From positions 1 through 44,251 of the IMG/VR virus record IMGVR_UViG_3300036835_000463: 44,251 nucleotides of DNA; one strand, 5' to 3'. The notes under the pieces are model-generated. The model ran no database searches. It worked only from the letters and a program-made list of their open reading frames with translations, and was not told the DNA's origin. Shown here piece by piece: positions 1-44,251 of the stretch (position 1 is the stretch's first letter; each line of letters begins with the position of its first letter). The position numbers and the translations under genes are program-made. This DNA comes from a virus.

Positions 1-102
1 CCGTGGCCGCTGTTTGTGATTCTTTTAATGGTGCTGTTCCCGTTGGCAGTTTATCTGCCGTCGCATCTTTTGTTTGCCAGTGTAGCGCCGCGCGAGGTTT
101 GA
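1..102 (+). CDS. C-terminal end of a host membrane protein (partial)
   Basis: The frame is open from the first base and stops with TGA at 100-102, giving the last 33 residues of a protein that starts outside the window. Residues 4-20 form one strongly hydrophobic membrane segment (LFVILLMVLFPLAVYLP), followed by a short tail. This resembles the last helix of a permease such as a TRAP large subunit, but the piece is too short to name. The stop codon lies inside the first phage-end repeat, so the phage probably interrupts the gene or replaces its true end. Confidence 0.5.
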   Translation, partial: PWPLFVILLMVLFPLAVYLPSHLLFASVAPREV

Positions 103-129
103 GAAATGTCCGCAAAGGTTTGAGAAACT
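91..129 (+). repeat. Left phage-end sites (two direct copies)
   Basis: Two copies of GGTTTGAGAA lie at 96-105 and 117-126, 21 bp apart (two helical turns). The inner copy reads GCAAAGGTTTGAGAAAC and the outer CGCGAGGTTTGAGAAAT. The same motifs occur inverted at the right end. This is the arrangement of transposase binding sites at Mu-type ends. A degenerate third copy may begin at 172 (GCAAAGAGTGTGCAAGAAT), 60 bp further in. The stretch from 103 to the stop of the tail-tip gene at 213 has no credible gene. Confidence 0.75.
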
Positions 130-212
130 CCGTCGGAAATGATTACAGAATTAGATTAATTCATGGCGATTGCAAAGAGTGTGCAAGAATCGTGCAGCAG
201 ACCTGAAATTGT

Positions 213-2843
213 CTAAGGCGGGAGATGTGGAGGGCCGCCGCCGCCCTGGCCGCCGCCGCCGCCCTGGTCGCGGCTATTGTCGAAATTAACATGCTGCGAA
301 TCGGCGAGGCCGGGCTTGGTCGCCCAATAGACGATGATGTCGCCGTTGGCGGTGCAGTTGAGATGGACCGGGGAGCTGTAGGTCTGGATCGCGCCACCAT
401 TCTTTCGGAACTTAATAGTCGAGCCCGATGTCCGAGGCGTGAGCGTGATGTTGCCGGCGGTCTGGCCGCGTATGCCGCTAAAGGAACGACTCGGCACCGC
501 ACACTGCTCTTGCGGAGGCGGCGCGGTCGCGGCCACACGAACGAAACTGGCAAATGTCTCGCCTGAATAACGGCCGCTATCGGCGAATGCGCGGATTCTT
601 AGCAGGCAAGGCGGGGTGACGGTGATCCCGGCTGCCGGGAAAACGAAGTCGTCGCGCCACACCTGGGTTCCGTCGAGCGTATATCGTAATGTAAAACCAG
701 CATCGGCCGACGCGTCGACATGGACGCTTCCGGTCGAAAATGCGCCACCTGGCGGATCGACAACGGGCGAAGCGATATCATTCCAACCGATAACCGTGTA
801 ATCGATCGGATCGATGGAGGTCAGATCATAATCGGAATCGGCCGTAAAAGGCTGAAGCTTGAATTTAACGGTTGCTCCTGGAACGAGATTCGCGTTGTCA
901 ATAAGCTGGAGATCAGATCGACGGATGAAATAGGCATGCGAGTTGACGCCATGAATTTGAGCGGCGCTCCCAAATCGATGGCGGAGACAATCGAAACCAT
1001 ATAGGCCACTACCATATGCGATGACGAGACCAATGCTGATGACTTCGTCATCGATAAAACAGAGAAGCGTATCATCGAGCGTTTGCTCCAGCGTCTGGCT
1101 GACTACTTCATCCAGACCTGCTCCGTATAGATAGGCGAGAAACGTTGTGTGAAGAGTGCCGATCGCGACCGGTAAGACGCCGAAAACGGAAAAGCGGTCC
1201 GTTACGCTCGCGATGCTGTAGGTAAGACCTCCGTCGAAACTAACCCAAACCCGATACCCGATTACTTCGACATTGCCTTTGATGGCGAGCGCGGTGACCT
1301 GGGTTTGGAATCTGTGGTCTTGCATCAAATATGGGACCTCGGTGATCCTGGCGAAATAAAGCGCGCGTGGACCGGTCAAGATCGGAGGCGGTCCCTGGAA
1401 TGGCGGAGGAATATAAAGGCTCGGCCAGCGCGACCGATCGACCTCGACGTTGAGCGCGGCTTTCGAGCCATTGTCGGCCGGGTATTCGATTTCGAGCAAT
1501 CGGCAGAGGAACGATCGGGTATAAAAGCCTGAGTCGAACTCGAAGACTTGACCAGGCAGGAGATTATTGGCATCGAGCCATTCGCGTTTGACGTTCAACG
1601 TGCCGGCGCAAAAGGGGAGCGATTTAATCTTGCAATATTCCTGGGCGTACTGTTTGGCGAGCGCGGCGTCGGTGATCCAGGGACGCTGCAAAGTAATGGG
1701 ACGCGGGCTGCCGGTGATGCGCCGGTTATTCGGATCGCGCGCGACCTGGCTATAAGTATTGTAATGCCGGTCGCGATCGTTATAAACGACCGTCACTTCG
1801 TTGAGAGTCGGGCCCCAGCCTTGCGGTTGGAGCTCAGGATCGCCAAGCAAATCGTCGTCAGTCAGCGTGGCTGAGACGGCGGGATCGCCGTGGTCCCACA
1901 TGCCGATTTGTAATTTGTTGCCGCTGCGTCGAATCCAGCCATCGAAATATTCCAGGAATTCGGCCACGGCCTGCCGAAAATCCTGCTGCTCGGAAATCAT
2001 GACTGAAAAGCGCGCGCCTTTGGCTTCGAGTTTTTGGTAAGCGGCGACGAACGAGGCGAGATCGATCTGCGACTCGGGAAATTCCATGCCGAACCGAGGA
2101 TCTGTGAGCCAATCATAAAGGATCGCGATTGGATTAACGCCCTTGTTATCGGCGGCGATGTGTTGCCCGTTGAACCAGGGACATCCTCGCTTTAATTCGA
2201 GTTGGATATTTGGAACTTGCGTGCGTTCGCGGCCAAGCTTCCAATCTTTGAAAACGGCATAACATCGGCCGCGGTAGGCCGGGTGTTTATCATAATGGCC
2301 GCTGAAGGGATTTGGATCTCCAGCTGCGACGCCATTGAATGGGTTCGGCCCATCGTTCGGGTCCCATGTGGTGGTATCTTGTTGGTCACCAGCATCGGCG
2401 CTGCGCGGAGTGAGAAGAATGTTGTCGATGCCTTGCGTCTCGTCGCCCCAATAAAGATGGATCACACCATAATTTGGGACCGTAATTACCTCCTTGTGGC
2501 CGTTGCCACGCACGATGTTGCCGGTCCAGACGATATCTGAATCGACGACTACTTTATAAACCGCGTCGACCGGGTGGCGGCCGCCCATGCAAAACACAAA
2601 CGCGAAGCTCGCGAAATACTTATGGCCAGTGGTCGAGCTTTGATTTTTTCCGGTCTGAGTCTTGATTGGTTCGGCGCGTTGGTTGTAAGCGGGAGAAATG
2701 TAATCACCGGCAATCAGCGCGCGGCCTGCAAGAAATTTTGTCGGTACGGATTGCTGATTCGAGTTGATCGCGTCATCGCTGATATTGGCGAGCTTGCGTT
2801 TCTGCGCGCCTTGCTGAGCCGAAGTATCGCCAAAGAAAAACAA
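213..2843 (-). CDS. Tail tip attachment protein
   Basis: An 876-residue protein at the distal end of the tail cluster, directly after the NlpC/P60 gene, the usual place of the central tip protein (lambda J / gene-transfer-agent gp15 type). The N-terminal two thirds match the general style of the phage-tail_3 tip domain. Around residues 690-770 there is a chitobiase-C-terminal-like beta domain (TLRYTLDGTQVW), and a related module follows (STIKFRKNGG). The end is Gly-rich (QGGGGGQGGGGPP). The start is TTG at 2841-2843, preceded 8 nt upstream by AGGAGA; no ATG is better placed. It is the last gene before the left phage end and would be translated late. Confidence 0.75.
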   Translation of the reverse strand: MFFFGDTSAQQGAQKRKLANISDDAINSNQQSVPTKFLAGRALIAGDYISPAYNQRAEPIKTQTGKNQSSTTGHKYFASFAFVFCMGGRHPVDAVYKVVVDSDIVWTGNIVRGNGHKEVITVPNYGVIHLYWGDETQGIDNILLTPRSADAGDQQDTTTWDPNDGPNPFNGVAAGDPNPFSGHYDKHPAYRGRCYAVFKDWKLGRERTQVPNIQLELKRGCPWFNGQHIAADNKGVNPIAILYDWLTDPRFGMEFPESQIDLASFVAAYQKLEAKGARFSVMISEQQDFRQAVAEFLEYFDGWIRRSGNKLQIGMWDHGDPAVSATLTDDDLLGDPELQPQGWGPTLNEVTVVYNDRDRHYNTYSQVARDPNNRRITGSPRPITLQRPWITDAALAKQYAQEYCKIKSLPFCAGTLNVKREWLDANNLLPGQVFEFDSGFYTRSFLCRLLEIEYPADNGSKAALNVEVDRSRWPSLYIPPPFQGPPPILTGPRALYFARITEVPYLMQDHRFQTQVTALAIKGNVEVIGYRVWVSFDGGLTYSIASVTDRFSVFGVLPVAIGTLHTTFLAYLYGAGLDEVVSQTLEQTLDDTLLCFIDDEVISIGLVIAYGSGLYGFDCLRHRFGSAAQIHGVNSHAYFIRRSDLQLIDNANLVPGATVKFKLQPFTADSDYDLTSIDPIDYTVIGWNDIASPVVDPPGGAFSTGSVHVDASADAGFTLRYTLDGTQVWRDDFVFPAAGITVTPPCLLRIRAFADSGRYSGETFASFVRVAATAPPPQEQCAVPSRSFSGIRGQTAGNITLTPRTSGSTIKFRKNGGAIQTYSSPVHLNCTANGDIIVYWATKPGLADSQHVNFDNSRDQGGGGGQGGGGPPHLPP

Positions 2844-2854
2844 GGAGAGTTCTC

Positions 2855-3529
2855 CTATTCTATTGCGGCAGCAGCATGCTGCTCATGCCGGCCGTCGGGT
2901 TTAAGGCGAAATGCTGCCACGAGGTGAATGCTGTAACTGGAGTCCTGAACTGTCCCCTCTGTCACGCCATGGCGCGGGATCGAGCTGATGAAATGAAGGT
3001 CATCATCATAGATGAGCGGCATATGAAACAGGCCGCCATGGCGCAGGGCCAGGATATCGCCTGGTTTAAAGAAAGCGCGCGGAGTTTCGGCCTCGCGCTC
3101 TTTAATAATCTCCGGAATCGCCAGCTCAGTGAATAGCGAGGCGAGCAGCTTGGATTGCGGATCGTCATCTTTGCCGCGCATCCAATTCAGGATTTTGTCC
3201 CCTGTTTGATGCGACTGATAATCCGCGGATTGCCTTGGGAAATTCCAGCGGGGTGTGGCCTCGATTCGATAGAAGATTTCGGAGAGCAAACCGACACAAT
3301 CGATCCCGCCGCCTGGACCTTTGATGTCTAGACATTTTATGTCTATACCGAGCTTTTCAAGCTCGGCCCGGCCTGCTTCGAGATCGTTTTGGTAGTAAGG
3401 GCGAAAAGGGGTGCCAATCCAGGACATGGCTTCGTTGCGAAGCTTTATGGCCGCGCGTGGATTATCGAAGTAGCTCGCAGGCGCAGGCAACACGCCTGCC
3501 ACTACAAATAAGGAGTTCGCGGCGCTCAT
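2855..3529 (-). CDS. NlpC/P60-like tail peptidase
   Basis: A 224-residue protein with an NlpC/P60 pattern: GGGIDCVGLL puts the probable catalytic Cys at residue 78, and LFHMPLIYDD puts the His at 169 in the usual HxGIY-like position. Such tail-associated peptidases open peptidoglycan during DNA entry. It sits between the DUF2163-like gene and the tip gene, as in many siphophages. Its ATG shares one base with the stop of the gene before it. Residues 9-16 (VVAGVLPA) are encoded by a copy of the dispersed palindromic repeat. Confidence 0.78.
   Translation of the reverse strand: MSAANSLFVVAGVLPAPASYFDNPRAAIKLRNEAMSWIGTPFRPYYQNDLEAGRAELEKLGIDIKCLDIKGPGGGIDCVGLLSEIFYRIEATPRWNFPRQSADYQSHQTGDKILNWMRGKDDDPQSKLLASLFTELAIPEIIKEREAETPRAFFKPGDILALRHGGLFHMPLIYDDDLHFISSIPRHGVTEGTVQDSSYSIHLVAAFRLKPDGRHEQHAAAAIE
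3482..3506 (-). repeat. Palindromic coding repeat, copy 1 (diverged)
   Basis: On the minus strand this reads TGTAGTG followed by GCAGGCGTGTTGCCTGC, a near-perfect palindrome. It is in frame in the NlpC/P60 gene and encodes VVAGVLPA at its N-terminus. Confidence 0.75.
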
Positions 3530-5787
3530 TATTTTTTACCTCCCTGCGGTTGTTTTGCGTTGATTGCTTTCACGAATGGCGAAACCTGCGGGACATAAGG
3601 GTAGCCGCCGAAATTGAGGCGGTTATGGAACTTCGTGTCGCATTGATCGATCGAGCCGTCGTAGCCGGGATAAACGTCGATAGATTGGCCGACCTGGGCT
3701 TTTAAAAGCGGCCGATCGATATGAAGCGTGACCTGGTTCGCGCCGGTCGGTTCGGAATGGAGGATGCCGCGTTTCTCAAGGCCGGCAGTGAAAACGGTCG
3801 GCCCCTGGATCAAGCTGCCGGCGACGGTGATGCCGCCGCCCTTGGGCGTTCCAACGCTGCCCCGCTGCTGCCCGGTATTGATCGTTTCGAGCCAGCCGCC
3901 GGAAAAATAATCCGCTTCTTTGGCGTGAGCCGTGGCGCTGGTAATTACGATGGTCTGGCTATCGAGATTGGCGATCGTGCCTGTGATCTTGAACGCGCTC
4001 GCGGGAATATTCGTCGGCGGGCTGAACTGCGTGTAGTTATCCGACGTTATGATCAGATCCCTGGGGAACTTGCGTTCGAAGAAATTTCCGAATGCCAGAA
4101 TCGTGGCTTTATAATTGGCATCGACGCTCCAGACTTCGCCGGAGAACCTGTTTCTGGCAGATGCGTATTGCGGATTGCGCGCATCGACTTCCAGAACGTC
4201 AAGGGTGAGCGTGCCATCGAGCGCGAACGGCCACAATTTATTGAGCGGATTGCCGTCGAACTTGAAACTTTGCAGGTCCAGCTTTTCCTGGTCGAGCTTG
4301 AGCCCGGTCTTGATGGAATCGAACGAGAATGGCGCGACGACAAATGTGAAGACGGTGCCGTCAACGGTGAGGTTGATGGTGTTTTCGTAGCTGGTAAAAA
4401 GATCGACCCGGACACCGACCTCGTTAAAAATGAAAAGATACGCGGGCTCGGCAAGCTCGGCCGGCGTGTTTGCATATTCGTGCGGTAATTCCTGGAATTT
4501 GATCCGGGTCGACGCGAGATAGGGCGTAGTATAGGTCCATTCCAAGCGCGCTTCGACGAATCTGGCTAGCATAAGATGCGAAAGCCTCGTGTTATCAGCC
4601 GTGTGCGGCCCGATATCGACCGTAGTTGTCAGCAGATCGATCCCGGCCGCAGGAGGAGAATCAGGCGGAACGATGATCGGTAAATCCGGCAATACTTCAG
4701 GCGTCCGTGACATCGATTTGATCTGATAAGGGTCGACCGTATCATCCGGACCAATGAACGCAATGTAAGCGTCGCCCGGTTGTTGTTCCCGGCCGGGATC
4801 CGAAAATTCTGTGCGCTCGACGGCGACCACGCGCGTCGCGCCTGGATAAGGCGTATCACTGAGCATGCGGAAATCGCCGCGATACGTCGGGACCATGAAC
4901 CGACGCACATTCGCCCGGCGATCGCGCCAGAAACGTTCGATGGCGAGAATCGTATCCCGATCGTTCTCGTAAAATTCGAACTCTATGCCGCGCGCGTTCC
5001 GGTGATCATATGCGCGCTGCTGCTCGGTGCGAAGGAACCTGATCTGCTGATAAACGATGTCCGGCATCTCGGTCCAATCGAGCGGCCGGTCGAAATTCGG
5101 GGCGAAAGTCCAGAGCGGCAGGGTGCGAAACGCGGGAATGTGATCGCCGACGAAATGTTGGTTGTCGTGCTCGAACCCGGCCCCAAACGCGCCGAGTCTA
5201 AATGCGAATTCCGAGTTTTCTTTCACGCTGAGCTCGACCTCGAATGTTTCATCTGTGATGAGGTCCGGCTGCGGCCGGTCCGTGAACCGGCCGACCATGA
5301 CCGGATATAAATGGGTGCCGCCGATCCACGTTTTTCTTATACCAGGCGTGCACCTGAGTGAATTGCCCTGGAGAATGCCCGAAACGATTTCCCAATCCGA
5401 AAAATCGTCGGTGCCGATGATCCAGAACGCGCCAGCCCGCGTCGGGACATCGACGAGAGGGACGACGGTCGAGCCGGCCACAGCAGTGAGCGACGTTTCG
5501 CAAACGTCCGGCCACATAGGGACGATCAGTGGTTCGCCGCGGAGGCGCGTAAGGAAGATCCGCAGCTCTGCAGCGTCCGCGGCATTAAACATGTACGCCG
5601 TCCACTTCATTGAATAGCGGCAGCTTTGGGCGAATGCGCGCCGGGATTCGTTAAATGTGATGGGTTCCTTTGCGATGTCGGTGGGGAGATCCATCGCAAC
5701 GGCGATTGGGGTTTCCCAGTTCGGCTTCGCGCACAGGAGACCGTACTGGTTTACCTGGCCGCCAAGCGTCACCATGCGCGCGATCAT
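3529..5787 (-). CDS. Distal tail protein with DUF2163 / phage_BR0599 C-terminal half
   Basis: A 752-residue protein that looks like two tail proteins joined. Residues 1-380 resemble a distal-tail (Dit/DUF2460-type) protein, with many aromatic and Arg residues. Residues 390-752 resemble DUF2163 and end in the phage_BR0599 pattern (KFHNRLNFGGYPYVP). In gene-transfer-agent-like tails these are separate genes just before NlpC/P60, so a fusion is inferred. It lies 16 nt after the tape measure gene and probably forms the ring connecting the tube to the tip. Confidence 0.72.
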   Translation of the reverse strand: MIARMVTLGGQVNQYGLLCAKPNWETPIAVAMDLPTDIAKEPITFNESRRAFAQSCRYSMKWTAYMFNAADAAELRIFLTRLRGEPLIVPMWPDVCETSLTAVAGSTVVPLVDVPTRAGAFWIIGTDDFSDWEIVSGILQGNSLRCTPGIRKTWIGGTHLYPVMVGRFTDRPQPDLITDETFEVELSVKENSEFAFRLGAFGAGFEHDNQHFVGDHIPAFRTLPLWTFAPNFDRPLDWTEMPDIVYQQIRFLRTEQQRAYDHRNARGIEFEFYENDRDTILAIERFWRDRRANVRRFMVPTYRGDFRMLSDTPYPGATRVVAVERTEFSDPGREQQPGDAYIAFIGPDDTVDPYQIKSMSRTPEVLPDLPIIVPPDSPPAAGIDLLTTTVDIGPHTADNTRLSHLMLARFVEARLEWTYTTPYLASTRIKFQELPHEYANTPAELAEPAYLFIFNEVGVRVDLFTSYENTINLTVDGTVFTFVVAPFSFDSIKTGLKLDQEKLDLQSFKFDGNPLNKLWPFALDGTLTLDVLEVDARNPQYASARNRFSGEVWSVDANYKATILAFGNFFERKFPRDLIITSDNYTQFSPPTNIPASAFKITGTIANLDSQTIVITSATAHAKEADYFSGGWLETINTGQQRGSVGTPKGGGITVAGSLIQGPTVFTAGLEKRGILHSEPTGANQVTLHIDRPLLKAQVGQSIDVYPGYDGSIDQCDTKFHNRLNFGGYPYVPQVSPFVKAINAKQPQGGKK

Positions 5788-5803
5788 AGGAGGAACGATC
5801 GGT

Positions 5804-8140
5804 TCATTTCGCGAAGCCGAGGTCGATGCGGCGGCCGTTGATCACATCAAAGATGACTTTGCTGCCCTGTTGACTAGCCATGTGTTTGACGATCTCATTT
5901 GGCTGCATAACCGGATAAACGTGAATCACTGGCGCCATGCCGCGCATCGATCCGCCACTGGAGCGCGACACTCCGCCGCCCGAGTGGAAGCGACGGCTGA
6001 AGGAAGGAACACTGAGGCGGCTCGCGCCAAGATTGAGGCGGCCGATCGGGCCGCCGGAATGTTTGGGGTGGACAGAAGGATAATCCTGAGATGCTGGACT
6101 GTCCTGTACGGTGACACCGTAGCTGACCGGCACTGCCATTGGAACAGCCCCGACGCCTGGATAATTTATCCATTGAGTCGGGATTACCGTCGGCCCGAAC
6201 GCAGCGGAGCCCTGGTTAGGCAGAAACCCCTGGCCGAGCAGCCGGCTCATAAAGTTGTCGAGCACGAACTCCCGGTCGTAATCAAAGCCGCCGCGCTCGT
6301 AGACGTCACGGTAACTGTCGCGCCCGCTTCTATCAGTCGGCGTCTCTACGATGGGACCTTCCCGCACGTTTTGATTGAGCGCGCCTGGTTCCATTAACAG
6401 TTGAACAACCTGATCCCAACCGGGGCCGCCTTCTTTGATTCCGCCGTTGCTGCCGCCGTGATAACGGCCGCCTGGCACGAACGGAATTAAACCGCCCACG
6501 TGAAAGAGCGCGCCTGAGTTAAGCGCCATGAGGAAAGGCAGGATTTGTTGCGCAACGTCGCGCTGGATCATGAATTCGCCCTCTTGCGCGATAATCGGGA
6601 TCTCGTCGTGTGCGAGGCCGCCGCTGTGCATGCGGCGCGGGATTATTCCGCCAGTGTGAAACTTGAGCGCCCCGATGATCGCAGCGAACGCGGCGAGCGC
6701 TGCAGATTGACCGGAGAAAGCTGCAGCGCCACCCGTGGCGACACTCTCGGCGGCAGCAGCCGGCGCGGCGCTCGTGCTAATCGCGATGTTCGACGCTACA
6801 ACTGCGCTCGTCGTAGTTGTTATGTGCAACAGCTGCGCGGCTTTCATCAGGACCAATTGCTCGATGAACGTCAGGGCGATCTGGCCGATCGATTGCACGA
6901 GATCCTGCGTATTAAATTTTCCGGTCAGGATGAGTTGATTAAACTGCTGCAGCGATGCGTTGATCGTGCCCTCGATCAGCCCTGCGATCTGGTGGGAGAC
7001 TGTTCCGAAACTGTTTATCCATGAGGCGAGCTCGGTCCGGAGCGGTTGCTGCAGCGCGAGCATTTTCTGTTTCAGTTCATCGATGTAAAATACGGTTTGC
7101 TGAATGCGCTGATTAACCAGCGCGAGCTGCGCTTCGTCGAGCGGGCCGGACTTCAAGGTTTGAAGCCGGCTGAGCTCCTGCTGCAGGGTCAAGAGCTCGC
7201 GGTTATAAGATTCCAGGGTTAACTGGCTGCGTTGATCCGCTCCAAGGAATGGCGAGGACGCGATGAGTTGTTGCTGCTGGCGCAATCCCTGGAGAATTGT
7301 GGCTTGTTCGCGCAGAGATGCGCTTAAGGAATGGGTACTATCGAGAGACGCCTGCTTGTCCTTAGCCAGTTGTTCTTCGTAGATGAGTTCGTTGAGAGTG
7401 CCGGCAGAAATATCGAGGCCGAGCTTTTTGCGTTGTTCCAAAAGTTGGTTATATCTCGCGCCCCACTCAGCTTTCGCGATTTCGTCTTGGCTTCCGAATG
7501 CCTGGGCTTTTGTCACCGCCTCTTTGTCGAGCAATGCTTGTCTCTCTCTGGAGATGTTATTGAGCACCCCAAGTTCGACGCCTAGCTTCTTGGCCTCTTC
7601 CTCGAGAGCTTTCCAGGACTTAAGCCCTTCCTCGGTAGAAAGATTGAGTAAGCCCTGCTCGGTCCTCACCCTGATTATTTCCTGCCGTAATCTCGAAATC
7701 GATTGCTCGAGCGGCTCCGTCCCGAGGCGGGCTTCCGAGATCATAGCGTCCTGCAGCGCCAGGATATCGGTCTGCATATCGATAACCTTTTGCCGGCTCT
7801 TTTCCATATCTTCGAAGGCGCGTTCCTCTTCCTGCTCGAATTCTCGGAGGGACTGGACGGTCGCGGCGAAAAGACCGGCGATCGCGCTTCCAATGCCGAC
7901 GCCGGCAATGCTCGCGAGCTTGGTCAGACCGGCGGCACTGTCGTCGGTTGCTTTCGCGAGCGCGGACGCGTATGCCTTTACGTCGGATTCCGATTTGCCG
8001 AGCGAAGCCGAAACATCTTTCCACGCCTTGGCGTTCGCATCGGTCGACGCTTTGAGCTCGTCGATCTTCGCTTTTACCTCATCAACGGCGCCGGTATCGG
8101 CGATCGTTTTGATGAGGATCTCGAGATTTTTATCAGCCAT
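5804..8140 (-). CDS. Tail tape measure protein
   Basis: A 778-residue, mostly helical protein. The N-terminus has alternating Lys/Asp/Glu coiled coil, a hydrophobic segment lies at about 72-95 (GVGIGSAIAGLFAATV), further coiled coil covers 95-370, and an Ala-rich membrane-like block lies at about 440-490. The C-terminal part is Gly/Pro-rich with HTGG and HSGG repeats. Gene order (tube, chaperones, this, tip proteins) fits a tape measure. By the usual 0.15 nm per residue the tail would be roughly 115 nm long, an inference. The start overlaps the chaperone frame by 8 nt. Confidence 0.85.
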   Translation of the reverse strand: MADKNLEILIKTIADTGAVDEVKAKIDELKASTDANAKAWKDVSASLGKSESDVKAYASALAKATDDSAAGLTKLASIAGVGIGSAIAGLFAATVQSLREFEQEEERAFEDMEKSRQKVIDMQTDILALQDAMISEARLGTEPLEQSISRLRQEIIRVRTEQGLLNLSTEEGLKSWKALEEEAKKLGVELGVLNNISRERQALLDKEAVTKAQAFGSQDEIAKAEWGARYNQLLEQRKKLGLDISAGTLNELIYEEQLAKDKQASLDSTHSLSASLREQATILQGLRQQQQLIASSPFLGADQRSQLTLESYNRELLTLQQELSRLQTLKSGPLDEAQLALVNQRIQQTVFYIDELKQKMLALQQPLRTELASWINSFGTVSHQIAGLIEGTINASLQQFNQLILTGKFNTQDLVQSIGQIALTFIEQLVLMKAAQLLHITTTTSAVVASNIAISTSAAPAAAAESVATGGAAAFSGQSAALAAFAAIIGALKFHTGGIIPRRMHSGGLAHDEIPIIAQEGEFMIQRDVAQQILPFLMALNSGALFHVGGLIPFVPGGRYHGGSNGGIKEGGPGWDQVVQLLMEPGALNQNVREGPIVETPTDRSGRDSYRDVYERGGFDYDREFVLDNFMSRLLGQGFLPNQGSAAFGPTVIPTQWINYPGVGAVPMAVPVSYGVTVQDSPASQDYPSVHPKHSGGPIGRLNLGASRLSVPSFSRRFHSGGGVSRSSGGSMRGMAPVIHVYPVMQPNEIVKHMASQQGSKVIFDVINGRRIDLGFAK

Positions 8141-8414
8141 AGGTCATTGATTCGAGAATGCGTTGGAGACGGCGCAATTCGGCGTCGGGGTGCTCGGTGT
8201 GTGGTAGCAGTGAGACCCGCAGATCGAGAAGCTTTGCTTCACCGCGCTGGATAGAGGCGCGTCTATGCCATCGCAACAATTGCGGGCCGGACATCTCGAT
8301 TACTTCCCAGGGCTTGAACCCGTATTCGAAGGCGACGATTTCGCAGAGCTCCGCGAGACTGAGTGATCTGGATTCGCTGCTGCCTGGCCGTCGGGCGTGA
8401 ACAGTTTTCCCCAC
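8133..8414 (-). CDS. Tail assembly chaperone, -1 frame extension (T part of G-T)
   Basis: This frame has no good start of its own (the nominal GTG is inside the slippery site) and is the -1 continuation of the upstream chaperone gene. Its sequence (AELCEIVAFEYGFKPWEV) resembles the C-terminal part of lambda-type GT proteins. Slipping at GGGAAAA (8405-8411) would give a G-T product of about 199 residues: 109 from the first frame and 90 from this one. It is needed to assemble the tube around the tape measure. Confidence 0.75.
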   Translation of the reverse strand: MGKTVHARRPGSSESRSLSLAELCEIVAFEYGFKPWEVIEMSGPQLLRWHRRASIQRGEAKLLDLRVSLLPHTEHPDAELRRLQRILESMTYG

Positions 8415-8731
8415 TCTTTTCCTTCCTCCAGCCAGGCGACGGCAAAAGGGCCGTTGAGCTCGCGTCCTTTCCTTGCGATCGCGAGCGCGCTGGCATTATC
8501 CAGCGCGTCGACCCAGTCACCCGGTTTATTACAATAAAGCGCGATCAGTTTCGCTTGTTGCCCTGTCCCGATCGAGAGCACGTATTCCTGGATCTTCGAG
8601 ATCGGGATCTGACGAACCTTGACGGTTTCTTTCGAGCCGTCTTTGCGCTGGATCTCGATCTCTTCGCCGCCTGCGATCGTGACGAGATCGTCGATCGCAG
8701 GCGACACGCCTGCCTCTACAGTGTTTTCCAT
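8300..8731 (-). CDS. Tail assembly chaperone G
   Basis: A 143-residue protein between the tail tube and tape measure genes. The start chosen is ATG at 8729-8731, with GAGAGGCG upstream; the longer open frame to 8854 would overlap the tube gene and is unlikely. Residues 20-108 form a mixed alpha/beta body, and the last 35 residues are Ser-rich and disordered, typical for the non-shifted G product. Residues 4-12 (TVEAGVSPA) come from the palindromic repeat placed right at the N-terminus. Confidence 0.8.
   Translation of the reverse strand: MENTVEAGVSPAIDDLVTIAGGEEIEIQRKDGSKETVKVRQIPISKIQEYVLSIGTGQQAKLIALYCNKPGDWVDALDNASALAIARKGRELNGPFAVAWLEEGKEWGKLFTPDGQAAANPDHSVSRSSAKSSPSNTGSSPGK
8405..8411 (-). 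promoter_or_regulatory. Programmed -1 frameshift site GGGAAAA
   Basis: In the chaperone frame the codons read tgG GGA AAA ctg, a canonical X XXY YYZ heptamer. The -1 frame then continues as GGG AAA ACT into the 8133-8414 frame, giving the G/G-T pair known from long-tailed phages; lambda uses GGGAAAG at the same place. Confidence 0.8.
8696..8720 (-). repeat. Palindromic coding repeat, copy 2
   Basis: The minus strand reads TGTAGAG followed by the perfect core GCAGGCGTGTCGCCTGC. It encodes VEAGVSPA at residues 5-12 of the chaperone. Confidence 0.85.
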
Positions 8732-8745
8732 GTCGCGCCTCTCGG

Positions 8746-9510
8746 TTACTGCAGTTGAATCAGCGTCCCAAATCCTGACCCCGTGGCCACGAGAACTGTG
8801 TCGCGGTAATCGTCCGGCTTGAAGTCTCCCGATTTGTCTACGGACAGGAGACACGGCACGGTCAGCTGTAATCGCGCCGGAGGGACCGCATCAACGGCAG
8901 CTCCGACTCCCTGTTGGCTATCATCCTCGCCCACGATTCGAATCGTTCCGGGACGATTGAGGATCTTCAACGGCGTGATGTTATCGAACGTCAATGCCGG
9001 AACGTCATAGGTTACGGTGCAGGACGTCGCATCCGCGATGGTCGATCCAATGGGGATATAAACATCGCCGGATGATCGGATGATATAATAATCCCCGAGC
9101 GCCCGCGTCGCGCCTTCTGTTTTGCTCCCAGGCGTGGTGAGCGACGCGTTGAACATTCCGAATTTCCCGCTCTTAAACACCTGGCCCTTTTTCGATGTGA
9201 ACATGAAGCTCGCCGCCGTGGCTGACGATTGAACCGTGTTCGAATTCACGACCCCAGCCCATACGAGTGGCAGAATTGGCGAAGCGAATTCGTCCACCGT
9301 GAAGCTGATCTGCATCATGCTCGATATCGCATCGTTACGGTCCATGAACTTGTTCCCGCGTTCGGCGCGATAATGTTTTTTGCGTTCAATTCCGAAATCG
9401 ATGGCGACGTTGGCTATGTTGCCTATGTCGATTTCTGTCGATGCTCCTGACGCCAAAAAGTAGCCCCGGCATGTGAGGCGCTCTATGGCGTATGCACTTT
9501 GATAATCCAT
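8746..9510 (-). CDS. Major tail tube protein
   Basis: A 254-residue, beta-rich protein directly before the tail chaperones, the standard position of the tube protein in siphophages. The N-terminal half (FGIERKKHYRAERG...) and the abundant Thr/Ser/Val strands fit a tube fold, and the C-terminal 90 residues may be an extra surface domain. No sheath gene lies nearby, so the tail is probably non-contractile. Function is assigned by position and composition. Confidence 0.68.
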   Translation of the reverse strand: MDYQSAYAIERLTCRGYFLASGASTEIDIGNIANVAIDFGIERKKHYRAERGNKFMDRNDAISSMMQISFTVDEFASPILPLVWAGVVNSNTVQSSATAASFMFTSKKGQVFKSGKFGMFNASLTTPGSKTEGATRALGDYYIIRSSGDVYIPIGSTIADATSCTVTYDVPALTFDNITPLKILNRPGTIRIVGEDDSQQGVGAAVDAVPPARLQLTVPCLLSVDKSGDFKPDDYRDTVLVATGSGFGTLIQLQ

Positions 9511-9537
9511 TGTGTGATCCTTCTATTTTGCCTCTTC

Positions 9538-9822
9538 TTATTTTCTCGCTGTTGCCGAGGCTGTGGCGCTAGCGGTTGGTTTATTTGGAGCAGGCGACAC
9601 GCCTGCCACTACAGCTGGTCCGGCTTCTTCCGGCGGGAAGTGGAAAGTATTGATCTCGCCGGATTCGGAATATCGCGAGATGGATGACGCTTTGCCGTCG
9701 AGCGATTCGCAGCGGGCGGCTGTCGGCGTGATGACTTCGATGATCCTGGCGCGATGGGCTTTCCCGGTGTGACCTACGACCAGGACGTCCTGGCCTATTG
9801 CGAGAAATTTTGGTGGTTTCAT
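9538..9822 (-). CDS. Small protein of the tail cluster, unknown
   Basis: A 94-residue protein. Residues 1-60 look like a small beta barrel (IGQDVLVVGHTGKAHRARIIEVI, an SH3-like pattern). The tail is Ala/Thr/Ser-rich (TASATASATARK) and appears disordered. Residues 70-78 (VVAGVSPAP) are encoded by a palindromic repeat copy. It sits between two beta-rich structural genes, so it is probably a minor virion or assembly protein. Family not recognised. Confidence 0.6.
   Translation of the reverse strand: MKPPKFLAIGQDVLVVGHTGKAHRARIIEVITPTAARCESLDGKASSISRYSESGEINTFHFPPEEAGPAVVAGVSPAPNKPTASATASATARK
9590..9613 (-). repeat. Palindromic coding repeat, copy 3
   Basis: The minus strand reads TGTAGTG followed by the perfect core GCAGGCGTGTCGCCTGC. 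It encodes VVAGVSPA in the C-terminal tail of the 94-residue protein. Confidence 0.85.
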
Positions 9823-9835
9823 TGGAATGGATTTG

Positions 9836-10243
9836 TTAGGCGTTATCGTCGTTAAGGGTGAACGTGTTGGTGACGGTGATCGTGCCGGTGGTGATGTTGA
9901 CGATGTCGAGGGTGATCTCTCCGCCGCCGCCGGTGATGGTGACCACGCCCTGGATGTGGCATGTGGTGCCGGAACTATCTTTCAGCCGGAAAAATTTCGC
10001 GGTGCCGGGCGTGATGGCCGTCCCGTTCCAGGTGCCGAGCTTGGATTTCAAACCGCCGCTCGCGGCAGCGATCCAGTCGGATGGCAAAGTCATCTCGACA
10101 AGCTTTGTTCCAGTATCGGCAGCAGCGCAGTCTGCCGGCGGCGTGTTGGTATCGAAGATTTGCAGCTTCGGCGATGTGCCGATTGTCGATTCGATCGCGT
10201 CGAGACGCGCGTTTCTTACTGCGACTGATAATTGTGCACTCAT
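9836..10243 (-). CDS. Beta-rich minor virion protein
   Basis: A 135-residue protein of a type often seen among phage structural genes: an N-terminal helix (VAVRNARLDAIESTIG), then strands with KFFRLKDSSGTTCHIQG and a Thr-rich end. I recognise the style but not a named family. It lies 13 nt before the 94-residue gene and 4 nt after the 252-residue one, inside the tail/fibre block. Confidence 0.62.
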   Translation of the reverse strand: MSAQLSVAVRNARLDAIESTIGTSPKLQIFDTNTPPADCAAADTGTKLVEMTLPSDWIAAASGGLKSKLGTWNGTAITPGTAKFFRLKDSSGTTCHIQGVVTITGGGGEITLDIVNITTGTITVTNTFTLNDDNA

Positions 10244-10247
10244 TTTG

Positions 10248-11006
10248 TCAGCTGATTGTTAATTCTCCGAGCAGCACGTCCCCGATTCGGGAGAGATCGA
10301 AACTGCGCCGGCGCAGTTCGATTAAGACCGGCGAGCCAGTGCTAGGGCCTCCTGCGGTTAAAAGACTGAGCCCGGTGATCGCGCCGAGCGCCTCGGATTC
10401 GACCAGGTATTTCGTGCCCGACGGGGTAATAAAGTCATTCCGCAAAAGATCCTGATACTGGTTGCCGTCGGCGTCGGTGAGCTGGCCGCTCACGATCGAT
10501 GCGTCAATGCTGCGATCGGTGACGAATTGACTGGATTTTAGCGGCGTGGCGTCGAGCGGGATAAAATTATTCGGGTCCGATGGATCGGCCTGGACCAGAG
10601 TGAATTTTACCGGCACGCCTTCGCTGGCTTTGCCCGATGGATCTTTAAAGCTCCCGTAACAGCGGCAAATGGATTTGTCCTGCGTCGGCGCAGGAATCAC
10701 CTGGACCGGCGCTGCTGTGGGAACGAAAAGATTCGCAAGGAAAAGTTGATCGGCAGCGAGAATTGTGTCGGCGATCAAGCGGATGAGATAGTTGCCGACG
10801 TTCCAATTGCCGGCGTCCGTTGAATCGTAAACCTCGATTTCTTCCGCTCCCGCAGGAGGCGTGCAATCGATTCTAAAAACAGGTCTATCGGTATCCGGCT
10901 GTGTGAGTCCTGCTGTGGTCTCAGATCCGCGAGCGCCGTTCGCGATCCATCGATAAACGACGTTCCCGAGCGAAGTGCCAGGAGATAGTGGAACGTTGAA
11001 GATCAT
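10248..11006 (-). CDS. Putative tail or fibre-associated structural protein
   Basis: A 252-residue protein. Its N-terminal half looks like an Ig-like beta sandwich (VVYRWIANG..., AEEIEVYDSTDAGNW), the second half like a BppU/carboxypeptidase-type beta module (GSFKDPSGKASEGVPVKFTL). It starts 4 bases inside the end of the 514-residue fibre gene (ATGA overlap). This suggests a fibre base or baseplate-side protein; family uncertain. Confidence 0.6.
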   Translation of the reverse strand: MIFNVPLSPGTSLGNVVYRWIANGARGSETTAGLTQPDTDRPVFRIDCTPPAGAEEIEVYDSTDAGNWNVGNYLIRLIADTILAADQLFLANLFVPTAAPVQVIPAPTQDKSICRCYGSFKDPSGKASEGVPVKFTLVQADPSDPNNFIPLDATPLKSSQFVTDRSIDASIVSGQLTDADGNQYQDLLRNDFITPSGTKYLVESEALGAITGLSLLTAGGPSTGSPVLIELRRRSFDLSRIGDVLLGELTIS

Positions 11007-12547
11007 GGTTTAACGATTTCGATGGTGCCGCCGAAGGTGCGGACGTGCGGAGTGCCGGTTGTGCCGCTAAGAATGAAATCCAGGACAAGTCCTTTGCTCG
11101 CCGTGGTGTCGATCGTGACCGCCGACGCGCCGGACGTGTTCATGTTCGAGACGTAAGCGTTCGAGTTATAGCTCTCCCATCCCATCGTCGAGACGGCGGA
11201 GCCGCTTGCGCCAGTCGTCCGGACCGTGACGTAAGATTCAAGTTTCCAATCTTTATTCGTTTGCCCGGAGCCGGTCGTGAACGCGGTGCCGGTAAGGAGC
11301 GTGGTTCCGGACGTGCCACCCCACCTCACGCGCGGCGTGATCGTCATCGAGGTCCCGCTATCAGTGTTTCCCCAGGCTGCGATTCGATAAGTTGTGCCGG
11401 CATTCGGTTCGTTCGCGCCGACGGTATAAGTGACATGCGCGGTTTCGGTCGTGGCCGTTTGGTCGACCGTGGAAGTGACTGAAACTTTTCCGGGAACATT
11501 CCCGCCGACGTACGAAGTCCCATTGCCGACGAGAGATTGATTCAGGATTCCGGTGTTCGATATTCGATAACCGTTCGCATTGACGATTCCGTCGCCCGGC
11601 AAAGCCGACAATGCGCCAACGGCGATTCCATTACTGATAGCAACGGTCGCACTCGCGCCGTCATCGTGTGAGAATTTCGTGACGCCGCCGTTAGTAGAAA
11701 TAACAAGGTTCGCGGGATTAACGTGATGCCGGAGCCAGAGATCATCAGGACCGATGGTCCCCGAGGTCGAATGTGCAGGACCCCACAATTTCAGACACGC
11801 GAAGCCATCTTGGTTGACCAGCTGAAGACCGACTGCCGCAGATGTTCCGCTGCTATCAGTATTCCACCAATTCACGAGAACTTCGCCATCCAGCGGGGTT
11901 ACATATTGGAGTTGAGCTCCATCGAATAAAATGCCGGTTCCGGTAGCGTTTCCCCCGCCGTCTGGCTCTAGCAGTCCTCCAGAGGTCGGGATTATACCGG
12001 CATTAGGAACCGGCGCGACGCTGACATGTCCGCTCGCATCTGTTTGAAGAAATCGCGTTGTGTCCGAATTCGTGAGCTGAGGAAGCGTTAGCGTGCTCGC
12101 GCTGTGATAATCCAGAATGACGGTCGACCCGTCCGTGCCGATGAGCTGACGATTCGTCAGGTCGATGCTGTTTTTGTTCGAGACGGCTATGTCTTTGAGA
12201 GGCGCGGCGAAATTCAGTCCCGCTGTCCAATCAAGTAAGGTGCCGGCGCTGACGCTTTTGAGTTGCGCGTTCGCGAAGTCCGCTACAATGCCGCCATCCG
12301 CCGAGCTCGTCACAACTGAGTCGGTAAGGCCGGTCCCATTCTCCCATTTGCCGCTGACGGAATTGAACCTCAGCGCCTGTCCGGTCGTTGCCGACGAGAT
12401 CGAAACGTCGCCGGTCATCTGCGAGATTTTATTCAGCGGCGGCCGCGATCCCTGGCCGAAGGAATTGCAGATTGCAGATTGCAGATTGCAGATTGCCAGA
12501 AGCGCGACGGCTAATTTGAAATTTGAAATTTGAAATTTGAAATTCAT
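11003..12547 (-). CDS. Tail fibre-like protein with repeat-built N-terminus
   Basis: A 514-residue protein. Residues 35-330 are Ser/Thr/Asn/Gly-rich, as in long fibres. Residues 360-514 look like a C-terminal jelly-roll receptor-binding head (SMTITPRVRWGG, GWESYNSNAYVSN). The first 33 residues are produced by two heptanucleotide tandem tracts and resemble a signal peptide (LAVALLAICNLQSAICNSFG), which is odd for a virion protein. ATG at 12545-12547 follows the ATGA overlap with the preceding gene; a downstream start is possible but none is clearly better. Confidence 0.65.
   Translation of the reverse strand: MNFKFQISNFKLAVALLAICNLQSAICNSFGQGSRPPLNKISQMTGDVSISSATTGQALRFNSVSGKWENGTGLTDSVVTSSADGGIVADFANAQLKSVSAGTLLDWTAGLNFAAPLKDIAVSNKNSIDLTNRQLIGTDGSTVILDYHSASTLTLPQLTNSDTTRFLQTDASGHVSVAPVPNAGIIPTSGGLLEPDGGGNATGTGILFDGAQLQYVTPLDGEVLVNWWNTDSSGTSAAVGLQLVNQDGFACLKLWGPAHSTSGTIGPDDLWLRHHVNPANLVISTNGGVTKFSHDDGASATVAISNGIAVGALSALPGDGIVNANGYRISNTGILNQSLVGNGTSYVGGNVPGKVSVTSTVDQTATTETAHVTYTVGANEPNAGTTYRIAAWGNTDSGTSMTITPRVRWGGTSGTTLLTGTAFTTGSGQTNKDWKLESYVTVRTTGASGSAVSTMGWESYNSNAYVSNMNTSGASAVTIDTTASKGLVLDFILSGTTGTPHVRTFGGTIEIVKP
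12464..12497 (-). repeat. Heptanucleotide tract (ATTGCAG)n
   Basis: Four head-to-tail copies of ATTGCAG plus ATTGC lie inside the fibre gene and encode the peptide ICNLQSAICN on the minus strand. Confidence 0.9.
12514..12544 (-). repeat. Heptanucleotide tract (ATTTGAA)n
   Basis: Four copies of ATTTGAA plus ATT abut the start codon of the fibre gene and encode NFKFQISNFK. It is AT-rich in a GC-rich surround. Confidence 0.9.
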
Positions 12548-13032
12548 TGGAGCGTGATCGTCGTGTCGAAGCGCACGATGTAGTTGATTTGCATGTGCGG
12601 CTGGCCCGGCGGCGGCTCGATGAGATCGGCCGCTTCATCTGCTAGCTTGAAGAGCGCGTCCTGCGCGTTCGGGTTGCCGTTCCGTCTGTTCGGTTGCCAA
12701 TGCACGATGCGCATCACATTCGGCATGATTTCTTCTGCGGCTTTGCCGGTTGCGCCCCGGTTGATCGGAGGATTCTCGGTTACGAGGACCGCGAAATTAA
12801 GGTTGAGACTGATGCGCTTTTCACGTCCGGCCCAGGCGATCTTGGGCAGCATCACAATCACGCCGCATCCGAGTCTAAGGAGCCCGGTCTGGATTTCGTT
12901 CTGCAGGTCGCCTTTGCGCTGAGTGATGGCGACGATCTTTTTTTTCGGGTCCGGATCGTTAAAGAACGGATCGGCATTCAGCAGATCGGCAAGATGCTGC
13001 TGAGCATCGAGGATCTGTTTCATGGCGTTCAT
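12544..13032 (-). CDS. Tail terminator / Mu gp37-like protein
   Basis: A 162-residue protein with the mixed alpha/beta pattern of phage tail terminators: an N-terminal helix, strands GCGVIVMLPKIAWAG and RISLNLNFAVLVTENP, a central helix (ALFKLADEAADLI) and a final strand INYIVRFDTTITL. Position fits Mu gp37 (DUF1834): directly after the gp36-like connector. ATGA overlaps are present on both sides. Confidence 0.6.
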   Translation of the reverse strand: MNAMKQILDAQQHLADLLNADPFFNDPDPKKKIVAITQRKGDLQNEIQTGLLRLGCGVIVMLPKIAWAGREKRISLNLNFAVLVTENPPINRGATGKAAEEIMPNVMRIVHWQPNRRNGNPNAQDALFKLADEAADLIEPPPGQPHMQINYIVRFDTTITLQ

Positions 13033-13487
13033 GGCGTGCCGGAAAATTCATCGTGAGTGCGCATTGGGATTTGTTTTTCGCTGCCCCAATTGCCGCCGGA
13101 ATCTTTGCCAGTGGTCGCGATAGGATCATCCGGCGGATCGACTGACAATTTGCACTGCGCGATTTGATTCAGATCCGCTTCATGCCGTTTGATCTGGTCG
13201 CGTTCGTCCTCACGGAGATCCATCTCAAGGCGACGCTTGAGTTTTTCGATGATGAGATCGACGGCCATCGATCGAAGACCTTTTGGGATCTTCGTGGTAT
13301 CGACGTCGATGCTATTGAGCTTACAGCTGGCAATCTTCCAGCGGATACGGTCGACGACCGACTGAATGAGATTAGGGACCGGATCGGGCTGATCGTCGGT
13401 CAGCGCCTGGGAACGCGCGGCATCGACGAGCGGCGCCATGCGAGCGTCCTCGAGGTCGCCGAGCGTGATAGGAATCCAGTTCGCCAT
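13029..13487 (-). CDS. Head-tail connector, Mu gp36 / DUF1320-like
   Basis: A 152-residue, largely helical protein that begins MANWIPITLGDLEDARM, a style shared by DUF1320 connectors (Mu gp36). Helices include ALTDDQPDPVPNLIQSVVDRIR and MAVDLIIEKLKRRLEMDLRED. It lies just downstream of the capsid gene and before the terminator-like gene, the same order as in Mu. Confidence 0.62.
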   Translation of the reverse strand: MANWIPITLGDLEDARMAPLVDAARSQALTDDQPDPVPNLIQSVVDRIRWKIASCKLNSIDVDTTKIPKGLRSMAVDLIIEKLKRRLEMDLREDERDQIKRHEADLNQIAQCKLSVDPPDDPIATTGKDSGGNWGSEKQIPMRTHDEFSGTP

Positions 13488-13493
13488 TTCACA

Positions 13494-13724
13494 TCACTCG
13501 CCCGCGAGCAGATGCAGGAATCGATTTATGGCTTCTACGCCTTTGCGTTTCGATTCGTTATATGCCCAATTGCCGCCGGGGCCCTGTTTCAATTCCTGAT
13601 CGCTATTCGCGATTTGTTTATTTAGGAATGCGATGACAGCCGGATGCTCTTTGAGTTCGTCGAAAGTCGACGGTTCCGAAGTGCCGGCGTCATCGCCGGC
13701 CGCAGTTTTTTTCTTCGCGCTCAT
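13494..13724 (-). CDS. Small head-region protein, Mu gp35-like position
   Basis: A 76-residue acidic/basic helical protein (PSTFDELKEHPAVIAFLNKQ) with no recognised domain. It has an ATGA overlap with the preceding gene and lies 6 nt before the connector gene. Mu and FluMu carry a small gp35-type gene at this spot; the link is by position only. Confidence 0.58.
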   Translation of the reverse strand: MSAKKKTAAGDDAGTSEPSTFDELKEHPAVIAFLNKQIANSDQELKQGPGGNWAYNESKRKGVEAINRFLHLLAGE

Positions 13725-14101
13725 CGATAAGAGACGGTGTAATCAGCGCCGGTGCCGGTTGCGGAGATACAGGTGAGTCCGGTGCCGAACGCGACGTTGT
13801 AATGCAACGTCTGGGTGTTGACATTGACGGTGTCGATCGTGGCGATCTTTGTGCCGCTGGCAGCGGTATTATCGTAGCAAGTGAGCGTGTTCGCGCTGGC
13901 GCCCTTGGTGTTGAACGTGATCAGGTACAACACGCCGGCGCCGGATTTGACATTCGTGGTCGCGGTTCCCGCTGCGACGTTTTTGTAAATGCCTGGCGGA
14001 TTCGCATACGTCGACGGGTTGTAAGTGACGGCTTGCAACGCGCACATCGCCGCAGCCGAAACGGCTGCCACTATAGCGAACAATCTAAATATTTTTTTCA
14101 T
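13721..14101 (-). CDS. Secreted or decoration-type protein with signal peptide
   Basis: A 126-residue protein. Residues 1-25 are a typical signal peptide (MKKIF, then hydrophobic AIVAAVSAAAMCALQA). The rest is a small beta domain (GVLYLITFNTKG, TLTCYDNTAASGTKIATI, THTLHY-like end) similar in style to phage head-decoration or surface proteins. It directly follows the capsid gene, the place for a decoration protein, but export would be unusual for one. The hydrophobic core of the signal is encoded by a variant of the palindromic repeat. Confidence 0.6.
   Translation of the reverse strand: MKKIFRLFAIVAAVSAAAMCALQAVTYNPSTYANPPGIYKNVAAGTATTNVKSGAGVLYLITFNTKGASANTLTCYDNTAASGTKIATIDTVNVNTQTLHYNVAFGTGLTCISATGTGADYTVSYR
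14051..14075 (-). repeat. Palindromic coding repeat, GCC-variant (copy 4)
   Basis: The minus strand reads TATAGTG then GCAGCCGTTTCGGCTGC, a palindrome with the same layout as the GCAGGC family. It encodes IVAAVSAA in the signal peptide, in the same phase as the other copies. Confidence 0.6.
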
Positions 14102-14134
14102 AAACTTTGGTCCTTAAAGGTTGGTGGTTCCACC

Positions 14135-14172
14135 TCGAAACCCAGCTACCTGTAGGTAGCTGGGTGTTTCGA
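14135..14172 (-). terminator. Large stem-loop after the capsid gene
   Basis: A perfect 11-bp stem ACCCAGCTACC / GGTAGCTGGGT (14140-14150, 14155-14165) with a TGTA loop is extended by TCGAAA / TTTCGA. It lies in the 102-bp gap between the capsid stop and the next start. It may act as a partial terminator or processing/stability site that lowers downstream expression relative to capsid; only a short T run follows. Confidence 0.55.
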
Positions 14173-14203
14173 ATGTCTCGTTAGGCGAGATTCCTTTGAG
14201 CTC

Positions 14204-16573
14204 CTACTGGCTCGTGAGCACCAAACCGCATCGGCGATCTCCGAGCGCTGCTCCGATCATCACTTCCGGCCGCCATTCGGCGTAGTTGCCGGTGAGATTC
14301 ACATATTGGACGAGCAACACGCTGAAGCCGCCGGGAGCGGAGACCGTGGTCACGCTGCCGGGCACCATCGCGCCGACGGCCTGCGTGAAATCCTGCGGGA
14401 GCCGGCTTTTCACAGCTGCGAACGCTCTGCTGAATGCAATTCCCACACGATTGCTGCTGGATGGGAACCAGGGCGCGCTGATCGGGTTGAACCCTTGCAG
14501 CCTCGGCAACTGGCGATCGGTGATGATCTCCGGGTTGCGCATCGCGGCGAAGAACGTGTTGAACGAAGGATCCGCGGCGAGCCGCGAGAAATACGCGGCG
14601 TTCAACAGAACGGCGCGGTCCTCATCGGGAACCATCGCCGAATCGAACGCAGCGCCGATCTTGCCCAGTGACGCCATGTTAAAATCGGCAAGCGCTTCCG
14701 CGTAGGTCGCGTAAGTGGTCGGAATCGGGAGGACCGTTCCGCCGTCATCGAATCCAGGACCGAGCGTAAAGGTGAGACCGCTGTTCGTGGCGGTCGCCTT
14801 CTGGGTCATCTTGAAATTGGTCGAGTCGGTGATCGAGGCGATATACGTGTTCGCCGGGATGCCGGTACCGCTGATCGCCTGGCCGGGATACATGTTTGCT
14901 GTGGACGAAGCAGAGGCTGCTTCGCTGCCGGTCGTCGTGGCGCCCGTGCCGACGCTGGTCGCGGCATAAGCATTGTAATTTCCGGACGTGAACAATGCGG
15001 CGAGCTTCTTCACGAAATAACCGCCAAGCGCGTAAAGCGCCTGGGGCGCCTGCTCGTCGAACAACCGGCGAATCGTTTTCGCCAGCGTGGTAACGCCGAA
15101 CACGATCGGCACGCCGACATACTCATCCAGCGTGATTGGGATATCGACGCTTTGCGCTGGGCTCACCGTAGTCCAACCCTTGGGCCGGCCTGCGGAATCG
15201 AGCGTTGCATCGTATGTCTGGACCGCTGGCTTCACGATGATTCGCGTAACCTCGGTCTGCTGATACAGCGCTGGTTCGTCGCTGAAATCGGTCGTGATCG
15301 CGCCGAGGACCGGATATTTGAACTGGAGCAACGGCAGCGCGCGTTGAAGAACCAACGTGCCTGCGAGCAAGCCGACCTGGACATCTGCGACGTCGGCGGC
15401 TTTGATCGCTTCCTCGATCGGCATCATCGAAAGGACGTCATCCTTCTCGATGTCCTTCGCGAAAATGGCAGCAGCTTCACGGGCAAGAGCGCCTTTCTCT
15501 TTCGACGTCTCTTTCGTCAGTTTGAGCGCGGCATTTTTTGCCAGGATCCCATAAAACGCTTTGATCACGGCGTTGGGCGCTTCCTTCGTCACTTTCGGGT
15601 CGCCGGAATTCGCGGACCGCGTGATGCGGCCTTCGAGAGCTGGGTTGCCCTGCATCGCTTTGATGACGTCGACGAAGCCGGGGTCTTCAGTAGCGCGGGC
15701 GACGAGCGCTTCCTGCGTCTTCGTGTCCTTTGGCAGGATCGCGCCGCGTTCCACGGCAGCTTTCACGACTGTTTCGGCATCGGCTTTATTCCGTGCCTTG
15801 ATCGTTTCCGCCTGTTGAGAATTTTTCGTTTCGAGCTCGGCGGCTTTGAGCTTGAGTTCGCCAGTCTCGAGTTCGGCTTTCGCCTGGGCGAGACGCGCGG
15901 CCGAGACCTGATCGTTCTTATCTTTCGCGACGAGAACAGTCAGTTCTTCGACCTGTTTTTGTAACTCCTGATTTTTCGCGCGGAGGTCCGCGATTTCATT
16001 CTTATCCATATAATTTTCTTTGTCTTTGTTTACTGGCTCTCCGGATCCTCCGGCGTTTTTTGCCCACAAGGGCAAATTGTCGAAAGCGGGATCGTTCACG
16101 AGACCGCCCATGTTTGGTTTGGGCTTTGGCTCTTCACGCGCGGCGATGCGCGCCGGATTCGCGTGCTTATTATCCACGTGAAACACCGGGCTGAACGCGT
16201 AAAAATCTTTTTCGGCAACGCTGCGTTTGCCGGAGCCGCTCCATTCGCCAGCGGCGATTACGCCTTCGCCTTCCCGCCAGAAAAATGAGTTCGGCCAGAA
16301 GGAGGCTTCGCGATCGTCATGGTTCAGATCGAAATAAGGGCGCTTGCCCGAGGCGATGATTGCAAGTCTGCGCTTTTCGGTTTCAACGGCGGCGGCGCGA
16401 TCGACGAGTACCTTGATTGGTTTGCCGATCCCGCCTGCGATCGGCGTGATCTCGTGCAAACCTTGAGGCAGATAAACGATCTCGTTAGACTCGGCTGCAT
16501 TGGGCGCGAGCTTGATGGCTGCGCGACACACCAGCGATTGATCCGATTGCTCTGCCATCTGAGCGCAGAGCAA
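14204..16573 (-). CDS. Fused capsid protease (Mu I-like), scaffold and major capsid protein
   Basis: A 789-residue protein with three parts that are separate genes in Mu. Residues 15-145 match the Mu I-type prohead protease pattern (YFDLNHDDREASFWPN with His 85; EKDFYAFSPVF). Residues 190-265 are a charged coiled coil like a scaffold. Residues about 385-789 resemble a major capsid protein (LPLLQFKYPVLGAITTDFSD; DSAMVPDEDRAVLLNAAYFS). An inserted beta domain at about 540-605 (GTGIPANTYIASITDSTNF) is probably surface exposed. Met 189 (16007-16009) could start a shorter scaffold-capsid form. Self-cleavage would be needed to release capsid subunits; the cleavage site is not visible. Confidence 0.82.
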   Translation of the reverse strand: MLCAQMAEQSDQSLVCRAAIKLAPNAAESNEIVYLPQGLHEITPIAGGIGKPIKVLVDRAAAVETEKRRLAIIASGKRPYFDLNHDDREASFWPNSFFWREGEGVIAAGEWSGSGKRSVAEKDFYAFSPVFHVDNKHANPARIAAREEPKPKPNMGGLVNDPAFDNLPLWAKNAGGSGEPVNKDKENYMDKNEIADLRAKNQELQKQVEELTVLVAKDKNDQVSAARLAQAKAELETGELKLKAAELETKNSQQAETIKARNKADAETVVKAAVERGAILPKDTKTQEALVARATEDPGFVDVIKAMQGNPALEGRITRSANSGDPKVTKEAPNAVIKAFYGILAKNAALKLTKETSKEKGALAREAAAIFAKDIEKDDVLSMMPIEEAIKAADVADVQVGLLAGTLVLQRALPLLQFKYPVLGAITTDFSDEPALYQQTEVTRIIVKPAVQTYDATLDSAGRPKGWTTVSPAQSVDIPITLDEYVGVPIVFGVTTLAKTIRRLFDEQAPQALYALGGYFVKKLAALFTSGNYNAYAATSVGTGATTTGSEAASASSTANMYPGQAISGTGIPANTYIASITDSTNFKMTQKATATNSGLTFTLGPGFDDGGTVLPIPTTYATYAEALADFNMASLGKIGAAFDSAMVPDEDRAVLLNAAYFSRLAADPSFNTFFAAMRNPEIITDRQLPRLQGFNPISAPWFPSSSNRVGIAFSRAFAAVKSRLPQDFTQAVGAMVPGSVTTVSAPGGFSVLLVQYVNLTGNYAEWRPEVMIGAALGDRRCGLVLTSQ

Positions 16574-16607
16574 AAATCAAAAGCTAACGGAGCGAAACTT
16601 GTTGAAA

Positions 16608-16621
16608 CGCTCGATTCGCTC
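16608..16621 (-). promoter_or_regulatory. GAGCGAAT box before the capsid fusion gene
   Basis: GAGCGAATCGAGCG on the minus strand lies about 35 nt before the capsid fusion start, in the 47-bp gap after the G-like gene. Related boxes precede three other late genes, suggesting a shared regulatory site. Confidence 0.4.
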
Positions 16622-17226
16622 TATTTACCCAGAAGTTTGTCGAGGTATTCGCGCGCGCCTTCCAGGGCGGCGAGGCGATATTGTTCGTCGCTCGGCAGCA
16701 GTGAGCGGTCCTGCTTTTGCGTGACGCTTTTCACGAGCCAGTACCAGATCGTTGGTGGCACGCCTTTGACGCTCGATTTTTTCCCAAGCGCGACCGCGCG
16801 GCGCGTGCCGCCGATCGTGCGAATAATCGGAACGAGATCGGGAACTGTGGGCGCGCGTTTCGCGTATGCCGCTGCGACTGCGGGAATGGTGAGATATTTT
16901 TTGCCGCCTGTCGGAATAATCGTGACATCGTGCAATGCGCGACCAATCCCAGGCTGCGCGATCGTGATCTTCGCGGCGTCGCTATCTGCGCTTCCGCTGG
17001 TTTTCTCAGCCGCCTGGGCCCAATGTCCGCTCGGCGATGCGCCGAGACTGGTAGCCGTAGCGTGCCGGCTTTGCGCGATCGCCGTTAGATAATTCCGGGT
17101 GAGCTCCGTTGCGCGATCGGCGACAGACCGGTTGAGCGCGGTCTTATCATTAAGGCCGGCCATGAATTTGCGGAGGTCCGCCTCGAGCTGATCGGTCTTA
17201 GCTTCAATGGTGAGTTGAACGCTCAT
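16621..17226 (-). CDS. Virion morphogenesis protein, Mu G-like
   Basis: A 201-residue protein. An N-terminal helix (QLEADLRKFMAGLNDKTALNRSVADRATELTRNYL) precedes a domain with ASPSGHWAQAAEKT and later strands (GRALHDVTIIPTGGKKYLTIPA). This matches the style of tail-completion/virion-morphogenesis proteins encoded next to the F-like gene in Mu. It starts with an ATGA overlap to the F-like gene. Confidence 0.62.
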   Translation of the reverse strand: MSVQLTIEAKTDQLEADLRKFMAGLNDKTALNRSVADRATELTRNYLTAIAQSRHATATSLGASPSGHWAQAAEKTSGSADSDAAKITIAQPGIGRALHDVTIIPTGGKKYLTIPAVAAAYAKRAPTVPDLVPIIRTIGGTRRAVALGKKSSVKGVPPTIWYWLVKSVTQKQDRSLLPSDEQYRLAALEGAREYLDKLLGK

Positions 17227-18086
17227 TCGCCGCGCAGGCGCGCATAGCCTTCTTTGATTTCCACGTCGAGCGCTTCGCGCAACCCTCGCAGGAATTCCGG
17301 ATCAAACTGTTTCACGGAAAGCTCGGCATCGTCGAGGGGCGCTCCCGGCGGCGGCTTAACGTCCGCGATATCGATGCCTAACGACTGGCAGGTTCGCCGA
17401 TCGATCTGTCTCCAGCCCATGCCGGAGTTGAACGCGAACGGCGGATAATCGGTGCCGATCGCGTCGTCGAATTGCGAGCGGTCGCCGAGCGCGGCCCAGA
17501 TCGGATCATCCTTGCGCGCGATCATCCGGCCGCCGCTCAATTCGCCGCCAGCTTCCGACCAGCGCTCAGGCCACCCGGCGCTTTTGCTTTTGGCAGATCC
17601 GCGCGGGACCAGGCGCGGATAAATCCGAATCAATTCCCATGCGGGAAAAGTGAAGAGCGCGGAAGGCGTTGTGCCTTGCTCGCGATACCCGCGATTCGCC
17701 ATTTGCCGCATTTGCGTGCGCAGAACGAGCTGCGTTCGAGCGTCGCTCGATAGATCGCGCAACGAACCCGGCTCCGCGGGCGGGATTCCTTCTTCGAGTC
17801 CTGGGAAACCTCCGGCGAGCGGATCGTAATCGAGTTCTTTCAGTTTTTGTTGCAGCATCGTTCGCGCTGTCGCTTCGTTGAACTCGCCCTGCAACAGCTT
17901 TGCAACGGTGTCCTTTATCTCTTGCAAATAGCCTGCATGATTCGTGCGCGCGGAAAAAACGGCGAGCCGTTTTATTTCGTCGGACCACTCGGCAATCTGC
18001 GCGGAACTGAGCGTCGTCGGGAGTAAACCGCGATCGCGCGCGATGCGCCAGGCAGCAGTTAACTCGGTCGGTTCACTGAATTCCAT
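17223..18086 (-). CDS. Head morphogenesis protein, Mu F (gp30)-like
   Basis: A 287-residue protein placed directly after the portal, as in Mu. The centre carries the MuF-like features SDARTQLVLRTQMRQMANRGYREQG, FPAWELIRIYPR and GTDYPPFAFNSGMGWRQIDRR. It probably joins the portal vertex and helps head assembly. The start ATG overlaps the portal stop. The usual family motif is degenerate, so the assignment leans on order. Confidence 0.68.
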   Translation of the reverse strand: MEFSEPTELTAAWRIARDRGLLPTTLSSAQIAEWSDEIKRLAVFSARTNHAGYLQEIKDTVAKLLQGEFNEATARTMLQQKLKELDYDPLAGGFPGLEEGIPPAEPGSLRDLSSDARTQLVLRTQMRQMANRGYREQGTTPSALFTFPAWELIRIYPRLVPRGSAKSKSAGWPERWSEAGGELSGGRMIARKDDPIWAALGDRSQFDDAIGTDYPPFAFNSGMGWRQIDRRTCQSLGIDIADVKPPPGAPLDDAELSVKQFDPEFLRGLREALDVEIKEGYARLRGE

Positions 18087-19810
18087 CAGCTCGTTAGGCC
18101 CGTCGCCAGGGCCGCGTTCATGGTCCGACGCAGAACTTCGGCAGCGGTAACGCCGAGTTGTTTTTGCAGGCGCGGCAATTCATCGAGGAGCTCCAGCAAA
18201 ATGCCAGCAGTCGGATTCGCGACCGCGGCTTCCACTGCGCGCCGGAGAGGAGCGAGATCTGAAGCTTCGGCTTCGGCGAGCTGTTCGGACGCAGTTTTCA
18301 GAAGCGCGTTCAGATGCTCCGGATCTGAGAGCGGTTGCGCGCCGGACTTGGCTTTCACGCTTTGCCTTTGGTTCTTCGCTCCAGGCTTGTCGGGATTTGG
18401 ATCCTCAGGGGATGGGGACGCCTGAGGCCCGCTTACCAGTTCCTCGTCCGCGGCCGGCTCGGGTATTCCGTATTTTTTCCTGAGAAAATTCACGCCAATG
18501 GGAACGCCCATCTGGACCAGTTGCGCGTCGCGCTGCGCGTCTTCAAGGCCGCCCTCATCGACCTGGAGCAATCGAACATTCGGCGCTTCGGTATCGTCGC
18601 CGTAGTTCAACAGCAGAATCGCCCTGATGAATTGCCGGTTGATGATTTCCTGGGCGTAAATGCTCGCCGCGTCGATCCGCTCATCTTTCACCTGCGCTTC
18701 CACGGTGCCGAAAGCCTGGCCGCCGCCTTTGCCCAGGAGCGTGACTCCGCCGCTCATCGTCTGGCCCAGGATCAACATTCGCGCATAACGATCCGCGCGA
18801 TCGAGGAGATCTCCCTGGGGCGATCTGTTGGCTCCGCCTTTCTCGGCTTCCTTCAACTCCATCGTTGTGCCCGCCGGGAACGCCGCCCATCCTGCGGAGC
18901 CCATGTTTTGCAGCATGTCACAGATCCGATCGACAGTTTCCTGCGGCGCGTTCTGATCGTAGGTGGCCCAGCGGAATGGAAGCCCGAACACCTGCGCAAG
19001 ATTAAGTAGCCAGTCCGACGAGAAATTCGCCGCGCACCACCACCAGGCAAGCGGACGTAGAATGGCGCCGCCGAGCGCCGGACCGCTTTTGCCCTTATGA
19101 ATCCCGATCAAAAATTGAGCGGGCGGGAATGGAACGAGCATGTACGGCTGCGGTCCGTAATCAGCGCCATAGCTGGCGGCCTGTATTCGGTCAGCTCGCA
19201 AACGGAGGAAACCGTCCTGATCGAAAGCAAAATAACACGGATGCACCCATGCGGTCGCGCGCGGAGCAGCGATCATCCCTGAATCTGTCTCCTCGGTTTG
19301 CCACATGATTTCCAGCGCGGTCACGCCGCGGAACCAGCCGTCGAGAACATCTTTGATCGTGCCGCGCATGTCGTTTTCGTCCGCGCTCGGACTCGGGTCC
19401 ATTGCCCGGAACGCTTCGCTTACCAGCTTCATGCGCTCGATCGCGGTCGGAGTAGGTTTTTCGTCTTCGTCGTGATATGGCTCGAAAATCATTTTTTTCT
19501 TTTCAACGCCGGCTACGAGCTCCTGCTCGACAGCGGCCAGCTCCGGCCATGTATCGAACATGAGATCGAACAATTCCCATTGCTGAACGTGATCGCCCAT
19601 CAGAGCGCCGCGGAGGATCATCTCGATATATTGCGGGGTGATCGAGGCGAGCTGAGGCAATAACCATCGATAAGCCGCTTGTGGCCGCAAAATCCGCGCG
19701 ATCGGCGTGGTGAATCCATTGGGAAGCGCCATGGTTGAGCGCGCGTCGATTCGATGTTTTCCGTTGGTCCTCGCGGTTGTTCTCGACTTCCTCCTCGTTT
19801 TTATCTTCAT
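18086..19810 (-). CDS. Portal protein, DUF935 family (Mu gp29-like)
   Basis: A 574-residue protein with DUF935 features: LRGALMGDHVQQWELFDLMF at 67-86, WPELAAVEQELVAGVEKKK, then FRGVTALEIMW and FGLPFRWATYD. The C-terminal 120 residues are helical (ASEQLAEAEASDLAPLRRAVE), as in Mu portals. It forms the dodecameric DNA channel at the head vertex. The first 26 residues are very basic. ATGA overlap with the terminase gene. Confidence 0.85.
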   Translation of the reverse strand: MKIKTRRKSRTTARTNGKHRIDARSTMALPNGFTTPIARILRPQAAYRWLLPQLASITPQYIEMILRGALMGDHVQQWELFDLMFDTWPELAAVEQELVAGVEKKKMIFEPYHDEDEKPTPTAIERMKLVSEAFRAMDPSPSADENDMRGTIKDVLDGWFRGVTALEIMWQTEETDSGMIAAPRATAWVHPCYFAFDQDGFLRLRADRIQAASYGADYGPQPYMLVPFPPAQFLIGIHKGKSGPALGGAILRPLAWWWCAANFSSDWLLNLAQVFGLPFRWATYDQNAPQETVDRICDMLQNMGSAGWAAFPAGTTMELKEAEKGGANRSPQGDLLDRADRYARMLILGQTMSGGVTLLGKGGGQAFGTVEAQVKDERIDAASIYAQEIINRQFIRAILLLNYGDDTEAPNVRLLQVDEGGLEDAQRDAQLVQMGVPIGVNFLRKKYGIPEPAADEELVSGPQASPSPEDPNPDKPGAKNQRQSVKAKSGAQPLSDPEHLNALLKTASEQLAEAEASDLAPLRRAVEAAVANPTAGILLELLDELPRLQKQLGVTAAEVLRRTMNAALATGLTS

Positions 19811-21447
19811 CGATTTATCTCCTCTAATTTCATCGGCCCCATTATCTGCCGCTCCCGATGCAGTCTGACACTTCCGAGTAATCGCGGCGAGAAATGTCGC
19901 TCCGGGATGGCCGCCGAGCCGTAGCGAATGCCCTCCATGGTTCGAATTGCGCCCGTGGGAATTTGTCCAGCGCGGATTGCGAGCGCAATGCTCCAGAAAT
20001 GGTCCGCGTGTCCGCCTTCATCGCGGACTGCTGCGATCGATACGCGACCGCCAGGGCTAACGATTTTTTCGGGTTTCCGCAAATCATCACGCAACTGCGG
20101 ATCATTCGGGATCTCGATCGCGCGGTCTTCGAACACGCCCACCATATCGGTGGCCATGATCTCTGTGACGCGTGCAGTCTCAGCTTTGCGGCCTTCGGTC
20201 AGGATTCGCTTCGTGACCGGCTCGGTGCTGGCGAAATTTACGCCGCCGATTTTCCAGCTTCCCCAGGCTTCCTCGCTGTACTCGAAAAGGCCGAGCCCGA
20301 TTCCAGTCATGTCGATCTGGGCTCGCCGGAACTTCGGCGCGTTGCACACCGGCGCGAGCTGCTTCTGCTGATCAGGCAAACGCATCCCGCGCATACGAAG
20401 CATTCCTATAATGCGACGGTGTTCCCCAAATTTATCGATCACAGTTATAACCGTGAGATCCTGGACGCGGCCCACGTCGACACCGACATCGAGATCGCCT
20501 GAGGCGCGATGCATTCGATGCAGTGACGCGACGGACCATTCCTGCTCGTCCACTGTCACGCCTTCGCGTTGCGCGGCGCTGATCAATTCCTGGGTGAGCA
20601 GCGCCATGTTCTCATCATTGAACGCGCATTCGTAATTTTGATCGTAAGCCCGCTTATCGCTCGCTTCCGTCCGCGCTTCATCGGGAGTGATCTCGCGGCC
20701 ATCGATGATGGAATAGATTTTCAGCTCGCCAGTCGCCCATGCCTGCGAACGGCTCATTCGATTCACCGGAATTCGCCCTTCGCTGATCAACTGATAGAAC
20801 ATGTTCTGCCGGCCGTTGCCGGTGGATGAAATCCGGCATAGGAAATCCTTGTTCGCGGAAATGATCGGCTCGGCAGCTTCCCAGATCGCGCGGCTGTTTT
20901 CGTGAAATGCGAATTCGTCCAGGATCAGGTCGCCGGAAAAACCGCGCGCGGTCCGCGGATTCGCCGCGAGAACTTTGATACGGCCGACTTTGCCGTTGAC
21001 CGTGATCCTGACCTCGAACTGCATGAGGCTGTACTTCACGTCCTCGGCAAGGTTCGCCTGGTCGAGCTCGGTCGCGTTGCTCTCGATCTCGAGCGCCTGG
21101 CCGAGCTTCTGACAAATCTCCTGGCATTTGATCACGAACTCGGCGCCGTTGTCGCGCGAGTTTGAGAGGACCGTCACCAGGCGACCGGGATAACGAAGCA
21201 ATCGATCGACTGCCCAGCCTGCGAGCGTATAAGATTTCCCGATCTGCCGCGACCAATGGAGAATTACCGTCTTGGTCGCGTGGTCCCAAAAGATCGGTTC
21301 CTGATAAGATCGGAAGGAAACCAGCGGCTTGAGCGGAGGCGCATCATGCAGGCCGGGCACGGCGGCGGGTTGCATCGCCATTGTGGTAGCGGCGGCCACC
21401 GATGCGACCGCTTTCGCGATTTTGCCTAGACGTTTTTTCCTTTTCAT
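19807..21447 (-). CDS. Terminase large subunit (Mu gp28-like)
   Basis: A 546-residue DNA packaging motor. The Walker A-like motif is HWSRQIGKSYT (64-74), Walker B is SGDLILDE (171-178), and the coupling motif is RISSTGNG near 206. The nuclease half begins with VGVDVGRVQDLTVI (Asp near 318) and has DMTGIGLG later. The family packages by a headful mechanism in Mu. The N-terminal 30 residues are basic and then Ala-rich. It is coupled by ATGA overlap to a 61-residue gene upstream. Confidence 0.88.
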   Translation of the reverse strand: MKRKKRLGKIAKAVASVAAATTMAMQPAAVPGLHDAPPLKPLVSFRSYQEPIFWDHATKTVILHWSRQIGKSYTLAGWAVDRLLRYPGRLVTVLSNSRDNGAEFVIKCQEICQKLGQALEIESNATELDQANLAEDVKYSLMQFEVRITVNGKVGRIKVLAANPRTARGFSGDLILDEFAFHENSRAIWEAAEPIISANKDFLCRISSTGNGRQNMFYQLISEGRIPVNRMSRSQAWATGELKIYSIIDGREITPDEARTEASDKRAYDQNYECAFNDENMALLTQELISAAQREGVTVDEQEWSVASLHRMHRASGDLDVGVDVGRVQDLTVITVIDKFGEHRRIIGMLRMRGMRLPDQQKQLAPVCNAPKFRRAQIDMTGIGLGLFEYSEEAWGSWKIGGVNFASTEPVTKRILTEGRKAETARVTEIMATDMVGVFEDRAIEIPNDPQLRDDLRKPEKIVSPGGRVSIAAVRDEGGHADHFWSIALAIRAGQIPTGAIRTMEGIRYGSAAIPERHFSPRLLGSVRLHRERQIMGPMKLEEINR

Positions 21448-21629
21448 TTTGGCGCGGGAATACTCTTCGCTTCGGGCGTTTTGTTCGGGAAAGTCAGCAT
21501 TCCTATCGCTGCCGCGGCGGCTTTTCCGGCCGAATGCTCCATGAACAGACTTTTAAACGGGGGACTGGGCGGTTGAACGCAGCGAACGATGAAATTCTTA
21601 TCGTCAACTTTCTCGATCTGAACAATCAT
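21444..21629 (-). CDS. Small protein before terminase, unknown
   Basis: A 61-residue protein with an N-terminal beta pattern (MIVQIEKVDDKNFIVRCVQ) and a helix (FMEHSAGKAAAAAIGML). The start at 21627-21629 was chosen because it overlaps the stop of the preceding gene as ATGA; its own stop overlaps the terminase start the same way. No family recognised. Confidence 0.6.
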   Translation of the reverse strand: MIVQIEKVDDKNFIVRCVQPPSPPFKSLFMEHSAGKAAAAAIGMLTFPNKTPEAKSIPAPK

Positions 21630-21853
21630 GACTTTGTTAAATGCCAGCCGCGGCATCGCGGGCAGGGATAAGCGCGAAGGACCCTGGAGTGTCGGCCGCG
21701 CATGATCTTATTTAATTGCGAGATCGCCGCACGTTTATCCGGGCACCGGATCTTGCCACAACGAAAACGCGGTTCGGATGGCTTGCCACGAGCCATTGCA
21801 AAGCCATTGCAAATCGCGCGTATCGAGTCGGACCGCTCAGCCGCTATATCCAT
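21626..21853 (-). CDS. Small zinc-finger-like protein
   Basis: A 75-residue basic protein ending in CPRCRGWHLTKS, with an earlier RFRCGKIRC: a likely four-Cys zinc site. The CPxCxxWHLT ending recurs in small phage proteins. A shorter start at 21794-21796 (MARGKPSEPRF) is as likely as the long one. It lies between the two terminase subunit genes, so a packaging or DNA-binding role is possible. Confidence 0.6.
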   Translation of the reverse strand: MDIAAERSDSIRAICNGFAMARGKPSEPRFRCGKIRCPDKRAAISQLNKIMRGRHSRVLRAYPCPRCRGWHLTKS

Positions 21854-21863
21854 AGGCCGAAAG

Positions 21864-22439
21864 TCACGATCGCGCTTTTTCCGGGGCTTTACCGAACAGT
21901 CGCAGCCGGACCGCTTCGATCTTTGCTTCCTCGTTCATGGAACGATTGCCCTGGATCTCGCGCAGCTCGCGCAAATGTTTAAGCGCGGCTTTCGCTGCGT
22001 TGAATTCAAATCGAGCGCGCTGCAGCTGCAGATCTTCCCTTTTCAGTTCGAGTTTTTTTCTGCCTTCGCGCAGGAACCCGAGCGCCACATAAGTCTTCGG
22101 GTCCTTCGCTGCAATCGCTTCCTGAAGAAAACAGAAATCGCCGAACTTTTCCGCGCGCTCCGCGTCCTGCGGATCGAATTTGAGCATCAGAGTTTTTTGT
22201 TCGGCCGCATGATTCGCCGCGTTCTCGTAAGCGATGCGCAAGCCCCACCAGGAATAGAACTCGTCGATGGTGCGCTCGGACACGCTGATCCGCATTTTTG
22301 CCAGTTCCTGTTTGGCGTATGCCGCTCCTCCGATGCATTTCTCTGTTTTAGGTTCGTTTACCCAGGCGAACACCGCGTCACCGAATTCGCGCGACTGAAG
22401 CGCGCGCGATTTAAGAACGGAATCCTTGCGCGCTTTCAC
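21864..22439 (-). CDS. Terminase small subunit, Mu gp27 / DUF3486-like
   Basis: A 191-residue helical protein. The N-terminal half (FYSWWGLRIAYENAANHAAEQKTLML) resembles the DUF3486 core, and the C-terminal half is a long charged helix (EGRKKLELKREDLQLQRARFEFNAAKAAL). It recognises phage DNA for packaging in Mu. Placed after the gp26-like gene with an ATGA overlap and before terminase, as in Mu. Confidence 0.7.
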   Translation of the reverse strand: MKARKDSVLKSRALQSREFGDAVFAWVNEPKTEKCIGGAAYAKQELAKMRISVSERTIDEFYSWWGLRIAYENAANHAAEQKTLMLKFDPQDAERAEKFGDFCFLQEAIAAKDPKTYVALGFLREGRKKLELKREDLQLQRARFEFNAAKAALKHLRELREIQGNRSMNEEAKIEAVRLRLFGKAPEKARS

Positions 22440-22669
22440 TTCTGCAATCGCGCCTGGCCACGGGGCGTGAGGAAATAAATTAAACCGCGATCGTCGTCCT
22501 TTACCGATTTAACAAACACGCCGTCCATGCCTTCGAGTTCGCGCCGGACCATCGACGGCGTGACGATCTCAGGCAGAAGCAGGTTTACGTCTGCGATTAT
22601 GCTTGTTTCCGGCATCCCGTTCGGATGCGCGCGATCCAGCGTTTTCAAAATTGCATATTGAAGGGTCAT
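22436..22669 (-). CDS. Winged-helix protein, Mu gp26-like
   Basis: A 77-residue protein with a clear winged-helix outline: helix MTLQYAILKTLDRAHP, recognition region TPSMVRRELEGMDGVFVKSV, wing DDRGLIYFLTPRGQARL. It resembles the small winged-helix proteins that sit between gp25 and gp27 in Mu-like phages. It may help DNA recognition by terminase. ATGA overlaps on both sides. Confidence 0.7.
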   Translation of the reverse strand: MTLQYAILKTLDRAHPNGMPETSIIADVNLLLPEIVTPSMVRRELEGMDGVFVKSVKDDDRGLIYFLTPRGQARLQK

Positions 22670-23118
22670 TGCCGTGGAAATCGCAGGTGTCCGGTGTCTT
22701 TCAACAGCGCGATCACCTTGCGTGGCATTTCTTCCGCGATCGCGTTGATGCGCGCGTGCACGCCTTCGATGCGCCGCTCGTTTTCTCTGCTCGTCTCGCG
22801 AATCAATTGTTGCATGTCTTCGCCGCGCTTTTCGCCGTCGAGCTCGATCTTCTGCATTTCGTTCCGGATCCTGTGGTGGGAATCATGCACATAATCGGTG
22901 AATTGTTTAAACCGCGGGACGTCCACGAATTTTTCTGCCAGCGATTTTTCCACTACCACGGGCAAAGGCGTCTGGGTAATCGTGCCGTAGCGCAGTTGCT
23001 TTGCCTTTTGCACTGCGCCAAGAGCGTGATGCGCAAGCATGGCCAGAAATGCCAGGACGCCAAGTCCAAGCAGAAGCCAATCGCCTTCGGCAGTTGTTAG
23101 CGCGGATGCGAGAATCAC
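22666..23118 (-). CDS. Membrane-anchored coiled-coil protein, Mu gp25 / DUF2730-like
   Basis: A 150-residue protein with a single N-terminal membrane helix at about 13-33 (DWLLLGLGVLAFLAMLAHHAL), then a long charged coiled coil (RIRNEMQKIELDGEKRGEDM). This fits DUF2730 of Mu-like phages and also an inner-membrane spanin. Position before the gp26-like gene favours the former; closeness to the lysin keeps the spanin idea open. Confidence 0.62.
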   Translation of the reverse strand: MILASALTTAEGDWLLLGLGVLAFLAMLAHHALGAVQKAKQLRYGTITQTPLPVVVEKSLAEKFVDVPRFKQFTDYVHDSHHRIRNEMQKIELDGEKRGEDMQQLIRETSRENERRIEGVHARINAIAEEMPRKVIALLKDTGHLRFPRQ

Positions 23119-23381
23119 CCTTTGATCCTCCCGTTTCGCGTGTAGGCGTCGGCGGCTGGCCTAATGATGCGGCTGCTCGCTTCGGCGATTCCTTCCGTGA
23201 ATTTCTCGAACTCGCCCGTCGGAAAAACGATGTGCACCGTGCTGGAGCTATCGAGATCCTGGAACTGCAGAATTTTGATCTTTGCTTTTTCGCCGGTCGG
23301 TTTTCCGCCGACGAGCTCATCGGCTTCGCCGTCGAAAGCCGCGACCTTGAACCGCTGAAGCGTTATTTGGGCGTTGATCAT
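23115..23381 (-). CDS. Small protein of the lysis/packaging block, unknown
   Basis: An 88-residue soluble alpha/beta protein (MINAQITLQRFKVAAFDGEA, STVHIVFPTGEFEKFTEGIAEAS). The start at 23379-23381 overlaps the stop of a 28-residue membrane peptide by ATGA; a longer open frame to 23471 would run over that peptide. No family recognised. Confidence 0.62.
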   Translation of the reverse strand: MINAQITLQRFKVAAFDGEADELVGGKPTGEKAKIKILQFQDLDSSSTVHIVFPTGEFEKFTEGIAEASSRIIRPAADAYTRNGRIKG

Positions 23382-23464
23382 AATGCGAATACCCAGCAGA
23401 CGAATGAGAGAAGAGCAGCGAGATAGAGAATGATTTTGATTTTGTATTTCGTGCGGGAGCTCAT
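23378..23464 (-). CDS. 28-residue single-span membrane peptide
   Basis: It encodes a basic N-terminus (MSSRTKYKIK) and a single hydrophobic helix (IILYLAALLSFVCWVFAL). ATGA overlaps with both neighbours support translation. It lies between lysis-type genes, so a holin accessory role is possible but unproven. Confidence 0.55.
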   Translation of the reverse strand: MSSRTKYKIKIILYLAALLSFVCWVFAL

Positions 23465-23622
23465 TTCCCATTCGCCAATCGTTCCCAGTACGTCGAGCGC
23501 GGATGTTTCTTCGCGAACTTCTTCGATACGAATTTCCCGGTCGCAGCCGATTTCAGGACGCGGCGTTTGCTTTTAGATCGGGCCGCCGGCCGCGTCTTGC
23601 TTTTTGTCTTCTTCTTCATCAT
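23461..23622 (-). CDS. 53-residue basic protein with GKFVSKKFAKKHP motif
   Basis: A very basic peptide (MMKKKTKSKTRPAARSKSKR) followed by SAATGKFVSKKFAKKHPRST, a motif I recognise from many small phage and bacterial proteins of unknown role. It overlaps the end of the 58-residue gene in another frame by 50 nt and the next gene by ATGA. Confidence 0.6.
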   Translation of the reverse strand: MMKKKTKSKTRPAARSKSKRRVLKSAATGKFVSKKFAKKHPRSTYWERLANGK

Positions 23623-23749
23623 TGATTGCCATCGTCAGCGCGTTCGCGACTTCTTCGAGCGTCAGGGCCACGATATCGGCGCTGAGTCTCATGCGGCGTT
23701 CGGCCGCGCGCTCATTCAAATATTTCACGGTTCTTTGTGCGATCTTCAT
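23573..23749 (-). CDS. 58-residue acidic helical protein, unknown
   Basis: MKIAQRTVKYLNERAAERRM then a helix (DIVALTLEEVANALTMAIND) and an acidic end. It begins with an ATGA overlap to the lysin gene. No family recognised; the coupling and natural composition support a real gene. Confidence 0.55.
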   Translation of the reverse strand: MKIAQRTVKYLNERAAERRMRLSADIVALTLEEVANALTMAINDEEEDKKQDAAGGPI

Positions 23750-24240
23750 CCGCCAAATTTCTGTAAGACGTATTGGATCCCGTCGATCCGAGCCGGGACG
23801 CCGACGAAAATTGTGTAGCGAACAATCTTCTGGTCCGTCCCGCCGGTCCGCGCATCGGAATCGATGCCGACCTGCTGCGCACAGCGCGGGCTCGCTTCGC
23901 CGACTTTATTCGAAGGTCCGAGATCGCCGACCACCGCGAAACAAAATTTGTTGCTCTTGACGTTTTCGACTAGCGCCAGGCTGCCGAAAACGATTCCGCT
24001 GGTTTTCCTGCAAACGATCGGCGGCACCACGACGTATGCTTCCTCGATCGCGTCCAGCGCTTTTCCGTCCCGATGCAGATAGGTATCGTTTTGGAAAAAC
24101 GGATCGTTCCAAATATTTTTGTTGCGGCCGTCACCGTCGATCTGCATGCCGGCGAGCATTTTCACCAGCTCATCACCGTGATCGCTCACCTGTAAAGTGA
24201 TCGGCACCTGCTCGATCACTTCGATGACGGACGTTTTCAT
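23746..24240 (-). CDS. Chitosanase-like (GH75) endolysin
   Basis: A 164-residue protein with the GH75 chitosanase signature: GMQIDGDGRNKN near 31-42 and FAVVGDLGPSNKVGEAS at 101-117. In fungal GH75 enzymes an Asp and a Glu in this region are catalytic; here D106 and E115 are the likely pair. There is no signal peptide, so release would need the membrane gene just upstream. GH75-like genes in phages are thought to cut cell-wall sugars; the substrate here is inferred, not shown. Shorter than fungal enzymes, lacking their N-terminal parts. Confidence 0.72.
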   Translation of the reverse strand: MKTSVIEVIEQVPITLQVSDHGDELVKMLAGMQIDGDGRNKNIWNDPFFQNDTYLHRDGKALDAIEEAYVVVPPIVCRKTSGIVFGSLALVENVKSNKFCFAVVGDLGPSNKVGEASPRCAQQVGIDSDARTGGTDQKIVRYTIFVGVPARIDGIQYVLQKFGG

Positions 24241-24263
24241 TTCGTCCTCGTCCCTCGAAGCGC

Positions 24264-24827
24264 TCAGAAATTAGCCAGTAACCCATTCGCAACGGCGTGC
24301 CCGTATGCGATCGCAGTCTGATTACGTTCGCCGTATCGCTGGACTACCGCCGTCAGATAAGCTTTCGCCGCCGCGATTAACGCGTCGCCGTTTTGAGACC
24401 CGGTGCTTCCGGGCAAAAGAGCGAACAACGCGTCGAGATTAAGATCGGCCGCCTGGTTCAAATAACCCGCGAACGCATGGATCTTCACCTTTGCATCGTC
24501 GGGAATATGCGGAGCGGCTACCGCGCCAAGAATCACCAGATCGGCCTGGACCGCCGCAGGCGTTCCGAGCGTTTGCTGGATGTTCTGCAGGTTGGCGCAA
24601 CTGGTGAGCCCGAGCATCGAAGCGCAGAGCGCGAATAGCCCGACCTTCTTGATCACGTCGGCAGCGGCATTGTTTATGCCTGCGCGCATTCCCATGGCGG
24701 TCAGGGCCGCGAAGATTGCCATGACAAGGTCCGTCAGCGAAATTGAATCGCTGAGGTAAGCGCCCAGAGCGGTGAGGATCGCGCCGGCCGCGATGATGTA
24801 CGTCTTGTAGCCTTTGAGGAAGTTCAT
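24264..24827 (-). CDS. Holin-like membrane protein with internal lipobox
   Basis: A 187-residue protein. Two short membrane helices lie at about 8-26 and 31-49 (YIIAAGAILTALGAYL; LVMAIFAALTAMGM), a holin-like hairpin. A third, signal-like stretch IKKVGLFALCASMLGLTSC ends in a lipobox with Cys 77, followed by a soluble helical domain. A full-length two-part membrane protein or a separate lipoprotein from an internal start (for example GTG at codon 58) are both possible. First gene of the late operon, right before the lysin. Strong purine RBS (GGAAGGAAGGAAGG). Confidence 0.6.
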   Translation of the reverse strand: MNFLKGYKTYIIAAGAILTALGAYLSDSISLTDLVMAIFAALTAMGMRAGINNAAADVIKKVGLFALCASMLGLTSCANLQNIQQTLGTPAAVQADLVILGAVAAPHIPDDAKVKIHAFAGYLNQAADLNLDALFALLPGSTGSQNGDALIAAAKAYLTAVVQRYGERNQTAIAYGHAVANGLLANF

Positions 24828-24873
24828 GGCTGCGACCTTCTAACCTTCCTTCCTTCCGCTCTATCTCTCCGAA

Positions 24874-24922
24874 CGCTCTATTCGCTCGAATAGACGCATT
24901 TGAGCGAATCCACAGTTCGCCC
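24874..24922. promoter_or_regulatory. Divergent late control region with GAGCGAAT boxes
   Basis: The 125-bp gap between the divergent late operon and the fibre operon holds GAGCGAATAGAGCG on the minus strand (24874-24887), part of a perfect palindrome TCTATTCG-CT-CGAATAGA (24877-24894), and GAGCGAATCCACAGTTCGCC on the plus strand from 24902. The latter recurs before the gene at 27585 with the same 30-nt distance to ATG. No clear sigma70 promoter was seen; an activator site is inferred. Confidence 0.5.
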
Positions 24923-24952
24923 CCGATCGCGGAGCCGCGCTAGTCTCGCGTC

Positions 24953-25528
24953 ATGAGCAGACGCCGTTGCCGCAAAACCGGGTTCATCGAACTTAAGAAA
25001 TCTCTGCTGTTCGCCTTTTGTCTGTGGCGCGCCGAATTGATCGTCAGAACTTATCGCGCGCTACTGCCGATCGGCGTCGAAGCGTATTGCAGTAAAAGTG
25101 ACTCGTGGGAAAACGATCTTCTCCTGCTTCTTTTCAATAACACGAATGCCGCGAACATCGGCGATGCGACCGGTCTTCGAGGTAGCTCAACGGCTGGTTC
25201 GTTGTATGTGAGCTTACATACATCCGATCCCGGCGAGAGCGGCAGCCAAACGACTAACGAGACCGCTTACACCGGTTACGCGCGAGTTGCTCTCGCGCGA
25301 TCGAGCGGCGGATTCACGGTAACTACCAACAGCGTGAGCCTTGCGGCGAATGTCGATTTCGGAGAATGCACCGCATCGGCAGGCAGTCCGATCACACATT
25401 TCGGAATCGGGACGGCATCCAGCGGCGCGGGCAAATTGCTCTATAGCGGAACGGTCACGCCAAATATCACGATGGCAGTCGGCGTGATTCCGAGACTGAA
25501 AACGACGTCGACAATCACGGAAGATTGA
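24953..25528 (+). CDS. Virion structural protein (fibre-type)
   Basis: A 191-residue protein. Residues 52-191 match a widespread phage structural type (WENDLLLLLFNNTNAANIGD, SLYVSLHTSDPGESG, ITHFGIGTASSGAGKLLYSG). The first 50 residues are an unusual basic, partly hydrophobic extension (LLFAFCLWRAELIVRTYRAL) not normally part of the family, possibly an attachment or a recent fusion. It is first in a plus-strand unit opposite the late operon. Confidence 0.65.
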   Translation: MSRRRCRKTGFIELKKSLLFAFCLWRAELIVRTYRALLPIGVEAYCSKSDSWENDLLLLLFNNTNAANIGDATGLRGSSTAGSLYVSLHTSDPGESGSQTTNETAYTGYARVALARSSGGFTVTTNSVSLAANVDFGECTASAGSPITHFGIGTASSGAGKLLYSGTVTPNITMAVGVIPRLKTTSTITED

Positions 25529-25549
25529 TGACTCGTTAGGGCGCGTTCC

Positions 25550-27142
25550 GTGGCTGTCACTCCTACTGCACACGGAAGCGCGGTTCAAACCGCTCTCGCT
25601 TCTACAACGACGACCTTTACGTCGATCGTTAATCTTCCGGACACGACCGGGATCACGATCGTTGGCATCGCATCAGGAAACCAAGACGGAGCCGGTAGAT
25701 TCCCTAGCAGCGTCACTTTAGGCGGCGTTTCGGTTACCAAGCTCAAAGGCCCATCAGACACGGGGACTGATTACAATGGATCTGGATTCGGAAACATCTG
25801 GCTTGGTTACATTTTAAATTCGTCTATCGGATCGACGGGCAACAAAAATCTCGTCGTCACTCTTAATAGCGCGCCTGGCGGCAATGTCGACATGGCCGCC
25901 GGCGTGACTTGTTGCTCGACTCCTGACGGAACAACTCCTCTCGGCACAGCCGTGGCCCACAGTGGTGGCGGCGGAGCGATCAGCGTCGGCGTCACGGATA
26001 GCGCAACCGGTGACCTGGTCGTCGACATTGTCGGCTCGTTTGGGAACATAAATTCATCTGGCCAGACGCAGCAATGGGTTCAAGACAGCGGCGCTGGTAA
26101 TGGATCGCAATCAACGGCTGCTGGCGCCACGGGGACCGTCACGATGTCATATGATATCGGGGACGATGGCGCCATCGCTGCCGTAGCGGTCAAAGCACCA
26201 GCCGGCGGCGGACCGACTACGGTCGAAGCCGACGGATCGTCATCCGGAAGCTCGACCCCTTCAATAGTCGGGAGGTCAATCTTTGCGGGCGTTCTTGCTC
26301 TCGCCTGCGCCGCGACGGTCTCAGGCGTGTCCGGCGCAAGAAAGGGAAGCGCGGCGAGCTCGCCAGGTTCCTCTACAGCGGCAGCCGTGGCGGCTGCAAT
26401 CGCGGATTCGGCCGCCGGCTCTTCAGGCACGGGCGCGGCATCCGCAACCGGGAGCGCGATCTGGGATTCCGCTGCCAGCTCGTCAGGTTCGGGAGCAGCT
26501 GCCGCGGCCGCATCCGCGATCTGCGATTCCAGCGGCAGCTCGTCAGGCGCAGCGGTCGCCGCGGCGATCACAAACGCGATCTGGAATTCGTTAGGCAGCG
26601 CTGCCGGAGCAGCCGCGACATCAGTCAACGGCTCCGCGATCTTGGATTCAGAAGGCGATTCATCGGACGCGGAGGCGATCGCCATGGCCACTGCAAATGC
26701 GATCTGGGATTGCGTCGGATCGAGCGCAGGATCCTCAACTACATCTGCTGCCGGCGAAAACGCAGCTGAAGGCGGCGCGGATGGCGACTCTTCTGGATCT
26801 TCCGAATGCGCGGCTGTCTCAGCTGCGATCGCGGGCGCGGACGCCGCTACGAATGGATCTGCTTCCGCGGTCGCCGCGGCGACCGCAACGGGGAGCGCGG
26901 CCGGAGGTTCTTCCGCGTCTGGTTCTGCAATTGCCGTATTGGCCGCAATTCATCGCGTCGATGCAAACGCAAGCGGCGCAGGGACCGCGTCGGGAATCGG
27001 CGAAGACGCAGCAACTATTTCTCCCGAGATCACGATTCTTGCCGGCCAGGAAACGGGCTCCGATTTAATCGCGACGCTCGCGTCTTCCAACCTCAAAACT
27101 TCAATCACCGAATCGCAGCTGACCGTGGAAAGGAACGATTAA
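25550..27142 (+). CDS. Long fibre with Ala/Ser repeats
   Basis: A 530-residue protein from GTG at 25550. Residues 1-215 form a beta-rich head (TFTSIVNLPDTTGITIVGIA, GNKNLVVTLNSAPGGNVD) like proteins with a C-terminal jelly-roll. Residues 230-500 are low-complexity with units of about 20-22 residues carrying AIWDS/AICDS/AIWNS/AILDS followed by Gly/Ser/Ala, suggesting a rigid rod of trimers. It is preceded by CTCGTTAGG and no ATG. Role in host binding inferred. Confidence 0.6.
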   Translation: MAVTPTAHGSAVQTALASTTTTFTSIVNLPDTTGITIVGIASGNQDGAGRFPSSVTLGGVSVTKLKGPSDTGTDYNGSGFGNIWLGYILNSSIGSTGNKNLVVTLNSAPGGNVDMAAGVTCCSTPDGTTPLGTAVAHSGGGGAISVGVTDSATGDLVVDIVGSFGNINSSGQTQQWVQDSGAGNGSQSTAAGATGTVTMSYDIGDDGAIAAVAVKAPAGGGPTTVEADGSSSGSSTPSIVGRSIFAGVLALACAATVSGVSGARKGSAASSPGSSTAAAVAAAIADSAAGSSGTGAASATGSAIWDSAASSSGSGAAAAAASAICDSSGSSSGAAVAAAITNAIWNSLGSAAGAAATSVNGSAILDSEGDSSDAEAIAMATANAIWDCVGSSAGSSTTSAAGENAAEGGADGDSSGSSECAAVSAAIAGADAATNGSASAVAAATATGSAAGGSSASGSAIAVLAAIHRVDANASGAGTASGIGEDAATISPEITILAGQETGSDLIATLASSNLKTSITESQLTVERND

Positions 27143-27145
27143 ACA

Positions 27146-27511
27146 ATGAACGAAAGCTCAGTAATAATTAAGCGCAACGACACTAAAATTCTATTCTCCG
27201 ATATTCCGAAGATCGATGGCGTCCCGATGACGCCGGACGACGTCGCGGGCTGCACCGTCAGCTTTATTTTGAAAGGCAAAGCCGAAGACGGAACCGACGT
27301 CGCCATCAAAACCGCAGCAACCATAACTTCGACTACGGATCCGGACACTGGTGAAACCGTCGCGGAATTCCAGTACGAACCGTCAGCCGGCGACGTAGCG
27401 AAAACGGGAGTGTTCCGCCAGGAATGGGAACTCGTTTTTCCGAGCGCCAAGATCCTCACCTTTCCTAACACTGGATCCAACACGGTCCGGATCATTCCCG
27501 ATCTGGGATAA
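27146..27511 (+). CDS. BppU-like baseplate/fibre-base protein
   Basis: A 121-residue beta-sandwich protein (SVIIKRNDTKILFSDIPKID, GCTVSFILKGKAEDG, GVFRQEWELVFPSAKILTFP), in the style of the BppU N-terminal domain that anchors fibres. It starts 4 nt after the long fibre gene, with which it probably works. Confidence 0.6.
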   Translation: MNESSVIIKRNDTKILFSDIPKIDGVPMTPDDVAGCTVSFILKGKAEDGTDVAIKTAATITSTTDPDTGETVAEFQYEPSAGDVAKTGVFRQEWELVFPSAKILTFPNTGSNTVRIIPDLG

Positions 27512-27533
27512 TTTCCGTTCACTGGAACGATTC

Positions 27534-27554
27534 GAGCGAATCCACGCTTCGCCC
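27534..27554 (+). promoter_or_regulatory. GAGCGAATCCAC box before the beta-helix gene
   Basis: This 21-bp site differs at only two positions from the one at 24902-24922 and sits exactly the same distance (30 nt) before its ATG. It contains the small hairpin GCGAA/TTCGC. Likely shared control of the two plus-strand late units. Confidence 0.5.
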
Positions 27555-27584
27555 TAACGAGCGAGCGCCGTCACGCTTCCGGTC

Positions 27585-29738
27585 ATGAAATTGATCCTGG
27601 CCGGAGTCCTCACATCTCTATTGCATTTTCTTCATCTAACAACGGCAACGTTCCCGAGCGATGGAACTCAGGCCAGTATCCAGGCGATCGACACAAATCA
27701 GGCGCATGACGGGGACACGATTACGCTTCCGGCAGGAACCTTCCAATGGAGCGGCAAAATAACATTGACTCACGCCCTGACGATACAGGGCCAGACGACA
27801 GTCACCGACCCGCATCACAAAGTTCATTCGGACATCACGAAGGTAGTGGACAATGCGCCGGATAAACTGATCGACTTGCGAAGCAACGGCCAGACGAAGC
27901 AGAGAATCACTGGAATCTCGTTCATGGTGGGCAGCGCGCCGCAGAAATTCTGCGGGATTGAGATCAATGGAACCACCCCGCTGCGGGTCGATCACAACTA
28001 CTTTGATCAGCTTCCGTATTCGCCAAATATCATTAACACGAACGTCTATAACTACGGCGTGTTCGACCACAACGTAAGCGACTGCAATCACGGCGTCATT
28101 CTTTGTTATCCGGGCCGCAACGTTGACAACGGAGATTCAGCTTGGCAAGAGCCAGCAGGATTCGGCGGCCCTAAATTTTTCTTCATCGAGGACAACTGGA
28201 TCCGCCACGGCGGCGACATCAGCCACGGCGGCAAGATTTGCGCACGCTACAACGAAGTTCACGGCGACCTGTTCACTGACGGCGCCGTTGCTGGCGTATT
28301 CGTCGATCACGGCACGAGCCGGAGCGGTCCAGGGCGCGGCGGCCGCGCTTATGACGTTTACGGCAACACGTTTTTCACCAATCAGCCCGACAAATGGATG
28401 GACGGGCAGGACAGCGGCGCAGGGAACTGGCACGACAATAATTTCAAAGGAACGTCGGGCGGTAACTGGCGCGGAATCGCGACGGCCTGGACCCGCTCGG
28501 GTTTCAACTTTACCGACAGTCCGTTCAAAGGTTCGCCGCAATGGGATCAACTCGCGACTGAAGCCGATGGAACTCACGTCGACGGTCATCCTCCGTTCGT
28601 TTTCGAGAGTGGAACACTGACGGCGGCGAGCGGCGGAACTTACACCGACAGTTCGAAAAATTGGCCTGCAAACGAGTGGCGCGGCTATCTCGTTGTTCGC
28701 GATAGCGACGGGATGCCCTCGTCTGTGAACGATAACACGGCCAACACGATTCACGGTTTTCAAATCGGATTTGCCGAGAATTGGGCAGCCGGACAGACCT
28801 ACAAAATTTTCAGAGTCGTCAAAGCGTTCGACGGACCGGGTGCAGGCGTGAGCGATCCCATCGACCGCGCTCATCCTGGATTTCCGAATCAGCAAGTCGA
28901 AGGGATTTATTCCTACAACAACGTCAATCTCGACAACGGGCAACAGATCGATCTCGACATTCCGGATTTCGAATCGCTTGTCGTCCTGCCAGGCGTTCAC
29001 ATTTTTAATAGGACGCAGATGCCGGGATACACGCCTTTCACGTATCCTCATCCATTGGTGAGCGGCGGAGGTGGATCACCAACTCCTAATCCTACTCCTA
29101 TTCCTGCTCAATCACCGACGGCCACCATCCCACCAGCAACTCCGACGCCGACAGCAACCCTTGCACCCACTCCAACCGCAACACCGACGGGAGGGGCGAC
29201 TCCGAACAATATCGGATGTCCCGACGCAACGCTCGTCGGCTGCACGATCGATGTTTCATGGTGCGTAGGCGTTGGAGACATGCGCGGATTCGATATCCAG
29301 CGCAGTGCCGACAACGCGCATTGGACGCTGGTGAACCACATTTCGGATCAACCATGGGCGCGTGACTGGACGGATACGACGCCGCTTGCGGGAACAAATT
29401 ATTACCAGATCAGGGCGTGGAACGACGCTGGCAACGGTAATTGGACAGGCAGCGCAAAAGAAAATAATCCATGCGCAACACTAACTCCTACGCCGACCGC
29501 TGCACCAACCGCAACATTCACGCCGACAGCTACCGCGACCTTCACCCCAACGCCAACCGCGACTGCAACTGCGACATTTACGCCGACGCCAACCGCGACG
29601 TTCACGCCAACGCCGACCGCGACGGCAACGGCGACGGCTACGATCGCTCCGAGCCCAACGCCTTCCCCCATTCCATCACTGACGCCGCTGATTCTGCATC
29701 CCGGTGACCGGATCACGATCGAGGTCGAGCCTAACTAA
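27585..29738 (+). CDS. Secreted parallel beta-helix protein with Thr-Pro rods
   Basis: A 717-residue protein. An N-terminal signal ([20 protein letters not shown]) is followed by a right-handed beta-helix (about 25-330) of pectate-lyase style ([43 protein letters not shown]). A linker, a fibronectin-III-like domain (about 555-640) and two Pro-Thr-Ala rods (about 510-550 and 645-695, PTPTATAT) follow. Lyase-like folds bind or cut polysaccharides and occur in tailspikes; the signal peptide instead points to export from the lysogen or host. No catalytic residues identified. It ends 3 nt from the convergent gene. Confidence 0.65.
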
Positions 29739-29741
29739 GGT

Positions 29742-30008
29742 TCATTCCGCCTTGCCGGTCCTCCCGGCGTTGAATCCCCGCCAGAAGGTGCGCACATCGT
29801 CTTCAGTTAACGGGACTTCCCCGAAAAATCTATCGTCTTCGCCGACAATGCCGAGACGTTGCAGAATATCGAGGGCGTCCTCGTTTGCGCTCAATGCGAA
29901 GGTGTCGATTCTATCTCCGAATCGCGAGTCGACGCAATGCTGAAGGACCATTCCGCAAATACAGGCGACCAGCTCCTCGTATGAAGGTTTAGTCGATTCG
30001 TCTTTCAT
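29742..30008 (-). CDS. Small accessory protein, unknown
   Basis: An 88-residue acidic protein (MKDESTKPSYEELVACICGM; LTEDDVRTFWRGFNAGRTGK). No family recognised. It is the last of four small minus-strand genes behind the repressor and convergent with the beta-helix gene, and so may be expressed in the lysogen. Confidence 0.55.
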   Translation of the reverse strand: MKDESTKPSYEELVACICGMVLQHCVDSRFGDRIDTFALSANEDALDILQRLGIVGEDDRFFGEVPLTEDDVRTFWRGFNAGRTGKAE

Positions 30009-30034
30009 TATTCCACCTTGCCGGTCCTCAATGG

Positions 30035-30448
30035 CTAATCTATTGTTTTCTCGAGCTGATCGATTGCAGCTTTCGCAGAATCGAGATCCCTCTTCTCTTG
30101 GCCTGTAAGTGGAATATGGAAAGGCTTGTGCTCTAAAAGTTGAACGATCTCGCGCTCCATAGCTAAAAGTCGGCGCTGACTTTCCTTCATATTTCCGATC
30201 GATTGCGAAGCCATGTCCGCAATGCGGATCTGATCACGGACACTTGTCGCCAATGACGCAATCAGAGTCATCTCATTCTTATCGCGGCTGGATGCTCTGT
30301 CCATTTCTCCAAGCTCCGAGCTAACATTTGAGTACCAAATCTGCTTATCTTGCTCCCAACTGGAGAGGCGAACCTTCACTTGCAAAGCGAAAACAATCAC
30401 AGCGGCAGAGGCCAGGATCGCGAAAAAGACAGAGATAAATATTTTCAT
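30035..30448 (-). CDS. Membrane-anchored coiled-coil accessory protein
   Basis: A 137-residue protein with one N-terminal membrane helix (MKIFISVFFAILASAAVIVF) and a long helical, probably periplasmic part (SSELGEMDRASSRDKNEM, KESQRRLLAMEREIVQLLEH). The start at 30446-30448 was chosen because it overlaps the preceding stop as ATGA; a start 8 codons upstream is also open. Family unknown. Confidence 0.62.
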   Translation of the reverse strand: MKIFISVFFAILASAAVIVFALQVKVRLSSWEQDKQIWYSNVSSELGEMDRASSRDKNEMTLIASLATSVRDQIRIADMASQSIGNMKESQRRLLAMEREIVQLLEHKPFHIPLTGQEKRDLDSAKAAIDQLEKTID

Positions 30449-31047
30449 CGTTTTATAGTTAGGCGTTTGCAATCGGCTGCCAGGCGGCTGTCTTCCTCCG
30501 CGATCTCGAGTCGACCTTTGGCTGTCTGGAGGATGCGAAGTTTAACCAGTTCTACAGTCTCCCAGATATTCGGGAAATGCCATTTGCCTTCCAAATCTGC
30601 TGCAACCGGAATCGTGACGTCGTAAGGATGATCGCTGGCGCAGATCTGATTACCATCCTTGTCATAGCTAAAAAGCGAAATTTGAATCGCGGACCTGTAA
30701 CGGTTGTACAGATCGTTCGGATCCTCCCTTAAAAAAGGCGGAGATTCCGAAAACTGAACGACGCACAATTTCTGCTCATCGATCTCGCGAACCGCGCTGT
30801 GCTTCGCGACCCTGCATGCCTTACACATTGCGTCCTGAGCTTCCTCCATCGTTCTATTCGATTTCCACAGAGGAGACAAAATGGATTTTGTAGTGTCCTC
30901 ATCTCTGAGCGCGGCTTCCAGCTTTGCGCGGAGCGCTACTGCTTGCTCCAAATATTTCCGTTCCAATCCATCGCGCAGCTGAATTTCTCCGCCGTGCGCG
31001 AGGACGCCGCAAAGCAGTAATGCAGCAACGCAGTAGATCAGTTTCAT
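30445..31047 (-). CDS. Secreted helical accessory protein
   Basis: A 200-residue protein with a clear signal peptide (MKLIYCVAALLLCGVLAHG, cleavage before GEIQL). The mature part is helical at both ends, with a CKAC pair near 75 and a central beta stretch (SAIQISLFSYDKDGNQICA). No family recognised. ATGA-coupled to both neighbours. With the membrane-anchored gene after it, it could act at the cell surface, for example in superinfection exclusion; this is an inference from context only. Confidence 0.6.
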   Translation of the reverse strand: MKLIYCVAALLLCGVLAHGGEIQLRDGLERKYLEQAVALRAKLEAALRDEDTTKSILSPLWKSNRTMEEAQDAMCKACRVAKHSAVREIDEQKLCVVQFSESPPFLREDPNDLYNRYRSAIQISLFSYDKDGNQICASDHPYDVTIPVAADLEGKWHFPNIWETVELVKLRILQTAKGRLEIAEEDSRLAADCKRLTIKR

Positions 31048-31286
31048 TGATCGATAGAATTAAGCTCTCCGCACCGGCTGCAGATGAATTGCTTCGGCCC
31101 TCTCGTGCCATCTTTTCGTATCATTCTTATGGCCGTAGCAGGGGGCTGTTCGGTAAAAGCCTGAATGAAATTCATAACCATTGTCAGCTCGTCCCTCGCG
31201 TAGTCCCTCGAAATACCGTCCGGATGAGATCGTAGCCAATGCTCTCCGATTTTTTCAACGTATGCAACGACCCGTCCTTTATTCAT
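31044..31286 (-). CDS. Small protein with C-terminal CxxC
   Basis: An 80-residue protein (MNKGRVVAYVEKIGEHWLRS...) ending with FICSRCGELNSIDQ, a half zinc ribbon. It starts 10 nt after the repressor gene and is coupled by ATGA to the secreted protein gene. Unknown family; could be regulatory. Confidence 0.57.
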   Translation of the reverse strand: MNKGRVVAYVEKIGEHWLRSHPDGISRDYARDELTMVMNFIQAFTEQPPATAIRMIRKDGTRGPKQFICSRCGELNSIDQ

Positions 31287-31296
31287 CGTTCTCTTT

Positions 31297-31779
31297 CTAC
31301 GGTTTTAAGTCAGGGGAGTTTTGCTTGGTCCGTTTGTACAGTTCTAGTGCGAAAGCTGAAATGATTTCGGATTGAGGGCCTATTTCGTATTCCGGGCAGG
31401 CGAGCAGCTTCGTCGAATGCTCGTTGATTTTTCTTATCAGTTCTTCATCGCGCATCTCTTTCGCGTTTATGGCTGGTCCGCCGCCGAGGATGTTTGAAAG
31501 GGCTAGATTCATTTCCAGTTTGGGCGCGAACTGATAATTCCCCTCGGCTTCACTGATCTTAGGACCTTCTAGAAACCACTCCATTGTTCTCCCGGTTCGT
31601 TTTGCAATCTGCTCCAAAATATGCGGCTTCGGGATACGTCCTCTTTCGTAATTACCATAAGTTTGCTGGCTTCCGATCCCCAGCTCTATCGCAAAATCTT
31701 TCTGAGACCGTCTTCCCCGGAGTTCTTTGAGTTTCTCAGAAAAAATTTCACTTTGTGGTGATTTTTGTTGTTGACTCAC
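31297..31779 (-). CDS. Phage repressor (XRE-family, c-like)
   Basis: A 160-residue protein with an HTH_3 domain at about 15-65 (LRGRRSQKDFAIELGIGSQQ, TYGNYERGRIPKPHILEQIA) and a helical C-terminal part without a LexA-type peptidase motif. It is divergent from a Cro/Ner-like gene with only 30 nt between starts. The start is GTG at 31777-31779, without spacing for an RBS, so it may be leaderless or begin later. It would maintain lysogeny by blocking the rightward early promoter. Confidence 0.82.
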   Translation of the reverse strand: MSQQQKSPQSEIFSEKLKELRGRRSQKDFAIELGIGSQQTYGNYERGRIPKPHILEQIAKRTGRTMEWFLEGPKISEAEGNYQFAPKLEMNLALSNILGGGPAINAKEMRDEELIRKINEHSTKLLACPEYEIGPQSEIISAFALELYKRTKQNSPDLKP

Positions 31780-31810
31780 TCCAATCTGTTGTTAAATCTA
31801 CAACTGTCAA
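31771..31810. promoter_or_regulatory. Early switch: operators and promoter candidates
   Basis: Between the divergent regulators there are repeated half-sites: TGTTGTTGAC, then TGTTGTTAAA, then inverted ACAACTGTCAA, including the palindrome GTTGT-n7-ACAAC. A rightward candidate is TTGACT (31771-31776), 16 nt, TAAATC. A leftward TTGACA (31805-31810) has only a poor -10. Operator function is inferred. Confidence 0.5.
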
Positions 31811-32016
31811 TGAGCAGGTGTAAACCAAAGGGGGCAGCCGCACAAGAAAATTTCGCGATGCGGGTAAAGCTGGAATTAATCAGGCGCGGATTGACGGTGA
31901 CCGGGCTTGCGAAGAAATTGCGCGTCTCTCGGGTCGCAGCCAGTCGCGCGATCAACCAACCCGAGCTTCTCCCCAGCGTGCGGCGCCGCATCGAAAAGGA
32001 GCTCGCCCTTTCATGA
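31810..32016 (+). CDS. Cro/Ner-like DNA-binding protein
   Basis: A 68-residue basic protein with a helix-turn-helix (ELIRRGLTVTGLAKKLRVSR, VAASRAINQPELLPSVRRRI). It is first gene of the rightward early operon opposite the repressor, the place of Mu ner or lambda cro. The start may be ATG 31810 or ATG 31858 (MRVKLEL); the second leaves room for a leader. Confidence 0.7.
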   Translation: MSRCKPKGAAAQENFAMRVKLELIRRGLTVTGLAKKLRVSRVAASRAINQPELLPSVRRRIEKELALS

Positions 32017-32426
32017 ACCGCGACGAGCTGCGCCCTAACTGGGAAACGACGAAAGAATTTGCGCGCCGGATCGGGGTCCGGCTCAACACTGTCTCGCGCA
32101 AACTGCATCGCCCTGATTGCCCAAAGAATTTCGACGCGAAGGAAGATTGCATAGGACGCATCTGGTCGCTTCGCGCCTCGTGGGATCTGGAAGAATTTAT
32201 GCGCACGGATCCCAGGACGCTGCGGGCACGAGCGAACAAGACGCCCTGGGCCAGACGTCTCGATTTGCGCGCGCAGAGTCGGGAGACCGCGAGGTCCCCG
32301 GAGGTTTTAGATCCGGCCGTTAGGAACCCGTCCGGTGAATTGTTGTCCTCAAGAAGCTCTGCGCGCGCGACCTCCTCCGCCGAAGCATCGCGCGAAGGAC
32401 GGATGCCTTTTATCACAGCGCTATGA
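32013..32426 (+). CDS. Excisionase-like HTH protein
   Basis: A 137-residue protein with an N-terminal HTH of the excisionase/Mor-N type (WETTKEFARRIGVRLNTVSR, KLHRPDCPKNFDAKEDCIGR, IWSLRASWDLEEFM). The rest is basic and disordered. ATGA overlap with the previous gene. Probably a second early regulator. Confidence 0.62.
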   Translation: MNRDELRPNWETTKEFARRIGVRLNTVSRKLHRPDCPKNFDAKEDCIGRIWSLRASWDLEEFMRTDPRTLRARANKTPWARRLDLRAQSRETARSPEVLDPAVRNPSGELLSSRSSARATSSAEASREGRMPFITAL

Positions 32427-32704
32427 AACCGAAAAAGCCGAAACCGATTCCATTGGATGAAAGAGCGCGAACGGCTCTTTTCAAAACGAAGATTCAGGAC
32501 GGCACGATCGGAATCGTCACCGTCGATATGCTCGAGCAAACGAGCAAAGAATCTTTTGCTCTGGCTGAATATTTCAGACGAAAAGACCTGGCGCTCTACC
32601 GTCATCTGACCTGGTGCGCGAAATATCTCGGAGAAGCCGGCTATCTAATCGAGCTCATGGCTAAGGCTCATCTGCGCGGAAAAAGAAAGGCGGCGCGGAA
32701 ATGA
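32423..32704 (+). CDS. Small helical early protein, unknown
   Basis: A 93-residue basic helical protein (LDERARTALFKTKIQDGTIG, EYFRRKDLALYRHLTWCAKY) with a Lys/Arg-rich end. ATGA-coupled on both sides. No family recognised. Confidence 0.6.
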   Translation: MKPKKPKPIPLDERARTALFKTKIQDGTIGIVTVDMLEQTSKESFALAEYFRRKDLALYRHLTWCAKYLGEAGYLIELMAKAHLRGKRKAARK

Positions 32705-32949
32705 ATCGCCTCATGGTTTTCTTTGAGCGCGGCGAATTCATCCTTTATCGGCTGCGAGAGGGCGACGGTGTTCTGCTCTCCGTTTTTAAGTCGCCTGAGG
32801 CACAGCTCGTCCAGGATTACTGCAATGCAAACTGGCCGATCGGCACCCAGATCGATTGGCAAATCGCGCCGCAAACCGTCGCGCCGGTCCGGCGCAATCT
32901 CAACCGCCATTCCTGGATTATCGCGCCGCCAGTCGGCTCTCATATATGA
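32701..32949 (+). CDS. Small early protein, unknown
   Basis: An 82-residue alpha/beta protein (MVFFERGEFILYRLREGDGV, LVQDYCNANWPIGTQIDWQI). ATGA overlaps with both neighbours. No family recognised. Confidence 0.58.
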   Translation: MNRLMVFFERGEFILYRLREGDGVLLSVFKSPEAQLVQDYCNANWPIGTQIDWQIAPQTVAPVRRNLNRHSWIIAPPVGSHI

Positions 32950-33152
32950 AAACAACATTCATCTGCCTCGCCATCGCTCTTCTGCTCCGCGCCGCGTTCG
33001 AGCTCGTCCCGGTCCGCGCGATGGCATTCGTCGCTCTCATCCTTTTCATCTACGGCGTAGCAGCGTTCGCGTTCGCTGTTTTCTACTTCGCCGTCTCAAT
33101 CAGACCCGTCCGCCGTAGCCTTGAGCGAAGGAGGAAATCCAAAATCGTATGA
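32946..33152 (+). CDS. Small two-span membrane protein
   Basis: A 68-residue protein with hydrophobic segments at 4-22 (TFICLAIALLLRAAFELV) and 28-52 (FVALILFIYGVAAFAFAVFY), and a basic tail RRSLERRRKSKIV. ATGA overlaps at both ends. Confidence 0.6.
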   Translation: MKTTFICLAIALLLRAAFELVPVRAMAFVALILFIYGVAAFAFAVFYFAVSIRPVRRSLERRRKSKIV

Positions 33153-33241
33153 CCTGGTGCCAGGGAATCATCGTCCTGCTTCTGCTCAATCTGATCGCCC
33201 AGATCGTTTCCTGGATCCTAATCACGCGCCGGAATTTCTAG
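33149..33241 (+). CDS. 30-residue single-span membrane peptide
   Basis: MTWCQG followed by a membrane helix IIVLLLLNLIAQIVSWIL and a basic end. Its ATG overlaps the previous stop (ATGA) and its stop lies 2 nt before the next ATG. Too short for a family assignment. Confidence 0.5.
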   Translation: MTWCQGIIVLLLLNLIAQIVSWILITRRNF

Positions 33242-33243
33242 AA

Positions 33244-33633
33244 ATGAACGGGAAGGGCACCGCCTACTCACCTCCGAAACTGGAGCCCCGTATCCAACGG
33301 GCCGCCGACGCCGGCGAATACGATTTTCTTCTTCCGTACTCGAAAGCTCTCTATCGCACCGACGAAGTAGCCGATTGCATCGGGCGCGATCCCGCCTATG
33401 TCCGCGCGTTGATCGATGCCGGCCGTCTCGAAGCTCACCGGGACAGCGCCCTCGGCGACCGCAAGAGCAGCCGGGTCACACGGCGGAGCATCCTGGTTTA
33501 CCTGGTCGAGACCGCGAACTACGAGACCATCGACATCGTCGTGCGCGTGGAATCCGTGCTCAAAACGATGCGGCCCCATCATATCACGCGCATCATCGCC
33601 GCCGCGAAAAAGCGACTCATGGAAATCGAATGA
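33244..33633 (+). CDS. MerR/excisionase-type DNA-binding protein
   Basis: A 129-residue protein. Residues 30-85 form a HTH_17-like motif (LYRTDEVADCIGRDPAYVRA, LIDAGRLEAHRD, RVTRRSILVYLVE) that would bind DNA by a helix and wing. The C-terminal third is helical. ATG 33244 was chosen; the longer frame overlaps the membrane peptide. Confidence 0.65.
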   Translation: MNGKGTAYSPPKLEPRIQRAADAGEYDFLLPYSKALYRTDEVADCIGRDPAYVRALIDAGRLEAHRDSALGDRKSSRVTRRSILVYLVETANYETIDIVVRVESVLKTMRPHHITRIIAAAKKRLMEIE

Positions 33634-33654
33634 AAACAGTTAAGCTCAAAAACA

Positions 33655-33984
33655 ATGAACCAACCAGAAAACCTCCCAGAGGAGCTGCGTCGAATGTTCG
33701 ATCCCGACCTTCTAAAACAGGTGTCGAAATTTGTGAACCATACGGAAATCGCGAAATCGCTCAATCGCCAACACCGCGATCTAAAGAAACTACTCCAGCG
33801 ATTGGGAGCAGCGCAGTTCATTCTCGGACGCGAATTAGTCAATCTACGGGAACAGCTGGGCGAAGCGGCGTTCAAACAATGGCTCTCTCTCATGTGCCCG
33901 AAGATCCCATGGGAAGACGCCGATCATCTAATGAACTGGGCGCTGGACAGCAAAACGGCGAAAGCGATCGATCCGTCGAGCTGA
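33655..33984 (+). CDS. Small helical early protein (DUF3102-like in part)
   Basis: A 109-residue helical protein. The segment FILGRELVNLREQLGEAAFKQWL and PWEDADHLMNW resembles DUF3102-type phage proteins. It overlaps the next gene by about 75 nt in another frame. It carries the same 'LGxELxxLR' idea as its neighbour, so the two may be distant relatives. Confidence 0.58.
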   Translation: MNQPENLPEELRRMFDPDLLKQVSKFVNHTEIAKSLNRQHRDLKKLLQRLGAAQFILGRELVNLREQLGEAAFKQWLSLMCPKIPWEDADHLMNWALDSKTAKAIDPSS

Positions 33985-34697
33985 CGGTCCAGGAAGAGTT
34001 CGGCCAGGCGCGAGCCTATGTACAAGGGCTGAGCGGCATGGCCGTGGGGACCGCGGCTCTTTTCCTCTTGCTCGGATTCGAGCTAAGGCGGTTGCATGCG
34101 CTCTACAGTGTGCGGCCGGGCAACCCTCACGGTAGAAAGTTAATTCACAAGTATAGTTGTGAATTAACCTGGCCCGAGCTTCTTAAGCGCGAACTGGGCA
34201 TCTCTGCCGAGTGGGCGCGCCAGGCGATGGCAGCTGCTGAAAGGAGCACTGCTCGGCTGCCGGAGATCGACGTCAAGGAACTTCTTAATACTCCCCTGGA
34301 TCAGCTTCCCGATCTGCGACGCGCCGAGATTATAGGCAACGTCCAGCGCAAGCTACCGGTTTCCACGCCGCGGCAATTACTTCTGGAGCTCGGACTAATC
34401 ACTGAAGGCTCCCGCGGCGGCGATACTTCCTGGTCGCGCAATGGCAAAAAGCTTTCGCCCGAAGAAGAGCACAAACGCTGGATGGAAGCTTCGCGTCAAC
34501 GTTTCTTCGATGTCATGAGCGCGTTCTCCGAAATGCCTGATGAAATTTGGAAAGCGTCCTCGATCCAGGACGGCCTTTTGGAGCAGGCAGCCGATGATGC
34601 TGCCGAGTTTGTGAAAAAAGCCCGCGCCTGGCTGCGCATTCCGCGGTGCCAGCGCCACGCGCCCACGCCCGAATTCCTGGCCTCCCTTAAAACGTGA
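33909..34697 (+). CDS. DUF3102-like early protein with internal hairpin
   Basis: A 262-residue protein from ATG 33909; starts at 33879 or 34038 are also possible, and the first 30 residues are in the overlap. Body: LFLLLGFELRRLHALYSV, then TWPELLKRELGISAEWARQAM (HTH-like), then a helical half with charged segments (EEEHKRWMEASRQRFFDVMS). It resembles DUF3102-type proteins and lies three genes before the transposase... two before if the 88-residue gene is counted once. A perfect hairpin is embedded in codons 78-87. Confidence 0.6.
   Translation: MGRRRSSNELGAGQQNGESDRSVELTVQEEFGQARAYVQGLSGMAVGTAALFLLLGFELRRLHALYSVRPGNPHGRKLIHKYSCELTWPELLKRELGISAEWARQAMAAAERSTARLPEIDVKELLNTPLDQLPDLRRAEIIGNVQRKLPVSTPRQLLLELGLITEGSRGGDTSWSRNGKKLSPEEEHKRWMEASRQRFFDVMSAFSEMPDEIWKASSIQDGLLEQAADDAAEFVKKARAWLRIPRCQRHAPTPEFLASLKT
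34140..34167 (+). repeat. Perfect AT-rich inverted repeat inside a gene
   Basis: Arms TTAATTCACAA and TTGTGAATTAA (11 bp each) flank the 6-nt loop GTATAG. It is in frame and encodes LIHKYSCEL. The AT content contrasts with the GC-rich surroundings, suggesting an operator, RNA hairpin or inserted element. Confidence 0.8.
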
Positions 34698-34960
34698 TGT
34701 ACGACCAGCTCGAACTTCATTTCCCTTTGCCGCCAAAGATCGCGCTGCCGGACGATTCCGTGCTTCGCGATGCGATCCGGCCTGGCGAGTTTCATTCGTC
34801 GCATGGATTCGTTTTCATCTGGAAGAGCGGTCCGCCGGAATTAATCGCTCCGAACGCCGTGCCGTCGGCAACCGACGGAATGCGAGCCGTGATTTGCGGC
34901 TGGGCTCGCGTCGGAATCCCACAGGAGATTTTCTCTCACCACCATCAATCCCTCAATTAA
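34694..34960 (+). CDS. Small early protein before transposase, unknown
   Basis: An 88-residue protein (MMYDQLELHFPLPPKIALPD, FHSSHGFVFIWKSGPPELIA). No family recognised. ATGA overlap with the previous gene and 4 nt gap to the transposase. Confidence 0.58.
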   Translation: MMYDQLELHFPLPPKIALPDDSVLRDAIRPGEFHSSHGFVFIWKSGPPELIAPNAVPSATDGMRAVICGWARVGIPQEIFSHHHQSLN

Positions 34961-34964
34961 CCCA

Positions 34965-37058
34965 ATGCAGCATTTTTCTCTCTCCATACCTTCCTCATCC
35001 TTGCAAGAGCTCTTGCAAGGCCTGCCCGAATCTGCGCGCAACGATTTTGAATATTGGCGCTCGCGCCTGGAGCCGGTGCTTAAAAATCCGAAATCCGAAA
35101 TCCGAAATCCGAAATCAAATGGCGTCTGCGCGCGTTTGCGAATCATTGCGACTCAAACCGGCGCACCGTTCAAGACCGTCCTCGGCAAATATTATGCGGC
35201 GAAACGCGGCGGGATCGTCGCCCTGGTCGACAGGCGTCTCGCCGGGCCCAGCTGGTGGCTCCGGAAAGAACAACGCTCTCTCAGCGATTCCGATAAGGAA
35301 CTCGTCAAACTTTACTGCGAAAAAAATCAGCGCAGCTCGCGCAGCGCGGTCAAGCATCTCCGGCTCCATTTTATTCGCGGCGCGATCAAAACCGAGACGC
35401 CGATCAACCCCGACACCGGCTATCCCTATGGATGGTCCATCGATAATCTGCTCCGTTACGCGCCGACCAAGTACGAGCTAAAAGCCACGCGCATCGGCCG
35501 GAGCGCCGCGGACAGCGAGCGATCGCTCGTTTACACCACGCGCAAAGGATTGTGGGTCGGCAGCCATTACATGTTCGACGACATGTGGCACGATTTCGAG
35601 GTCAACAGTTTTTCGGAACGCCAGGCAGGCCGCCCACTGGAATTGTTCAGTCACGATCTTTTCGCAGCGCGCAAAGTGCGCTGGGGTATCCGGGTCCGGA
35701 CACGCAAAGATGACGATAGCGGATTTCACGGGCTGACCGAGCGCATGACGCGATTCATTCTCGCTGCGACCCTTTATCTCGATGGTTATTCGCCGCGCGG
35801 CACGGTCTGCATCGAAGAGCAGGGAACCGCCCGGCTTACACGCGGAAATATCGAGCGCGATCTGCACGACTTGTCGAACGGCTTAATCACGGTCGATGGC
35901 GGCGGAATGAAAGGCGCGAAGGCGCATGCCGGCCAGTATCCTGGAATTTCGCGCGGCAACTTTCGGTTCAAAGCCAGCCTGGAATCATCGAACAATCTAA
36001 CGCACAACGTTTTTGGCGCATTGCCAGGGCAGACGGGCAAGGATCGCGATCATTGCCCGGAAGAACACGCCGCGTTGATGCGCAACAATGCCGACCTCCT
36101 GGCCGCGCGACAGCATTTACTTCTTTCTGGAGTTAGTCCCGAGCGAGTCGCGTTGCTCGAATATCCGATCCTCGAAATAAACCAGTTTATGCAGCTCGCC
36201 GCCGAGCTCTATCGCGCGATCGACGAAGATCCCGATCACGACCTGGAAGGCTGGATCGAATGCGGCCATGTCGACCAGGAATTGTTGATCAGCGGCAAAT
36301 GGATCTCGCAACAGAAACTTCTCAACGATCCCGCGCAATCTGCTCTAGCGCTAGAACTCATTCGCGCCGGCCAAATCAAAACTCGTCCCCGCAAAATGAC
36401 ACGTGGCGAAGTCTGGCGCTCCGGCGCCGGCGAGCTGGTCCGGATCCCAGGTCACGGCGTTTGCGCCATCCTCGGCGACGATCTAGCCACTGAGCGCAGG
36501 GTCCGCAAAAACATGTTCGAATTCGAGGACGCCGAAGTCGGCCCAGGCGAGCATCGTTACCAGGCGCTCGCGCGCACACCGAACGGCGAAGAAGTGCGGC
36601 TAGCCGACCGGGAAACTTATCAGACGTTCGTTAATCCGTTCGCGCCCGAAATGCTTTTCGTCAGGCGCGCAAACGGTTCTTACCTCGGCGAATGCCGACG
36701 CATTGAAAAGCCTTGCAGGGCGGATGTCGAAGCCGTGCACAGACTCTGCGCCGCGCGTGCGAAAGAAGAAGCCGAGCTGCTCGCCCCCATCCGGGCCAGG
36801 CATTTGCGCGACGCCCGCGAGAAAACTGCACGCCACGCCCGCAACGCCGCCGTGCTTCGCAGCGCGCCCCTAACGATCGAGGAACGCAGCCGCGCAGCGG
36901 CGCTGCGCGACGCGCAGCGCGAAGTCACTGATGATGATGTCACCGCTGCTGTAGAGGCAGGCGTATCGCCTGCGACTCCTGAAATTTCCGCCGAGGAGAT
37001 CAGCAATCTCTTCGCCACCGACCCGCAACCTGAAAACAACGATCCACACCCATGGTAA
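34965..37058 (+). CDS. MuA-like DDE-type transposase
   Basis: A 697-residue transposase. The catalytic core has FDDMWHDFEVN (Asp 205/206), TVCIEEQGTARL (Glu 284/285) and FRFKASLESSNNLTHN (Glu 340), then LPGQTGKDRDHCPEE. The spacing from 284 to 340 equals the 56 residues between D336 and E392 of MuA, so the second catalytic acid appears to be Glu instead of Asp. The C-terminal region (about 440-560) is a beta-barrel-like domain, and the end is a basic helix. A heptanucleotide tract encodes NPKSEIRNPKS at 41-51, and a palindromic repeat encodes VEAGVSPA near 663. It would bind the GGTTTGAGAA end sites. Confidence 0.85.
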   Translation: MQHFSLSIPSSSLQELLQGLPESARNDFEYWRSRLEPVLKNPKSEIRNPKSNGVCARLRIIATQTGAPFKTVLGKYYAAKRGGIVALVDRRLAGPSWWLRKEQRSLSDSDKELVKLYCEKNQRSSRSAVKHLRLHFIRGAIKTETPINPDTGYPYGWSIDNLLRYAPTKYELKATRIGRSAADSERSLVYTTRKGLWVGSHYMFDDMWHDFEVNSFSERQAGRPLELFSHDLFAARKVRWGIRVRTRKDDDSGFHGLTERMTRFILAATLYLDGYSPRGTVCIEEQGTARLTRGNIERDLHDLSNGLITVDGGGMKGAKAHAGQYPGISRGNFRFKASLESSNNLTHNVFGALPGQTGKDRDHCPEEHAALMRNNADLLAARQHLLLSGVSPERVALLEYPILEINQFMQLAAELYRAIDEDPDHDLEGWIECGHVDQELLISGKWISQQKLLNDPAQSALALELIRAGQIKTRPRKMTRGEVWRSGAGELVRIPGHGVCAILGDDLATERRVRKNMFEFEDAEVGPGEHRYQALARTPNGEEVRLADRETYQTFVNPFAPEMLFVRRANGSYLGECRRIEKPCRADVEAVHRLCAARAKEEAELLAPIRARHLRDAREKTARHARNAAVLRSAPLTIEERSRAAALRDAQREVTDDDVTAAVEAGVSPATPEISAEEISNLFATDPQPENNDPHPW
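35084..35116 (+). repeat. Heptanucleotide tract (AAATCCG)n
   Basis: Four copies of AAATCCG plus AAATC inside the N-terminal part of the transposase; 21 nt give a seven-residue repeat (NPKSEIR). Confidence 0.9.
36950..36974 (+). repeat. Palindromic coding repeat, copy 5
   Basis: TGTAGAG followed by GCAGGCGTATCGCCTGC (one change from the core), encoding VEAGVSPA in the C-terminal tail of the transposase. Confidence 0.8.
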
Positions 37059-38149
37059 AAACGATCGAAAGAAATGGTGTAGAGGCGGCTGTCTCAAGCC
37101 GCATTCCATCCACCGACCGCGCGATGCAGGCTGAAGCTTCCAGCGCGCATTCACGCATTAACGTCCCTCTTAATCTGGACAACTGGAAAACCCTTCCGGA
37201 AAATGTCGTCGCCGAGCTTACCTGGTTTCACCAGCATTTGCTCGATAACAATCTTTCCTGGACCGAAGCCGAGCAAGCCATCAGTTACGATCGCTCCACC
37301 GTGTTCCGTGTTCTCAAAGGGACGTACGAAGGCAGCTGGCAAAAAATCGTGGCTGCCATCGCGAGTTATCGCAAGCTCGACGAACAACGCGGTTCGATTC
37401 AGAAAAACGAGTTCGTAGAAAACTCGATCTCGCGTCTCATCTTCGCAGCGCTCGATTACACAATGGCCAATAACTCGCTCGCGATGATCGTGGGCGAATC
37501 GCGCAGTGGCAAAACGATGGGCGCCAAAATGTGGTGCCAGATGAACAACCACGGCCGCGCGGTTTTCATTACCGCTCCGGTAGTGGGCGGAACCAAGGCT
37601 CTCGCCCGCAGGATCGCGAAACGCGTCGGTGTTAATCGCAATCAATCCGTGCCGACGCTGATCGAGGCGATTTATCGCGCGTTTAACAAGAACAGGATCT
37701 TGGTCGTCGACGAAGCGCATCGGCTTTTGCCGAATGACAGTCGGGTCGTTAACCCCAACAACGTCGAGATCCTGCGCGACATTCACGACGAGACCGGCTG
37801 CGCGCTGGCATTGATTTCCACCAGGCGCCTACAGAATGGGCTGGAGCGCGGCGCATATCAGTACGAGCAGCTGACCGGGCGATTGTCCGGCGGAATGCCA
37901 TTCATCATCAAACCGAAGATCAAACGCGGCGACGTCGTTCCCATAGTTAAACAATTCGTTAAAAATCCGAGCACGGGATTGATCGACGACATGGAAAAAA
38001 TCGCGAATGCGCCGGGTCGCCTTGGAGTGATGGTCGAGATGCTCAAAGTCGCCAGCCGCATCGCTAGCAAATCGAAACAAAGCCTCGATGAAAGCCACGT
38101 GCACAAAGCCATCGCTATCCGTGCGCAAATGTCAGGAGGCGGCCAATGA
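37052..38149 (+). CDS. MuB-like AAA+ ATPase (target selection)
   Basis: A 365-residue protein overlapping the transposase stop by 7 nt. The N-terminal HTH-like part (WTEAEQAISYDRSTVFRVLK) precedes an AAA+ domain: Walker A GESRSGKT (148-155), Walker B RILVVDEAH (215-223), sensor LALISTRR. This matches MuB/TniB-type proteins that capture target DNA and activate the transposase. Residues 10-18 (VEAAVSSRI) come from a relative of the palindromic repeat. Confidence 0.87.
   Translation: MVKTIERNGVEAAVSSRIPSTDRAMQAEASSAHSRINVPLNLDNWKTLPENVVAELTWFHQHLLDNNLSWTEAEQAISYDRSTVFRVLKGTYEGSWQKIVAAIASYRKLDEQRGSIQKNEFVENSISRLIFAALDYTMANNSLAMIVGESRSGKTMGAKMWCQMNNHGRAVFITAPVVGGTKALARRIAKRVGVNRNQSVPTLIEAIYRAFNKNRILVVDEAHRLLPNDSRVVNPNNVEILRDIHDETGCALALISTRRLQNGLERGAYQYEQLTGRLSGGMPFIIKPKIKRGDVVPIVKQFVKNPSTGLIDDMEKIANAPGRLGVMVEMLKVASRIASKSKQSLDESHVHKAIAIRAQMSGGGQ
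37078..37103 (+). repeat. Palindromic coding repeat, GGC-variant (copy 6)
   Basis: TGTAGAG then GCGGCTGTCTCAAGCCGC, the same layout with different arms. It encodes VEAAVSSR near the N-terminus of the MuB-like protein, in the same phase as the other copies. Confidence 0.65.
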
Positions 38150-38856
38150 AACATTCATTTGGAAGGTATGAATTCGCTGTCCGTGAAGCCGCGCGCGCGG
38201 CATCGCTCCCGATTGAGGAACTATTTAGCGCTATATCCAGAGATCTCGACACAGCGCTGGAGCTGTTTCCTGCCACGAAAGCTCTAGCCTTGGTAGAAAT
38301 GATGATCCTGCAGCGAGGTCTAAAGAGCCTGCACGTTTTCATCGAGTCCGCAGAGCTGTCGGAAATGCTTCCTCGATTTATAAGGAAGCCGGAAAGAGTG
38401 TTCTTTGACAGAGCCTGCGAACTCGGATCCGGGCAGGCACTGTTTCTGCATCGGCCCACAAGACAGGGCCTCTTGATGCACTATTCTGAAACGGTCCTTT
38501 TAATTTCGCGCAAGGGCCGGGTCTGGTTCGGGCCTTGGCATCTATTCGAGAACGTTCAAGACGAGGAAGTGATGTTCTGTTTTTCCCTGGCGGCTTATAT
38601 GACCAAGTACCCTGATCTGATCGTTCCGGGATTTCCTGAGAGCCTGAAGCACCCTAATGAATATAAGCGCTCTGCTAATGTCAGCGTTAAAACGCATTCG
38701 CGTTTGTTAGGTCGCGCTCCTCTCGGCGGTCCCGTCATGGCGTACTGGAAAACATACAGATCGGACCGCTATATCAATATGCAAGGACAGGTCGAGCTAA
38801 TCCTGCCGTACGTCAGGGGCAAGTGCAGAATCGTGACCGTGAAGGAGGCTGCATGA
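38146..38856 (+). CDS. Early protein, unknown
   Basis: A 236-residue soluble protein: an N-terminal helical half (REAARAASLPIEELFSAISR, TKALALVEMMILQRGLKSLH) and a mixed second half with many Tyr/Arg. Codon use looks less GC-biased than its neighbours. No family recognised. ATGA overlaps with the MuB-like gene and the next one suggest co-expression with transposition genes. Confidence 0.6.
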   Translation: MKHSFGRYEFAVREAARAASLPIEELFSAISRDLDTALELFPATKALALVEMMILQRGLKSLHVFIESAELSEMLPRFIRKPERVFFDRACELGSGQALFLHRPTRQGLLMHYSETVLLISRKGRVWFGPWHLFENVQDEEVMFCFSLAAYMTKYPDLIVPGFPESLKHPNEYKRSANVSVKTHSRLLGRAPLGGPVMAYWKTYRSDRYINMQGQVELILPYVRGKCRIVTVKEAA

Positions 38857-39107
38857 ACCGCCGTTCTTTCTTTGGCCTTTTAATGGCAGCAGCCGGAGCC
38901 ACGGCGATCGGAAAGTTACTGCCGAAGCTCGCACCAACTCCAATCATAGGACCTAAATGGCAATTCCTAATCTCCAGGGCCGCTCTCGCGCAGCGGCCGG
39001 TCGTTCCCGCTCCATCCGTTGCTTGTTTTTACAACCTTGAAGAACTGCAAAAAACGCTAGGTGCGCGTCGCGGGAAGAAAATCTTCTTCGACAGATTCCA
39101 AGCATGA
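38853..39107 (+). CDS. Small exported protein with Tat-like N-terminus
   Basis: An 84-residue protein starting MNRRSFFGLLMAAAGATAIG: a twin-Arg motif (NRRSFF) then a weakly hydrophobic stretch, typical of Tat signals. The remainder is short (TPIIGPKWQFLISRAAL...). No mature domain recognised. ATGA overlaps on both sides; the longer frame from 38823 was not used. Confidence 0.58.
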   Translation: MNRRSFFGLLMAAAGATAIGKLLPKLAPTPIIGPKWQFLISRAALAQRPVVPAPSVACFYNLEELQKTLGARRGKKIFFDRFQA

Positions 39108-39274
39108 AACAGACGATCGTCATCTGCTTAACGGCCTTCGCGATCGCCACCGAATACCTGATGGTCGACATGGCGAAATTCAAAGCGCGAGCCGAGATGA
39201 TCGACCAGGCCGCTCGCGCGCTTCGCGATTTCCACCAGCCCCAGGCAGCAACACCCCGCCTCGAACATTTATGA
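39104..39274 (+). CDS. 56-residue protein with N-terminal hydrophobic segment
   Basis: MKQTIVICLTAFAIATEYLM is a signal- or anchor-like start, followed by a helix (KFKARAEMIDQAARALRDFH). ATGA overlaps at both ends. Unknown family. Confidence 0.55.
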   Translation: MKQTIVICLTAFAIATEYLMVDMAKFKARAEMIDQAARALRDFHQPQAATPRLEHL

Positions 39275-39678
39275 AACAGACCCCTAATATATATAATGGT
39301 GGCGCTATAGTGCCCCACCCGCGCATCACCCGTCGCCAGCGCATGTTCGTCCGGCGCGCCCTCCGGCTGGAAACCAACGCGAAAAAACTGTTTGGCAAAA
39401 TGCGCGAAGCAATCAGTCTTGCTTTGCAGAACGGCCTCGAAGTCGGAACCCCGGTCGAGATCGAGATGCCCGGCCCCGACGGTAAGTCGATCAAGAAATT
39501 CGTCCGGATCAAAAACAACTTCACCGGCGACGTCGCCTTCAAGCGGTCTTACCTGTCACGCTTCGAGATCGAAGACGTCCCCAAATATCAATGGCCGGGA
39601 GCGCCGCAAAAGAAATCGAAGCCGGAACCGGCGACGATCAGCGAGGGCGCGATGAACGACGGAGAGACCGAATCATGA
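39271..39678 (+). CDS. Small basic early protein, unknown
   Basis: A 135-residue protein. A helical basic half (HPRITRRQRMFVRRALRLET, KMREAISLALQNGLEVGTPV) precedes a beta stretch (KKFVRIKNNFTGDVAFKRSY). ATG 39271 overlaps the previous stop. May bind nucleic acid; no family recognised. Confidence 0.58.
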   Translation: MKQTPNIYNGGAIVPHPRITRRQRMFVRRALRLETNAKKLFGKMREAISLALQNGLEVGTPVEIEMPGPDGKSIKKFVRIKNNFTGDVAFKRSYLSRFEIEDVPKYQWPGAPQKKSKPEPATISEGAMNDGETES

Positions 39679-39773
39679 GATTTCCTCAAAATAGGGTCGG
39701 GCCCTCTTCCAGTGCATGGATAGTCGCTGCGGCGGCGATAAGAGGGCTGGGGCTGGGCCCGCTAGATTTATGA
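39675..39773 (+). CDS. 32-residue ORF spanning a hairpin-rich gap
   Basis: A tiny frame (MRFPQNRVGPSSSAWIVAAA...) whose start and stop both form ATGA overlaps with neighbours, the only strong argument for it. It covers an imperfect inverted repeat (CGGGCCCTCTT at 39698-39708, AGAGGG...GGGCCCG to 39761). It may instead be an untranslated structured spacer. Confidence 0.35.
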   Translation: MRFPQNRVGPSSSAWIVAAAAIRGLGLGPLDL

Positions 39774-40081
39774 ACAACACCGATACAGAAAAGAAAACGT
39801 TCGATGAATGGGCGCTGGTCGAGCTATTCGGTCACGCGCGAATCGTCGGTCGCGTAACAGAAGCGACGATTGCCGGCGGCGCATTTATTCGTGTCGACGT
39901 GCCTGATAAGGACGGCAAGACAATCTTCACCCGGTTCTTCGGGCCGAGCGCGATTTATTCCATGTCACCGATCACTTACAATATGGCTCTCGCGCTCGCC
40001 GCGAGCCAGAACTCAGCGCCGGTCAAGCAATACGAAATGCCGCGCCAGCTCAACGAGATCGCGGAGGAGGAGCCGGAATGA
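39770..40081 (+). CDS. Small conserved phage protein, unknown role
   Basis: A 103-residue protein of a type I recognise from many phages: FDEWALVELFGHARIVGRVT, then GGAFIRVDVPDKDGKTIFTR and FFGPSAIYSMSPIT. Two beta hairpins and a helix. Function unknown. The start at 39770 overlaps the preceding stop; the longer frame from 39716 was not used. Confidence 0.68.
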   Translation: MNNTDTEKKTFDEWALVELFGHARIVGRVTEATIAGGAFIRVDVPDKDGKTIFTRFFGPSAIYSMSPITYNMALALAASQNSAPVKQYEMPRQLNEIAEEEPE

Positions 40082-40428
40082 ACCATTTAACGCGGTTCAT
40101 TTCGACAGCTAATCCAGGCATAACAATCATGGCCTGCGGTGAAAGAGGTTCTGGCGGCGCGAACCACTTTTACATTATCCGAGCGGGAGACGAATTCGGT
40201 CGGCTCGAATTCCAGCGAGGCGGCATCCTGGAAGCCGGAATTAACGGGATCACGAATGAGTCACTGCTCGCCGTCGTGATCGACCGCCTGGAGGGATTTC
40301 AGTCGGGTAACTTTGCTTGCCGCGAGAACGCGATCGCGCTCACCAGGATCCAGGAAGCGCTAATGTGGCTTAACAAACGAACTGCCGACCGCCTGGCTCG
40401 AGGAGTCGAAGGCAAAGAAGAAAAATGA
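40078..40428 (+). CDS. Small early protein, unknown
   Basis: A 116-residue protein with an alpha/beta pattern (GGANHFYIIRAGDEFGRLEF, QRGGILEAGINGITNESLLA) and a helical end. This type recurs beside the previous gene in phages as I recall, without known function. ATGA overlaps on both sides. Confidence 0.6.
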   Translation: MNHLTRFISTANPGITIMACGERGSGGANHFYIIRAGDEFGRLEFQRGGILEAGINGITNESLLAVVIDRLEGFQSGNFACRENAIALTRIQEALMWLNKRTADRLARGVEGKEEK

Positions 40429-40697
40429 TCCTGATCTGCCCTATCTGTAGCCACGAGAGCGTCGTTATGAACAGTCCAATCGTGAAATGCTCGAACTGCC
40501 TCCGAACATTCCAGCTCGAAGACGAAATGCTCCAAGAGATCGTGCCGATCATGCCCGATGAATTCAACAAGCTCCTCGATCGAACCTGCGTCGCGCTCAC
40601 GATCAACGGCAAAGGCAGATACGTTCTTCGCCGAGCCCTCGAGAATGCGTTCCATCTCGGTAGCTCGAAAATATTTCGTCGGTCGCCCATCGCATGA
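40425..40697 (+). CDS. Zinc-ribbon protein
   Basis: A 90-residue protein with CPIC at 5-8 and CSNC at 22-25, a typical zinc ribbon, followed by a helical part. May bind DNA or RNA. ATGA overlaps at both ends. Confidence 0.62.
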   Translation: MILICPICSHESVVMNSPIVKCSNCLRTFQLEDEMLQEIVPIMPDEFNKLLDRTCVALTINGKGRYVLRRALENAFHLGSSKIFRRSPIA

Positions 40698-40942
40698 ATG
40701 ACCGACGCCGAAGAGATGTCAGCTGGCAGGTATGCGGCGAGGGCCAGTCGCCATCGTTCGATGGCGCGCAGCTGGCTGTACTGATGGATATACGCGAAGA
40801 GCTGAAGTTGCTTCGCTACAATTTATCTTCAATCAACATGCTATTTCATTGCAGGAATTTCACCGCTATTCCCGCCAAGCTAGATTCGATTCGCAAAAAT
40901 ACTGCTCCCAAACAGATGAAGAAAGTTCGTAGGAAATCATGA
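40694..40942 (+). CDS. Small early protein, unknown
   Basis: An 82-residue protein: a beta-like N-terminus (RDVSWQVCGEGQSPSFDGAQ), a helix (LAVLMDIREELKLLRYNLSS) and a basic end. ATGA overlaps at both ends. No family recognised. Confidence 0.55.
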   Translation: MNDRRRRDVSWQVCGEGQSPSFDGAQLAVLMDIREELKLLRYNLSSINMLFHCRNFTAIPAKLDSIRKNTAPKQMKKVRRKS

Positions 40943-41472
40943 ACCTCGCCCGCGCCAAAAAACTCGCAGCCAGGATCGTCGCCGAGCTCGAGCCCTTTTG
41001 CGATCGCATCGAGATCGCCGGCTCTATCCGCCGGGAACGGCCGGAAGTAAACGACATCGACCTGGTCCTGATCCCGAAGCCGGGCGCGAAAGACAAGATT
41101 CTCAATCGCTGCGCGCACAAGCTTCACATTGTGACCGGCGGTCGCCGCCCGGATCTGAGTAATGTCACCTTCGTCAGCGGCAGCGCAGCTCCATTCCAGC
41201 TCGATCTCTTTTTCGCGCACGATGAAATCATCGACCTCGTCTCCACAAAGCCGACCAATTGGGGCGCCGTGCTTCTCTGCCGCACCGGCAGCATGCAGCA
41301 CAACATCCAGCTCTGTAATTACGCCATCACTAGGGGCCTGAAATTCGCGCCCTATCGCGGCGTCATCGATCGCAACAATGAGATCATCGCCAGCGCGACA
41401 GAAGAGGAAATCTACGGGGCGCTCGGCCTGGTCTGGCGGCATCCGCGCGACCGTGAGGTTCTGAACATATGA
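40939..41472 (+). CDS. Minimal PolX-type nucleotidyltransferase
   Basis: A 177-residue protein with the pol-beta palm signature: RIEIAGSIRRERPEVNDIDL (GS at 28-29, Asp 39 and Asp 41) and a third acid in FQLDLFF (Asp 89), then TGSMQHNIQLCNYA and the PolX-like end LGLVWRHPRDRE. The N-terminal helix-hairpin-helix and fingers of full PolX enzymes are missing. It could add nucleotides to gapped DNA, perhaps helping repair of the transposition intermediates, or act on another substrate; this is inferred. Confidence 0.75.
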   Translation: MNLARAKKLAARIVAELEPFCDRIEIAGSIRRERPEVNDIDLVLIPKPGAKDKILNRCAHKLHIVTGGRRPDLSNVTFVSGSAAPFQLDLFFAHDEIIDLVSTKPTNWGAVLLCRTGSMQHNIQLCNYAITRGLKFAPYRGVIDRNNEIIASATEEEIYGALGLVWRHPRDREVLNI

Positions 41473-41585
41473 GGCCCGGCAAAGCAAAGGAAATCTGCGT
41501 CGAGCTCCTCGTGATCACTCTTATATGCTGCGTCGTTTTCTGGCTCCCCATCGCAATCTTGTTTTTGTTGAAAGCGCTTCACTGA
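41469..41585 (+). CDS. 38-residue single-span membrane peptide
   Basis: A charged N-terminus (MRPGKAKEICVE) then one membrane helix (LLVITLICCVVFWLPIAILF). ATGA overlap with the PolX gene and TGATG with the next gene support translation. Confidence 0.55.
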   Translation: MRPGKAKEICVELLVITLICCVVFWLPIAILFLLKALH

Positions 41586-42118
41586 TGCTAGCCGCCACTC
41601 GCCCACAATTGTTTATGCTCTTCGAGCTCTGGAATCAGGCGAAGCCGATTCTTCATTCGTCCCGTGCGTGCCATATGACCCATCTATCTAGGGAAGAAGA
41701 GGATCGTCGCCTCCGCCACGAATTCACCGCGAAGATCCTCGGACGCGAAAAATCCTGGGCTCAGTTGAATCGCCGCACCGACGTCGATCTTCTCAGAGGC
41801 GCGTTGCTCGCAGCTATTCGGCCAGGAGATTTAAACGCCCAGCTGAAAATAATCCGAGCCAGTCACAAGCGGCTGATATGGCGCCTCGAACAGCTGATGA
41901 GTGAACTCGGCAAAGATCGCAATTACGTCCAGGGCATCGTCGAACGCATGAACCGCGAAGGCTCCCTCAGCTCATCAGATCTCGACCTTCTCGAAACCGA
42001 CGATCTGCGTAAAGTCGTCATCGCCCTCCAGAAACACAAACGCCGCCAAACCTCTTCTGTAGCGGCAGGCGTGTCGCCTGCGAGATCCAAGCGCGATTAC
42101 ATCCTTCACCCCGCATGA
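41585..42118 (+). CDS. Helical early protein, Mu gp16-like end
   Basis: A 177-residue helical protein (LSREEEDRRLRHEFTAKILG; RASHKRLIWRLEQLMSELGK). The segment LLETDDLRKVVIALQKHKRR resembles the end of Mu gp16-type proteins, which are of unknown role. Residues 158-166 (VAAGVSPAR) come from the palindromic repeat. The start might instead be ATG 41675. Confidence 0.58.
   Translation: MLAATRPQLFMLFELWNQAKPILHSSRACHMTHLSREEEDRRLRHEFTAKILGREKSWAQLNRRTDVDLLRGALLAAIRPGDLNAQLKIIRASHKRLIWRLEQLMSELGKDRNYVQGIVERMNREGSLSSSDLDLLETDDLRKVVIALQKHKRRQTSSVAAGVSPARSKRDYILHPA
42058..42082 (+). repeat. Palindromic coding repeat, copy 7
   Basis: TGTAGCG followed by the perfect core GCAGGCGTGTCGCCTGC, encoding VAAGVSPA in the C-terminal tail of the helical protein. 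Confidence 0.85.
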
Positions 42119-42138
42119 AACCCCGCTGTTGATCAGTC

Positions 42139-42285
42139 ATGACGTCCCAGTTCCTTGTTCTCGTCACGCAGTTCGGAGCGGCCATATTTTTTGGGCTTTG
42201 GCAGAGGAGCGTCTGCGCCGGCTTATTTATTTTTTTCGTTCTCGAGTTAGGAATCGAGATCGCCCGGAGAAATCTCGAAAAATGA
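42139..42285 (+). CDS. 48-residue membrane peptide
   Basis: Two hydrophobic stretches (FLVLVTQFGAAIFFGLW and VCAGLFIFFVLELGIEIA) and a short basic end. The stop overlaps the next start by ATGA. Unknown family. Confidence 0.55.
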   Translation: MTSQFLVLVTQFGAAIFFGLWQRSVCAGLFIFFVLELGIEIARRNLEK

Positions 42286-42674
42286 CCTCTCAGCTCGATC
42301 TTCTCCTGTTCCCGAAGCCGCGCAAGCGGGGCCGGGGACCGTTGGTGATCCAACAGGAGGTCGACTCTTTTATTCACGCCTTGCACGGGCGCGGCTGGAT
42401 GAAATCGCAACAGCTCGGAGCTGTAACTGAAAAACAGAAGCGTACCCTACGCGCCGTCGCGGCCGCCAGTAAGGGCCACATCATCAGCGGCCAGGCCGGT
42501 TATCGGTTAAACTTCGAAGCCACTGCCGACGAAAACCGCGTCGCGGTCACCTGGTTTAAACATCAAATCGAAGAAATGCGCCGGCGCGTCATCGAGATCG
42601 AGCGCGTCTATCACTCTAAAGAAATCCCCGCCTGTCTCCATGACGAGGTCGTAAAGAACCGCCCGGCAGCATGA
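42282..42674 (+). CDS. Winged-helix-like early protein
   Basis: A 130-residue protein (MTSQLDLLLFPKPRKRGRGP) with a winged-helix-like part GRGWMKSQQLGAVTEKQKRT, LRAVAAASKGHIISGQAGYR, then a helix that starts with WFKHQIEEMRRRVIEIER. Similar small proteins occur in phage early regions; probably DNA binding. ATGA overlaps on both sides. Confidence 0.65.
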   Translation: MTSQLDLLLFPKPRKRGRGPLVIQQEVDSFIHALHGRGWMKSQQLGAVTEKQKRTLRAVAAASKGHIISGQAGYRLNFEATADENRVAVTWFKHQIEEMRRRVIEIERVYHSKEIPACLHDEVVKNRPAA

Positions 42675-42841
42675 TTAACCGGGTCTTCCTCATCGCGACA
42701 TTCGTCCTGGCAGGATGCGTCGAACCGACCAGTGACACCCACCTAAAATATCGCCAGGAAGCAATTATCCTGAGAGACGGCGAGGGCAGGATCTACGTCG
42801 CCACTCACTTGAACGGTAACACCTGGACGTTGACGCAATGA
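42671..42841 (+). CDS. Small lipoprotein
   Basis: A 56-residue protein. MINRVFLIATFVLAGC is a lipoprotein signal with lipobox LAGC (Cys 16), followed by a 40-residue mature part (YRQEAIILRDGEGRIYVATH). Possible outer-membrane spanin or surface lipoprotein. ATGA overlap with the gene before it. Confidence 0.62.
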   Translation: MINRVFLIATFVLAGCVEPTSDTHLKYRQEAIILRDGEGRIYVATHLNGNTWTLTQ

Positions 42842-42850
42842 AAAAAAAGA

Positions 42851-43216
42851 GTGAAACGGGGCGATTCAACTGAAAACGCCAACATGAAAATCGACTATTA
42901 TCACAGGTTTCCGAACGGGACGAAAATCGGACGGGTCCGAAATTATATTCCTTGGAAGCGCAGTCGATTTGTCGTAGCCCTGCCGCCTTGCGGCCTTGGC
43001 CGCGTCGAGCAAATCATATATTTCGATTCCGTCAACCATGCTGAGCTATTTGCGAAAGAAAAGGATTCCTGTTTTAGGCGCGGCGCTGAACCTGATGAGG
43101 ATCGCGAGGACATCGAGTATCTCCGGGCGGCAAGAAAAGATGCCTCTTTCCGCTCCTTACATGATGTCCTAGCGGACATTGATGAGACAGGGACTGCCGA
43201 AAATTCGAGGTTCTGA
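42851..43216 (+). CDS. Small early protein, unknown
   Basis: A 121-residue protein (start GTG 42851, or ATG 42884: MKIDYYHRFPNGTKIGRV). It has an alpha/beta first half and a charged second half (AEPDEDREDIEYLRAARKDA). Just upstream an A8 run begins after ATG 42838; loss of one A would join that ATG to this frame. No family recognised. Confidence 0.55.
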   Translation: MKRGDSTENANMKIDYYHRFPNGTKIGRVRNYIPWKRSRFVVALPPCGLGRVEQIIYFDSVNHAELFAKEKDSCFRRGAEPDEDREDIEYLRAARKDASFRSLHDVLADIDETGTAENSRF

Positions 43217-43233
43217 TTTTTGTAATCTTTTTT

Positions 43234-44079
43234 ATGGCCGGCGCGGCGAGTCCGTGGGACCAACGCTTGAAAGAGAAGCATGGCGGAGTCGGCAACGATT
43301 CCCCGGCCGCCAAATTCGTGACAGAAATGCTGCGTGTGATCCGAAGCGAATTTTATGATAGAATGATTTTCCCTGAGCGGGAAGTCGGAAACGCCTATGG
43401 TGAAAAGCAAACATCTTACCTGTGCAAACCAGGAGTTAGACACGCGGGCCGAAATTGTCATAGGCGGTACCCACTGCAAGGTGGGGATAAAACACCACTT
43501 CAACGGGCCACTGGGAAACGCTTTTACCAAGAGAGAAATTTGCTGATCCAGGCAATTGCTTGGCCGGGCGACTGGATGGACCGGCGTGGGGTAAGGCTGC
43601 GCGACGATGCCGCGGCGATTCATCTTTACCGAAAGATTCTGGGCAGGGTGATTCAAACCATCAAACGCCACGGTCGCTGCGATAGAATTAAACGTTTCTC
43701 GGCCTACCTGCTTCACTCGGTCCAGGAGCATATGCGTTATCACGGCGAGGAGTACTATGAGCAGGCAAAGGCGGCCCGGCCGATCAGTGCGCTCTTGCCC
43801 GAAGCAACGCGCCACGTTCGCCACGGTCGCGCCCCAGACTCGACCACCGAGACATTAGCGCGGATGAACCAAATCCTGCGCTCAAAAGGCGGTCGACGCC
43901 GGATTCAGGATTTCCAAAACCAGGCTCCGGAACTGCCATTTCAGCGCTCTTGCAAGCCCGGCGCATCGACCCTGCAGAAATCCAAAAAGTATTCTCAAAC
44001 CTTTGCAAATTCGCCCGATTCAGACCGGAATTTCTCAAACCTCGGCCCCGGCCGCGAATCCTCGCCAGCGGATTCGTAA
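43234..44079 (+). CDS. Composite ORF at the right phage end
   Basis: A 281-residue open frame of uneven quality. Residues 1-50 (PWDQRLKEKHGGVGNDSPAA...) and 115-200 (DAAAIHLYRKILGRVIQTIK, FSAYLLHSVQEHMRYHGEEY) look natural, while 51-110 is Arg/Cys-rich and overlaps a better small frame at 43397-43546. The last 30 residues run through the right-end repeats and stop in flanking DNA. The second natural part may be its own gene from ATG 43576. Unknown function. Confidence 0.45.
   Translation: MAGAASPWDQRLKEKHGGVGNDSPAAKFVTEMLRVIRSEFYDRMIFPEREVGNAYGEKQTSYLCKPGVRHAGRNCHRRYPLQGGDKTPLQRATGKRFYQERNLLIQAIAWPGDWMDRRGVRLRDDAAAIHLYRKILGRVIQTIKRHGRCDRIKRFSAYLLHSVQEHMRYHGEEYYEQAKAARPISALLPEATRHVRHGRAPDSTTETLARMNQILRSKGGRRRIQDFQNQAPELPFQRSCKPGASTLQKSKKYSQTFANSPDSDRNFSNLGPGRESSPADS
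43397..43546 (+). CDS. 49-residue ORF, alternative frame
   Basis: MVKSKHLTCANQELDTRAEI and GGTHCKVGIKHHFNGPLGNA read like a natural peptide and fill exactly the poor section of the larger frame. Unknown family. Confidence 0.35.
   Translation: MVKSKHLTCANQELDTRAEIVIGGTHCKVGIKHHFNGPLGNAFTKREIC
43992..44046 (-). repeat. Right phage-end sites (two inverted copies)
   Basis: The reverse complement carries GCCGAGGTTTGAGAAAT (outer; motif at 44032-44041) and GCAAAGGTTTGAGAA (inner; 43992-44001), 40 bp apart, close to four helical turns. They mirror the left end. From about 44047 to 44175 is host DNA without a visible gene. Confidence 0.75.
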
Positions 44080-44175
44080 CTATCGCAAACGCAGCCTCTT
44101 GGACCCTCGCGCGGATTCTTGAAGCCTTTTCGTGTACCTCCTGCCGCGCCTCTTTTCGATCAGCCGCGCTCCTAA

Positions 44176-44251
44176 TGGCGGATGGGGGGGGATTCGAACC
44201 CCCGGTACCTTTCGGTACACACGCTTTCCAGGCGTGCACAATAGACCGCTC
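44176..44251 (-). tRNA. tRNA-Ser(GGA), 3' part
   Basis: On the minus strand there is an anticodon stem-loop CACGC-CTGGAAA-GCGTG with anticodon GGA (reverse complement at 44227-44229), a long variable arm GTACC-GAAA-GGTAC, T-arm GGGGG-TTCGAAT-CCCCC, the acceptor end CCCATCC, discriminator G and encoded CCA (44176-44178). The 5' part lies beyond the window. It is host DNA next to the insertion. Confidence 0.92.

Follow-up and report, generated by a model that had tools for sequence, protein, structure and literature searches.

Single, in-frame REPs of a Verrucomicrobia GTAG type in the genome of a Mu-like phage

REPs of the GTAG superfamily have been described from bacteria that include Opitutus terrae, and intragenic copies and GTGG variants are known among them (Di Nocera et al. 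2013, PMC3733652). In the REPIN/RAYT literature, REPIN pairs are taken to leave single REPs behind as defunct, immobile remnants (Bertels and Rainey 2011, PMC3116915), and TnpA-REP has been found to cleave single-stranded REP substrates at CT sites (PMC8266576). Among the Rickettsia palindromic elements, RPE-4 and RPE-6 of R. conorii have been grouped with CGTC repeats, and RPE-1 is longer (PMC3733652). Phages are not mentioned in the text of PMC3733652, and no description of REPs accumulating in a phage genome was found in the literature searched.

Here, we analysed a 44,251-nt IMG/VR virus record (the window, meaning the whole stretch of DNA). The phage setting noted in an earlier, sequence-only reading is real: the window encodes a portal protein (PF06074), a MuB-like ATPase, a terminase, a tape measure protein and a MuA-like transposase, the last named by homology to L327 and L135 and by the adjoining MuB, which together assign it to the Mu-like phages. 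Its repeats share with the GTAG REPs of the O. terrae families the GTAG tag, a 20–40 bp stem-loop, the occurrence in Verrucomicrobia, a GTGG variant, many intragenic copies and REP-supplied TAG stops (PMC3733652); they differ in that the window copies lie in a phage, are all single and are all within genes, and the likeness is drawn at the level of the superfamily. Elements of this kind are known; the setting (a phage) and the form (single and in frame) are unusual. Intragenic REPs and RAYTs are already known; the phage location and the single-unit form are the new part.

Repeat copies in the window and their sites

A pattern search with TGTAGNGGCAGGCGTGTCGCCTGC, allowing at most one mismatch, recovered five strong copies in the window (three exact, two with one mismatch), and two further copies are plausible but degenerate (Table 1). 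Folded as single-stranded DNA, the 24-nt unit forms a 7-bp stem with a 3-nt loop at −8.6 kcal/mol (z −5.1). The core at up to three mismatches gives 11 matches against 0.35 expected in shuffles (the palindrome being scored on both strands), and a looser full pattern gives seven against 0.10 expected. TGTAG is present in all five strong copies, and in every copy the 5'-TGTAG strand of the element is the coding strand. All seven are read in the phase T/GTA-GNG-GCA, yielding a V(E/V/A)AGVSPA-like peptide, so that the single orientation and phase originally described hold within the window. The accompanying statement about stops is also correct: sense +2 contains TAG, and the other five of the six phases are open.

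Table 1. REP copies and degenerate REP-like copies in the window
Feature	Position	Strand	Match to element	Phase and peptide	Site
REP copy 1	3483..3506	-	1 mismatch	+1, VVAGVLPA	~residues 9–16 of NlpC-like gene 2855–3529
REP copy 2	8697..8720	-	exact	+1, VEAGVSPA	codons 5–12 of gene 8300–8731
REP copy 3	9590..9613	-	exact	+1, VVAGVSPA	16–17 residues ahead of end of gene 9538–9822
Degenerate REP-like copy TATAGTGGCAGCCGTTTCGGCTGC	14052..14075	-		VAAVSAA	signal-peptide-like start of gene 13721–14101
REP copy 4	36950..36973	+	1 mismatch	VEAGVSPA	27 residues ahead of end of MuA-like transposase 34965–37058
Degenerate REP-like copy TGTAGAGGCGGCTGTCTCAAGCCGC	37078..37101	+		VEAAVSS	near start of MuB-like gene 37052–38149
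REP copy 5	42058..42081	+	exact	VAAGVSPA	11 residues ahead of end of gene 41525–42118

The reading frames at 3483, 8697, 9590, 36950 and 37078 are backed by homologues, and that of the gene at 42058 by a PHROG match that stops at residue 178. Judged by coding score alone, the 42058 gene is ambiguous and the 9590 copy would go to an opposite-strand ORF, an assignment that homology overrules. The degenerate variant at 14052, whose hairpin has −8.6 kcal/mol, fits a host subfamily with 66 copies, GCAGCCGTGTCGGCTGC; it could also be a chance product of the Ala-rich signal peptide. The variant at 37078 fits the host sequence GCGGCTGTCTCAGCCGC (two host copies) plus one base; a further host variant is GCGGCTGTGTCAGCCGC. 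In an Ala-rich gene (25550–27142), the sequence TACAGCGGCAGCCGTGGCGGCTGC at 26374–26397 forms a perfect palindrome of 7 bp that is read in the same register; it may be one more degenerate copy, the eighth, or a chance occurrence.

The comparison of gene homologues with and without the insert, which the sequence-only reading had proposed, shows that related phages lack it at three to four sites. At copy 1, the L132 and L133 homologues keep the Shine-Dalgarno sequence and ATG but have no insert: they begin MSEPSYFD, and the window reads MSAANSLFVVAGVLPAPASYFD at this place. For the gene carrying copy 2, homologues in L133, L132 and L356 align only from just past the insert; for that carrying copy 3, five homologues align up to residue 62–69, just ahead of the insert, and their short tails are unrelated. 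The MuB homologue in L327 is 59% identical and aligns from residue 16, only past the insert, and the PHROG 286 match of the gene carrying copy 5 stops just ahead of it. At copy 4, the MuA homologue in L327 shows no empty site: the corresponding stretch is another sequence of comparable length, AATEGVGTSPSP. No base-exact empty site was found in close relatives of the phage among the homologues compared.

Phage L327 also carries a GTAG-tagged stem-loop, GTAGGGACGTCCCCGTCCC, at 9829–9847, in the same phase and at the homologous MuA C-terminal position. In IMG/VR it matched one contig, L327 itself, and none was found in 145 genomes of the phylum. With a single copy across all searches, it was dropped as a second REP family, and its position in MuA may be coincidence. 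Elsewhere in L327, positions 14948–15146 are taken up by a 12-base unit (GCTGCCAGGGAC-like) repeated in tandem.

The observation that the copies lie near protein termini stands: none of the seven is farther than 30 codons from a gene end. For a random coding site the chance of this is ~0.30 per copy, giving 0.0024 for five copies and 0.0002 for seven. Placement of this kind, where mRNA structure matters, and the nearly identical sequence in five genes are what might be expected if the elements were useful to the phage, the hairpin regulating translation or mRNA stability or the peptide serving as a linker or tag. We consider such usefulness very improbable, given that the same sites are empty of the elements in related phages, that the genes and the strand which carry them differ in other phages, that the proteins with host copies are unrelated, and that the gene-end bias already follows from tolerance alone. 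The elements would instead be tolerated passengers, with no evident function in the phage.

Element identity, host lineage and RAYT association

The exact element occurs in 120 stretches of the genome collection, and among the matches listed every title names Verrucomicrobia, Spartobacteria, Chthoniobacterales or Ca. Udaeobacter. A search of the core in the likely host lineage, as first suggested, found it abundant: ten Verrucomicrobia genomes, standing for that lineage rather than for an identified host of this phage, hold 5–51 copies per genome at up to two mismatches, about equally on both strands. Host genomes also contain the arm variants GCAGCC/GGCTGC and GCGGGC/GCCCGC. The element is a GTAG-superfamily REP of Verrucomicrobia (Spartobacteria, "Ca. 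Udaeobacter"), as its size and stem-loop, the GTAG at the stem end, its high copy number and a REP-flanked RAYT in the hosts indicate. Members of the superfamily are mainly extragenic, and the window copies are all intragenic; this does not bar membership, because intragenic REPs are an accepted exception (PMC3733652).

A RAYT-type transposase, which the sequence-only reading had proposed to look for, is present in this lineage, with homologues in 80 of the 83 genomes of the family. One of the closest (L264:6761–7213) scores 92 bits against NF047646 (NCBIfam cut-off 80) and sits amid the same REPs, one 61 bp upstream and others 5 and 36 bp downstream; a second, in L297, likewise lies between REPs. 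The base before TGTAG is C in 74–84% of host copies, matching cleavage by TnpA-REP at CT (PMC8266576). A relative of the phage MuA (38% identity) is encoded in one genome of the RAYT-bearing Verrucomicrobia family, consistent with a Spartobacteria/Udaeobacter-like host, and a MuA search of viral contigs gave no relative.

The resemblance to Rickettsia palindromic elements that had been remarked on holds for behaviour, in that palindromes are inserted in frame at tolerant places in unrelated proteins. It does not extend to membership: the tag (GTAG) and the lineage are different and a RAYT accompanies the repeats in the hosts here, and 24-nt GTAG-tagged REPs with only Verrucomicrobia among the matches listed place the repeats outside that group.

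Among host loci, blastn for base-exact empty sites returned only seven diverged alignments with unclear boundaries, and the insertion test in hosts rests instead on orthologue sets of a kynurenine-monooxygenase-like (KMO-like) gene and of PurL. A loop of the KMO-like protein is encoded by 81 nt in L372, which has a single REP, and by 57 nt in REP-free species. Because the difference is exactly 24 nt, the insertion unit appears to be 24 nt, or eight codons. Across species, the same enzyme loop carries different REP subfamilies and is empty in others (KMO-like, L359–L388; PurL, L389–L418); KMO-like copies read VEAGVSPA or VEAAVSAA, and PurL copies mostly AGDTPAxT. These orthologue sets suggest that insertion has recurred at corresponding sites, or that one REP has replaced another there.

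We consider it highly probable that single GTAG REPs of the host were put into this Mu-like phage, likely by a RAYT, and that purifying selection for register and position followed. The genome of a Spartobacteria/Udaeobacter-like host would be the source of the ~24-nt single REPs, and the host RAYT (TnpA-REP) is the most likely agent, inserting the REP into single-stranded DNA beside a C (C/TGTAG). Several points count against this explanation: the phage contig, when searched, yielded no RAYT gene, the close relatives compared gave no base-exact empty site, the literature holds single REPs to be immobile (PMC3116915), and the all-sense, all-+1 pattern of the window slightly exceeds the host rate.

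Reading phase and the encoded peptide

Host phases were counted in sampled regions totalling ~2.9 Mb. With a coding model trained on long ORFs, 76 of 368 distinct host elements are intragenic, most host copies being extragenic, and these 76 were grouped into 25 protein clusters to correct the raw phase counts for orthologues. Counted by cluster, the host phases are +1, 20; −0, 13; −1, 8; +0, 1; and −2, 0; those in other phages are +1, 10; −0, 9; −2, 2; +0, 1; and −1, 1. Use of a single phase therefore fails as a general rule, since other phages and host genes use several. What remains of the orientation and phase count is a non-random distribution with a register bias and no strict single phase or strand. 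Measured against the host +1 rate (about half), five of five strong window copies in +1 sense has P ~0.02–0.04, a post hoc value, and the all-sense, all-+1 window is only mildly unusual.

Phase and orientation might be set by the insertion mechanism itself, through a codon-position target preference or transcription-linked copying, with no selection on the peptide. A strong target preference does exist, in the C that precedes TGTAG, and every window copy is sense to its gene. Applied to host codon positions, however, the C preference predicts +0 22%, +1 19%, −0 24%, −1 20% and −2 16%, and so fails to predict the +1 excess; among host protein clusters, sense +1 outnumbers +0 by 20:1, where target choice would give a ratio of 0.47 (p 2.7e-6). 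The distribution among the three codon registers likewise departs from the target-choice prediction, at p 1.6e-6, a value that is optimistic because elements paired in the same gene do not count as independent. Nor does transcription-linked copying have to be invoked, since other phages carry antisense and sense copies about equally often, and we regard an origin of the bias in the insertion mechanism as quite improbable.

Phases +1 and −0 are one palindrome register read from two strands, Ala-Gly...Pro-Ala (VxAGVSPA in sense, AGDTPAxT in antisense), and the shunned register is Cys/Arg-rich (CxGRRVAC or RRHACxY). The variable base carries a bias of its own, which depends on the reading frame and thus also speaks against the insertion mechanism as its source: of 21 exact +1 copies within genes, 15 have A there and so encode Glu, as against 17 of 87 intergenic copies with A (p 1e-5; duplicates among the 21 were removed by flank and not by protein cluster). 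The suggestion that phase is selected at the peptide level is supported by the register and Glu biases, with target choice insufficient, and such selection explains the phase bias most simply. This makes the element a quantitative case of selection on a peptide incidentally encoded by a mobile DNA hairpin, one free base included.

Under insertion followed by selection, the insertion step itself would probably be blind to reading phase. Surviving phages would be those in which the insert, at 24 nt exactly eight codons long, leaves the frame intact, does not fall in the TAG phase, is read in the benign Ala-Gly...Pro-Ala register and not in the Cys/Arg register, and sits where the protein tolerates extra residues, here at the ends. 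Against this explanation, the copy at L010 5198, which lies at the C-terminal end of a gene, is read in +0, a disfavoured phase. The related phage L010 has REPs both within and next to its tail and NlpC-like genes (sites 2435–2511, 4957 and 5198), including one +1 copy with a partner, and at 2435 a REP supplies the TAG stop of the preceding gene.

Single units and inverted pairs

The host copies resemble the REPIN/RAYT system (PMC3116915, PMC8266576) in being mostly inverted pairs, in the REP-flanked RAYT and in the C/CT boundary; they differ from the window copies and most other phage copies, which are single REPs. In the hosts, an inverted partner lies no more than 75 bp away, to either side, for 104 of 127 exact copies (82%); the other 23 lack one. 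Every strong window copy departs from the REPIN arrangement of an inverted pair with a short spacer, no partner above background being found within 75 bp of any of the five. Single copies thus make up 5/5 of the strong window copies and 14 of 22 copies in other viral contigs; for the window versus host singles, Fisher p is 4e-4 (on a closely similar host count of 24/127). Many apparently single intragenic host copies have a degenerate partner, and the comparison of singles with pairs leaves out a first count of such copies.

The solitary copies might descend from REPIN pairs of which one half was deleted or decayed, an account of the single form only. Pairs are the common host form and single REPs are seen as remnants by Bertels and Rainey (PMC3116915), yet we think this origin rather unlikely: old decayed pairs are not expected in window copies that are near perfect (0–1 changes) and partnerless, loss would have had to be clean and frame-preserving at all five sites, and a single REP explains exactly the +24 nt of the host KMO-like gene. 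Near-perfect solitary copies look, from their sequence, recently inserted.

Direct insertion of singles would need an additional, hypothetical mechanism. Movement of single REPs is conceivable, because TnpA-REP cleaves single-stranded REP at CT (PMC8266576), and we raise tentatively, as something possible though doubtful, that single REPs are mobile themselves, host RAYTs repeatedly inserting solitary 24-nt REPs into infecting or resident phages. Should the window copies be fresh single insertions, they would challenge the view that single REPs are dead remnants and would offer a compact, fast-turnover system in which to watch RAYT activity. Were single REPs mobile, phages would be both record and vehicle of REP spread, in contradiction to movement by pairs only.

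In two other viral contigs (L007 319/354 and L011 2507/2542), paired copies point their GTAG ends inward, an arrangement that is rare in hosts.
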